Source: Macrolepiota albuminosa (Eukaryota; Basidiomycota; Agaricomycetes; Agaricales; Agaricaceae). From it: 64,000 nt of DNA. The notes beneath the pieces were generated by a model. It saw only the letters and a list, made by a program, of their open reading frames with translations, ran no database searches and was not told the DNA's origin. Positions 1-64,000 of this stretch are shown one piece after another. The stretch is from assembly GCA_027475525.1 (NCBI GenBank), contig JAMWFC010000065.1, forward strand, positions 748,188 to 812,187, given 5' to 3'. The position numbers were made by a program, and so were the translations under genes. The stretch's first letter is position 1; every line of letters starts with the position of its first letter.

Positions 1-2655
1 GGGCGCCTTTTCGTTGTCCCCTAGAGAACGTTGGCACCGTTCGTTGGATTCCAGAATTGGGGTCGCTAATTGTTAAGGTCGTCTCGTTGTCGGTAACTGT
101 CTTGACGACTGATCGCGCCAAGACGTTGAAGGGTCTGCCAAGTAGCAGGTCATATGCTGGGGAACGTAAGATGTGTATCTGAAGATAAAACGTAATGTCG
201 CCAAGGGTGCACGGCACATTCTTGGCGAGTCCTAGGGATTGGTCTACTGTGCCGTTAGCACTCTGCATGTTTAGTATTACTGTAGGGTCATAAATTAGGC
301 CCAGATCGTTAGCGACTTTGGCTGCCATAGAAATGATCTGAGACCCGCTATCCACAATTGCCTCTACCTCGTACTTGTTGTCTACGGTTAGCGCGACTGA
401 GCGGATAGCGTGTGATTCTTGAGCGATGGTAAGGATTGCAGGGTCCTCTCCATGGTCCACTGACCTAAGGTAGGTCTCCACTGGGTCCACAGAGGTGGCG
501 TTAGCGATGGTGTCAGCAAGAGGTTCATCAGTGTCGGGAGAGTCGATGGTAACAGAGAAACCAGGAAGTGCATCGTCGAGTTCATCAACCTCGGCAACGG
601 CTGTCGCCAAGGGTCGTCGGGGAGTGACTGCCGTCTTGACTTGGTTGCGGACGTCGGGAGCAATACTACAAAGTTCTTCTACTGATAAGGTGACGGCGGT
701 TTTCATGATGCGGCTGAAGACGTGGTTGGATTTTTCTATGTCAAAAATTGGCGCAGTAGGTCGGTAGCCACCTTCAGGACGTTTCTTGGGAACGGCAAAA
801 TTTCGTTGTGCGGGAGCGTGATAACGGTCAGGAATCCCTGAATAAGGATGAAGAGGCGGCAAAGGCGGTTCGGGAGCGGTAGCGGACGACGATGGTTCTG
901 GAGTAGTGGCTGGCGTAGTGGCAGGTGGTGCGGCAGGAGCAGGAGTCGGTAACTTGCTAGCGGGAGGCATTGGCTTATATCCTTTGAGAGGCTGCTTAGG
1001 CTGCTTAACTTCAACCCCATCAAACACCTGATTCTTCAGTGAATCCAATTCCTGCTGTAACTTGGCGATACGCTCTTCCCGCGAGAAAGTAGGGCAGTCG
1101 CCAATGCTGTCGAAGTGTAAGACCTCGTGAATCATTTGCTGCTGAGTCGCCTGCTCAGGGTCAGGGTTGGCGTTGCCAGAAAGCGTGCCGGTAATGATTT
1201 GTCCTGGGTTGTGCCTATGCCATTCATCAACTCTCTCCTGGAAGGACTTCTTGTCCGGGTAGTTGGGGATGGTGGCGCCAGAGGTAAGAACTATCTTGCC
1301 GTTGATAGCCCTTCGACTTCTTCCTTGCCGAATATAATTCTCTAAAGTCGCGCAGCGTCCTCTAGTTATAGTATGGCCAATTTCCCCACAGAAGTGGCAA
1401 GGGCCAGGTGCGGGTACGTTAGCGGGTCGGTTAGCAGTGAGGTTGGTGGTGATCATGGTTTCAATACGCGTCATAGCGGAAGCGACAGCGGCGGTAATAG
1501 CAGCATTGAGCTCCTCTTTCTTAACGAAGTCGGTAGTAGGAGGCGGGATGGGAATAATACCGTTAGTTTGCTCAGGGGGTGGGCTCGTCCTAGCGCGTGA
1601 TATACCAACGCCAGTGTCTGTTCCCTTGAGAACCCATTTACCGGCTTCAAAGACGTCGGCAACGTTATAGGGCTCGTCAGGGTGATGGGCCTGATGAACT
1701 ATCTCTAGGCGACGAGCAATACGAGTCCAAAGCGAAGTTGGGATGCCTTGCTGGAATAGGCGACGTTCCTCGTTAATATAGAGCTTGCCGTTCTGCAGAA
1801 GCCACCTAGCGATTTTCTGGAACTCGCGGTAATACGTGGAGAATGCGCCAAGAGACGATGTGCCACTGTCGAATGATTCCTGAACTAATTTTTGCAACTC
1901 ATTTACCGTGTATCGGGTAGCTTCCTCTGCGCCAGGGTACAGCTGGATTACTGCCGTTTTCCAGTCCTCATACAAAGCTTTACCGTGTATCGGGTAGCTT
2001 CCTCTGCGCCAGGGTACAGCTGGATTACTGCCGTTTTCCAGTCCTCATACAAAGCGCCTTGGGCTGGGACGGGTGGGGCGGCAGGAACAAAGGCGGCAAA
2101 CTCGGTCAAACCTGTCCACGTCTCTGCCGTGTCATACGATACGTATCTTGCTGCGTACTCTTTCATCTGCGTGTGGTCGGTAATGTTACAATCCCTAAAC
2201 AAATACTCCAATTCCTTGAAATACTGGGAGAGCTCCCGTGGCTTGGACTCGTCCCATTTCGGTGCCGAGAAGTGGTTGCGTGGCGGCATGCGCTGGACTT
2301 GTTGTTCCATAGCGACTGTGTTGGCGAGTTTGGTTAGCGGTGGTGGGGAAGGAGTTCTAGAGGTTGGTGATGGGGTAAGAGAAATGACGAGTTGAGAAAG
2401 CGGTGTTAATGGAGTGAGGGGTGTGACTGGTTGTGGTATGGCAAGCAGCAACGCTAAGAGGTCGTCGGCGCTAAAGTCAAGAGAACGCAGGAAGAGATCA
2501 GGAAATGCGTCTACAGTGGTGTTCTGTAGTTCCTGTGCAAGAGAGAGACCCGGTAAGGCACCAGGTGGTTGTGGAGTTGATGGGTGGGAAGGAGCAATGC
2601 CTTCTGCTGACTGCTCTAGCAGACGGCACCTACGCTGGAGATGGGTTTCTGGCGG
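1..2655 (-). CDS. Ty3/Gypsy element B gag-protease ORF, partial
   Basis: Capsid-like gag followed by a retroviral aspartic protease; RT and integrase would lie left of the window. The gag core near 1950-2400 reads FSAPKWDESKPRELSQYFKE and later TWTGLTEFA, YEDWKTAVIQLYPG. A zinc knuckle lies at about 1354-1399 (CHFC, GEIGH, then C six residues later, so CX2CX4HX6C instead of the usual HX4C). The protease shows AIVDSGSQIIS at about 330-360 and LLLGRPFN at about 130-155. The frame is open from the left edge to 1904; a 77-bp tandem duplication then shifts it, and collapsing that repeat joins it to the gag frame that extends to about 2655. No ATG is visible at the expected start. Apart from the duplication it looks undamaged, hence fairly young. 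Assignment as Ty3/Gypsy rests on domain order, because RT is not in view. Confidence 0.8.
1904..2057. repeat. 77-bp tandem duplication (probable assembly overlap) in gag of element B
   Basis: TACCGTGTATCGGGTAGC begins at 1904 and again at 1981. Collapsing it joins the two gag half-frames. Confidence 0.9.
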
Positions 2656-2670
2656 AATTCTGCCCTAGAG

Positions 2671-2690
2671 ATCCCTCGCGGTGGGCTCCA
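2671..2690 (-). promoter_or_regulatory. Putative tRNA primer-binding site of element B
   Basis: On the minus strand, three bases inside the LTR end (2694), the sequence reads TGGAGCCCACCGCGAGGG. It starts with TGG, the complement of a tRNA CCA end, at the expected place for minus-strand priming. The tRNA was not identified. Confidence 0.55.
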
Positions 2691-2693
2691 ATT

Positions 2694-3644
2694 TGATGAC
2701 GCCCAAAGTTTGGTCAGTAACAAATGTAACTATAGTGTTACTGTACCAAGAGTGTGCGTTGGGCGCGCTATAAGTGATTTGAGGAGTCCCGGGCAGGTCC
2801 CAGAGAACGCGCCTGTGAAAAAGGAGAAAAGTCGGTAACGGAGTCGGCAAGTGTAAAGCGCTAAGGTAAAGCGCCTAGGAAAGAGCGGTAAGCGAACACG
2901 GCAAAGGTAAGCGGCAAGAGCACGATAAGCTTAGCAAAGTCTAAGCGTCGATAATGCCTGCCGTAGTTGCAAGGCGCGAGTGTGTCGAGTGTTGGCGAGC
3001 GTCTGTAACTGCCGATGAGTTCGACGTTGCCGACCGTAAATGAGCTCTTGAGCGTAAGGGAGACTGAAGTAAGGGGAGCAGGAAACTCTGGTCTGTTATT
3101 CGATAATGCTATGTACAAGTCGGTAAGTGCTTTTATACTACAATGAGTTCACCATCGCCAGTGACTAAGGAGCGGTAAACTAGAAAATTTTATAAGGGGT
3201 AGCTCCAACGGTTTCAGATCCCTGCCATCCATTCAAGACCCTTAGCGCCACCAGGCGGCAGATCGCGGTGCTAAATCATCAATCCATCACCTTTCTGTCT
3301 GTCCAAAAGGCTAAGCGATGTTAGGTGCCAAATCGAGGCGCTAAGCGGTGTCGGACGCCAAGGTCAAACGCCAAGCTGTCCGTCAGTTTTTGATAGATGA
3401 TCAGGCTTCTCGCTAAGTGCTGTCATCAGTGACTGATGCCATCTGTCAGTTGTCATTCCTGCTGCCATCGGCGCTATCACTGATCGGATCTGCTTCTTGC
3501 CGTGTCCGGCCGTCGGGAATGGCTTAAAATAGGTAGAACACGTGCGCTAAGTTCGGAACGAGTGCGGCAAGATTTCTGGAGCTGGTGCCGAGCCTGCCGT
3601 TGATGCGCCTAACCTGTATAGGGTCCTATCAGCGCGTTGCGTCA
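2694..3644 (-). repeat. 5' LTR of element B
   Basis: About 951 bp, from TGATGACG on the left to GCGTCA on the right (inverted termini TGA/TCA). The left border is supported by a second, decayed copy that begins with the same TGATGAC at 46032 where it interrupts another LTR. On the minus strand a TATAAAAG box lies near 3130-3145. No coding sequence is seen. The right border is less certain, because the second copy is too diverged there to fix it. Confidence 0.7.
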
Positions 3645-3645
3645 C

Positions 3646-4969
3646 GAGGGAACAGGGGTGGCCGCTCGGGGGAATTACCCGGAGGATGGGGGTTGAGGAG
3701 AGGGATTGGGTGGTGGAGCCGGAGGGGGAGCCACAGGCGGTGCCCATGGGGGGGTCAGGGGGGGGATCGGGGAGCGGGGGTGCCTCTCGAATGGGGGGCC
3801 GGGGCCAGCCTGTGGTCCTTATCATGCGCCGGGTGACTCGGGCCGGGGGGAGTTAGGAGGGGCGCGGCAGGCATCGCCAAGCCTGTCCCCCGGGCCTTCC
3901 AAGAGGGCGCGTCTGCCCTCTGAGACCCCATCTCCGGCCTCTCTAGCGCACGTTTCTCCGGCAGTGTTCTCCCCGCTGTCTGGGCGACCCTTGGGCGCTG
4001 AGGTGAGGGAGTTGCAAGCGTGTCTGGAGCGGGCCGACCAGGAGAGGGAGGAGCGGGAGGAGGCGGCGCTACAGCGGGGGCTGGAGGAGGATTGCAAGGC
4101 GGCCCTCTGGGAGTTGGAGGAGGCGAGGGTGGCGCGGGGGGAGGCCAAGGCCAGGCTGGAGCAGGGGGTAGGGCTTCCGGGGCAGGGCCCCCCAGGATTG
4201 GTCAAGGCCCTGCACCGAGACATAGTGATCGGGCGCATGGCCTCCCTAAGTGAGTACTCCCCTTCTTGTGGCTGGGCTGGTACTGATATCTCCAGGCTGG
4301 GCCCGGGAGCATCGCCTGCTCCTGGACGGAGTGGCTGCGGTGTTTGCCTCCCTGCAAGAGGGGCTGCAGTCCGAAGCGGGGAGCCCCGGGGTGGAGCAGG
4401 GTCTGGACCTGCTGGGGAGGCTGGTGACCGTGCACCACCGGAGGAACGTCCTGGCCCTGGGGTCATGGTTCGAGCGGGTCCTGGACGAGGGCGAGGCCAG
4501 GCTGGAGCAGGGGGTAGGGCTCCCGGGGCAGGGCCCCCCAGGATTGGTCGAGGCCCTGCACCGAGACGTAGTGATCAGGCGCATGGCCTCCCTAAGTGAG
4601 CTTCTCGTGGCTGGGCTGGTACTGATATCTCCAGGCTGGGCCCGGGAGCATCGCCTGCTCCTGGACGGAGTGGCCGCGGCGTTTGCCTCTCTGCAAGAAG
4701 GGCTGCAGTCCGAAGCGGGGAGCCCCGGGGTGGAGCGGGGTCTGGACCTGCTGGGGAGGCTGGTGACTGCGCACTGCCGGAGGAATGTCCTGGCCCCGGG
4801 GTCATGGTTTGAGCGGGTCCTGGACGAGGGCGAGCAGCTCCTGTCGTGGGACCAGCTGGCTGAGGAGGTGTGGCGGGAGCACGGCCCAGAGGGGGTGGGG
4901 AAGGGTTTCCGGGGCTGGCCGAGGGGAGGGGAGGGTGAGGGCGGTTCGGGGCCCCCGTTTTCTTCTTGA
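3646..4969 (+). CDS. GC-rich coiled-coil ORF, 5' truncated, three exons
   Basis: Function not recognised. The exons are (to 4249), 4296-4595 and 4635-4969. Removing 4250-4295 (GTGAGT...CTGAT...CCAG, 46 bp) joins frame 1 to frame 2 and gives MASL-S-WAREHRLLLDGV. The second intron (4596-4634, 39 bp) sits at the homologous place in the second internal repeat and is frame-neutral. The N-terminal part is Pro/Ser-rich with a KRAR basic patch (PSKRARLPSETPSP), followed by a heptad-like region (REEREEAALQRGLEEDCKAA is typical) and two copies of an RLLLDGVAA-type helical module. No ATG is in frame; a TGA at 3694 and the LTR of element B at 3644 suggest that the 5' end is lost. It converges on element A pol, so it may be an antisense accessory ORF of such elements; from memory, similar coiled-coil ORFs occur in other mushroom genomes, not checked. 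Confidence 0.5.
4149..4840 (+). repeat. 346-bp internal direct repeat
   Basis: GGCCAGGCTGGAGCAGGGGG begins at 4149 and at 4495, and the following ~340 bp is about 95% alike, including the intron and its splice sites. It doubles one exon-intron-exon module of the coiled-coil ORF. The copies differ in intron length (46 versus 39 bp), so this is a real duplication and not the 77-bp artefact. Confidence 0.85.
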
Positions 4970-5213
4970 CATTGACTATTCCGTAGTACCTAGGGCTGTG
5001 AAATATTGTAACTATAAACTGTATATACCTGGTCTTCCGGAGTCGAAAGTAGTGTAAGTAGGGTGGCAGAAAAACTGGAAAAGGCACCTTGCCCAGATTC
5101 CAGAGCGCTACTGTGGAAGGGTACTAAAAAGAGAGTAAAATCTAGAAAGAGAGAGCAGAAAGTATACATGGGAGTTGAATCCCTACTGAGCCCAGAGGCG
5201 GAGGTTACGCCCA
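4970..5213. other. Unassigned gap between coiled-coil ORF and element A pol
   Basis: About 240 bp of AT-richer DNA without an ORF. The 3' LTR of element A would be expected near here, but none of the sequence resembles its 5' LTR. Confidence 0.5.
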
Positions 5214-5377
5214 CTAACGCCGTCTGTGTGTCCTGCGCCTGGGAAGGTCATTTCTCAGGTGCCGTTGTTGGAAGTCCCAGAGTTTGTCGAGGGCGCTTTC
5301 GAGATTTCGACACGGTTCCCAGATGTCGTCTTTCGGGCCGTATCCCTTCCACCGTATGAGGAAGTGGGGTCGTCCAT

Positions 5378-5531
5378 GAATGTTCCGGGAGTCGAGGATG
5401 TCTTCAACCTCATAGTGGTACTCGTCCTCGACCTCGACCGGGGGAGGGGGCTCGGAATGTTCCGGGAGTCGAGGATGTCTTCAACCTCATAGTGGTACTC
5501 GTCCTCGACCTCGACCGGGGGAGGGGGCTCG
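5378..5531. repeat. 77-bp tandem duplication in the chromodomain of element A
   Basis: GAATGTTCCGGGAGTCGAGG begins at 5378 and 5455. Collapsing it restores a complete chromodomain ([13 protein letters not shown]). Confidence 0.92.
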
Positions 5532-8500
5532 GGGCGTCGTTCAGGGAAGGGGTCCGGGGGGTGCCGTTCCAGTAGGCGGACATGGAACACCGGGTGCAGA
5601 CCTTTCAGTCCTGGGGGAAGCTCGATCTTGTAGGCATGGGATGAGACCTTCTTCAAAATTTTGAACGGGCTGAGGCGCTTGTGATCGAGTTTTGGAGAGG
5701 GCCGGCGGGTGCGGAGGTGGCGTCGATCTAACCATACCTTTGTCCTGGGGGTCCAGTCGGGGGTGTCTTCCCGTTTCTGGTCGGCGTGTTTCGCATAGGC
5801 CTGATTCGCGGTGTTGATCTCTTCTCAGAGAAACTCATGAAGGGACTGGAGATCCCGGGCGACTTCGTGGGCGGCGTGTGATGGGATGTCCTGGAGCGAG
5901 AGTGTCAGTTGAGGGTGGTATTCCTTGTTGGCAAAGAAGGGGGACACCCCGGTGGCAGAGTGCAGCGTGTTGTTGTTGTAGGTGAACTCGGCCAGGAGGA
6001 GCTCGGCGCGCCAGTCGTCCTGCAAGTAGTTGACGTACAGTCAGAGGTACTGCTCGAGAGACTGGTTGACCCTTTCGGTTTGGCCGTCGGTTTCGGGGTG
6101 GTAGGCGGTAGAGAGGTTAGTCTTCACTTCAAGTGCCTTACACAGGGAAGTCCAAAACTTGGACACGAAGAGAGGGCCACGGTCGGAGACGATGTCGTCC
6201 GGGAGTCCATGTTTGGCGAAGACGTGCTCGAGGAACAGCCGGGCAAAGTCCGGGGCGGTATCCGTGGTGTGGCAGGGTAGGAAGATGCCCTGTTTGGTTA
6301 GCCTACACACAACAACGAGAATGGCATCGAACCCTTCAGATTCCGGGAGTTCGACGATGTGGTCCAGGGATATGGAGGACCAGGGGCATCGCCCGACCGG
6401 CAGGGGTTTCAGGAGTCCATACGGTCAGTGTCGGGGGACCTTGGCCCGGAGGCAGGGTTCGCATGATCGAATGTAGCGGGTCACGTCCTTCTTCAACCCT
6501 GGCCAAAAGTAAGTCTGGGAGATCAGCTGGAGAGTCTTACGTATTCCAGGGTGTCCCCGGAGCTTGTGATCGTGGTGTTGATGGAGGACGTCGTAGCAGA
6601 GTTGGGCGTGATCCGGGATGTAGATGCGGCCGTCCTGGAGGAGGAGTTTTTTGTTGGGGGACAAGGAAAAGGCGGGGTCCTGGTCGGTTCCGTCGGGAGG
6701 GCTGCGGGGGTCATGGTCGGTGAAGTACTTGTCTCGGGGGGCACGGCGGATCTGGCTCAGGGTCTCTTCGTCGTTTAAGATCAGTACAGCATTCAAATGT
6801 TCAGGAGGGATCACCACGCGATGATTGAACGCATTGCATTCCGCCTCAAACGACTTCTTGGGATAGACGTCCGGACCATGGGTGAGGGCATTGGGTTTAG
6901 CTCCGAGTCGTCCCGGGCAGTACTGGATCGTGAAGTCATATTCCGAGAGGACCTCGGACCATCGGGCCTGCCATCAACTAAGCTGTTTGGTCGTGGTGAA
7001 GTACTGCAGGTTGTTGTGATCCGAGTAGACCTGAATCCGGTGCCGGGCTCCCTCGAGGTAGGCTCACCATTGCTTGAAGGCTTCGACGATGGCGAGGAGC
7101 TCCTTGTTGTAGATGTCATAGTTGAGCTCGGCGTTGATCATGGACCAGGTGTAGAAGGCAACTGGCCGGGGCTCCCCTCCGTCAGGTTCCATCTGCGAGA
7201 GGATCCCGGCGATGGCGTAGTCAGAGGTGTCGCATTCCAGGATAATTGGGAGGGTCGGGTCATAATGCCGGAGCACGGGGGCGGTCGTGAAAGCCTCTTT
7301 GAGCAGGTTAAAGACACTCTGGCACTTACTGTCCCAGTTCCAGGCGACGTCCTTGCGCGTGAGCCGGTTGAGGGGTTTCGTGATACCGGAGTAGTTATCT
7401 ATGAACCTCTGGTAGAAGTTAGCGAAACCCAAGAAAGATTGTACTTCCTTGACGTTCCAGGGCTGCAGCCAGTTGACGATGGCCTTGACCTTGTGGGGGT
7501 CCATGCAAACGCCGTTCGGGGATACGATGACGCCAAGATACTCAACCTCTTCCATATGGAATAAACACTTCTCAGGCTTGGCGTGGAAGTTGTGCTCCCG
7601 GAGGCGTTCGAGGACTTGCCAGACATGCTTCTGGTGATCCTCTGGTGAGTCGGAATAAATGAGGATGTCATCCAGGTAGACGATCACGAAGATGTCGCTC
7701 ATGTCGTGGAAGATGTCATTCATGAAGTATTGGAACGTGGCGGGGGAGTTAGTCATTCCGAAAGGCATCACAAGGTACTCAAACAGACCATACCGCATGC
7801 GGAACACGGTTTTCCACTTGTGTCCCGGAGCGATGCGGACGTTGTTGTAACCAGAGTGGAGGTCAATCTTCGTGTAAACCTTGGCACTGTGGAGTCGATC
7901 GACCAGATTGCCAATGAGCGGGAGCGGGTAGCGGTTCTTTTTGGTGATCTTATTGAGTCCCCGGTAGTTGACACAGAGTCGGAGTGAGCCGTCCTTCTTC
8001 TTGGCGAATAGAACTGGGGCCCCGGCGGCGGAGGCAGAGGGTCGGATGAATCCCTTACCGAGCATTTCGTCGAGGTAGTCCTTGAGGGCCCAGAGTTCGA
8101 CCTCCGACATATTGTATATCTTGCCGAAAGGGGGGGTGGCTACTTCCTCGAGGTCGATGGTGTGATCATAGAGGCGGTGAGGGGGGATCTCCTTGGCGTC
8201 TTCTTCGGAGAATACATCAGCGAACTCATGATACTCTGGGGGAACTACTTCTCGGAGGATTTGCTCCTCGGTTTTCTTTTCCAGGGGAATAGCGTCCCCT
8301 CGTAGGTGTTCTTCTGGGAGAGAAGGCGAGGTGTGCAGCTGAAACATGGGAGTTCCATCCCTCATGAGGCGGGCGAAGGGGGCGGCCCCAATGATCCTAA
8401 TGTCGAGTGCGTTTGGGTCGATCGGGGTTGCAGGTACATTGGCCGGAGCAGGTGTGACGCATGTCTGAGACCAGCCATGGTAGTTCGGCCCTTTGTACTT

Positions 8501-9030
8501 GTTCCAAGGAATATTTGGGGGCCGATCAGGGGCCTTGCGGGCTCGGACAGGTGTGGGTAGTGCAGGCATGGGGGGCGCAGCGGTCGTCCCAGGGGTGTCG
8601 GGCGTCGGGTCGCTTCCTAGGGCCTGGAGGTGCACGGCGGTCGAGGGGTGGTCTTTGGGTCCCAGGAAGGTCATGGTGAGCGTCCTCCAATCAATGTCAG
8701 GGTTCATGTCGCACAGCCAGGATAGTCCCAGCACCATTGGGGTTGATTCGTGAAGTCGCGTGACCAGGAAGTCGGAGGTGAACTCGTAGTTGTTGTCCAG
8801 GGTCACGTGTCCCAAGTGAGACCTCTGGATGGGGCCGGAGGAGGAGGGGGTGCTGTCGAGGCGTTGCAGGCGGAGGGGCTGGTCGAGGGAGTCGTGGGGG
8901 AGGTCGAGAGCGTCGCTGATGAAAACTCCGGTGGCTCCACTGTCGATGAGGGCCGGTACTGGTCCTGGGGCACCGTCCAGCCTGGCATTGATGACGAAGG
9001 ATTGGGACAAACGGGACTGGAGTCCGGGGG

Positions 9031-9184
9031 GTGATGGGGGCCCGTCCTTTGGGGTAGGGTCCGGAGAGTGGGGGATGTCGAAGGGGAGTTGCTGGTCGTC
9101 GGGCGGGGTGATGGGGGCCCGTCCTTCGGAGTAGGGTCCGGAGAGTGGGGGATGTCGAAGGGAAGTTGCTGGTCGTCGGATGTC
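9031..9184. repeat. 77-bp tandem duplication, imperfect, between the two protease domains
   Basis: GTGATGGGGGCCCGTCCTT begins at 9031 and 9108. Unlike most of the others, the copies differ at several bases. Collapsing it puts protease 1 and protease 2 in one frame. Confidence 0.8.
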
Positions 9185-9749
9185 AAGTCCCGGGTCAGGC
9201 GAAGGGTGAGATGTCGCCAATCAATGCGGGGGTTGGTGTCTTGGAGCCACGGAAGCCCTAGGACCAGGGGTGTGGAAGGGTGGAGTTTGGTTATCAACAT
9301 CCGGAGGGTGTGAGTCTGTCCGTTGGCGAAAGTAATGGGCATACGCACAAAATGAGTGATGTCCCCTGCCGTAGAGGCGTCTCCATCGAAGAGGCAGAGC
9401 CGTACCAGGACCGGGAGTCGCTGAGCGGGTTTCGGGGCGAAGGTAGACCATGCTTCGTCGATGAAGTTGTTGGTGGCGCCACTGTCAACGAGGGTGTCGA
9501 GGGGGGTTCCAGAGGGGGTGAGGCGAGTTTTGAGGAGGAGGGAGTGTGAAGAGTGGGAGGGTAGATAAGCCATGAGGGTGTCCTGTATGAGTGTCGTGGA
9601 GCGAAGGTGTGAGACCAGGGTGGAGAAGACGTTGGGGTTGATTCCACAATTTAGGGCGTCTTCCGGGTCTAAATTGCCAGGTCGTTTTCCGAATACTCGT
9701 AGGTGGCATCCTCCCCTTCGAAGGTCCAGGTGGCACGTCCCATAACCTG

Positions 9750-12425
9750 TCATTGGGGGCACTCGGGGATGAAATGGTCTTTCTCACCGCAGAGTATGCA
9801 CACGCCTTCCCTCCTTTGCTGTTCCTGCACATCCTTCGGGACTTCGATCCAGGGTCGTCCCTTCTTTTGAAGCTGGTTGGCTTGAAGGGCCTCCTCATCC
9901 CGTTTGTCGTTGAAGTCGAAGCCTTCGGGGTCTTCCGGGGGTTCCTCGGGGCTTGGCGTGTCGCCCGGGTCGTGGGCGGCCATGGCGGCGTTGAGTTGGG
10001 CCTGGGGGCGGATGCCGCTGCTGGGGTTAGCATTGGGCAGGCCGCGATTCACCGGGGGTCAGCTGCCAGGGAACGCGGGGGGACCGGGGTTTCGCCGGAG
10101 GGCCAAGAGGGTCCTCCCCTAGGGTTCCAGGGGGGTCAGGAGTTCGAGTACTCGCTGCGGTCTTCCCAGTAGCGTTGGTCGATCTGCATGACGAGGGCCT
10201 TGTATCCATTGTAGGAAGGTTGTTTCAGGGCGAGTCAGAGAACGTCCTTGATACATTGCGGCAGGGCACGGCAGAGGGCGTACCGGAGGGCGCTGTAGTT
10301 CTAGCCTGTCTCGTAAGCTTCCTTCTCAAAACGTACGATGAAGGTGGTGAAACGTTCTTCCGAGCGCATCTGGAGGTTGAAGAGGTTGTCCTCGGCCTCG
10401 GCCACGGTGTCGTAGATTTCGAACTTCCCGGAGAACTCGTCGACAAAGGCCTGCCAGTGGGAGAGTGCCGGGTTGTTGGGGTCGAACTGGATGAGCGCCG
10501 TGTAGTGGTCAAAGGCGATCCCCTGGAGGTACGAGGTGGCAAAGGCCACTCGGGAGCTGTCAACCTGGAACGTGAGTGGTTTCGCCTGAAACGTATTGAG
10601 ACACTAAGTGAGGAATGTATGCCATTTTCGGGGGTCCCGGCCCGTGAAAGCGTCGGGCTTTTGAATGTCCAGACGTCCTTCGCGGGCGAGGGTGTCGCAA
10701 GCGTTGTCCGGTCCGGCAGTGTTGCGGGGAGGAGGGCCGGCATTGTAGTAGTAGTAGTAATGATTACTCCCCCCTCCTTGTGGGGGAAAAGCACCGAGGG
10801 CAGGACCCCACCTGCCTGGAGGGCCTCCTCTGGGTGGCTCACCTGGAGGTCCGCGCCCAGGAGGTCCGTTGTCCCAGGGGGGTTCGTTCCTGCCAGGGGG
10901 AGGCCCGGGTCTCCACGCAGGGACTGGCAGAGGCAGGGGGCCTGGGAGTCGTCCTCGAGGTTCGGCCGGAGGTGGCGGAGGCGGTCGGAGAGGGTTCGGT
11001 GGTGTTGGGTCGATCTGAGGGGGGCTGGGTGCTGGGTCGGGTGCCGGGTTGCGTGGGGAACGTTCAACCCGGGAAGGTCGCGCTTGCATCGGAGGCCATG
11101 GGGGGTTCTGCAGATCGAAGTGGGGCGGGGGGTTGCGGCGGAAGTTGTGTTCCGGAGGGGCTGGGGCTGACGTAGGGGGCGGTACCGGAATGGGCACGGG
11201 CGTGGGACGTGGTTCGTTGTTGCCACGCATGAGCTCGTCGATGTAGCACAGCGTGTTGTCCGTGCTAGGGATGTCCGTGCGGGGTCTACCAGGGTTTGCC
11301 GGGGCCGGGGGTCAGGCATTGTCTGTTTGCGGGAGGGGTTCCAGGGGTCTTTGGGGCTGTCCCCAGGTCTTGAAGGTACTAGGAACGGAGTTAGCCCTGC
11401 GGCGAGTTGACAAGCCTACCGTGCGGGCAGCGGGTTGATCGAAGAGGCCTCTAGTCGGGTTGAGGGACCGCAATATGGCTGAGGTGTTTTGTCGCTCTTC
11501 CTGTTGTCGTTGTTCTGGAGTGGGGTCTGCAGGGGCTGTTGGGGCTGCCAGGGCCGACTCTGGGGGTTCCCGTTGAACGTGAATCGAGCGACCTGGGTCC
11601 GCGGGGTCGTTGAGGGGTCGAGAGGAGGGGGACGCGTGGACTTCGTCGAGCAGCTGTTGCAATTCTTTTCGGAGGATCGTATTGCGCCTATACTTTACCA
11701 TAGTTTGCTCTGGGAGTTCTCCTCGCATGAGGCGATCCCCGAACTCGACCAAGCAATGAGCCCATTCCTCCGGAGTGCCTTCGAAGTCGTCGTGCCCGAA
11801 TTCCGTTGCGCGAAGTCCTCCGGTGAGATCCTGAGTGAGCGGAGTACTTTGTCCTGTTGCCGTTCATACTCCTCGAGGCATCGTCGTCCCATTGGTGAGG
11901 GAGGGGTTTGAATGGGTGGAGTGGCGGCCGGGTAGTGACGAGGGGAGTAGTTGAGGTAGGGGGGTCCTTGGGGTTCTCGAGGTTGGGGAACGGGGCGCTG
12001 GTAGCCGTAGAAGGGGGTGGGTGCAAAGGGGCCCTCGCTGGGGGGGATCGGGCAAGGTCCACTGGGTACTGGTGGGGTCTCCGGCAGGCCCCCGGGGATG
12101 CTCCGGTACGAGGGGACCTCCACGGATCGTGCCATGGCTAAGTTGGGCGGAGGGGCCCAGCTGGCTGAGGGCCCCAGATCATAGAGAGATGGGTCGGGGG
12201 CCCTCGTGCCATGGCTAAGTTGGGCGGAGGGGCCCAGCTGGCTGAGGGCCCCAGATCATAGAGAGATGGGTCGGGGGCCCAGTGGCGGTGGAGATATGGA
12301 GGTTCGTACGGGAGGGGTGGATAGACGGGGCAGGGGGTCTGTGCAGAGTAATGCTCGGGTACCGGGCACCCATAGGGGTCGGTCTGGTAGCCCATGGGGT
12401 AGTAAGTGTGAGTATACGTAGCCAT
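9750..12425 (-). pseudogene. Element A gag, degenerate
   Basis: It begins at ATG 12425 (MATYTHTYYPMGYQTDPYG), with a Pro-rich N-terminus, then RATEFGHDDFEGTPEEWAH, a second Pro-rich stretch ending in GSNHYYYYYNAG, the gag core (FDHYTALIQFDPNNPALSHW) and a canonical CCHC zinc knuckle (CILCGEKDHFIPEC) just before the stop at 9750. Damage: a frame change near 11815, another between about 10050 and 10150, stops at 11312 (TGA), 10604 (TAG), 10301 (TAG), 10235 (TGA) and 10136 (TGA), and a 77-bp duplication at 12131. The role would be capsid and RNA packaging; it is not functional as assembled. Confidence 0.85.
12131..12284. repeat. 77-bp tandem duplication in gag of element A
   Basis: GCCATGGCTAAGTTGGGCGG begins at 12131 and 12208. 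Collapsing it joins the gag N-terminus to the next Pro-rich segment in frame. Confidence 0.92.
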
Positions 12426-12445
12426 CAAGAACGGTGTAAGGAGGG

Positions 12446-12458
12446 AGTCTTGATATTA
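12446..12458 (-). promoter_or_regulatory. Self-priming primer-binding site of element A
   Basis: Directly after the 5' LTR, the minus strand reads TAATATCAAGACT. This is the perfect complement of AGTCTTGATATTA inside the same LTR (12993-13005), which lies about 25-30 bp after a TATA-like box (12 to 13 bases, 13029-13035) and so should be the 5' end of the transcript. No tRNA-type TGG is present. The arrangement is that of Tf1/sushi-type elements, which prime on their own mRNA 5' end. Confidence 0.75.
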
Positions 12459-12527
12459 TGTCAGGTTCCGCTGAGTCGGGGGCTTTCCGGGAAAGCAATC
12501 GCCCTTACAATGCGGACTTGACCCACG

Positions 12528-12681
12528 GATACTCGGGTGTCTGGAACTCCAGGGCTAGGACTCCGGGGTTCAAGACGTGGACAGGGAAATCCTGGGAGAG
12601 GGGAGATACTCGGGTGTCTGGAACTCCAGGGCTAGGACTCCGGGGTTCAAGACGTGGACAGGGAAATCCTGGGAGAGGGGA
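12528..12681. repeat. 77-bp tandem duplication in LTR A1 (first)
   Basis: GATACTCGGGTGTCTGGAAC begins at 12528 and 12605; the solo LTRs of the same family have it once. Confidence 0.93.
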
Positions 12682-12710
12682 CTTAGTCTGGAGGTTTTTG
12701 GTGGTGGGTA

Positions 12711-12864
12711 ACTGGGGAGTTCGGGTGGGGGTCGAGTCGTGAACCGGAGGTTCTAAGACGAGACCAAGTTAGTAAGTTAAAGTCACAACTGGGGAGTTCG
12801 GGTGGGGGTCGAGTCGTGAACCGGAGGTTCTAAGACGAGACCAAGTTAGTAAGTTAAAGTCACA
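12711..12864. repeat. 77-bp tandem duplication in LTR A1 (second)
   Basis: ACTGGGGAGTTCGGGTGGGG begins at 12711 and 12788; the solo LTRs have this segment once. Confidence 0.93.
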
Positions 12865-13370
12865 AAGTGCGTACCAGTCTTAGAGCACACGAATATCCAA
12901 GCGTGCCAGTCAAGCGTGCCAGTCAATGCGTACCAGTCAAATAGAGGGCACGCAACAATCCAAGTAATGCAATGTAAACAGAGTAAGCAGTGTAATATCA
13001 AGACTACCGAATACAACAGGGGACTGTGCTATAAGTACTACAGGACTGGGTCTCAGGGCTCCGGGGTGTCTGGGATGGGTTCCGGGGGTCATTGAGTAGC
13101 GGCAGGGGCTGTATACCGGGATCCGGCGTGTGGGACGCACGATCAATTGGCACGGAGGAAGTTGTGATGCGTGATGCGTGATGGCTGGGAACGATTTGTG
13201 TGATCCAATCGTTGATCGGGGCTGGTGGCAGCTGATGGCGGTCCTTGATGCACGTGATGGCGGTGTCGGCGGTCGTGATGGCGGGGCGTGTCTTGTGGGG
13301 TCGGAGGGAGGGTCCTGGAGGGTGTTCTGGGGGTGTCTCAGGGTGGGCCCGGAGGGGAGGGGTCGTGACA

Positions 13371-14002
13371 ATGTCACAGTCGACGTATATGACGACGTCT
13401 ACGACAATGAGTACTACAGTCGCAACACCGACTCCGAGTGCCTAGCGGCGATGATGGATTGGCCGTCCACAAATGATCCCAAATGGAATAACGTGGTTCG
13501 GATGAAGAAGGTGACTCTTTGTCGTGCAGAGGGCACTTTGCAGCGCCCTACATTGAAACGAGCAGACAAGGAGTGCCTGGTCTCGTATGTGGACGTAGAC
13601 GGCCACAAGGCATGGACCCTATGGGACTCTGGGAGTACCACATCGGGCATAACACCCCAGTTCGCCCATGTGTACGGAATATCCGTGCAGGAGTTGGATA
13701 CGCCATTGGCGTTACAGCTGGGCACCGTAGGGAGCCGAGCCATGGTGCAGTATGGGACAAATGTGAATGTCCAAATGCCAGGCTCACGTAGCCAGGAATA
13801 CATGGATGTAGCGAACTTCAATCGCTACGATATGATACTGGGAACGCCATTCATGCGGCATAACAAAGTCATACTAGACTTTGACCAATGTCAGGTACTA
13901 GTGAATGGGAAAGTGATCCCAGCCGAACAAGCTACAGCAGACGACACTGATAATTGTCTGCGACGTCATTGCACTACGGAGAAACGCAAGGACTCTCCAT
14001 GA
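13371..14002 (+). pseudogene. Element C gag C-terminus and protease, 5' truncated
   Basis: The frame opens directly after LTR A1 with VTVDVYDDVYDNEYY, which matches the gag C-terminus of element D (VDVYDSDYYACDDEE). A protease follows with TLWDSGSTTSGITPQF (active-site DSGS) and MILGTPFMRHNKV. It ends in TGA at 14000-14002, in the same frame as the following pol. The gag N-terminus and the 5' LTR are missing: element A abuts here without the target duplication expected of a clean insertion. Confidence 0.8.
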
Positions 14003-17000
14003 CTTGGCTGGCGCAGAGTGCCAGCCGTGGAGGATGTGGAGGAGGAAGTGCAGGCTATGCCTGGACTGAGCACAGACCACAACGTGGTAATGATGAGCAA
14101 GGAGGAGTATCAAGCCTCCAAGAGGAGCAACGAGCGAATAATCGCTCCTGAGATTCGAGGTGCAAGGCCTCCAGACAAACGCCATCGAAAGGCGAGACGA
14201 TGGGAGGACTCAGTGGATGTATGTCCACCTACGTCCTCACGAGTCAAGTTGGAAGACTTGAAAGACAGCATCCGAGAGGCGGAAGCCTCAGGAGAGGGGG
14301 ACACACGGTCCCTATGGGAGCGACCAGCTCCCCTACCGGAGTACGACTGGGCATACGACCCCCGAATGCCGCAAGAGTGGAACGAGCTGGTGGCAGCCAC
14401 GTGTGCGCAAAATGCGCACCAGAGACAGATGACCGTCAAACCAGCATATTGCCAGCCAGCCCCGGACGAGGTGTCCATAGTGTACTCGCTTGTACATGAG
14501 GGAAGAAGCCTCGTGGCTTATAAGGCAGCGGCAGCGGGTGCTCCGCTGAGACTACATATACCTGATGACAGTGTCAATCAAGTGCTCGCAATGCGCGAGC
14601 AGTATGCACCACCGCCTCGGCCACCCTCAGAGATGGTGGAAGTACTTCCCCCGGTACGTATGAAGGGGAAGCAGAAGGCGACAAGCCTTCATGAGGAAGA
14701 TATCCCTCAGTTGCGTCAGCAATGGCAAGAAGAATTTGCTGACATGGTCAATGGGACCAAGGAGGAGCTCCCACCATGGTGGGAGGTGAACCATGAGATT
14801 AATCTCATAGACGAGAACAAGCAGTATAAGTACCACTTGCCGCGCTGCCCACACGCCCTCCAGGAGCAACTATGCGATAAAACTAATCGCTACTTGAATG
14901 CTCAATGGTGGTCCCCATGCACCACCGCTCAAGCTGCACCATTATTGTGCATTCCGAAGAAGGATGGAACCCTTCGAACAGCTCTTGATGCATGTCAGCG
15001 CAATGACAATACCATAAAGGATGTAACTCCTTTACCAGATCAAGAGGTGATCTGGGAAGACGTGGCTTGGGCGAAGTATCGCTCAAAGATTGACCTTACT
15101 GACGCTTACAAGCAGGTGCGCATTCGCACCGAAGACGTACCCAAGACCATATTTGCATCGATCATGGGCACGTTCACGAGCAACATAATGCAGATTGGAG
15201 ACTGTAATGCTCCAGCAACTTTCCAGAGGCTAATGACCTCTATCTTCCAAGACGTAATAGGACGTTTCATGCACGTCTACTTAGATGACATATTCATCTA
15301 CTCGGATACTATGGAGGAGCATGAGCAGCACCTCAGAGTCGTATTCGAACGACTGCGCAAGTACAAGTTGTACTTGAAGTGGAAGAAATGTGAGCTCTAC
15401 GCTCAGAGTATAGACTGCCTAGGGCATGTCATAGATGAGCGGGGTATCCACCCCAATCAGGACAAGCTCGATCGTATTTGGGAGTGGTGTACGCCCCGAA
15501 ACTACAATGACATCCAACGCTTCGTTGGCCTTGTCAACTACATATCGAGCTTCTTGCCCGATGTCACAGCCTATACTGGGCCACTTATGGCCATGACGCA
15601 GAACGGGTCACCGTTCAATTGGAGGCCGTTGCACCAGCGGTGCTTCGAGATGGTCAAACGGATCTGTATGAAGACTCCGGTGATTCGACCAATTGACCCT
15701 AGACGGGACGAGCCGATATGGCTCATTTGCGACGTGTCCAAGACAGGCGTCGGAGCTATGTATGGCCAGGGAAGCAGCTGGCAGACGTGCTGCCCAGCAG
15801 GGTTCATGTCAAAGAAGTTCACGACGGCCCAGCAAAACTATGTGGTGCACGAGCTGGAGACTCTTGCCATACTCGAGGCCCTCCTCAAGTGGGAGGATAA
15901 GCTGATGGGATACTCCATCCATATCATAACGGACCACAAGGCCCTTGAGTTCTTTAAAACTCAGGTGAACTTGTCACTGCGTCAGCGACGGTGGATAGAC
16001 TACATGTCGAGATACCAGTTCAACATCACCTATGTTAAAGGTGAACTCAACAAAGTGGCAGACTGCTTGTCACACTACTTTGAGAGTGATGTAGTCGGGG
16101 AGGCTCACGAGCCTCATGAGTATGTGCAGGCAGACTGCCGCATAGACTCAGATGGAGAGGACTTACCTCTCCACCGATACCAGGAGCTCAGGGAGCATGT
16201 CCTGGAAGTATGCACTATGCGTGATGATGAACGGAGACGAAGCACTCACCTCAAAGAGCAGCATGAAGAGCGTGACGTGGCCGCCCAGTTGCTCAAGGAG
16301 CATGAAGCCGTGGACCCAGCGTCTACTGGGGAGCACGAGCACCATGATATACCCATTACGCTGGCGGAAATGCTCGAAGGCAAATTGCCTTCATCCCAGC
16401 CCCCTAGCCTCAGCAACGACTTCCGGATGGAAGTGGTGCAGGACTATGGCAATGATTCTCTCTTTGCCAAGATAATCGCCAATCCTGACGACCATCCTCG
16501 GTTCAGGCATGAGCCTGGTGGACTGATCATGATGGAGAACCGTCAAGGGGTGGCAGTGGTCTGCCTCCTCCATACACGGGTCTTGGACCAGGCCCATGCA
16601 CTGGTGGGGCACTTTGATGCCGCCCGGACGTTGGGCTACATCCGGAGATGGTATTGGTGGCCATGTATGGCCCAAGAAGTGACTAAGTCCTGCGCTTCAT
16701 GCGCAGCATGTCAGAGGGCAAAGTTGCCCCCTGGATCCCCTTCCGGGAAGCTACACCAGCTACCCGTGCCGGTGAAACCTTGGGATTTGATCGGAATGGA
16801 CTTCGTAGGTCCCTTTCCCAAGTCCAGAGGGTTTGATTACCTCTGGGTGGTCATATGCCGCATGACGAGCATGGTGCACCTCATACCGGTGCGAACTACG
16901 CTGACGGCTAAGGAGCTGTCATGGATCTACCTGAGGGAGATCGTTAGGCTGCATGGGCTGCCTAGCACCATTGTGAGCGACCGTGACTCGAAGTTCATGT

Positions 17001-17887
17001 CTCAATGGTGGAGAGAACTCCACAAACTGCTAGGAGCGTGACTCCTTATGTCGACGTCCTTCCATCCTCAAACGGATGGGCAGACAGAGCGGGCTAACCG
17101 CAGTATAGGTCAGATTCTGAGGGCAGTTGTTCGCCCTGACCAACGGGACTGGGTGGACTGGTGTCCACTCACTGAGTTTGCGATTAACGCGAGTATCTCA
17201 GATACCACAGGGTATGCGCCCTTTGAACTCAACGGAGGGTACTTGCCCTCTATGCTGCACGAAGTTCGTGCTGATACGGTGGCTCACTGCAGAGTTGTCG
17301 AGTTCGCCAGGCAGGCCCTGGAGAACATCGCAGCGGCACATGATGCCATCATAGAGGCACGAGTCTTCCAGGCAAAAAACGCCAATCACCATAGGTGAGC
17401 AGACCCGCCAATAGCAGTAGGAGCGTTGGTCTACCTATCAACGCGTAATCTGAAGCTCCCAAAGGGATGGGCAAGTAAACTCTGCCCGAAATGGGTAGGC
17501 CCATACCGCGTCCTAGACGCAGAGCCAAGTACCTCCAACTACGTGCTGGAGCTGCCTCTGGCATTACAGGAACGACGCATCGTTCCTAAGTTTCATGTGT
17601 CGCTGTTGCGACCTTACAGCGCGTCTGACGATGCGCTGTTCCCTAACAGGGCAACCCTGGGCCCCTATGATTTTGGGGCTCGAGACGATGATGAATGGTT
17701 CGTTGAGTGCATAATTGGGCACCGGTGGACTGAGCGTAACACGCTCGAGTTTGAAGTACGTTGGTCCCTGGGGGACACAACATGGGAGCCACACTCCCAT
17801 TGCTCCAAGTTAGCGGCACTTGACCATTATTTGGAGTTGAAGGGCGTTAAGCGCCCACATCAATTAAGTAAGCATGCCAGTGCTTAA
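14003..17887 (+). pseudogene. Element C pol: RT-RNase H-integrase-chromodomain
   Basis: RT core with APLLCIPKKDGTLRTALDA, MQIGDCNAPATFQRLM and catalytic YLDD at 15278-15289; RNase H (LICDVSKTGVGAMYGQG, ITDHKALEFF); integrase H2C2 finger (HALVGHFDAARTL ... CASCAACQ) and DDE core (GMDFVGPFP, VSDRDSKF, HPQTDGQTERANR); C-terminal chromodomain (FEVRWSLGDTTWEP). The whole stretch is one frame broken only by TGA at 17039-17041 and 17396-17398; element D has Lys and Arg at those sites, and CGA to TGA would explain both. With those stops it cannot make integrase. It is closely related to element D pol but has its own differences throughout. Confidence 0.92.
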
Positions 17888-18711
17888 TTTGATCAGCAGT
17901 GCTGATCGCGGCTTGGCTGAGTTGGTCAGCAGCTGTGGCTGAAACACGTCTTAAAAGGCAAAATTTCTTTTTCGCTTTTTTTTTCCCCAACCATGGACAA
18001 CATGCCCATGGACCAGAGTGAGCAGCAGCAGCAGTTTGAGATTGCACCGTTGGTCTTACCGTCAGCTGAAGAGGGGGGGCAGATGGCTCCCCCGCTGTCC
18101 CAAAATGCACCCCAGTGGGGACAATCGCAACCAGCTGTGGGCTTCCCACAGCAGCAGCAACCACCAGCGGCGGGCTACCTGCCGCAGCAGCCGGTGATCA
18201 GTGGCTATCCGCCACTTCAACCCATGCAGGGCAGCTTCGTGCCCCAGAATGCACCTGTGGGCGGCTATCAGCCCCAACAACCAGTATCAGGCGCTTATGC
18301 GCCACATCACGCAGAGGGCCAACCTCAGCAACAGGCCTACGGGGGGCTAGTCAGCCCCCAAGCAGCGCCAGGATGGAGACAGTTTGCCCCCGCTATGGTG
18401 AGAAGGGCTATGGGCGCACATCTTTTGCCCCAGTTTACCGCCCCAGCGCACTATCCTGGGATGGGTGGTGTGCCCGTAATGATGCTGTACCCCCCGGCTT
18501 GGATGGGGGCTTGGGGCGCAATGCCCCAGTACAGCGACTCGCATGAGTCGCAAGCCAAGGGAGGCCGGTCGATTTCCCTGTCGACCACAGCACCAATTGA
18601 CAATCTAGAGGGACGCAAAGCATCCCTTGTGCAGGCCACCGCAGCCATTGAGAGTACAGAAACTCTCAATACAGAACAGAGCATCAGTTCATCGGCTGAT
18701 GCGCCGACGGA

Positions 18712-18865
18712 GAGCTTGGCCAAGCTCTCCTTGCTACAGCGGCTGGAAATGCCGCACCAATCCGAGCCCAGCTTGGAAGAAGAGTCACGAGCTTGGCCAA
18801 GCTCTCCTTGCTACAGCGGCTGGAAATGCCGCACCAATCCGAGCCCAGCTTGGAAGAAGAGTCAC
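18712..18865. repeat. 77-bp tandem duplication in ORF3 of element C
   Basis: GAGCTTGGCCAAGCTCTCCT begins at 18712 and 18789. Collapsing it joins the two ORF3 frames. Confidence 0.93.
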
Positions 18866-20772
18866 GTCCTCGACGCGACAAAGGAAAAGCACGGGCTGTC
18901 GAGCCCACTCACAACCAGGACTTAGTCCTGGCTACCCTTCTCCAACGTCTGGGAGATAACAGGTACGATGTATCCGCAGAGTCATCATTCCTCCACGATG
19001 CGGAGGCAGTCGTCCTCATCTGCCGGATGATGGACAACATGGATCATATGTGCGCTCAGTGCAAAACGGATCTCCTTGCCCTATCAGCCGCTCGTAAGCG
19101 GCAAACTACACCCCCGAGTCGGGACACCGACTCCAGCAAAAGGGCGCGTTGGCAAGGAGTGGAGGACGCGCCCTCCCACTCGATTAAGTCGAGCATTGCT
19201 GCCCCTGGCTGGGAGGCCAGCCTAGGACAGGACATCCTCCCCTATGAAGATGTTCCTGCTCCAGCCGCTTCCCAGCTTATCCAGTGCCTCGCAAGCGGTG
19301 CGTCTGAGGTCGCATCTTCGCAACCAGTATCCGTGGTTTCCACCACGTACTCTGGGGAGCAGAGTTCCAGGGGTGTGAGCACACGCCCCACCAAGGCTAA
19401 GGCCTCACTACCCCGAAAGAATCGTCGGGGTAAGCAACCGGAAGGGCACGCCTACGTCAACGTGCACTTCCCCGAGGATGCCCCGAAAGAGGCCCCAGGG
19501 GCTAACATCCCCTTTTTACCCGCTATACTGGTAGAGGGCCCACCAGCCCGACTCCCGCAGTGTGTGTGGGCAATGGACCCATGGTCTGAGAAGTCAGAGC
19601 TGGAGAGGCTGCCATCTCCGCCCTCCGACAACGATTGGTATGAGGAGCCTGAAGAGGCTCGCATGGAATCCCCTGTGCCGCACGACATGGTGGCACAACG
19701 TATGGCGTGTGAACGGTGCAACAGCAATTGACAGGCCAAGATGGAACGTCGGGCGCAGGATAGCGCCAAGCAAGGAGCTGCCCTCCTCGAGGACCAAACC
19801 GGGCGCATCCCTGATGCACTCGGTGTTGTGATCTATTGTGATCACACTATTGAGCGCCAGAACTCATTCTTTGGCGCAGGGTTAGCTCCCCAATTTTATT
19901 GGTCGCCGGTGACCAATACCATCTTCGTCGGGCAAGAAGCCCGCGCAGCCAGGTCCTTCAAGGCCGATAAAGAGGGCAACGCCGTGGCAACGCCCCACAA
20001 CAGTAAGGTGTACCAAGTAGCACCTCGCGGGTTTCCCCGCAGTCCTCGAGAAGTCTGCAGACTTCATGCACTGGTTAACAACCAGTTTACGCCGCTTCAT
20101 CAGCGTCAGTTGGGCTACCTCTTGCTCAACGAATTCAAGCGGGTGGCGCTCAACTGCCACCCTACGGCCCAAGACAGAGCTATGTCTCATTTACTCGACG
20201 AGGTCGAGTATAGGACTATCGTGGTACCCTTCGTGAGTCCAGAGGAGCGGGAGAACGTCCCGCAAATAATTGTGCCGTCGCGGCTCTATCGCCGCAATGA
20301 TCCAAAGCAACCATTTGCTTTGGACTACCTGGGCTCATACGCCCTCCTCTATGGACGTCCGGGAACGTCCAACGTATGGACCAGTCTGGCCATGGACCGA
20401 GCCATGCGCATTCATTGGCGCAGCCTCTTTGGGTTTGCACTTGTACGTGCCCTCAGCGCCAGCCGCCCCTTCAAGGCCACGGTACACAAGTACCTGGCCT
20501 ACGTCTTTGCCAGGCCAGGCCTCTACAAAGAGGCCGTGGCTGAGTACGAGGCGGCCACAGGGCAAGTCTTTGAGCCCCTCCACGCCGACGACCCTACCTT
20601 CGAGGTTTGGGCTGTGGACATCCTGGAAGCGTCAGCTTCCGTGTTCACCACTTCGGACGCGTTACGCGTCCTTCTTCACAATCAAATTCTGGTCAGCTGG
20701 GCTGACCATGCGTATACTTATGGGGTCACCTACTTGGCCCATCTATTCTTCAGCGACAGCCGGCTCTACAAC

Positions 20773-20777
20773 GAGGC
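20773..20777. repeat. Left target-site duplication of element D
   Basis: GAGGC directly before TGTAACCGG; the matching GAGGC is at 32428-32432. Confidence 0.9.
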
Positions 20778-20953
20778 TGTAACCGGAGTTACGAGTTAGA
20801 ACTATCTTGTGTGTATCACACAAGTGCTAAATCAGACCGCAGTATCAGATTGACTAGTACTTAGAGTGAAAACAAGATGTTGTCTTACATAATACTCTAC
20901 TTATTGATTATAGCGTCGTTGACGCTGATGAGAATATGGATGACTCCATTACA
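20778..20953 (-). repeat. 3' LTR of element D
   Basis: TGTAACCGGAGT ... ACTCCATTACA, 176 bp, TG/CA ends with near-perfect inverted termini. Confidence 0.93.
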
Positions 20954-20965
20954 TACCCCCCAATG
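20954..20965 (-). other. Polypurine tract of element D
   Basis: The minus strand reads CATTGGGGGGTA directly before the 3' LTR, the usual place of the plus-strand primer. Confidence 0.75.
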
Positions 20966-21417
20966 AGACCGAATACTCGGTCTTGAGGAAGGGAGGTAGA
21001 GCGAGATGAAAGATGCACGGTAGTGCAACAACGATGAAAGATGCACGGGAGTGCCCAACGGATGAATGCACGCGTATGGCGTGGCTGCAAGGCGTTAGCA
21101 CTCATGCACCATGGAGATGTGTCGGCTGGACACAATAGAAAGCAGTCCTTATCAGACACGGGCGCAGGGGGCGCCAGCAGTAGATAGCCAATGGTATGTA
21201 TATAGGACACAATAGAAAGCAGTCCTTATCAGACACGGGCGCAGGGGGCGCCAGCAGTAGATAGCCAATGGTATGTATATAAAAAAATATAGAAAACAAA
21301 AAATGATGACCCCTCCTCTGGGTCCGCTGTATCTACACACGACTCTATAGTGCATATCAGCTGAACTGGCTCGAGTTAAATACTCAGAGGTACATACACA
21401 ATAATGTATACAAGGGT
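20966..21417. other. Non-coding 3' region of element D
   Basis: Between ORF3 and the polypurine tract there are about 375 true bases, plus one 77-bp duplication at 21128. No gene seen. Confidence 0.7.
21128..21281. repeat. 77-bp tandem duplication, 3' non-coding part of element D
   Basis: GGACACAATAGAAAGCAGTC begins at 21128 and 21205. Confidence 0.93.
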
Positions 21418-24400
21418 CTAGGACCCGGATGACGATGCTCCCGCGACAGCGCCCGTCTCAGTCACCATTGCCTCCTCCTCCAGTGCAACATTAATCGTGG
21501 GAGGGGGAGGCGCTGATTCCGTCCTCGGTGGGGTTATAGGCCCCTCGACTGCAGGCGTGTCTACCACCATAGGCTCTGTTAGTGCGACGTTAATTGCTGA
21601 AGCGGTGGTGGTAAGCGTACCCTGCTCTGCCGTGCGTGACAGGAGATTGACCCGGCCTGGGTCCATGTCCGCTGCTGGCAGGTCATGCGCTGCTGAGCGT
21701 TTTAGGAGGTTGACCCGATTCGGGTCCATGCCAATCAAGTAATAGAGGCCGTTGGCCTCAGGGTTTTCTGGGAGCTTGCTCTCCTCGTGGTGCTTGAACA
21801 TCAGACGATAGTGATCGTCTTCAGTCATCTCCCGCCATCCATCCCATTGCGGGATTGCGGCGGGGGTGCCATACTTGGAGAGGCGCTCCATGCGCTCGTC
21901 ATCGACCTGCTTAAAGATGTCCATAGACATCGTGGGGGAATGGAACTGCTGTTCCAGGAAGACTACGCCGTACGTGTAAGCGTGGTCCACCCATTCCAGC
22001 GGAATCCGGTTGTGTAAAAGGACGCGTAACGCGTTGTCGTCGGAGAAGTTCCGTGCATGGTCGTCGGGCACGTGAACTTGGTGGATTTCAAGCTGCGGCC
22101 CACGTTGGGGCTCAAATGGCTGCTTGGGGAACATGGCATCATACGAGGCAATCGCCTCTCAATAAAGCCCTGGACGGGCCACGATGAGGGTCATGCGCCG
22201 TACGATCACCGGCTTGGCTGCGCTGTTAGCGCACAATGCTCGACATAGGGTGAACCCAAAGAGGGTCCGCCAGTGCATGCGATAGGCATGATCCACGGCG
22301 ATACCTTGATAGGTATTTTCCAACCCAGGTCGGCCAAAGACCAGCGCGTACTGCGCCAGTTGGTCAAGGTCGAATGGGGTGGCTGGATCCTGAGCGCGCA
22401 TTACGCGCAACGCCGTGGTGCCATCGTCTTTCGTGTGCAAGAAGCGCCCTGGGATGTGTCGTCACTCGACAAGAGCGAGGTCGTCAGGGCCCTGCATCGG
22501 GTTGACGAGGTCTTGGTACCTAGGCTCCTTCATCAGGAGCTGCATGGTTCGATCATGCAGAGCCTCCACTGTTCGCTGCGCGAACATCTGGAGCTCTGTG
22601 ATCAACATATACGCGACGATTCGGTTGTGACGCGGGACATGTGCATTGGCGTAATACTTATAGAGCCGGTCCAGCTCTAGAGGAGTGCGGGGAAGACCAC
22701 GTGGGGTGTGCTTATACACAATCGTGCCCGGAATGTGGGCAGGATGGCCAGAGGAGTATTCATATGACGCCGCTCTATTGGCGTCAGCTCCCATCAACAC
22801 CGTATTCGTGGCATACGAATAATAGGTGCAATGGCTGAGTGCTCCTCTAAAGCACGAGTTCATTCGCTCAATATCGAGCGGACCCCACACCTTCACCCCC
22901 AAGCCATCGGGGATCCTCCCCGAACATTCATCCTTGGCCCTCGACTTCTGGGCCTTTAGCTCCTTGGCATGAATCGCCTTCTTCTTCGCAATGCGCTTAT
23001 TGTGCGCTACTTGTTGGAATCGGTCTGCGGCCGATTCCCCCTCCTCCCCGTCCTCCTCCTGCTCCGAGCTCGACTCTCCATAGTCGCTCTCGTCGGACAG
23101 GGATGGTACTGGTTTTTTGCCTCTATCAGGCCTAGTCTTCCCCCTCGAGGTCGCCACCAGACCATCATACTGCTCTGGCATACGGGGGTCTGGGGTCAAG
23201 ACGACCACGGGGTACTTTGCTGGTGGGGCCGGTACAAACACCGGCAACATAAACAACATCTGGACTTCTCCCGCTCATGCGGGAATGCCAGCAGGAAAGA
23301 GTATAACCTCCAATTTGGAGGCATTGAGAGGCGGCTTGCGGCCGCGGCGCTGACGAGACGGCCCCGACTTGGTCAGGGCGGACGATTCTGGTTGTGGCTG
23401 AGCCACCGGAGGGGCAGGCGCATTTCGCGCCAGAGTATTCCCTCCAGGCCCAGCGCGAGGATTGACAGTAACGGGCACTCTTGGCACCACAGCGACGGGT
23501 TTGGACCCCCTAGGTGGGGCCTGAGATGATGCGGCTTCCCGCTGACCCAAGGACAGACCTGCCAAGGGTTCACTGACGGCAGCCAGCGACTCTGAAGAGG
23601 CCTGCGGGCCCGACTCGGGTAGCCGCGATGACGAAGCCACGGGCTGAGGAGGCTGCTCATGGCGTGCGAATTGCGCTTCCGACGGCATCCTTGCCTGTGG
23701 AGGAGCGACCGGTCGACTGGGCTGATATCTAGCCCTCTTGACCTCAGCGGTCAATTCCTCACTTGTGGTGATTTTGCGCTTAGAAGCGCGTTCGATCTGC
23801 TCCAGCACTGCGACGCGCTGCCTCTTCATCAACTCAATCTGGTCGAGCAGCCCCTCCATTACCATTACGGCCAAGCTGTCCTGCAGAAAGGACGCAGTTG
23901 CAGGGACTGGCTGTCCCGCTGCTTCCAGTCTGCCCAACAGCACGTCTGACCCAGCTACACTCTGCACTTGTGGCGCAGGCTCCCCATATGACTCTTCCAT
24001 GGGCCGGTGCGCCCATGGTACTGACGGAGGCCCCGTCACCACACCCGCATACGTCGGATACGACGCAGTTGGACGTGACGACGGTTCGCCCATGGTACTG
24101 ACGGAGGCCCCGTCACCACACCCGCATACGTCGGATACGACGCAGTTGGACGTGACGACGGTTTCTGATAATAGCGCTCGCAGCGCGTGCTGTCCTCCGG
24201 GCGCCCATAGCGCCCTTCATCATCGACCTCCATCTCTTGCGAGTGGAGGGGCGTCTGATAGGGAAGCGGCTCATCACGGCCTGGATAGGCCACCGCTGAC
24301 TGAAACTGGCTTGCCGCCGGATATGGCAGCTGCCTTGGGTACTGAGTTGACACTTGTATATTCGGGGGTCTTCCCCCTCCACTAGAGCCTTGCCGGCTCT

Positions 24401-24431
24401 GATCAGTATTTTGCGGCCCCCAATAGGCCAT
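21418..24431 (-). pseudogene. Element D ORF3 (post-pol accessory ORF)
   Basis: Function not recognised. ATG at 24431 (MAYWGPQNTDQSRQG), about 230 bp after pol, ending at TAG 21418. Same plan as ORF3 of element C: low-complexity N-terminus, a helical stretch (LLDQIELMKRQRVAVLEQIE), basic patches (RQRRGRKPP; HNKRIAKKKAIHAKELK), then the ordered C-terminal region (GRIPDGLGVKVWG ... PRGLPRTPLELDRLYKYYAN ... LRVLLHNRIPLEWVDHAYTY ... YGTPAAIPQWDGWRE). Three TGA stops (23275, 22462, 22159) and the 77-bp duplication at 24011 interrupt one otherwise single frame. Conservation of the C-terminal half between two diverged elements, and in a relic at 43.6-45.5 kb, suggests that it was selected as protein. 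No RT, envelope or protease motif was seen in it. Confidence 0.8.
24011..24164. repeat. 77-bp tandem duplication in ORF3 of element D
   Basis: GCCCATGGTACTGACGGAGG begins at 24011 and 24088. Collapsing it restores the ORF3 frame. Confidence 0.93.
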
Positions 24432-24661
24432 TTTCGCTAAACACGTAGACTACGTGTATTGGGACTCGAGAAAAGAGGGAAAAAAAAACAATCTCCCAAC
24501 TCCGCTAGTGGTGTAAACAACCACAAATACACGCCACCTGGCCTCTCACCGGCGATCATAGTCGCATAAACGGTCACAAACAGTAGCCACAATTAGTAGC
24601 CACCCGGTTATTCACTGGCCATCAAAGTGGACTTCGTCCACATTCCACCACCCCACGCGCA
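24432..24661. other. Pol-ORF3 spacer of element D with pyrimidine tract
   Basis: About 230 bp. On the minus strand, roughly 40-65 bases before the ORF3 start, there is a TTTTTTTTTCCCTCTTTT tract like the one before ORF3 of element C. Possible internal promoter or splice signal. Confidence 0.5.
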
Positions 24662-27600
24662 TTATGCGCGTTTTGCTAGCTGTTGAGGGTGTTTCACGCC
24701 CTGCAACTCTAGGTACCTGTCCATCGCTGCAAGGTCTCTGCAGTTCACGAGTGGTTCCCAGGTAGTATCACCTAAGCTCCACCTCACCTCGAATTCGAGG
24801 TTTCCTTTTGCCCACCGGTGACCGATGAGGTCATCTACAAACCACTCCTGGTCATTGCCAGTTCCAAAGTCATATGGCTCCGGCATTGCGTGATTAGGAA
24901 ATAGCGCATCACTACTGGCCATATACGGTCGCAATAGCGACACGTGAAACTTGGGCACTATCCTGCGTGCTTGCAGCGCCTGGGGTAGTTCCAGCACGTA
25001 GTTAGACGTGCTCGGTTCCGCCTCAAGGACCTTATATGGTCCAATCCATTTTGGACACAGCTTGCTCGCCCTGCCTTTCGGCAAGTTCAAGTTCTTCGTC
25101 GAAAGGTACACTAGGCTCCCTTTCTCGATATCTGGCTCATCACGTCTGCGATTATTCGCATGTTTGGTTTGCCACACACGCGATTCTATAATTGTGTCAT
25201 GGGCATCTGCCAGATACCTTAGCGCGTTGCGCGCAAACTGCTTGACTCCCACATGAATAACTTTGTCCGTACGAAGTTCACGAATTATGGATGGCATGTA
25301 GCCATTGTTGAGTTCAAAGGGTGAGTACCCTGTGGTTTCCGATATACTCGCATTTATCGCGAATTCCACGAGTGGACATCTATCCACCCAGTCCTTCTGA
25401 TCAGGACGTACGAACGCTCGCAAGATTTGCGCGATATTTCTATTCGCACGTTCCGTTTGACCATCCATTTGCGGATGAAACGATGTCGACATGAGCAACT
25501 TTGCTCCTAGCAGCTTGTGCAACTCCTTCCACCATTTGGAAGTAAACTTAGCATCTCGATCGCTCACAATCGAGCTGGGCAGTCCATGGAGACGTACTAT
25601 CTCCTTGAGATAGATCCACGACAAGTCTGACGCGGTCATGGTGGTTCTCACCGGAATGAGATGGACCATACTGGTCATTCTGCAGATCACTACCCACAGG
25701 TAGTTAAAGCCTTTCGACTCGGGAAACGGACCTATAAAGTCCATCCCAATCGAATCCCAAGGTTTGACCGGTATGGGTAGCGAATGCAGCTTTCCTGGTG
25801 GCTTCAGAGTCGATACTTTCGACTGTTGACATAGCTCGCATGTCGAGCAGAATTGGCTCATCTCTTTGGCCATTTGCGGCCACCAGTACCAGCGTCGCAC
25901 ATAGTCCAGCGTTTTCTGAGTTCCGAAGTGGCCCACTACTCTATGGGCCTGGTCCAGGATAGTCGTAATCAACGACCTCTCCCGGGGAATGCAGATGACT
26001 TTGGACCCCGTGGGTCTGGTAAGGTAGATGAGCTGCTGCTCCATCCTGAAGCGCGGATGCGCTTGGATATTGTTCAGAATCTCTACGAAGAGATTATCAT
26101 CCTTGTATCCTTGCTGGATACGTGTGCGGAATTGCGCATTGCCTAAGTCGGCCGGTGCAGGCGTATGGTCCTTTGACTCCAGCGCTTGCTGGAGCGTCAT
26201 ATCAGTACCTCTCATAGGCACCTCTTGCCTCGTCTCTTCACGTGGCTGAGGGACCTCATGATCCACTAGCACCTGAGCTTCGATATTGCGAGTCTCTCGC
26301 TGTTCCTGCAGTCGCTTACTGCGACGTGTTTCCTGCGCTTGCATGGCGTGTAACTCGACCCTATGTTCCCTGATTTCATGGAATCGATGCAGAGGCAAAT
26401 CCTCGCCCTCTGGGTCAATACGTTTGTCCGCCTGGACATAGTCATGCACATCATGGACGTCATCTCGAGTATCACTCTCAAAATATCGAGATAGGCAATC
26501 CGCCACTTTGTTCAATTCACCTTTTACATAGGTGATGTCGAACTGGTACCGCGACATGTAGTCGATCCAGCGACGTTGTCGCAGAGACAGGTGCACCTGA
26601 GTCTTGAAGAACTCTAGTGCTTTGTGATCCGTGATAATATGGATCTTATATCCCATCAGTTTATCCTCCCACTTTAGGAGGGCTTCCAGTATTGCGAGTG
26701 TTTCTAACTCGTGCACAGCATAATTCTGCTGAGCAGCAGTGAATTTACGGGACATAAATCCCGCTGGTCGGCAGGTCTGCCATGTTTTACCCTGGCCAAA
26801 CATGGCCCCAACCCCAGTCTTCGACGCATCGCAGATGAGCCAGATGGGCTCGTCGATGTGTGGGTCAATTGGCCGGATGACCGGCATTTTCGCACATATG
26901 CGCTTAATCATCTCAAAACACCGCTGATGCAGCGGTCTCCAATGAAACGGTGACCCATTCTGGGTCATGGCCATAAGTGGCCCAGTGTATGCAGTGATGT
27001 CTGGCAAGAAATTGCCAATATAGTTCACCAGTCCGACAAATCGTTGGATATCATTATATGTGCGTGGAGTACGCCACTCTCGGATTCGGTCGAGCTTATC
27101 CGTATCAGGATGAATGCCCTTCTCGTCAATGATGTGGCCGAGACAATCTATACTCGTTGCGTACAACTCGCACTTCTTCCATTTGAGATAGAGGCTGGCC
27201 TTCTGTAGTCGTTCAAATATGACTCGTAGGTGCTGCTCATGCTCCTCAATGGAGTCAGAAAATATGAATATATCGTCTAAATAGACGTGCATAAACTTCC
27301 CGATTACATCTCGGAAGATTGAGGTCATTAACCTCTGAAATGTCGCCGGTGCATTACAATCACCAATCTGCATGATGTTACTCACGAACGTCCCCATCAG
27401 GGACGAGAACAGTGTCTTTGGTATATCCTCTTCGCGGATGCGAACCTGTTCGTACGCGTCTGTGAGGTCGATTTTCGACCGATACTTCGCTGTCGCGACA
27501 TCTTCTCGTATCACTTCCTGATCTGAAAGAGGTGTTACATCCTTGACGGTATTATCATTGCGCTGTCGCGCATCCAATGCCGTCTGTAACGTTCCATCCT

Positions 27601-28641
27601 TCTTGGGGATACAAAGCAATGGTGCAGCTTGCACCGCTGGTCGTGGTTCCCACCACTTTGCGTTTATGTATCTATTCGTCTTTTCACGAAGTTGATCCTG
27701 AAGTGCTCGCGGGCAGCGAGGCAAATGATACTTGTACTGCTTGTTATCGTCAATGAGGTTGATCTCATGATTAACCTCCCGCCATGGAGGAAGCTCCTCC
27801 TTTGTTCCATTGACGATATCAGCGAACTCCCGTTGCCATTGCTGGCGCAGTCGAGGAATATCCTCCTCTGTAAGGCTCAAAGCCTTGCCTTTTCCTTTGG
27901 CTACGTGTGCTATACGCGGTTGAACCTTTGGTTCAAATCGCTCCCGTAAGGCACGTACGTGCTCCTCTGTGAGGTCTCCCGGATTCAACCTTACAACCGG
28001 TTGTTTCCTCGTCGTACTCGCCGACGACTGCACACTTCTTGCCTTCAGCGAGAATCCGTCAAATACGATATCCGATGTTTCGGAGATCTCGTCCTCTCGT
28101 GCGTGACAGTACACTTCTCCCGTCTGGGTCGCTTGCCCACTTCCCATAGCCTGCGTCACCATTGACGCTACCAACTCATTCCACTCCCGTGGCATTCGTG
28201 GGTCATACGCCCATTGCACTCCTGGCCGAGGCACTGGTCGATCTATTAGCGACCTAGTGCTACCCACAGTTCCCATCGTACTGTATACCTCGTCCTTGAC
28301 AAGATCCTCAACCTTCACTCGAGAGCTAGTCGGCTGGCATTCCAGCGACTCCACCAACTGTATACCTCGTCCTTGACGAGATCCTCAACCTTCACTCGAG
28401 AGCTAGTCGGCTGGCATTCCAGCGACTCCACCACGCGTTTACTACGCTCATTCTTGCACTGCACAGCCTGTTTAGGCTTTCCATTGGTACACCCAGTCAC
28501 ATCCGGGTGCTTCCCCTTCTTCAGAGTTCCTTGAAACTCTTCCTCAGTCATCAGTATAGCCGGCAAATCAGCCGGCAGGCTTTTTGGTGGGGCCTGTTCA
28601 TCCTCCACCTCCTGTACAGTCGCTCTCCTGCGACTATCTAG
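24662..28641 (-). CDS. Element D pol: RT-RNase H-integrase-chromodomain
   Basis: The longest open frame in the window: 1231 codons uninterrupted from 28357 to TAA at 24662-24664, plus an N-terminal part up to 28641 in the same frame once the 77-bp duplication at 28281 is collapsed. RT: APLLCIPKKDGTLQTALDAR, QIGDCNAPATFQRLM, YLDD at 27272-27283. RNase H: LICDASKTGVGAMFGQG, ETLAILEALLKWEDKLMG, ITDHKALEFF. Integrase: zinc finger HRVVGHFGTQKTL ... CSTCELCQQ, DDE core GMDFIGPFP, VSDRDAKF and HPQMDGQTERANR. Chromodomain: EWFVDDLIGHRWAKGNLEF then VRWSLGDTTWEP, which should direct integration to modified histones. All catalytic motifs are intact. It is separated from the protease by one in-frame TGA (28642-28644). 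Confidence 0.93.
28281..28434. repeat. 77-bp tandem duplication near the pol N-terminus of element D
   Basis: CTGTATACCTCGTCCTTGAC begins at 28281 and 28358; there is one base difference just after. Collapsing it joins the pol N-terminus to the long pol frame. Confidence 0.92.
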
Positions 28642-29035
28642 TCAGTTGCGCTCATCACGCCACTTTTCAGTTGCGTGATAGCGCCTCAAATGACCATCTG
28701 TATCGTTCAACACCACTTTCTCCGCCTTCAAAGGCGTACCATTCACAACGACCATGTCGTTCACGAAATCCAGCGACACCTTGTTCTTATGCATGAACGG
28801 CGTACCGATAATCATGTCATAGTGATCAAAGTTCGCTATATCCACGTATTCCTTCATCGACGTTCCTGACGTCTTTATTCTCACCTCTGCGCCAAACTGC
28901 ACCATAGCGCGACTCCCCACAGTCCCCAGCTGGAGCATCAAGGGCTCCTCCAGTTCATGAACACGAATCGCGTTGACGTGAGCAAACTGGGGCGTAATGC
29001 CCGTAGTGGTACTCCCGGAGTCCCACAACGTCCAT
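28642..29035 (-). CDS. Element D protease domain
   Basis: Retroviral-type aspartic protease: RQWTLWDSGSTTTGITPQFA (active-site DSGS) then MIIGTPFMHKNKVSLDF, ending at TGA 28642-28644. It is in the frame of pol but one base out of the gag frame; the shift lies in GCAATGG near 29030, where element C has GCATGG and runs straight through. It may be a one-base insertion (mutation or sequence error) or a programmed +1 shift. Confidence 0.75.
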
Positions 29036-32000
29036 TGCCGGATGTCCGTTGACATCAACATACGTGACCAGGCACTCCTTCTCCTCAGGAGTATAGCGTG
29101 GCTGCTGCAACTTATTAGTTGCCTTCTGCAGGGTTACGCGTCTCATTCGGACGCGCTGATCTCCACAGCACTCCGTCAGTGCAAACAGGTGTTCCTCCTC
29201 GTCATCACAAGCATAGTAGTCGCTGTCGTACACATCCACTGCGACGTATTCGTTGCCATTAATCTGGACGCTCTCGGCATCATCCACTTCCAACCCGTCA
29301 GCCTCTACCTGCAGCTCTTCCTCCGCTTCCTCAATGATCTCGTCGTCCTCGTCGTCACTGACGACATCGCTAGGTGCCGCAGCCGTATGGGCTGCTCGGA
29401 TGTGTGCCTTAGGAGGGGCGGGACACTCCTTAGCGAAATGCCCGCTCCTGCCACAGTTATAGCACGCTGAGGGATCCCCGGCAGGCCTTCTCTGGGCCGC
29501 TCCTGGAGCCCCAGCGGTTTTGCCCGCTATACGCGGTACAGGCGCCACCACTCCTCTCGGTGCTACTTGATTCTGACCCGAAAAGGGTCGACTATCCTTT
29601 GCTGGCAACTGTCCAGCAGGCTTCGATCGAGGCCGTTGGCCTCCAGGAATTGTCTTACGAACAATGAATCGCGGATTGTGATTATTCTCCATATCTGTCC
29701 GTTTGGCCAGGAAGGTTCCCACCTTCACTGCCTGACGGTTCACTGGTCCTTGGCATGAACTACGCTGCTCATAATGGTTTGCAGTCCGTGTCGACTGCTC
29801 ATAACGGATGGCATACGCCAAGAATTCGGTCACAGTATTGACCTCCGGAGACAAATTATCGTCGTGTATCAACGCTCTCCTCATGTCTGCGGGTATTCCG
29901 TCCAGGAATGTCTCGTGGATAGTGTATTCGTCTGGATAGACGGCCATATTCTGTGCATGACCCACCAGGTCATCATAAAAGGTCTGGACGCCAGTCTTAG
30001 CGTCATACACTGCCTTTCTAAAGGCATCACGAGCTTCCTGCATCGTAGCAGCATTGACGAACCGATTATACAGTCCTATCAGGACCTCTTTAAATGTCCA
30101 GTGCAATTTGTCGCAATTAATGTGGAGAACATGGCGACGGAACCAATTCCGAGCCTCTCCTTCCATAAATTCGTGTAGCACAAATATCCTTTCCTGGTCC
30201 ATGTTGTCTCCACCATAGCAGCAGGCTGCGAGGTGGTAGCACACATCCATGGCCCAGTCCTCCAGTTGAGAGAACCTATGTCCTCCAGCGTATGCACGTA
30301 TGTGCTTACCATCGGATTTACGGGGGCTTACCCCAGCAGGGAACTTAAATCTGACTCCAAGGGAGTCATCCACCAGACGAGTGAGGCGGTCATGCATATG
30401 ATCCATATGGATCCTGACCGCTTCATTCATTCCTGGCGTAGTTTCACGCAAATCATAAGGTGCAGGCATCGAAAATGCCTGAGGACTGCGAAACAGGTGC
30501 TCATTGGACACTCTTTCTGGCCGTGTGGTGGGCTGTTGCCTCACTTGTTGCTCTGCTGGTAATCCACCAGCCTGCCTGCCACTATCATGACGATTATTAT
30601 CGTCCTGATCGTTATTTCTACAATCATGATCTCCACCGTCGTGATTGCAACGACTTGGCTCCCTCCATTCGTAGTGACCACTACTGTTGTCACTACCACC
30701 CGGATCTCTGTCCGGTTCAGCAGTCCGAGCCGCAAATTGTCACCGCATGTCATTGACAGGCGTTACGCCCTCACGCCCTTCAAAGACTACCCCCTGGTCG
30801 TCAATGAACGACTCACCATGATCACGCAAGTCCTGGTTGCGTATCCTTTGGTAATTGACGCGTTCATTCCAGTTGTCCACTAGGTGGACGCGTCGCACTA
30901 CGCGTCGTGGTCGCGTTCGCTCCTCAAGAATGTGGACTTTGTCCACCTCTTCCTTGATTGTAACTTGCTTACGAGGTGTCTTAACCTCCTGCACTGCAAG
31001 TGCCTCTGGCTCTGCCGGAGTCGTCGTTACAGTCTCCACCTCAGACAATGCCTGCTGAGGCACTCCGCTAACAATGCGTTGACGGTTTGCAGCGTTCTGA
31101 CGCCGAACTTAGTCTTGCTGAGACTCATTAGCCTGACGAGGCGCATTGAGCAATTCCATTGTGTCTGCGATTAATGGCGCTCGTCTGCGCACACTCATCT
31201 CACATTCTACTGAGTCGGCTGGAGTAGCCGTTGAGACTGCTGACCCTCGCGCCTCTTTGCGCTTAAGGTATTCCACTACTTCGAGTTCGAAGATGCGCAC
31301 AAACAATTCGATATATTCACTCGAATCTGCACGGGGTACATCGTGGCTCCTAGCCGCCAGCAACTGTAAGTGCTTCACTACATAAAGCTGAAGATGCTTT
31401 CGCATCGATTCCTTCATGACCGCCAGATATCAGTCCAATACTAGCTGCAACTGGATAGATAAGGTCGAATGCGACCTTTTGCTTTCCTCATCATCTGAGG
31501 ACTCCAACTCGGACTCTAAGTCCATAACTCTCCTGAGGCCGTCATGCCTCACTTGCAGCTGTTTGCCGGCTCGTCGGTGCAACTCTGGACTTCCAGGCGC
31601 TGGTAACGCCTTGTCCAACCTTACGACATTGTCGTCCTCCCTACTGACCACTATTGCTGGTCCTTGCTTCTGTCCTTGTGTCGTCAACGACGACGGTCCC
31701 GGTTCAGTGGCAGCATTGGCCACATATTCCAAATGCCGTTCCGTAGGTGCAGTCCAGAATGGGGTGCTATGCGCAAACGCGCTGCCTTGTACCATTTCCG
31801 AGTACTGGGTAACGTCCGGTTGACCCTCAGAGGGAGCTGAAGAGCTCTCGGGCAATACCGGATACATCAGTGAAGGCATTTGGCTCGCTGGCAGCGACAC
31901 TCCTGAGACCGCAGATCTATCTCCTGGTTTTCCACCAGGTCGTACAATGGACATCATCCGTGATACGGATAGCCCACCAGGCATTCCATAGCTCGCGCTG

Positions 32001-32140
32001 ACATCGCGAGGGGTCTTTTTGTCCCGCTTTGGCAGAGGTTGGTATGCTGACGCAGATTGCGTCTTCCCAGCCTGAAGCACAGGTAAGTCACCTGCGTCTG
32101 CAGCTGGGAACGGAGGATCCGGATCAAGAGAGCCAGTCAT
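29030..32140 (-). pseudogene. Element D gag, with stops
   Basis: Starts at ATG 32140 (MTGSLDPDPPFPAADAGDLP). The N-terminal half is disordered and charged. The capsid-like core lies around 29800-30250 (GHRFSQLEDWAMDVCYHLA ... EGEARNWFRRHVL ... GLYNRFVNAATMQEARDAF). A canonical zinc knuckle (CYNCGRSGHFAKEC) is at about 29420-29465, followed by an acidic linker to the protease. One frame throughout, with stops at 31430 (TGA), 31109 (TAA) and 30740 (TGA). From 30544 leftwards 529 codons are open, so capsid core plus zinc knuckle are intact. Confidence 0.85.
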
Positions 32141-32251
32141 GGAAGCACGTTTTTAGCGTGATGCCAACAGAGAATCGAGAGGTTTTGATGAGAGTTGCCT
32201 AGTCGGTAACAAGCCTAGAGTCTAAAGCCGATAGCAGAAGATTTAAAAAAA

Positions 32252-32427
32252 TGTAACCGGAGTTACGAGTTAGAACTATCTTGTGTGTATCACACAAGTG
32301 CTAAATCAGACCGCAGTATCGGATTGACTAGTACTTAGAGTGAAAACAAGATGTTGTCTTATGTAATACTCTACTTATTGATTATAGCGTCGTTGACGCT
32401 GATGAGAATACGGATGACTCCGTTACA
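32252..32427 (-). repeat. 5' LTR of element D
   Basis: 176 bp, TGTAACCGGAGT ... ACTCCGTTACA, five differences from the left LTR. On the minus strand a GCTATAATCAATAAG box could be the promoter. No tRNA-type TGG site follows the LTR (TTTTTTTAAATC instead), and I found no self-priming match like that of element A, so the priming mode of D is unclear. Confidence 0.92.
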
Positions 32428-32432
32428 GAGGC
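32428..32432. repeat. Right target-site duplication of element D
   Basis: GAGGC directly after GTTACA, matching 20773-20777. Confidence 0.9.
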
Positions 32433-32907
32433 GGCTGCTATTGACGACGAGAGGCTACAACGCCTCGACCATTATGGTACACCCCAGTCCATCGCTCAGT
32501 GGGATGGGTGGCGCAAGGCCACCATTGGCGATCACCAACACCTGATGCTCCAGCAGCAGGACAGTCGTCGTGCATATGACGACGCGCTCGCCAAGAGGAT
32601 GTACCTCTTCATTGGGCAAGACATTCATGCCCGTGAAATCTGGACGCGCCAGTACCCGTCCGACACCAGGGATCTGCCTGATCCCCAACCACCTGCCCCA
32701 GGGTCGACCATCGACCCCAATCTCACGCTGTCCCCCCTCTGGGACTATGACGATTCCCTGTCAGTAGCAGGGCCTTCGGGCACTTCCTATGCGCCTGCAC
32801 CTGAGGATGAACTCCTCGACTACGACATGGACGACGCGACTGCCGATCCATTCCGGGAGCCTGGAGACTCTCCCATTGCCCCCGTCCCTGACTTACCGAC
32901 AGCATGA
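32433..32907 (+). pseudogene. Element C ORF3, 3' part beyond the element D insertion
   Basis: Continues codon-for-codon from 20777: NEA-AAIDDERLQRLDHYG, then TPQSIAQWDGWRK, matching the end of element D ORF3 (DDERMERLSKYG, AIPQWDGWRE), and an acidic, Pro-rich tail ending at TGA 32905-32907. Splitting by D separates it from its start by 11.65 kb. Confidence 0.88.
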
Positions 32908-32952
32908 CCGTCGTATTATCTCAAGACTGTAGCTCGGTCTGATTGGAGGGTG

Positions 32953-33264
32953 TGTAGCGTAGTCCGCTATGTGGCGTTGGCCACATAGCTTTACTTACTT
33001 TACAGTAGACACTATTATATTATATTTATTATAATATAATATTAATTTACATTACTATATAATTAGTTTACCAGCTGCTTACAAAGCAGCTTATTTTTGT
33101 GTTGATACTACATAGTCAATAGACCGGACTGGTCTGATTCTGTGCAGTGTGAACCTAAGCTCTCACAATCTCTGTAACTTCGTTACACCAAGTCAATAGA
33201 CCGGACTGGTCTGATTCTGTGCAGTGTGAACCTAAGCTCTCACAATCTCTGTAACTTCGTTACA
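32953..33264 (+). repeat. 3' LTR of element C
   Basis: A GGAGGGTG purine run precedes TGTAGCGTAGTCC; the end is CTGTAACTTCGTTACA, similar to the end of the element D LTR. About 235 bp once the 77-bp duplication at 33115 is collapsed. There is no second LTR in the window for comparison. Confidence 0.65.
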
Positions 33265-33268
33265 CCAT
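33115..33268. repeat. 77-bp tandem duplication in the 3' LTR of element C
   Basis: GTCAATAGACCGGACTGGTC begins at 33115 and 33192. Confidence 0.93.
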
Positions 33269-33635
33269 GTTAATTGTCTTAACTGCCCATATGATGGAAA
33301 AGTCTGTGTAAACCTGGTCTTCACTATAGGTCAAGTTTGTTACACTATTAGGAGCAAAGCAGCTATGCTATGTACATGCCATTGCAACAATACCAGTAAT
33401 GTTGCATAACTTGTTCATCATCAGAGCCTTTTCAATAGCTTTGAATGTGTTTTTACAAGCTGCTCTCTAGACAAACAGAGGTCCAGCAGACAGCTGATAA
33501 ATAGGATTGAATTAATGAATGGATAGCAGACAGATAGAGTTAAAGAATGTCACTCACTGTTGGCTGTTCCTTTGTGTGCTTGAGATAGTGAGTGAGCTCA
33601 TCCCTCCTGGCCATCATACTACCACCTTCTGAATG
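33265..33635. other. AT-rich intergenic DNA
   Basis: No ORF or repeat recognised. Confidence 0.6.
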
Positions 33636-34540
33636 CTATACATCATGAGTAGGATTAAAATGTTGAACATGATCTGCCTTGAAGTTGCTGTCTATCATTA
33701 AAAAACGATTGAACTTCCACCAGACAGGATTTTCTTTCCAGTTGGGTGGAAGATTGACTTCTGGTTGGAGACAAGTTGGACAGAATATTGCAAGTTCACT
33801 ATGGTCTGGCGCCATGGAATGCCTCAATTCATCATGTTTAAAGCCTGCCTACTTCAACTTCTTTAGCTACCACCATAAATGAGAAATTTGTTATAGCTTG
33901 CAGTAAAGGTTATCCACTTCATCAGAAGATGCAATTGGGGAAGTTATTTTTGCAATTTTCTGCCAGTATTGGTAGGCGGATGCTTTGCACTCTAGATTTG
34001 TCAGACAGAAGTCGTCTAGCATAGCTGTTGTAAAATATGTTTGTGTCCAATCAAATGTACTGGAGACTAGCTGCAAATAAATAATATCCTCCACCAAGAT
34101 ATCTATCTCAGAACATTCACATGAAATGACAGTAATGTAGTGTACTTCAGTTGTGTGAACAATCCATTGTATTGGATTTCCAAAGCAATCATATCTGTCT
34201 ATATAGAACCTGTTCATAGCTGGCCAATCTTCTGGAATATCTTCTATTGGCACATTATTCTCTGGTTCCCATTGCTCTTCCTCTTTCATGATTTGATTAA
34301 GGCTAGCATCCTGAAGTCTGCTTAAGAAATCTGAAGTCATGGACAGATATGCTGTCAGATATCCTGGGTCGCTATCTGCTGATAGAAGTTCAATATCCAG
34401 TTGATATTCAAGTCATAGAAACTCTTGCTCCTGAATGTTCTTTTTCTGCTTGTGGTCCTCAAGAGCTCTGACCCTGACCTTTCCTTAATGACAGTTTGCA
34501 TGCAATGAATTGTGTTGGATATAGAAATACCCTCCAATAT
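33636..34540 (-). pseudogene. Relic of a KDZ-family transposase (N-terminal cysteine-cluster region)
   Basis: Fragments read ISCECSEIDILVEDIIYLQL, YFTTAMLDDFCLTNLECKAS, AYQYWQKIAKITSP and, in a second frame, LAIFCPTCLQPEVNLPPNWK, WWKFNRFLMIDSNFKADHV. These follow the order of the CxC2-like region of fungal KDZ (Kyakuja-Dileera-Zisupton) transposases. Frame breaks, AT-rich composition and lack of the DDE core show an old dead copy; it is not a partner of the intact KDZ gene at 57.8-61.1 kb. Confidence 0.6.
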
Positions 34541-36190
34541 CTGACATATTCATTGGTTAGAAATATCTACTATTTCATACTTCAGGTTAATAAAACAGGT
34601 TAGAGTCATGTGTGCGGCAAAAACATCTGCAACAGAATATACTTGACCCAACACAATCACAGCATCACTATTGTGTGAGGTAATGGTCAGAACAAGCAAG
34701 GCAATTAGTAATGTCATCTATTGATTCATGACCAAGCAATTGTAAAACATGGTTGATAAAGTTGTTAAGATAATCTGCCTATGTCTATATATAAACTTAA
34801 ATAATTCACTCTTAATAATAGCATATATTCAAATCACCTTTACATGCTTTATGGATATAGGCATTGTATCATCTACATCATCTACCATTGGATTATTGTC
34901 TAAGTATGCAAAGTTATTATCATCTGGAAATGCCGCAGGTGGTGCACCAGTTACAATAGGAATAGAACTCAGTAGTAGCCATTGTATTATAAGAACTGGC
35001 ACCCCTTGTGCGTTCTGAGTGAATTGTGTCCTTTTCTCAGCAAACAGGATGAGGTCTCTTTATCTGATGACTGTTGTTTTTTGTCGCTTGTGTTTTTTCA
35101 GAGAGTTCAGATTCATGATCAAATATCTATAGCCAGGACCTAGCTATTGTATTGGAGATCTAATAAGACTGCTCATTGATATTGGCAATATGCCCCAATT
35201 TGGATGGGCCAAATACCAGCAAATAGCAAACTCTATCTGTCAATGACAAATAAAATTTATTTGTCATCAACAGACACTAAATGGAAATGTATATTTTATC
35301 AAGTGATCCTTTGGTTAAGAATTGTGTGGTTGCAGAAAATTATATTGTCTACAAACATGTCTGCCCTCCTGCAACTGCTTGAACCAATATTTTCACCAAA
35401 GAAAAGACGAGTAGAACCGATATTTACAGTGAAAGAAAGATCTATCTTTGAACCATACAAGGAACTCTACCACTTCTCAACTACTCCTCAAGCTCAGACT
35501 GCTATCTTGAAGGATAAAATTCTAATGGATATCTTCAGCTACTGAGCCATTAAGGAGACAGAGCCAAAGACAGGAGAAGAGTAGGCAGAGAAAATCAAAG
35601 TAGGTACAGCAACTCATTGCAAAGAACTAAACATCATTTGCTTGAATAGAAGGTTGTCCAGTATATTAAGAGTTGCTAGTGCTCTTATTACCAGCATAAA
35701 GATCCAAAGGTGCTTCTGAAAACTTCACTGCGAGATGTTGTCTAGCAGACAATGGCAAAGGAGATAAATAAGGAGATCCAGAACTTGTTGAGAGGTAAGG
35801 ATCACAACGTCTCAGGATTAGATGTATTTGCACAATATAATGTGGCTGTCAAAAATGTTATGCATTAACTTACACTGCAAGAGAAAAGTCATTTACAGAA
35901 GATGGCGGCAGAATAAAGCAAAAAAAAAATCTATCAGAAATTCAGTGCAAGTTGGTACTCCTTCCATCTCCCATCCATCTTCTATTTATTGTACATCCAT
36001 CCGCTTGATTCTACTTTCTAATCATTGTCTCTCCAAGAAGGCCTGAAAGCATAGTTTGAAGCATGTAGATGATGCAGATGTGCTTCAATTTAAAGAGATG
36101 AGCATGTTGAGTTGGACTGTTATTGGTTAGTATGCAGATGAAGGCATGACTATTAGAATGTATATGGTGCCATCATTCTTTAAACAATTT
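34541..36190. other. AT-rich DNA with no recognisable gene
   Basis: Only short ORFs; a 113-codon frame at 35204-35545 (PIFSPKKRRVEPIFTVKERS) resembles nothing I recognise. Probably decayed transposon. Confidence 0.5.
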
Positions 36191-38600
36191 TGACACTAAT
36201 TATAGTCATAACAATATGTCATACTTGACCTATGCTAACCAACCTACCTTTCAAAACTCCTTTTCTGACCTTGTTAGTGACTTCAACAAGAAGATGATGG
36301 ATTACATGTCTGCTTTTCTTGGTAGAGATATGCCGTCCAACATGCAATCACTCCATGATTTAACTCCTCCTATCCTTACATGCCATGACCTCATCCTTAA
36401 TCTGGATAGAGATGAATTCTCAATATTACTAGCAGATCCAAGACCAAATATATTTCAAACTTGAGCAGAATTGGAAATACTTGTCTGGAACTATCTAAAT
36501 ATTCATTACAGTAAATCCTAATTTTCTCCATCTTTGCTCATCATCTGATCACTCTGTCAGAAATTGCGTCTGATTACTGGTATAAATCTGCTCCTTACAA
36601 GGTAGTGAGGACCAATGGTCAGCAATTCATATATTCAAGATATCTTCCAAAGGGTCTAATATTCCAAGATCCCCATAATCTTAGTCAGTCTGAGCTATTG
36701 CATCTGCTGAACTTCTGAAGAGACTGTCAAGGATAATATAAATTCAGTGACATCTTCTGCTGAACAGTTTATCTCAACCATCACAAGCAGCCAGTAGCTG
36801 CTAAGTATGGCATCTGAACTGATTATGAAAAAAATATAGCAGCAGCAGCAGTACATAAGGCTACACATAAAAATAAAAAGAAAAATTAGAAATAGAGGCT
36901 AACACCATCAGCGGTAGTCAATAGCAACAGTAGGACCATCACTAATGATGGAGCTGCTGATGGCGGATCTGCTTTAGTCATCAGATCTGCAGCCAACTTG
37001 GAGTGTCAACTGGGGCCTATACTTCTCCTGTACCTAGCATACCACACATACCACTGCCTGACTTATAGGAGAAACCCCCTGTCTTGTGCTCACTGCACAC
37101 TCCACAGCCTCAGCACCACAACAAATCTATGGTTCACAATAAATCCCAACCAAATGTATCAGCTTCTACTTATGATGAGTCCGCTTATGATGAATCCATT
37201 CATAACAAATGTGGTGATGATACAGCAGTAATAGATGCCACTACTATCCACCTCTTACAACAAAGAGGATGGAGCCATCCAGACCCTCCAATTAATGGCC
37301 TTAGTGATGGTTTCCCTAGATATAGAGTATTAAGAAGGGTGCTCAACATTCTTCAAGATGAGGACAATGACCAATTTGAAGGTGAGAGAAGGCTGGTATC
37401 ACAAAACCAAAAGAAGCGCAAAGCATTGCCTAACCAATAGTCAACAACTTCTAAGCGACCCCGCAAGTCTCAAGCACAAATGTTACAGAAGGATGCAGCT
37501 CAATACATTGATATGTCTACATCAGCAAAAAGGAGTAGCAGCCACACTAAAGTCATTTAACCAGTCTGCCGTCATTGATGTGGGGAAGGGGGGAATGTTA
37601 CATTACATTTTTGTAAACTATAGTCTTACAAAAATATAGCAATGTCTGTCATAGCGAAAAAAGCAATGCAATAATAAGCCATCTATCTTAAACCGTCTAT
37701 CTTTACTTGTTTTCTGTTGCCTTCTGTCTCTCAGTAAGCCGACTGGATAATCAGGTCTATTGCATCAGTGGCTGACTACTTTAGAAGTTGCTGCAAGCCC
37801 ATTTTCTTAGGCCAGAGAGAGGGTCCTCAGCAGGAACTGGCAGAGAAACGGAAGATAGTTGAGTGGGTAACAGAGATGTTTGTGCAGGAGACATCTCTGA
37901 GGATGTTTGTTAAAGTGGGAATGGAGCGACAGTGAGAGCGGATAAGTTAGCAGCATGATGAGATTGGTCAGTGGCGAGGGCAGAGGTGTCACCAATAGGA
38001 ATAGATACATCAGCAATGGCAGGAGATTGGTTAGCAGTGGGATCAGGAGTGGTTTCTTCCTTTTCAACAATAGGTCCAAGTCTACTGTGCCCTGTTGGAT
38101 GCACTGCCACATTATCCTGAGCTGATGGACTGGAGGGACAGGTGAAGATGTGAAGTCAACTCTGCAAAGTGTCAACCACATCTTAAATATTGCAGATCTG
38201 CTGTTCTATCTGATGGATCTGTCCATTGTGGGCTGCAAGCATCTCATCTGCAAGAGAAACATTGGTTTGCAGGGTTTCTATGCGGCTACCAAGCATGTCA
38301 ACTTGAGTCTGGTAGCAATGGAAGAAGTCCTCAATATGCGGTAACCAGCTCTCTTCAGCCATGACAAACTTATCCTGCACCTGATCCTCAACATTCCACA
38401 ATGCTTTTTGAAATTCATTCTCCATCCTGTCCAAACAGCTCTCTACTCCTGCCATCACACCAGCCACAATGTCCTCACTGTGACTAAACTCCATTGCCCA
38501 CTCCTTGCTCTTTCCCTTGATCAGAAGAGGATCTACTAGGTAGTTGGAGGTCAACAGTTGGGATGGATGGACAGATAGTTTTGATGGTCCTGCATTGGAC
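36190..38600. other. Decayed unidentified transposon-like region
   Basis: Small frames on both strands: plus 36216-36464 and 37084-37440 (IHLLQQRGWSHPDPPINGLS), minus 38183-38554 (a helical protein, ENEFQKALWNVEDQVQDKF). Several stops and no family motif. The minus frame could be a gag-like or coiled-coil relic. Not assigned. Confidence 0.35.
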
Positions 38601-39650
38601 TGGCTGGTTCATCTGCTAACCATTAGTTAGCTATTTGAGCAGAAAAAGAGTTTCATACTGTTATCACTCTCAATAATCATTACTGACTTCTTTCTCAGTG
38701 GTTTTTTCTTCTTTCCCTTGTTGCCAGGCTTGATAGTTTTTTTGACAATCGTCAGACTGCATGTTTATTTGCAAATAAGCTAGCAAGGATTGTATGTGGT
38801 GCTGCCCTTTGTCCTGACACACTGTAGCTGCTTACTTGCACAATATTGGCAAGGGAGGTTGATATGCTGACACTTATAACAAGGTGCTGTCCTCAGATAT
38901 CTGCTCAACAGCATCCTTCCAGTAATTTTCCCCTTTGGTATCCTGCCCTCTTGTTCTTCCTCTTTTTCTTCCTCTTCATCCTTGTCCTCATCCTCATCCT
39001 TCTGCTCCTTTTGTCAACAATAGGTACCAGAAGGACGTTGACCAATATAGGTCATCCATTTTGGCTTCTTGGGATTTGGCAACAGACCAGACAAATCTCC
39101 TGCTGCTAGAGGACTTGGTCGTTTTCTCTTCTTTGGAATTAATGATGGACCAGACAAATTTCTTGCTGCCGGCCTATGACCTATCCAGTCTTTTTGTGCC
39201 AGTGCCATCAATAGACTAGCCTTAGTTAATAGATTAGGTTGTTCTTTGCCCTCATTTAGTTTTTTTCCCTTTCCGCTCCTCTAAGACTATTTCTTTGCAG
39301 CATCCTTTAACCGCCTAGTTATATCCTTGTCAGAAAGCTTGCTCTGGAGTAGCAGGATAACTTTGTTGATGAAACTTCTTCTGACATCAAGGAGGAGTTT
39401 CTTATCATCTTTGACCTGCCTAACCATCAACCACATGTCAGTCTACATGACGACTATTAGTGCATGTCTATTAGGCAAGAGCACTTGCATCTTACCAGGT
39501 CCTTCTGCTGTTTTTTGAGTTGATACAGGTCTCCTCTGAAAGCAAGATATAATACTCAAACATCCACGTCAATAATCCATTGGTGGAGTTCTTCATTAGA
39601 TATGACGGATGGAGGATTAAAGAAATGAATGAGAACTTTATATAAAGCAA
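38600..39650. other. No gene seen
   Basis: Low-complexity, T-rich and CT-rich stretches only. Confidence 0.5.
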
Positions 39651-39654
39651 GTTC

Positions 39655-40620
39655 TGAAAATAGATATTATATGACCCTATTTAAATTACAAAAGAAGTTT
39701 GATTTATTGCTTGATAAATCTTACTTTGTTTATTTTACAGTTTAGTAAATAACAATTAGCTAAGCAGGTCAAAATTGCAGAAGTTTTAATGTTTATTGCA
39801 CTAAGCAGGAGTCGAACCTACCTAGTACAAGCTACAACAAATACCAGTTTAGATTATTCTACTACACAACATGTTTTTAGTGTATAGTACTATGGTGTAA
39901 ATAAATATTGAAAATAGATATCATGTCACTCTGTTTAAATTAGGACCTTATTTTGTTTATCATACTGTGTAGTAAATAACAATTAGCTAAGCAGGTCAAA
40001 AATTCTAGACAGTTTGAAATAAATACACTAGTGAGAATCAAACCCACCTACTGCAAGACACAATGAATACCAATGGATAATATTCTACTAGACCATCAAT
40101 GCTTACTGTATAAATCAAACCCACCTACTGCAAGACACAATGAATACCAATGGATAATATTCTACTAGACCATCAATGCTTACTGTATACTGCTATAGTA
40201 TAAATAAACATCAGTCTAATATTCTGTATGTGGTCAAAAATTCTTGACAATTTGATGTCAATGCACTAGTGGGAGTTGAACCCACCTACTGCAAGATACA
40301 AGGAATATCAATTGGAAATATTCCACTACACCACAGACATTTACTGTATAATGCTATGGTGTAAATCAATATCAGTCTAATATTCTACTACACTCCATGG
40401 TTTTCCTCTTTCCTATATACTTCTATGATGTAAATAAATACTAGTCTAATATTGTCAATTCAATACAGATGCACCAGTTGCAGTAAGCTTTTTGATCCAT
40501 CTATATACAGGATACCACTCCATAGTGTAAATAAATATCAGTTTAATATTTTCAATTCAATACAGATGCACCAGTTGCAGTAAATTCTTTGATCCATCCA
40601 TATATAGGATATCACTCCAG
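39655..40620 (-). repeat. Cluster of tRNA-derived SINE copies
   Basis: At least three copies at about 39798-39873, 40026-40113 and 40261-40345. On the minus strand each ends in a T-arm-like GGTGGGTTCAACTCCCAC (B box) and begins with an A-box-like TGGTGTAGTGGA, followed by a shared tail (TAGTAAATAACAATTAGC and variants). The 3' tails repeat between 39655 and 40620. The copies are diverged and AT-rich. Confidence 0.55.
40037..40190. repeat. 77-bp tandem duplication within a SINE copy
   Basis: ATCAAACCCACCTACTGCAA begins at 40037 and 40114. Confidence 0.93.
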
Positions 40621-41930
40621 CAAACCTCTTCTGCCCTTTGTCAGTTTACTACAAGTAAAAATTGATAACATTATTTGTTCAAATTCTATATGGGTCCATT
40701 TGTGCACTATATGAACACTGTTCTGACTTATAGTAAGCATCTGTGGTACAATAGAATATTAATAGATTGATATTTTATATTGTGTACAAGAGGTGAGTTT
40801 GACTTCCCCTAATGCACATTATATAATAGTAGCAGGATGCTGATGTCTGCTAGCATCATGAATTTGATCTATTCAAAATTCCAGAAATTTTTGCAGTGGC
40901 ATAAGATGGACAAATTTGTGCATGTATTCATTCCAGTGCACATGACCAGTTGATAATACACTGTGGCTGGCTACTTTTGTGCTGGTCTTTGTAAAAAAGA
41001 TAGCCAGCCCTGATGTATTGTCACTTGTCACATGTACTGAAATAATCACATGCACAAACTCCTCTATCCTATCCTGCTTCAGTAATTTCTAGAGTTTTGG
41101 TCAGATCAACTACCACAGGTGCTTACTACAGGTCAGTATAATGTACATATAGAGCAAAAATGCACCCATATAAAAACACACCATTAGACTCCATTAAAGT
41201 GAAGTAGGGGAAGTAGAACCTGCCGCTGTACACAATATTAAATATCAATAAATAAATATTCTACTGAACCACTGAGACTAGTTGCACCGCTGATGTCAGC
41301 TGGCTCATATGCCAATATCAGCTACTGTCTACTGGCATGCCAGCAGACAGTGGACACTCACACACCCTCTCCCACCCTTTCTCCTCTTTCTCTCCAGTGC
41401 CATCCTCTCCACTCCTCACACTACCTCACATGCCACCCCCATCCATCACATGCACTCCACTTCTCTCCTTCCCCCTGACCTGATGTCCAATGTCTGCTAT
41501 GTCTGCTGGCATACCAGCAGATACCCATGCTCCTACCCTTTCTTCTTCCTCCTTTTTCTTCCCACCCCCATTCCTCTTCCACCACTCCCCACACTCTCTG
41601 AGATGCCACCCTATGTGGTGGACACCCACACACCCCATTTTCTTCTCTCCTACTCTGATGCTAGGTGATGCTAGGAGTTGCCGATAGATTCCTATAGATG
41701 CCAACGAATATCAGTGGATATCCAGCAGATGCTAACAGATGCCAGCGGATCACAATGACTGCCAACAAACTCTGATAGATGCCAGCTGATGGCTGATGAT
41801 GCCAACGCCCCTTTCAAGCCACAAAAACTCTTTTGGAAGGTATGCCATCCTCCTTCCACCTCAAAATATCCATACGGAGACCTGCAGAAACATAGGTGGG
41901 CATCTGTTTTATCCAACCTTTGAATCTATC
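40621..41930. other. AT-rich then CT-rich DNA, no gene
   Basis: Another SINE-like tail is seen at about 41205-41282 on the minus strand. 41340-41660 is CCTC/TCTT-rich, and its ORFs are low-complexity artefacts. Confidence 0.5.
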
Positions 41931-41939
41931 TATTAGTAA

Positions 41940-42020
41940 TGAACCTATGGTGCAATGGTTAAATATGTGTTCCGTTGCTGGAGGCTTCTCCAAGACTAGG
42001 GGTTTGATTCCTCCCATAGA
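41940..42020 (+). repeat. tRNA-like sequence (SINE head or tRNA relic)
   Basis: CTATGGTGCAATGGTTA (A-box-like) and GGGGTTTGATTCCTCCC (B-box-like T arm), with an outer stem CTATGG/CCATAG and a GGAG-GCTT-CTCC hairpin where class II tRNAs have a long variable arm. The anticodon arm is not well paired, so I do not call a tRNA gene. Confidence 0.5.
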
Positions 42021-43080
42021 CATAAGGGAAATCAGAATTGCCTTTTTTTTTTTTGGTCCAACCAGCTTCCATGGACCTGCGTAGGCCTCTGTAGATGTCT
42101 GCTGGTGCCCTGCACAGGCCTGCATGAGCCTGCGCAGGTTTGAGTCTATCAACATATATCTGTGTGGATGTCCGCTGGTGGCTTGCATAGGTTTGCAGGG
42201 CCCTTTTATGGATGTATGCTGGTGTTGAGAGTGGAAAAAAAAGGGAAGGGAAGGTGCACAGCCTTGAGTTATGCGGGGAAGAAGGGAGAGGGGAGAAAAG
42301 TGGGGAACTGCAAGGAGGGTTTATTCATGCCATAACATCCGCCAATAGAGGAGGTTTTTACTCATGGGCTGATGCCTGCTGGCATCTGCCAGGCCTGCGT
42401 GCATATGTGTATGCCCACTTTTTATTGATTCACTGGACTGTATCATACAGCACATTGTAGCACATCTATGGCTCTATATTCTACAGCACTGTGGGCACTG
42501 CTCCACTCTAGTATAGCGGACTCTGCTGAATATGTATGGTACAGCACAAAGTGAGCTCCCATACAATGTATGACACATACCATTGTGATGTCTTTATTTG
42601 AAGAGAAAAGAAGGATCTATTAATGGGATCGTGCTAAATAGAGCAGAAGCAAATAGGAAAGTGGCAATCAAAAACATCTGGATGAATGGTAGAACAAGAA
42701 ACTGAATGGTGGCACTGAAACAGGCCTCTCAAAAGAGAAATTGGACTATCAAATATGTTCTGGAGGCTGGAGAGTTTACAGCAAAGAGTCATGTGTAGCT
42801 AGTAGTTTGTGCATCAGAAAAACAGTATAATAGCCCAAGTTTAGTAGAGAATAAATAGGCAATTAATAGGCAAAGGCTTGGTGATTCTCAGGGAGTGAAT
42901 CACTTAGGCTGGAGTTTGTTGAAAACCCTCTGCATCTCAGAATCTTTGATATTCTATGAAGCACTCAAAACTTTCAATACATCACTTTATTGTCAAAAAA
43001 CAGTGTAGATTAGAGAAGACTTTTTAGGACCACCTATAAGCTTCAGAACTATTAGTACTACTTGCAACCAAGTACTACAC
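42021..43080. other. No gene seen
   Basis: AG-rich patch at 42230-42300, otherwise AT-rich; the ORFs are below 90 codons. Confidence 0.5.
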
Positions 43081-43084
43081 TGGG

Positions 43085-43625
43085 AAAATAATATCCATAA
43101 GATAGTGTCTTCATCAATTACAGGAACATACATCAGCAATATCATGCAAATTGAAGACTGCAATGCCCCAACTACATTCCAGAGGTTGATGACCTCTATA
43201 TTTCACAACATAATTGGATGGTTTGTTTATATATATTTAGACAATATCTTTGTCTTTTCAAATACCATTGAGGACCATGAGCCACATCTTTGAGTAATCT
43301 TTAAATGTTTGAGGTTGAATCTGCTGTACCTCAAATAAAAGAAATGCAAGCTCTATTTTGAGACAATCAATTGCCTTGGATATAAAATTGATAGTCAGGA
43401 TATTTATTCTGACAAGGACATACATGGAAATAGAGAGTGCTCCAAATATATAATGACATTCAGAGATTTGTAGGCTTAATGAACTATATAGGCAACTGTT
43501 TGCCTGACATAACAACCACTTACACTGGGCCACTAATGTCTATCATGCAGAATGGGGCACCATTTATATGGTGGCCCATTTACTAGCAATGCTTTGAGAT
43601 GAGAAAACACATCTGCTCTAATTTA
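43085..43625 (+). pseudogene. Relic of C/D-lineage reverse transcriptase (copy F)
   Basis: TYISNIMQIEDCNAPTTFQR, then IYLDNIFVFSNTIEDHEPHL (catalytic YLDD changed to YLDN) and pieces of the following connection domain (DIQRFVGLMNYIGNCLPDI, MQNGAPFIWWPIY). Many stops. The match ends at CFEMRKHIC, after which ORF3-like sequence follows directly, so RNase H and integrase are deleted. Confidence 0.8.
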
Positions 43626-43639
43626 ATAGAGATAGGCAA

Positions 43640-45490
43640 AGCAACCCCTCTCTCTGGAGAGCAGGGTGAGGAGGATATGATGGTGGATGACAAGGACCAG
43701 AGATTAATTTTCTCAATGCATGCACCCAGCAAGGCAAATCTGCAGAGCAAGCTGAAAAGGGTCTTGCAGGCAGCAACAATGCTGTTCCAAGCTGAGGTGC
43801 CAAAAAGATCAGGAGCTGGAGAGATAGTGTTTTTTCTGCCTGTGGTAAACTTTGAGGTATTGCAAGAGTCTTACATCCTGGAGCTACTTCATTGGGACAT
43901 GCATACAAACAATAAAGTGGAAAATCACCTCTCTTTACTAGCATTGATAGGCATTATCAATGATGGTAATGCCATTAATTATAGTTCAAGTACAAAGGAC
44001 ACCCTTCAGAAGGAGAGATGGTGGCACAGAAAAATTTGCAGTTGAATTGCAACTATAAAGCAGCTGCTCAAAGTAAGGCCACTGCAGACAAGCAGGCCAT
44101 GGGGCATATCCCTCAGGAGTTGGAAGTTTTTAGAAAAGGAAACACCATTAAGTGTTCTAATTGGTTTTTTGGTGGTGTGCTTGAGCACTACTTTTATTAT
44201 TCATAGTTGTCAAATACTGTGTTTATAGGAGATGAGACACTGTGGGCCAAGAAGCAGGAAGAGGAGCAGGAAACAAGATATTAGCATACCTCAATTTTGT
44301 TAACAAAAACTATGCTATGGGGGTTTCCTATAAATCCCCAAGAAGCCTGCAAGCTGTTAGTGCTTGTAGGGCATAAGATGAAGGCATTGGCACTTTGTAT
44401 TAAAGCCCATTATCTTCTTTGTAAATTTCAGTGCATTTTGTTCAATTATAGTCAACTATAGAGGAACTGCACAATAGAGTTGGTGTGCAGTTCTGAATTT
44501 GAGCAGATTTTTCCTTCCCTTGATCTTGACAACTGATGAATGGATCTGGCCATCATGTCCACTTCCAAGGGGTATCTCTAACAGAAAGAGCAGAGAAGCA
44601 AATCCATATTTACACTTGCTGGATTTAATTTAGAAGATATCTGACATACCTTTTAACTTAATTGCCTAGCACAGAACATGCTTTATTTTTTGTGACCAGG
44701 CATGATAAATGCTGTTTTAGGCATTGCCATAGATTATGTATTCTGCATTCACTACTGTACCTTGCTGAGGCACACTATTATGCAAGGTGTATCATCTCAA
44801 GGATGTTTCAGAAGCTGCTTTGCCAGAGTACTGGCTTTCATCATAGCTCATCTGGAAATGTACCAAGAGGCTATTGAAGCCTATAATATAGCCAACCCTA
44901 GCCAGTCATTTTTGCCAATGTCATAGACAGATGTACAGTTCATGATCCCCCATTTTGATAATTCTATGTCAGCCAACATCAGTGATGCTAACATATTGAG
45001 GGTTCTTCTAGCAAATGATGTGCCAGCCAAATGCATAGACCATGCATACACCTTCAGTGTGGTCTATCTGAAAAGCCACTTTCAAGCAACTAATGCCTCA
45101 CTAGATGTGTACTGCAATATTGATAACAAATGATACTATAGACTAGATATCTATGGTGAACTGCTTGCAATTTCACAATAGAACAGGTGGAGAACCTCTA
45201 CCATAGACAATGTGATACATGTTCAGGCATTGCTTGCACAAGAATTTGCTCAAGGTTATTTATATCTTGAGGATAGATTTTACTACTTTATTGGAATGGA
45301 GCCATGCCATCACAATTTATGGATGCACAGCCCACACCAAAGGCCCTTACCACCACCATCTGTAGTTATTATGACTACAGAAGACCAGGGAGATAACTTG
45401 CCTCTTGAAAGAACATCAACATTGGCTAACACTGACATTGATATGGCTGCCTTTCTCAAAAGCGAGCTACACTGTCCTCTGTCTGCATAA
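43640..45490 (+). pseudogene. Relic of C/D-lineage ORF3 (copy F)
   Basis: SNWFFGGVLEHYFYYS then LSNTVFIGDE match FFGAGLAPQFYWSPVTNTIF of element C; LRVLLANDVPAKCIDHAYTF matches LRVLLHNRIPLEWVDHAYTY of element D; FYYFIGMEP matches LYYLIGMDP. Frames are broken and the base composition has drifted to AT-rich, so it is much older than C or D. It is the third independent occurrence of ORF3 in the window. Confidence 0.75.
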
Positions 45491-45627
45491 ACATAGCAAG
45501 CATTTACTTTCAGTTACTATTGGCTAACATTGACACTTAACCATCTACAGAAAATGGCTTGTCATAAGAGTGTGGACCCTCAATGTGCTCTTTTTTTAGA
45601 GACTGTACTCAGTCTGAAAGGGGGATA

Positions 45628-45854
45628 TGTAACTGAGTCACCTAGAGCATCTGCTCTAGATTCAATCATTGTTATATTTTTGCACAACCCACTGGTTGTG
45701 CCATATTATTATGCCACTGAACAACCTTCTAGTAATTCAGTCAGTTTATTGCATAAAACATGGTAGTAATAACTATAATTTTACATTAATTAAATTACAT
45801 AATATACTACCTAGTACCATGCCACTACCTTACTTAAGGTAGCTTTTTGTTACA
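45628..45854 (+). repeat. Probable 3' LTR of copy F
   Basis: GAAAGGGGGATA purine tract, then TGTAACTGAGTCACC, resembling the start of the element D LTR (TGTAACGGAGTCATCC), ending TTTTTGTTACA. Confidence 0.55.
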
Positions 45855-45924
45855 TTACTTGTAGAACTGAATCATATATCAATCTGGTTCTGTGGTATGA
45901 CTGTAAGCTACTGACATTGTTTCA

Positions 45925-46031
45925 TAAGTCAAGAACTAGAGATTCTAAGACAAGACTGGGGTTAACAAACTTAAAGTGGCAAAATGCATGCCAGTCTCAG
46001 AGTACACATGCCAGTCAAATCAGAGGGCATG
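45925..46031 (-). repeat. Decayed family-A LTR, left fragment (outer layer of nest)
   Basis: ATTCTAAGACAAGACTGGGG ... GCATGCCAGTCTCAGAGTAC matches the middle of LTR A1 with many transitions. It is cut at 46031 by the family-B LTR relic. Confidence 0.6.
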
Positions 46032-46736
46032 CTGATGACACATAAAAGTTGATCAGTAGCAGACACAGTTTATAGCTACTAACTGGGAAATATGCATTGA
46101 GCATGCTAAGTGTTTGAGGGAGTCCTAGACAGGTCCCAGAGAACAAGTCTAAATAAGTTGAATGGCAAGATTTGGTGGAAGTTGAAAAGGGAAGTTGGTA
46201 AGCAATGTGCAGTAAGCAATGTGCAGTAAGAAAAGTGCACCAATGACAAAGCACATCTAAATGAAAAAGAAGAGCAGATATAAGTAAGGTGCAGCAAGAA
46301 GCATGGCAAGAAAACTAGAGGCTTAGCAATAACTAAGCTGTGATGCCTGCTGTAGGTGCAAAGCACATAGATTCCATAGGCATAACTGCAGCAAGCAGGC
46401 TAGAGGTGTTTAGACAATTGGTGACTTTGAACTTAGTCAGTGCAAAAGAAATCTGAACTAGACTGCAGCAAGCAGGCTAGAGGTGTTTAGACAATTGGTG
46501 ACTTTGAACTTAGTCAGTGCAAAAGAAATCTGAACTAGAGGGTAAACTGAGAGAGGTAACAGGGTACTTTGTTCTGTTTTGTAACTAGTGACAATAGTAA
46601 GTATTTATAGCAAAAATAAGTTTATCATTGCTAAGTGGCTAAGGGTTGCCAAGAAGTGGTGAACTATAAGTAAATGCCATGCATTAAACTCAATAGTAAG
46701 AAATGAACAAAAATGCTATCCATCTGACTGAGGGAG
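46032..46736 (-). repeat. Decayed family-B LTR, left part (middle layer of nest)
   Basis: Starts with TGATGAC like the LTR of element B and shares GAGTCCTAGACAGGTCCCAG with its GAGTCCCGGGCAGGTCCCAG. Interrupted at 46736 by a young solo LTR. Confidence 0.65.
46385..46538. repeat. 77-bp tandem duplication in the family-B LTR relic
   Basis: ACTGCAGCAAGCAGGCTAGA begins at 46385 and 46462. Confidence 0.93.
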
Positions 46737-47446
46737 TGTCAGGTTCCACTGAGTCGGGGGCTTTCCCAGAAAGCAATGCCCTTACAATGCGGACTTGATC
46801 TACGGATACTCAGGTGTCTGGAACTCCAGGGCTAGGACTCCAGGGCTCAAGACACGGACAGGGGTAATCCCGGGAGAGGGGACTCAGTCCAGGGGTTTTG
46901 GGTTGTGAGTAGCTGGGGGATGGGGTGGGGGTCGAGTCGTGAACCGGAGGTTCTAAGATGAGACCAAGTTAGCAAGTTAAAGTCACGAAGTGCGTACCAA
47001 TCTTAGAGCACGCGATTATTCAAGCGTGCCAGTCAGTGCGTACCAGTCAAGCAGAGGGCACGCAACAATTCAAGTAATCCAAGTTCAGGTAATATCAAGA
47101 CTAGCGAATACAACGGGGAACTATGCTATAAGTACTATGGGGCCAGGTCTCAGGGTTCCAGGGTGTCTGGGATGGGTTCCAGGGGTCATTGAGTAGCGGG
47201 TAGGGACTGTATACCTGGATCACGTGTGTGGGATGCACGATCAATTGGCATGGAGAGAGCTGTGAGGCGTGATGCGTGATGGCCAGAGCAAGTTGCGTGA
47301 TCCGATTGTTGATCAGGGCTGATGGCGGCTGATGGCGGCCCTTGATGTGCGTGATGGTGGTGTCGGTAGTCATGATGGCGGGGTGCGTCCTGTGGGGTCG
47401 TTCCAGGGGTGTCCTGGGATAGATCCGGAGGGGAGGGGTCGTGACA
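46737..47446 (-). mobile_element. Solo LTR of family A (copy A2)
   Basis: 710 bp, TGTCAGGTTCCACTG ... GGGTCGTGACA, flanked by the 5-bp duplication GGGAG (46732-46736 and 47447-47451). No internal element remains, as after LTR-LTR recombination. It keeps the TATA box and the AGTCTTGATATT motif on the minus strand. Much less decayed than the LTRs around it. Confidence 0.92.
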
Positions 47447-47815
47447 GGGAGGGTGCCAAGCAATGTCAGGTGCCAAGATGAAATGCCAAGCTGTCTGTAA
47501 TGAGTAAATGTCATTATTGCCAACTTGTAAGCACTGTTGTTGGCTAGCTGTACCACATGCTGATTGAGTGATGCTATCTGTCAATGCTTGCTGGCAGCAT
47601 GATGCCAGCTGTCACCTGTCATTCCAGCTGCTGCTGGTACTATCACTAATTGGATCTGTTGCTTGCCATGTGTGGCTGTTGAGTAGAGCCTAAAATGGAT
47701 AAATTGTATGTGCCCAAATTTGAAACAAGTGCAGCAAGGTGTCCAAAGCCAATGCTGAGCCTGCTGTTGATGCATCTAGCCTGTGTGGGATCTTATCAAT
47801 GCGAATAGTAATACA
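47447..47815 (-). repeat. Decayed family-B LTR, right part
   Basis: ATCACTAATTGGATCTGTTG ... GCCTAAAATGGATAAATTGT parallels ATCACTGATCGGATCTGCTT ... GCTTAAAATAGGTAGAACAC of the element B LTR. The right border at about 47815 is approximate. Confidence 0.6.
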
Positions 47816-48187
47816 AGAGGGTGGTTACAACTATAAGTACTATGGGTAGCTGCTCCAGAGGTCTGAAGAGATCTTGGTGGAGTGGAAGAACAATTGTATA
47901 CCAGGAAATTGCACCTGCAGGATGCACAATCAATTGGCATGGAAGTAGTGACAGGGCACATGATGCATGATGGCTGGGGTGATTAAGATGATCTAGCATT
48001 GATTGTGGGGTGATGGCCATGATAGTGGATGATTCTGGGGTCTGTGATGTGAGGACTGGCAGGACATGTGTATGATGGCAGTTATGGCAGTTATAATGGT
48101 GCATGTCAGTGGAGGTGTGTCATGGGAGGTCAGCAAGAGGGTTTCAGAAGGGGCTCCAGGAGTGTCCCAGGATGGGGGGCTATGACA
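47816..48187 (-). repeat. Decayed family-A LTR, right fragment
   Basis: CTATAAGTACTATGGGTAGC ... GGATGCACAATCAATTGGCA ... GCTATGACA matches the second half of LTR A1, closing the nest opened at 45925. Confidence 0.6.
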
Positions 48188-49300
48188 CTTACAGGGTATT
48201 GCATGGGGGGCTGTTCACTAGTTACATTTTCTGCAGGTGGTCTTTTTTCTGGTGCTATCTTGAGAGTCCACTTGACTATCCACTTGGAGTCTCTCTTAGG
48301 GGGTGGAGTTGGCAAGTCTGGCATGGGGTGCCCATCATCTTTTTCTTCAAAATAGTCCCTCATCCCAGAGGTAATGTGGGATGAGTTGATCATGGTTGTG
48401 TCTTTATCCTGGTCCTGCTCAGTGGTTTGTGAGATCAACAGGTTGGCTAGATTAGAGGAGGATGGGTTTGGGGAATGGGCTGTATAGCCCATCATCAGAT
48501 TCCTCCATGTCTGAGGCCTGCTTGGAGGTGAGTGTGTGATGTCTCTTTTTATTGTGGCTCCTAACCCCTGCCTGTTTTTTGGGCTATCCTCCTGATTGCA
48601 GTTTTTCTGCCTGGGACATGTGTTGAAGGGCAGGTTGTTTGGAGCAGTCTTATGATATTTGAAAAGTACAGGAAAAATTTTAGTGGGGTCAGTTTACATT
48701 TACAACCCTGTGCCATGTTTCATTGATATAGATTTGAGTATTTCTGTCCCCTTGTTCCTGCCATTGCTGGTGGTCTAAGACTATGGGAGTTGGGGGGGTG
48801 TCTCAAGGTTACCAAAGGATGGTGGAGTCTTGGGTGTTTGTTGTAGCCCTGGGCATCAAGCCTTTCCTTGCCTCCATGCTTGGTTTGGGTGGTTGTTCCC
48901 CTGGCCAGTGGCCTCAGTCCTCTTGGGGTTTCTTTGGGGTGGGCAGGGGGGGGTGTCCTCATGCCGCCTGTCAAGCAGACCTCTGTTAGAGGTTTATGAA
49001 GTAGCAAGACGGCGGGTCAGGCGCGTCTGCTGTGTCTAGTGTCAGTGGAGCACGTGGTGGTTGTAGTTTAAGAGGCCCCCGCTTACAAATATTGTGACAT
49101 TTTAGATCATCCATCAAAAGCTGATACATTCAAAAAGTGTTTCTTATTCACTGAGGTTTACTCAGTATTGCTGGCTTCAACTCCAGAGACCCGGTCCTGC
49201 TCTGATAGTATGATCTCTTTAAAAACATTTTCTTTATAGGCCTGTGGTTTTGCAACCCAGTACACATGATAGTATAAGATAGATTGTGGATATAACATTA
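48188..49300. other. No confident gene
   Basis: A minus-strand frame at 48130-48495 (DYFEEKDDGHPMPDLPTPPP) runs from the LTR relic outwards and may be old transposon coding sequence; 48720-49007 is Pro/Thr-rich low complexity. Neither is assigned. Confidence 0.4.
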
Positions 49301-49307
49301 TTCGCGT

Positions 49308-50272
<965 letters not shown>

Positions 50273-52313
50273 GGTTCTCTAGCACAAGACAAGAATGTAC
50301 AACGACTAGGAGTTCTCACCGCATTACTTTAATACAAACGCACCGGTAAAAACGCGGTATAAGAGGTTCAGACTGAATCCTTGCATGAGTCCGATGTCGA
50401 TGCGTGGATGACCAAACGGATAATTCAAACGGATAATTGCTTCAGCATCAGAAATACACACCGATCTATTCCTGACAGCTGATGCTGCTTAAAGCCCGAG
50501 GTTTTTACTAGGGGATCCGGAAAGTACACAAAATACAACGCGTTAACATTGAATAGAATATTCAAGGTCCACAAACAAAGGTGAATTTTTTCCCACATTG
50601 CTGGGTTTCAAGCTGAGCAAGTCGGCAAGAATCCATTAGGAGGGACTGCGGGTATATTTCGGTAAAGATGTCTGGCACTGTTGAGCAGGGTCGATCTCGG
50701 AGGAGCAGAGTTACGATAGAGGATGGAACTGTGAACAGAGGTGATAACCTCAGTGATTGGTAAAACACTTATTATATCCTGTATCTACCTGTGAACAGAG
50801 GTGATACTGGTGGTATAAGTAAGCGTGAACGAAGTAAAGAACGTAAGAACTTACACCTCAGTGATTGGTAAAACACTGAGGTGCAACGGCAACATACGGA
50901 GCAAAAAATATACGACGATTACATAACGTAGTGGGTCCGTATCCTCAACGGGCACATAGCTATATAACTGGTTGTGCCATCTTAAGACATGGAATACTTT
51001 ATTTTGGAGGAGCTTATCGTAGCGGCGGCAAGCGCCACCCCCGACTGATCAAAGTGTAAACAAAATGTTGTATGGTTTTGGTTCCGTCGAAGTGGACCTC
51101 TTCCCGAATTTCGGTGGGTTTGCCGAGGTAGACGTCATTTTGGATGTTTTATGAGGGTGCGGTGTAGGGGATGTAGCTGTGTAGTGTGTATGTGTGAGTC
51201 GGTGTACGGAGCAGTGGCACGACGTAGCGTAGTGGAAGTGCAAAAATGGGGGCCGATAACCTGTAGATAAAACGGAGTTTTGGTCTACAGGATGAGAAGT
51301 AACGATATATGTAAGAATAAGATAAACTAGATATAGTCGACTGAGGGTGGTGAAGTGTATATCCTGTTGGAATCTAGACCGCAGGTACCTAGATTAATAC
51401 AGACAAGTAAGTTTCCAATCTAGGTAAAAGAATAGCAAATACCGATCGTCATAATATGTGGCTTATGGCGCAGCCAGGAACAAGAGAGGTATTCCCAAAA
51501 AGGAAATACTCGGCCGGTAACGTGAGTCTACCCTTTAACACTATGGAATAACTTATCACTGTCCACCTGTTAGACTCAACAGAGCATGACCGCATTTGCC
51601 TCAGTCTGAAGATTGTAAAATCAGACCTAAGTTTTCTTGTGAAAGACAATATATTTTCTTCTGCAGTGCCAACACCTGACGAAAATGTCACAAATCTGCA
51701 AGATCTAACCATTGAATTGATGTCATGAAGCATTTAGAAGCAACAGTGAGCATATCCATACATGTACAATATAAGAAGCTTGATGATGTGATAAAATGAG
51801 GGCTGCAAAATAAGAAATACCACAAAAAGATTAAAAAGTGCTGGCTGGCATGGGAAAATATTGCTGTAATAGTGGACTGAAAGCTGCTACTGGTCAATGC
51901 ACATGCTATCTGCTCACCAACATGGATAGTTAGCCAGAAAATACACCTGCTGCTAAGAATGTCCCGTATTGAGCATGAGAGAATTACGTCAGTACTCATG
52001 AGAAACAATATGATTAATCATGGGTAAAAATTTCATCCATGATGATGCAAGTCTGATAGATGGAGCTGTAGGAAGCTGTCGTGGATACAGAGGATATCGG
52101 CATCCCTTTAAGCACTGTTGGTTCACATTGCCATGCTACCAATCACTTGGCGAAACCCGTCTTTTATGCAAACGACTCTCATGCCCGCTACTGTGGATCA
52201 GGAATGAAATTCCGGAATATGTATCACAAGGAACGGACATTACGATCAAGAAGCCCTTTTGAGGGGTATATATGTGGCGCCGTGTTACCATCCCCTCTGT
52301 TCTTACTAACGAC
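50273..52313. other. Intergenic region between the GH11 and ALDH genes
   Basis: Holds the GH11 promoter (minus-strand TTATACCGCG near 50350). Small ORFs only (the minus frame at 51449-51733 is not recognised). A perfect 9-bp inverted repeat, ACCTCAGTG ... CACTGAGGT, at 50855-50882 and a 10-bp one, TACCTAGATT ... AATCTAGGTA, at about 51386-51426 could be hairpins of small transposon remnants. Confidence 0.5.
52266..52274 (+). promoter_or_regulatory. TATA box of the aldehyde dehydrogenase gene
   Basis: GTATATATG about 40 bases before the start codon, preceded by AGGGG, which matches the yeast stress-response element core; the latter role is inference. Confidence 0.5.
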
Positions 52314-54666
52314 ATGTCAAAAACGTTCACCTACGACTTTGACACACCCGTATTCAAAGGGACTTCTACTCTACACACAGGGTGAGGCGGCAATTCATCT
52401 TGTCAAGTCTTTCTAACTGTTTTAAGTCTTTTTATTGGCGGAAAATGGGTGGATCCGGTGGAACCTGCGACGATTGAGTGAGTAATCTGAAAAGTCAGGA
52501 TCCCGTTGTGAAAATACCAACTTTGCCGATCAGTGTCATCAATCCAGGTATGGAAAACATGTTTGAATCAAATTTGATTATCTGACTTGATGGGCCTCAA
52601 TAAGCTACGGGCAAAGTTATAACGACCGTTGCTGCAGGGTCATTCAAGGATGTCGACATTGCAGTTGACGTTGCTAAGAAGGTAAAGTGTAAATTGTAAT
52701 ATGATATCATAATACTGTACTCTGACGTGGTTATCAGGCATACAAGGCTTCATGGGGGCTTAAAATTCCGGGGACGGAACGTGGAAAGCTCTTGTATAAG
52801 CTCGCCGAACTCCTTGAGAGGGATATTGACGAATTCTCCGCCCTTGAGAGTCTCAATGTTGGCAAGTGTTATTGTTGTCCTGCGTTCATAATGAAATTTA
52901 GCGAACCGGATGCCAGGTAAGGTCTATGCGAACGCAAAATCAGGAGATGTTCAAGGCAGCATCGATGTTTTACGTTACTATGCTGGTTGGGCTGACAAAA
53001 TGCAGGGGAAAACCATTGAGGTCGGCCTCAATTTCTGGTATGACTTGACTTGCATAAAAACCTGATTACATGTAGACGAACGAAAACAAATTTGCATACA
53101 CAAGGCGCGAGCCGTTTGGTGTCGTGGTACGTTCAACATTGTTTTAAGCGCGCCGTATTGAAACCCTTCAGGGACAAATTATTCCGTGGAATGGACCTCT
53201 GGTGCGAATGGCCATTCTCTTACTCAAGTCGTTTCCTGACTATCATAAACCCGTAGTTGATGCTGGCGTGGAAATTTGGTCCTGCTCTTGCAACTGGCAA
53301 TACCATTGTGCTTAAGGTGTGTTGACCTTTCTGTCACCCTTCACGTCTCTAACAAGTTATAGCCATCCGAAATCACACCACTCACGGCCTTGCGCTTCGC
53401 TGACCTCCTGATGGAAGCTGGTTTCCCTCCAGGAGTGGTGAACATCGTCAACGGTTATGGTATTACAGTTGGTCAAGCCATTATTGAACATCCCCTCATT
53501 ATGAAGGTCGCATTCACGGGTAGCACTCTTGTGGGACGTAAAATTCTCAAGGCATCCTCAGAATCGAATCTGAAAGTCATCACACTTGAACTGGGTGGGA
53601 AAAGTCCCACTGTGATTTTTAATGACGCAGATCTGGAACAAGCTATGAAATGGGCTGCATTTGGAATTTAGTGAGCTCATATTTTGATGATTGTCGTCTC
53701 AGACTGGTGACCGACTTATGTACAGTTACAATATGGGTGCGTAAGGTGTTGGATAACGGTGTTACAAAATTGCTGAGTGACTTCCCAGGCCAGGCATGTA
53801 CCGCTGGCTCGCGCATTTTCGTCCAAGAGGGGATATATGACGAGTTCCTTACTAAGTTCACTGCGATTACAAAGAACTTCGCTGCTGCCACTGGCGATCC
53901 GTTTGACATTGGCACGCAACATGGTCCACAAATTTCGCAGGTCCAATTTGATGTGCGTCTGTCTTTTAGCCCTTCATTATACCCCATGGAATATGCTGCA
54001 TTTATTTCCGTTTTTCTTAAATTAACGAACAAGCTGACCATCCTGTTGTAGCGTGTCATGTCATATATCGAGTCGGGTAAACAGGATGGAGCGACAGTGC
54101 ACACGGGTGGAGCACGTCACGGGAATCAAGGCTACTTCGTCCAGCCAACGATCTTCACGAACGTCAAGCCCGAGATGAAGATATTTCAGGAAGAGATTTT
54201 TGGCCCTGTCGGTGTCGTCACCAAATTCAAGACTGAAGAGGGTGTGTTTATCCTACTATGCACTGTATGACCATATAATTTCGTAGAGGTCATTGAGGCA
54301 GCTAACAACACTACGTATGGCCTCGGATGCCACATCTTCTCGCAAAATATTAGTCGTGCCTTGAGAGTTGCACATTCGCTTGAGGCCGGGTCTGCTTGGG
54401 TACGTCTTTTTGATGTTGATTCTTAATATGGTGATCTCAAGAAACTCATAATCGTTCCTTCCCAAGGTCAACTGTGCTCAATCAGTGGACAAAGCTGTAC
54501 CATTTGGAGGTTATAAGCAGTCTGGTATCGGCCGAGAGCTCGGCGAGTATGCCCTTGACACGTACGTTGCATTGTAGTAGTTATAAAGAGTTGTACTAAG
54601 CTCACTTGCGTCTCAAGGTATACTCAAATCAAGGCTGTCCATGTCAACATCGGACAGAAGCTTTGA
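52314..54666 (+). CDS. NAD(P)+-dependent aldehyde dehydrogenase, 16 exons
   Basis: Oxidises aldehydes to carboxylic acids. Exons: 52314-52381, 52427-52477, 52534-52547, 52605-52681, 52738-52861, 52917-53020, 53076-53126, 53172-53201, 53257-53316, 53363-53670, 53726-53736, 53789-53952, 54052-54241, 54287-54399, 54467-54561, 54618-54666; total 1509 nt, 502 aa, in frame throughout, the normal size for the family. Motifs: [28 protein letters not shown] (cofactor loop), catalytic E269 in LELGGKS, catalytic C303 in [31 protein letters not shown]. Exon 11 is only 11 bp (YNMG region) and exon 3 only 14 bp. Intron 5 (52862-52916) is GC-AG with a perfect GCAAGT donor. The intron 6 donor (53021, GTCGGC) is weak, but the alternative GTATGA makes a stop. 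No peroxisomal or mitochondrial signal is obvious, so probably cytosolic. It appears intact. Confidence 0.95.
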
Positions 54667-55422
54667 TCATTCCATTCGCTTCACCTTGATAATGAGAATC
54701 GGCGATTTATCAGTCCTGCATAAGATTTTCTGATACGTTACTGATATGTCTGGATATAAAAGACAATTGACTTGGGTTCTCTTCATTGACCAATGATTAA
54801 CATGGTCCCATTCTGTTCGATCCCACAAGCAATAGAGAAATTTCCCTTGCCCACTATAGTAGCTGGCTCAACTCTCATCGTATTCAATCTTTCTGAAAAA
54901 CATTCTCTTTGCAGATTGGACAGCGTCAATAGACACTTCTTCTTGAGGTCACTTCAATATAGGCGTCATTCAGGCCTAGTCTCATAAGTCACCTCGCCGA
55001 TACAGAGACAGAATACTGTGAGCTAGTACATTATTGTACACAGCAGAAAGAGAAACGGTGACCACCCATTAGAATGAGAATATGGTGTAGCACCAGATGT
55101 AGAAATCGCAGAGTCTACGGTTGATCGGTCTTCTCGACAGGTATCAAACAAGAGTGAATAGCCTCGAGGTTAAGACGACCACGCAGTGAACACGCGAAGA
55201 AAACTCACGGAGAGAACGGACGATCCTCGTAGCTGGTATTGTAGAGACTATCTGTACCCTGCATGGATAAGTACAGCGTATTTAGAGGATGGCCTAACAA
55301 TAAGAACAAAAGAGGAATAGAGCGGGCAGGAACGAAATGATAGGGGAGGATAAGATAAGAGATCACAAGGCGGAGGTCACGTTCCCATTCCGAGATCTAG
55401 AATAGATCGAGGTTTTTCTGTG
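54667..55422. other. Intergenic region after the ALDH gene
   Basis: No ORF of note and no repeat family recognised. Confidence 0.55.
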
Positions 55423-55576
55423 CAGCGGACTATGTGTGGGAAAAATGTCTTCGATTTTTGCCGTCATGTGACTGTGTTTGTTCTCGTTGCCATTTGCCAC
55501 AGCGGACTATGTGTGGGAAAAATGTCTTCGATTTTTGCCGTCATGTGACTGTGTTTGTTCTCGTTGCCATTTGCCA
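55423..55576. repeat. 77-bp tandem duplication before the minisatellite
   Basis: CAGCGGACTATGTGTGGGAA begins at 55423 and 55500; exact copies. Confidence 0.9.
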
Positions 55577-55593
55577 TTACTTCCTTCTGGTAA

Positions 55594-56680
55594 GCGTGGG
55601 AATAATGTCTTCGATTTTTAATGTCATGTGATACTACCATTCGTCTGTACGGTTACAGAAATGCGTGGGAATAATGTCTTCGATTTTTAACGTCATGTGA
55701 TACTACCGTTTCTGTACGGTTACAGAGATGCGTGGGAATAATGTCTTTGATTTTTAACGTCATGTGATACTACCTGTCACGACCCCTCCCCTCCAGAACC
55801 TCCCCGGGACATCCCCGGAGCCCCATCCGGGGACCCCTCTCATCGACCCCACAGCACGCCCCGCCCCCACAGCTGCCGACGCCGCCATCACACGCATCAA
55901 GGACCGCCATCAGCCATCAATGATCGCCATCAGCCAGCCCCCCCAGGACCCCTGCATCAACCGCCATCAACGATCAGATCACGCGGCTCGCATCCGGCCA
56001 TCACGCATCACGCCCCACGCATCACGACTCCCTCCGCGCCAATTGATCGCGCGTCCCCACACGCGCAATCCCGGTACACAGTCCCTGACCGCTACTCAAT
56101 GACCCCCGGAACTCATCCCAGACACCCCAGAATCCCGAGACACGATCCGTAGTACTTATAGTATAGCTCCCCGTTGTATTTGCTAGTCTTGATATTGCAT
56201 ACACTGTTACTTTGGATATTGCGTGCCCTCTGCTTGACTGGTACGCCTTGTTTGGTACGCTTCGACTGGCACGCCTTAGTATTCGCGTGCTCTAAGCTTT
56301 GGTACGCACTTCGCGACCCTTAAGTTACTAACTTGGTCTCGTCTTAGAACCTCCGGTTCACGACTCGACCCCCCCTAACTCCAGTTACCTCCAACCCAAA
56401 ACCTCCGGACTCTAGTCCCCTATCCCGGGATTACCCCTGTCCCTGTCTTGAACCCCAGAGCCCTAGCCTCGGAGTTCCAGACACCCGAGTATTCGTAGGT
56501 CAAGTCTGCATCGTAAGGGCGTTGCTTTCCCGGAAGGCCCCCGACTCAGCGGAACCTGACACTACCGTTCGTCTGTACGGTTACTTAGTCAGCAGTAGAC
56601 CATGTACGCGTGGGAGTAATGTCTTCATTTTTTAACGTCATGTGATACTACCGTAAGTCTGTACGCACTGCTGGCACTGG
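55594..56680. repeat. Minisatellite with ~68-bp units, interrupted by a solo LTR
   Basis: GCGTGGGAATAATGTCTTCG begins at 55594, 55663 and about 55729 (spacings 69 and 66-67 bp), with inner GTCATGTGATACTACC and TCTGTACGGTTACAG. A further unit (GCGTGGGAGTAATGTCTTCA) follows at about 56610, after the solo LTR. Confidence 0.8.
55775..56561 (+). mobile_element. Solo LTR of family A (copy A3)
   Basis: 787 bp, TGTCACGACCCCTCC ... GGAACCTGACA, flanked by CTACC on both sides (55770-55774 and 56562-56566). Inserted inside the minisatellite in the opposite orientation to A2. It keeps the TATA region and AGTCTTGATATT. Confidence 0.93.
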
Positions 56681-56713
56681 AAAGTATTTCCATTGGAAAA
56701 TGTACAAAAGAAA

Positions 56714-56813
56714 NNNNNNNNNNNNNNNNNNNNNNNNNNNNNNNNNNNNNNNNNNNNNNNNNNNNNNNNNNNNNNNNNNNNNNNNNNNNNNNNNNNNNNN
56801 NNNNNNNNNNNNN
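56714..56813. other. Assembly gap, 100 N
   Basis: Exactly 100 undetermined bases; a round size suggests a gap of unknown length. Confidence 0.98.
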
Positions 56814-57276
56814 GGCCTCACCGGTGATGCTTTATCAGCCAAGACTACGGATGAACTTAAAGGCCTTGCAATGCAACATTGGATGTCTAACGGAAAGGCT
56901 CTGCGTATTGGTCATTCTACATACCCCAAGAATACATTCGGCGATCTGGATTTGTATCCGCAAATGTTTCCTTGGCTGTTCCCCTATGGTCTAGGTGGCA
57001 TAGGCGGTAACAAGTGCAGCGTATCAGTGCGTATCCGCAAATGTTTCCTTGGCTGTTCCCCTATGGTCTAGGTGGCATAGGCGGTAACAAGTGCAGCGTA
57101 TCAGTGCGCACGCATAAAGCCAATTTGCTTATGTATCATGATAAACGCTTTCAAACAGATACTGGATTCCCATTCGCTGCCTTCAGCCATGAACAGGTAA
57201 AGGCTGCTACTAGTGGAGGCTATCTAGCAACCACCTGTGGCTACCGCTTATCGGGCCTAATTAGGCATGGAATATA
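56814..57276 (+). pseudogene. Helitron helicase-like N-terminal domain, fragment
   Basis: The frame emerges from the gap as GLTGDALSAKTTDELKGLAM, then LYPQMFPWLFPYGLGGIGG, LLMYHDKRFQTDTGFPFAAF and SHEQVKAATSGGYLA, in the order of the Helitron_like_N domain of fungal Helitrons (rolling-circle Rep/helicase proteins). It ends at TAA after HGI, without the Rep HUH motif or helicase. A 77-bp duplication at 56954 shifts the frame; collapsing it restores it. The 5' part is lost in the gap. Confidence 0.8.
56954..57107. repeat. 77-bp tandem duplication in the Helitron fragment
   Basis: GTATCCGCAAATGTTTCCTT begins at 56954 and 57031. Confidence 0.93.
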
Positions 57277-57304
57277 ATCAGTATTCCACGCCTAGTTAGG
57301 CGTG
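57257..57304. repeat. Paired hairpins at the end of the Helitron fragment
   Basis: GCCTAATTAGGC (perfect palindrome) and CACGCCTAGTTAGGCGTG (8-bp stem) flank a longer arm pairing GGCATGGAATA with TATTCCACGCC. Helitrons carry a 3' hairpin, but the tetranucleotide after the T run is CTTA, not CTRR, so a Helitron terminus is unproven. Confidence 0.5.
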
Positions 57305-57380
57305 TTTTTCTTAACTACACGCTTCCTCTGATAATACCATGATATTTCTCGGACTTTTATTTGAGACTGTTGACTCGGAA

Positions 57381-57740
57381 GTGCCGAGACACGTTGTAGA
57401 CATCGGAAACACTGCATCACCGATATCACGTCGGGTCCTCGTCAGATATAACGCCGCCCGCTGCTCCCGCCCTTTTGCTCATCGTTGCACACGATGAGAA
57501 CACATTCCCCTTCAAATTCCACCGGAAATCTTCGGAAAAAAACCGGGACTCCTGCCGGTGAGTGCCGAGGCACGTTGTAGATGTTGAAAACACTGCATCA
57601 CTGATGATATCACGTTGGGTCCTCATCGGAGCTGCCCGGATATAACGCCGCCCGCTGATCCCGCCCTTTGCTCATCGTTGCACACGATGAGAACACATTC
57701 CCCTTCAAATTTCACCAGAAAACTTTAGAAAAAAGGACTT
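57381..57740. repeat. 181-bp diverged direct repeat
   Basis: GTGCCGAGACACGTTGTAGA at 57381 and GTGCCGAGGCACGTTGTAGA at 57562; both continue through TATAACGCCGCCCGCTG, CATCGTTGCACACGATGAG and TCCCCTTCAAATT with small indels. Lies between the Helitron fragment and the 3' end of the KDZ gene. Confidence 0.8.
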
Positions 57741-57800
57741 GTATTACTAGTATCAACTGATAATATATAATACTTTACAGTTGAAAAGAAAAGCTCTGAA

Positions 57801-60800
57801 CTAAAGATCGGAAGAGATTTGAATAACCTTGTTCACATCTTCTGCTAGCTGAGCATCATCGTCGTCATCACTGCTATCCTCCTCCTCATTACTTTCCACC
57901 TCTTTTGTATCATCTTTGGCCTTTTCCTCAATATCATGAGTGCCATCTTTGTCCACATCCATTGCGTTTATACTAAATTCACAATTAGCTCTGATACCTG
58001 GAATGATAGATCCTGTGAAATCTGGAAAAGTGGCAAGCTTGCGAAGACGGCGCATGTGAAGCTTGTTGAACTGATAAAGACGTTCACGACGCAGATGAAG
58101 TTGATGAGCAAGTACACTATCTTTAGCAGCAGTAACTTCCTCCCTTTCTTTCAGATACATTTCTTCATCATGCATGTAGGTGACAAGTCGCTGAATTTCA
58201 ATGTTGAGCCGATTAATTTCTTCATGGGCTCGCTCGATTTTAAAGTATTTGTCCATCATTATGCGAGCAGCAGGTGTGGCCCAAGCACGTTCACGTACAT
58301 CTTCCCGTGTATCGGATAATAGATCAAAGTCCGCAAGAAAAGCGTACTCCACAACAAGGTCCCATGAAAGCTCGGGACGTGGTGTGTATCGGATAATAGA
58401 TCAAAGTCCGCAAGAAAAGCGTACTCCACAACAAGGTCCCATGAAAGCTCGGGACGTGGTGGAGAAAGAGCACGAGCAGCTATGTTGTACATGTCAAGCG
58501 CATTTCGTATAGCCTGTGATCGAGCCTTAAGAGCAGTACCAATGTGTTTTCGTAACTTGTATCCTATTTTATATTAATGTTAGTTACTGTAATGTAAATT
58601 GTAAAAACCTCAAACATACCCAACTGTGACATATTCATCTTCGTCAATTCAAACATCCTCGACACAACCAATGCCTCTAAATTATCGAGACATCGCTGAT
58701 AACGACGTTTGGCTGACATCTCAGCAGCATTCCTCCACTCAGAGCATATTCGAGTCCACCGTGTCGTAATGCCCAGTTTTAATTCAAGGCCTTGAACAAT
58801 CTTGAGGTCTTTTTCATGCGTTTCAAGAGCATGTCGACGTTGAGTCTCTATAGACCATGTATAGTCTCGTGTATTGTGCGTCTCTGGTGTGATAACAAGC
58901 CACTTCGATTGCGCTTCATCCAGCTTTTTCTGGCTAGCCTCCAAGTTCACCAACTTCTGGTAATACTCCATCTGCAATGTTTCTTTGATCGGCTCCCGAG
59001 ATAATCCCTCAAGATACGCCTTTTCCTCCACTAGCCATTGCTTGAATGTATCAAAACTTTCAATACCTTGATCTCGCATCTGCTTCTCTAATGCCGATTG
59101 ACCATTGATCAGCTTCAATGCTTGTTTGTAGTTATTAATGAGAAAAGTACCTGAAGTTATATAAATCGGAGAAGAGAGTAAACAAAAAGAGAACGTACTA
59201 AGATTTTGATAAGTATCCTGTCTATCCATATGCTTCACATATTCCTGTATGCTCTGTTTTCGGTGAAAAATACTTGCATATCGCACTGACGGCGCAAGAG
59301 CATTGGATTTGGAAAAGAAACGTTCACATCCTTCGAGGTCTTCAAGCCCAAGACCTTCGACATACTTCGCGAGGAATGCAAGTTGACAACGTCGGTTATG
59401 AGCATGTCCATGAAAGCTTCCAACGAGTGACTTGTATTGAAGTTCAGATGCACGAGATCCAAGGGGGCTTTTAGCAAGTGTTGTGCCAAATTTACATCCA
59501 ATATCGTAGCCACCACCAATTCGCATGCCAAAGACATCTAAAAGTTCATTAACCATAGCCAAAGGGTATTTGGCACTTTAACAAAACTTCAAATAAGTAA
59601 AATAATGGAGAAGAGTCACGTATACTCACAGTTCACCACTCTGAACCATATCAGCAATGAGAAGAACAAAGCCATGACGGCAGAGAACTAAGAAGATGCC
59701 AGTCTCATCAAAAATTCCCCACATGCGCGCAGTTAGCTCATCAATCATATTTTTCCATCGTTCTCCGCAAGGATTTGATTCTGATCCTGTTGTGCCTTCA
59801 TCCTGTATTGAATAGTGAGTATAATATAAACATGAAAAGGTAAATGACTTACCGCACTATTCCCTGTTGGCAACATCTCTTGAAGGATGCCTTTAGACCA
59901 TTCATCTACTATCTCCCTACTCAGATAATAATCTCCATCTATCACACGATTATCCCACAACTCCTTTGATGCTCCAGCTGTTAATTCCCCATTTTCATCT
60001 TCAGTAGCTGGCCCTCGACGAATAACACGCTTCAGTGAATCATTTCCATCCATTGTTATCAAAATATCAAAGATCAACGGTTTTTCGCCCTTTAGCTTGT
60101 AAGTACATGCAGGACATGCATGGCGGAGCCTCCACTTGGGTGTATTCCGTTCAAGAGCAGCTTGGACACGTTTCTCTGTTTCTTCACGAATTGACAAGTA
60201 AACATCATATGCAATTGAGAATTGTTTACTGAGATATGGTTTAAATGGAGCGCCATGTAAGTCGCATAAGCTTTTGACAAATGGTTGAATAGTCAGATGA
60301 GGGCATCGAAGATGAGCGGTGCGATATAATTCAATAGCTCGTATGGCAAACGCAATGTCGGGATGATATGGAGCTGCAGGGATGAGGCCGCGTTCAATCA
60401 GAGAGGCAGCAATTGTCTCGCTTCCCTGAAGCATGGGTACATCTAGAGGATAAGTTTCTGACAGACATCAGAAGGTTATAACCATATATAAAGAGTGTAT
60501 AACTCACCAAATAAGTCAACAACCTGAATAACCCGTGTCTCCTGAATTACTGCACTTTCACTCAAGGGAGCTGCAAGCGCCTCTCCTGACACTCCGCATG
60601 CTTTACTCCATCTCAAATATGCATCAACCATCGCATTCAATTGAGTGGTAAACCCAAGGTTTCGACGGATAATCACATCCCGACGGGCACGGTAGTCTTT
60701 TTGTCTTCTTCGTGGCCGTAGCTCCTCTTCAAGAAGCTCTTGAAATTCTCCACCCGCATGACTCAGATTGATTGAGTCCTGGCCATTCATGACAGCGTCG

Positions 60801-61089
60801 ATGTCGACCCAGTCTGTATTGTCTTGGTCTCGACTATTGTCTTTGGGAATGTCTTGAAGTTCATCGAGTAATTTTTGCCATTTTTCATCCCGTGCTAATG
60901 TTTTTAGTGAATACTTCAGACAACAAAATACAGAGAACATTACGCACCTTCCTGACGTTCTCGTAGTTCCTTGTTCTGACGCACTCGGAATGCACGTAAG
61001 CCTGACCGACTGAGTGTTTGTACAGAATTTGAAGACTCTCCACCAAAGATCTTGAACTTTCCCTTGGTCGTTTTTCGTTGGCGGAGCAT
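57801..61089 (-). CDS. KDZ-family DNA transposase, intact after collapse of a 77-bp artefact
   Basis: DDE transposase of the Kyakuja-Dileera-Zisupton superfamily; cuts and pastes its own element. Exons (descending): 61089-60948, 60894-60508, 60442-59853, 59802-59630, 59575-59199, 59150-58620, 58563-57801. Six introns of 48-65 bp with good signals keep the frame; with the 77-bp repeat at 58307 collapsed the CDS is 2886 nt, 961 aa. The N-terminal basic region (RQRKTTKGKFKIFGG) is followed by a cysteine motif (HACPACTYKLKGEKP, LITMDGNDSLKRV), then catalytic D405 (WGIFDETGIF), D455 (YDIGCKF) and E515 (GCERFFSKSNAL), the HGHAHNRRCQL block, long coiled-coil helices and an acidic tail (ESNEEEDSSDDDDDAQ). 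The start is the ATG at 61089; the frame is open further up, so a longer N-terminus is possible. Transcribed away from the TET/JBP-like gene across about 355 bp. Confidence 0.93.
58307..58460. repeat. 77-bp tandem duplication in the last exon of the KDZ gene
   Basis: GTGTATCGGATAATAGATCA begins at 58307 and 58384. It would truncate the protein; collapsing it restores the frame to the stop at 57801. Confidence 0.93.
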
Positions 61090-61443
61090 GGATACAGTGC
61101 CACGGTACTGGTTACTACCAGCCACAGTTTTCAGACATGTGATCACACACGACGTGTCTTCCATGTGATCGTGAAAAGTTTTCACTTGTTCGCGACTATT
61201 CTGCCCCTCGATATCGTGTAACACACTTGGTGAGTGGTTTGCTTTCTGCTGCTCACCGCCTCCCTCTCTACAGCGCACTTGGTTCCTTTAGGGATCACCC
61301 CTGGGACCAAGAAAACAAGTGCGCTGTTGAGTTTGAGACAGCAAGCAGCCAGTCGTGTTTATTTGTGCAATCTATTGATTATGGTCTTTGCAGGGTCTGC
61401 AACCGCAACATTTTGCATGCATTCGGTCAGTACCTTGCCATCC
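61090..61443. promoter_or_regulatory. Shared divergent promoter region, KDZ and TET/JBP-like genes
   Basis: The only DNA between the two divergent start codons. Open frames run into it from both sides (minus to 61278, plus from 61234), so either gene may start further upstream. Confidence 0.5.
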
Positions 61444-62966
61444 ATGATACTTAAACTTACTCCACTGCCGCAGACACGTTCAGGCGCCATATTTTCACCC
61501 TATGATCTCATTCCTATCTACTGCTCGGACAGTGTCGACTTCCCCGCCCTCCTCCGCAACTCCCTGGCGGACGAGGCCACCTGCCTCGAGGATATTGAAA
61601 CGTACGACCACCCACGACGCTCTTTTTCACCAACGCCGGCCCCTGACGTGGAACAATTGCTGCCACGTATGCCGACACCCACGCCGGATGAGGGACCAAC
61701 GCTCCCGCGTCTTTGTACCACGACCCTCCACGACCAAACGCCCTTCCATAGCACCAACCGTCGCCACGCCAAACGGCGCAAAAAACGTGCAGAACACATC
61801 GCTAAGGAAGGACACGTCCCACGCAAACGGACCATAGAACGTTATCAGTATGACGCCCCGCCCATCTACACTGATCTCGATACTATGTCCCTTCCTGTTG
61901 CCAAGGGCGCTTATCATGCCAAGAATGGCGGAAGTAGGCACGGAGACAAGAAGGCTTGGACGCCGGAGGAGCTTGCTGCAGAGGGGTTATCGCTTGTTCG
62001 TTGGGATGGCACGTAAGTATCCTGTTGCCTTTCCTTCCGGTCACTTCTAAGGGCCCGAGCAGGAAGAGTCACCCGGTGGTGGACAAGGATGGTAGAGTAA
62101 TCACTGTTCTTGTAGGCCAGCTGCAGGACAACACCTACGGTGCCTCTGTCAAAGCTGCGTACGACGCCATTATGCGTGGGGGTTCGGCTGCACACTTTCA
62201 ACAAGACAAGATTTACCATCGCTGCGGCACTTATCCCGCCATCCATGTCGGCATTTCGCATGGCAAGGGGACCATACGGCCGGTGAAATTTGATAACGGC
62301 CAACATACTGCATTGGCTGACAGCCTTGTTGCTGACCCCAATATTCAACGCCTGGCAGCTTTCATGAGCGGTATGTATATCTACATAAACAACGTGTAAG
62401 CATATCCATCTGAATATCCGTCTTTAGCTAGCTTTCAAGGGTGGGCTCCAAAGCTTTATAATTACTATCGCGAGCGCCTTGATTCTCTCCGCACCCATAC
62501 GCCAACTCTATACCATATCTTTCCTCGCAGCATTTTTCCAGCAGCAACGTTCAATATTGGCCCCAGAGTTTGGACATATCGTCACCGTGATGTTTTGAAC
62601 TGTCCATTTGGGTGGTGTGGCATTCAGGCCCTTGGACGATTTGATCCAGCTAGAGGGGGCCACCTCATTTTGTGGGACCTCGGGATATATGTAGAGTTTC
62701 CTGCTGGATCCCTCATTCTTTTACCATCTGCTACGATTTCGCATTCAAATATCCCTGTTCAAGCAGGAGATACTCGTGCCTCTTCTACTCAGTACTGTGC
62801 TGGTGGATTGTTTCGATATGTTGATAACAATTTTCGAACAGAGGGGGAGTATCGAGTGGAGGATCCTGCGGGGTATGAGAAGATGTGTTTAGCAAAGGTA
62901 TCGCGTTGGGAAATGGGACTTAGTCTATTCAGTAAAATTGAAGATTTTAGAAGACCAGTTGTTTAG
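61444..62966 (+). CDS. TET/JBP-like 2-oxoglutarate-Fe(II) dioxygenase
   Basis: Family known to oxidise 5-methylcytosine or thymine in DNA. Exons 61444-62012, 62060-62370, 62428-62966 (1419 nt, 472 aa). Intron 1 (62013-62059) has donor GTAAGT, branch CTAAG and acceptor GAG; the nearer TAAG acceptor would break the frame. Intron 2 (62371-62427) is GTATGT...TTTAG. The N-terminus is Pro-rich with a basic block (NRRHAKRRKKRAEHIAKEGH), then KAWTPEELAAEGLSLVRWDG. The catalytic double-stranded beta-helix shows the iron HxD H346/D348 in TYRHRDVLNCPFGW, then RFDPARGGHLILWDLG, distal iron ligand H399 in PSATISHSN and 2OG-binding R410 in GDTRASSTQYCAGGLFRYVD. All expected ligands are present. ATGs at 61381 and 61417 are also in frame, so the start is uncertain. 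Paired divergently with a KDZ transposase, an arrangement reported for fungal TET/JBP genes. Substrate inferred from family only. Confidence 0.88.
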
Positions 62967-63468
62967 CCTGGTGTTGTGAATGAATCATTTGGTTGTACTC
63001 AATTAACGAAATGTGAAAAGTGGTGCAGTCAAATGATTTGACAACATGCAATTTGGATGACCAAACACAAACTCGTATGTAAACCTTGAGCTCAATTTTG
63101 GTCTCTCATGGATAACTTTTGCTACACCTTGAAATGCTTAATCATACTGATCGAAAGCCATGCTTTTCTATCGTCTAATGATACCATTGGATAGTCACAG
63201 GGGTCCTTCTAGCGCATCATATTGTATTTCAATGAATCTCAATTGAGTACGAACTAGCCATTTTGAAATGCAACTTGTTTTTCTTCTGATTTCGACAAAG
63301 TCCTCAACTTCACTTTAAGAAATTGGTAAAATTCACAAAAGCAACTCAACAAGCAGCTCATGGACTCGAAATTATAGACTTGTAAGTACAAAAAATTCAT
63401 GTCAATGATGTATTAGAACGAAAAAAACTACAAAACACCAAAGCTACTGATTAAAATATGGATACAAG
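62967..63468. other. Intergenic DNA
   Basis: No ORF; AT-rich 3' flank of the dioxygenase gene. Confidence 0.6.
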
Positions 63469-64000
63469 TCAGTCGCATGAAACCTCGCCTTCCATATAAC
63501 AGCGTGTAAAGATCATTGCTGCAGATGCCAATCCTGTAGTCCAAAAAAGTGCAGGGCTAGGGTGTTGACCAATGGCAGCGGCTGCAGCATTTCTATGAAT
63601 TAAAGATTAGTATACAAACAGGCAAAATTGACAAAAGTATGGACCATCCTTTGTAGATACCTGGCATCGCGCCTCGAACAACCACCCAATGACATTCTTC
63701 ATCACCAATCTCTGTCTGAGTAGAATGCGTGGTCAAAGATGAACTGGCCTGAGAATGCATCAGGGATGTTGATGAAGAAGCCTTCGAAAAGGCAGAGCGC
63801 TTTGAAGACATGTTTGGCCACTTGATAGGCTCAATAAAGCCATCAGACAGGTACATATCGTCATCGTCAGTGGTGAATTTTACAGACTGTTGAGTGCTGA
63901 AGCCTCTGTAAGGTCTTGGAGACCGCTGATAAGATGGTAGAGAAGATAGATCACGATCGGTCAAATCATTGTTGTTGTCGCCTTGCTCGTATTGTACTTG
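63469..64000 (-). CDS. Partial gene at right edge, possible viroplasmin-like (RNase H1 N-terminal) domain
   Basis: The frame is open to the right edge; Ser/Thr-rich sequence (SKRSAFSKASSSTSLMHSQ) leads to GDEECHWVVVRGAMPGIY, which resembles the start of the small viroplasmin-like domain. An intron probably ends at TTCATAG (63593), after which AAAAAIGQHPSPALFWTTGL ... GEVSCD runs to TGA at 63469-63471; the donor is ambiguous (GTATCT or GTCCAT), and neither choice joins the two frames cleanly. The family call is tentative; it could also be a pseudogene. Confidence 0.45.

Follow-up and report, generated by a model that had tools for sequence, protein, structure and literature searches.

Tandem duplications with an exact 77-bp period in a Macrolepiota albuminosa contig are probably overlaps left in during assembly

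The window analyzed here, a 64,000-nt stretch of one contig of a Macrolepiota albuminosa assembly, harbors 16 head-to-tail duplications with a period of exactly 77 bp, none of which is assigned a strand. Fourteen of these are perfect over 77 bases, and these begin with the duplication at 1902..2055, followed by those at 12127..12280, 12528..12681, 21128..21281, 24010..24163, 33114..33267, 40036..40189, and 55423..55576, the last of which adjoins a 67-bp minisatellite. Five more perfect duplications extend to a 78-base match (5378..5532, 18712..18866, 46385..46539, 56954..57108, and 58307..58461) and one to a 79-base match (12710..12865). The duplication at 18712 lies inside an open frame without a Pfam match of its own, with the pol frame of an LTR element upstream, and that at 58307 is found near a KDZ transposase frame. 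The remaining two are imperfect, with four mismatches at 9026..9179 (73/77 identical) and one at 28280..28433 (76/77), where a long pol-type frame encoding reverse transcriptase, RNase H, and integrase begins. The window also contains a single run of 100 N (56714..56813), which we read as a scaffold gap. A first-pass annotation had listed 16 duplications with an unvarying 77-bp period, two of them with mismatches; all 16 and both imperfect pairs are recovered here, with some of the copy starts corrected by 1 to 5 bases (the pair now placed at 9026, for example, had been placed at 9031).

The same annotation proposed that removing one copy restores the reading frame wherever a duplication falls within an open frame. 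We examined this by coordinates only, with open frames of at least 150 codons required on both sides. The proposal is borne out in part. At 1902, 9026, and 18712, the frame shifts by 77 modulo 3, with other frame pairs also present at 9026; one frame passes straight through at 5378 and 24010, and for the other 11 sites no such pair of frames of at least 150 codons was found.

A scan of periods from 40 to 150 at an identity of at least 90% returns these 16 duplications and only one other in the window, the minisatellite with its period of 67, which rules out a chance origin. We extended the scan to 20 stretches of 10 kb on 14 contigs, not chosen at random, out of an assembly of 129 contigs and 100.1 Mb. 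These 200 kb contain 28 further duplications of period 77, distributed over 11 of the 20 stretches and eight of the 14 contigs, while nine stretches have none; with the window and the two stretches bordering it left out, the density is 18 in 180 kb. Periods of 70 to 76 and 78 to 84 are absent from both the sampled 200 kb and the window in the same scan. An excess of period 77 over periods 70 to 84, which had been named beforehand as the result on which an artefactual origin hinges, is thus found in the 200 kb sampled from the assembly (28 versus 0). Elsewhere in the range, the sample yields two duplications of period 61 and one each of 42 and 122, such that the combined 264 kb hold 44 duplications at period 77 versus five at all others (67, 42, 61, 61, and 122). 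Mismatches occur in four of the 44, two of 16 in the window and two of 28 in the sample. A single fixed period in otherwise unrelated sequences, spread across the assembly, is what untrimmed overlaps of a de Bruijn graph predict. The constancy of the period at the 16 window and 28 sampled sites, together with copies that are mostly identical as expected of recent events, would also suit a real cellular process that duplicates exactly 77 bp in tandem, for example, the filling-in of a break whose nicks lie at a set spacing; such a process is nevertheless highly improbable, given that 44 events show no slack around 77, not even of one base.

The lengths of the exact matches point in the same direction as the period. 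Among 41 exact runs of at least 70 bases, 24 are 77 bases long, 12 are 78, two are 79, and one each is 80, 81, and 74. An exact 77-mer extended by chance identity of the adjoining bases is expected to give 22.5, 11.2, 4.2, and 1.4 runs for lengths of 77 to 80, respectively, and the observed run lengths are those given by such a 77-mer.

Other copies of the sequence exist in the genome for all 13 window sites searched, although this multicopy setting lends weak support in a stretch as rich in transposons as this one, with no matched control stretch for comparison. The sibling copies retrieved carry either a single unit or their own 77-bp duplication, in most cases at a different offset. Units present only once are found in six of nine siblings retrieved for 1902 (from the best 40 of 490 candidate copies scored), three of five for 28280, six of eight for 56954, and four of 20 for 18712, the remaining siblings of the first three sites harboring duplications at other offsets and the remaining 16 for 18712 a period-77 duplication. 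Sibling C77 of 46385 is single, as are all four retrieved for 58307, where 32 of 32 candidates were scored and the whole duplicated query is aligned by the window copy alone. Both siblings read for 40036 are likewise single, with a query set 100 to 200 bases too far right, which takes in the right flank but no more of the second unit than its end. The exact unit of 33114 occurs at one other genome location, again as a single unit. In contrast, each of four siblings of 12127 has its own duplication, displaced by 1 to 24 bases; those of 12528 and 12710 also carry their own, and the one sibling retrieved for 55423 has a 45-base run of period 77 near its own end. Certain units occur only a single time in other copies whose flanks are the same, and so not every pass through such a k-mer led to a duplication.

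These siblings bear directly on whether the duplications are instead old features of transposon subfamilies that were spread by transposition. In favor of inheritance, many copies at several loci match the duplicated query along its full length with no large gap, some copies have an offset in common (at 18712, L029 has the offset of the window but a different unit, offset 72 is common to three copies, and offset 99 to two; L057 and L059 also coincide), and L037 and L039 carry an identical unit. The gap-free alignments have two explanations, in that duplications at almost the same position can still be aligned and that scoring at these loci was limited to the best 40 of 377 to 1871 candidates, and an identical unit in two copies is equally expected from a common graph vertex. 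Inheritance predicts the same position in sibling copies, and only a few copies share one. At 9026, a period-77 duplication is found in 15 of 15 siblings retrieved, 14 of which contain exact matches of 77 or 78 bases, and yet the 15 exact runs at this locus have 14 distinct starts; at 18712, nine retrieved copies with an exact run have six distinct starts. In addition, in most of the copies examined, the paired units of a duplication are alike even though the copies themselves diverge. The differing offsets at 18712 and 9026 refute an inherited subfamily duplication in general, and we regard this origin as very improbable. For 9026, hits of 360 to 364 bases had suggested an in-frame repeat of 84 bp with an ancestral origin, which was rejected as well; the copies show period 77, even those that carry a 9-base insertion.

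The positions at which the units end provide a further line of evidence. The base adjoining the unit differs in the nearest retrieved sibling at seven of 12 sites, as compared to one to four of 12 (mean 1.7) at distances of 2 to 20 bases from the unit; a strict version restricted to duplication-free siblings gives four of eight at the adjoining base versus zero to three of eight at those distances. The base before the unit differs in eight of nine retrieved siblings for 1902, in four of four for 12127, and in two of four for 12528, whereas it is the base after the unit that differs in three of four for 12710 and in two of eight for 56954. At 33114, the sole other copy of the exact unit diverges at the first base past it; at 46385, the base just before the unit is the sole difference from C77 within 60 flanking bases on each side; and the nearest sibling of 58307 has the exact unit and differs precisely at the preceding base. 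The nearest retrieved sibling lacks a difference at the adjoining base at the other five of the 12 sites (28280, 18712, 40036, 56954, and 55423), with no boundary difference in either of the two siblings of 40036 or the one of 55423. Unit ends thus fall on bases that diverge between repeat copies more often than other positions do, as for a branching vertex, with the rest of the sites showing no such signal. A cellular process would have little reason to sense differences between copies. Repair or transposition might conceivably duplicate exactly 77 bp under the guidance of mismatches between repeat copies, with heteroduplex ends placing the units at diverging bases. This would account for the feature, but we consider such an activity the least probable of all the origins discussed here.

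Collectively, these findings lead us to conclude, with a probability of roughly 0.97, that the 77-bp duplications are an assembly artefact, the untrimmed k-mer overlaps of de Bruijn graph contigs, and not biological. The earlier suggestion that contigs were joined with the overlap left in gains support from the fixed period, the run lengths, the spread over the assembly, the siblings, and the excess of differences at unit boundaries. In such a scheme, short reads would be assembled into a de Bruijn graph, whose contigs would have a common 77-base k-mer at branch points, that is, where repeat copies (or two haplotypes) begin or cease to be identical. If the contigs were subsequently concatenated with the 77-mer kept on both sides, a tandem repeat would arise, the unit being written twice because the overlap between two graph contigs was not trimmed. 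We infer the graph parameter and the contig-joining step rather than reading them from the data directly. The minority of imperfect duplications, to which belong seven of the 16 duplication-bearing copies at 18712 that lack an exact run of 77, counts against an artefact, because a bare overlap would not yield mismatches; the few mismatches may stem from later polishing or from the joining of a near-identical repeat copy. Also counted on that side are the five sites without a boundary difference, the shared offsets, the once-occurring units, and the nine empty stretches. Contig overlaps equal k or k−1, depending on the assembler, and the 77 bases may possibly correspond to k−1 of another assembler setting or derive from gap filling, a less probable variant of the artefact whose odds overlap with those just given. 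Runs of 100 and 763 N in the assembly suggest that gap-handling steps may have been run; the one N run of the window has no 12-mer in common between the 400 bases to its left and right, and the evidence does not discriminate between these versions.

If the sampled density holds, the 100.1-Mb assembly would contain about 10,000 spurious 77-bp insertions, or about 0.8 Mb, a rough figure that derives from stretches not chosen at random. Each insertion in a coding sequence shifts the frame, given that 77 is not divisible by 3, and intact genes and transposons can therefore be mistaken for pseudogenes; comparisons of transposons and statistics on tandem repeats would be distorted as well. The duplications are thus a useful caution for annotating the present assembly.

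Among the matches listed in a literature search, none names this assembly, and none has a title or abstract opening that deals with tandem duplications of length k within scaffolds. The host is probably a Termitomyces; another Termitomyces assembly, built from long reads, comprises 64 contigs and 70 Mb (PMC10021994), as compared to 129 contigs and 100.1 Mb in the present case. Related cases are found at contig ends; in one SPAdes study with 127-bp overlapping ends, 127 is reportedly the k used. In that study, contigs obtained with the default k set were closed by removal of these overlapping ends (PMC6232296). The likeness is that contig ends have a fixed number of bases in common; unlike the SPAdes case, the overlap here is 77, was left in, and recurs many times inside long contigs. 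RegScaf includes a step in which neighboring contigs that overlap are aligned and then merged (PMC9326850), which is the kind of step seemingly absent here, with no known link of RegScaf to the present assembly. A study of errors in hybrid assemblies offers general background (PMC9635638). False duplications in assemblies (PMC7203741), haplotypic duplication and the like, are, as here, spurious copies that arise through imperfect merging. All of the duplications described in this work are 77 bp. The usual false duplications, in contrast, are long and variable in length.

Sixteen tandem duplications with a period of exactly 77 bp are found in the 64-kb window, 14 of which are perfect, with the remaining two, at sites 28280 and 9026 (numbered by the window position where the head-to-tail duplication starts), matching at 76 and 73 of 77 positions, respectively. 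Apart from these, a scan of the window for tandem periods from 40 to 150 at 90% identity returned a single pair, with a period of 67. Several sites lie inside or adjoin LTR-element open frames, and others fall in repeats that lack long frames; one has a KDZ transposase frame (Pfam PF18758) nearby, and one adjoins a minisatellite. We conclude that these 77-bp duplications are a computing artefact. The first-pass annotation had attributed them to overlaps left in by the assembly; its count and exact period hold, and the attribution is supported by the lengths of the exact matches, the sibling copies (other genomic copies of the repeat in which a site sits), and the unit boundaries.

Two contigs with exactly 77 bases in common, if written consecutively, would give an exact match of 77, or a longer one where the flanks agree by chance. 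Exact runs of 70 bases or more number 41, of which 24, 12, 2, and 1 are of length 77, 78, 79, and 80, versus 22.5, 11.2, 4.2, and 1.4 expected from chance extension, with one run each of 81 and 74. Assembly of short reads commonly ends with k set to 77. Mismatches are present in four of 44 duplications (window and sampled stretches), and a bare overlap does not account for this minority; our guesses are later polishing or the joining of a near-identical repeat copy.

These duplications extend beyond the window and are not local. The assembly comprises 100,137,612 bases in 129 contigs, with the window at G000:C11:748188-812187 (G000, whole assembly; C, contig). Using the same scan settings on 20 stretches of 10 kb from 14 contigs, picked non-randomly via pattern matches and round numbers, we found 28 period-77 duplications and none at periods 70 to 76 or 78 to 84, so that the comparison of 77 with 70 to 84 proposed by the first-pass annotation gives 28 versus 0 in this sample; other periods comprise two at 61, one at 42, and one at 122. 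At least one period-77 duplication occurs in 11 of the 20 stretches and eight of the 14 contigs, with nine stretches harboring none. Ten of the 28 fall in two stretches adjoining the window, and the remainder corresponds to 18 in 180 kb.

Own-genome searches, which covered 13 of the 16 sites (all except 5378, 21128, and 24010) and in most cases scored the best 40 candidates, revealed further copies at all 13. The whole duplicated query is aligned only by the window copy at 58307 (32 of 32 candidates scored) and at 46385 (among the best 40 of 433); at other loci, it is aligned by many of the best-scored copies, which, taken by itself, could reflect inheritance of the duplication. A heritable repeat is expected to keep a fixed place, whereas a graph break would shift with differences between copies. 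For site 18712, four of 20 fetched copies have one unit and 16 a period-77 duplication, the exact matches of which start at offsets ranging from 65 to 131. Nine of these 16 carry an exact run of 77 to 80, and these runs have six distinct starts, with three copies sharing offset 72 and two sharing offset 99; an exact run of 77 is absent from the other seven. These copies diverge mutually by several percent, yet the two units within a copy match; one of the nine, L029, shares the window's offset of 101, yet its unit is different. For site 9026, 14 of 15 fetched copies contain exact runs of 77 or 78 (15 runs at 14 distinct starts, with two of the runs in L092), whereas the exact match in the last one, L087, spans 66; period 77 is kept in copies with an extra 9-base insertion. 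Fetched siblings have their own duplications at other offsets in three of nine cases for 1902, two of eight for 56954, and two of five for 28280, the others being single. Since the copies read carry duplications at shifting places, they argue against inheritance, and a heritable repeat is disfavored. Some units are present once with identical flanks in other copies, and thus the same k-mer was not duplicated on every passage.

If the duplications are untrimmed overlaps, their edges should be informative as well. De Bruijn graph contigs end at the k-mer where copies diverge, and a unit should therefore begin right after, or stop right before, a differing base. The exact unit of 33114 is found at one other place, where the first base after the unit diverges; the sibling of 46385 is identical over the unit and 60 bases on each side except for the base directly before the unit; and in the nearest sibling of 58307 the unit is exact and the preceding base is different. 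Siblings were fetched at 12 sites for this comparison, and the adjoining base differs in the nearest sibling at seven of them, versus one to four (mean 1.7) at each distance from 2 to 20; counting any fetched sibling, the figures are nine of 12 versus three to seven. At 12127, 12528, and 12710, the nearest sibling harbors a 77-bp duplication of its own, and duplication-free siblings alone give four of eight versus zero to three. No adjoining-base difference is found in the nearest sibling fetched for 28280, 18712, 40036, 56954, and 55423, few of many siblings having been read.

Because 77 is not a multiple of three, a duplication shifts the frame of a coding stretch in which it lies. The first-pass annotation had listed frames restored by collapsing the duplications; judged by coordinates only, this fits 1902, 9026, and 18712, where flanking long frames are offset by 77 modulo 3, and is not shown for 5378 and 24010, where one frame runs through, or for the other 11 sites, none of which is flanked on each side by a 150-codon frame.

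Other tandem repeats in the window, with periods of 339 (4141-4834), 97 (40429-40619), and 67 (55594-55774), are ordinary and unrelated to the artefact. In the fetched stretches, a perfect 61-bp array of ~13 units is found at L008:450-1225 (from G000:C11:100450 onwards), and L009:6358-7120 (G000:C1) is a run of 763 N. The latter contrasts with the window's run of 100 N and may represent either a gap of estimated size or sequence that was withheld. Matches of 97 to 100% lie ~6.15 kb apart in both window 40136-46639 and G000:C77:147634-154062, and C77 may thus be collinear with the window here, as either a segmental duplication or the second haplotype. Pairs of equal-scoring matches on the same contig show a constant spacing in C65 (105,808), C59 (228,712), and C81 (556,397) and a spacing seen once in C26 (67,597), C27 (174,194), and C114 (351,482). 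These pairs point to large, nearly identical duplications oriented the same way, which are perhaps tandemly joined haplotypes. Finally, a host gene in this transposon-rich region is represented by a GH11 xylanase exon with a fungal cellulose-binding domain (CBM1; 49311-49994, minus strand), with protein matches in Termitomyces sp. T159_Od127 (91% identity over 86% of the length) and Termitomyces sp. 'cryptogamus' (89% over 61%), which makes a Termitomyces the probable host. The T. cryptogamus v2.0 assembly, given as 64 contigs and 70 Mb in the available text of PMC10021994, is distinct from the present one.

As an artefact, the 77-bp duplications are of little biological interest and have practical consequences for annotating this assembly. 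A printed parallel is SPAdes, for which the available text of PMC6232296 describes contigs with 127-bp overlapping ends that were removed, whereas here the overlap is 77 bp and was left in.
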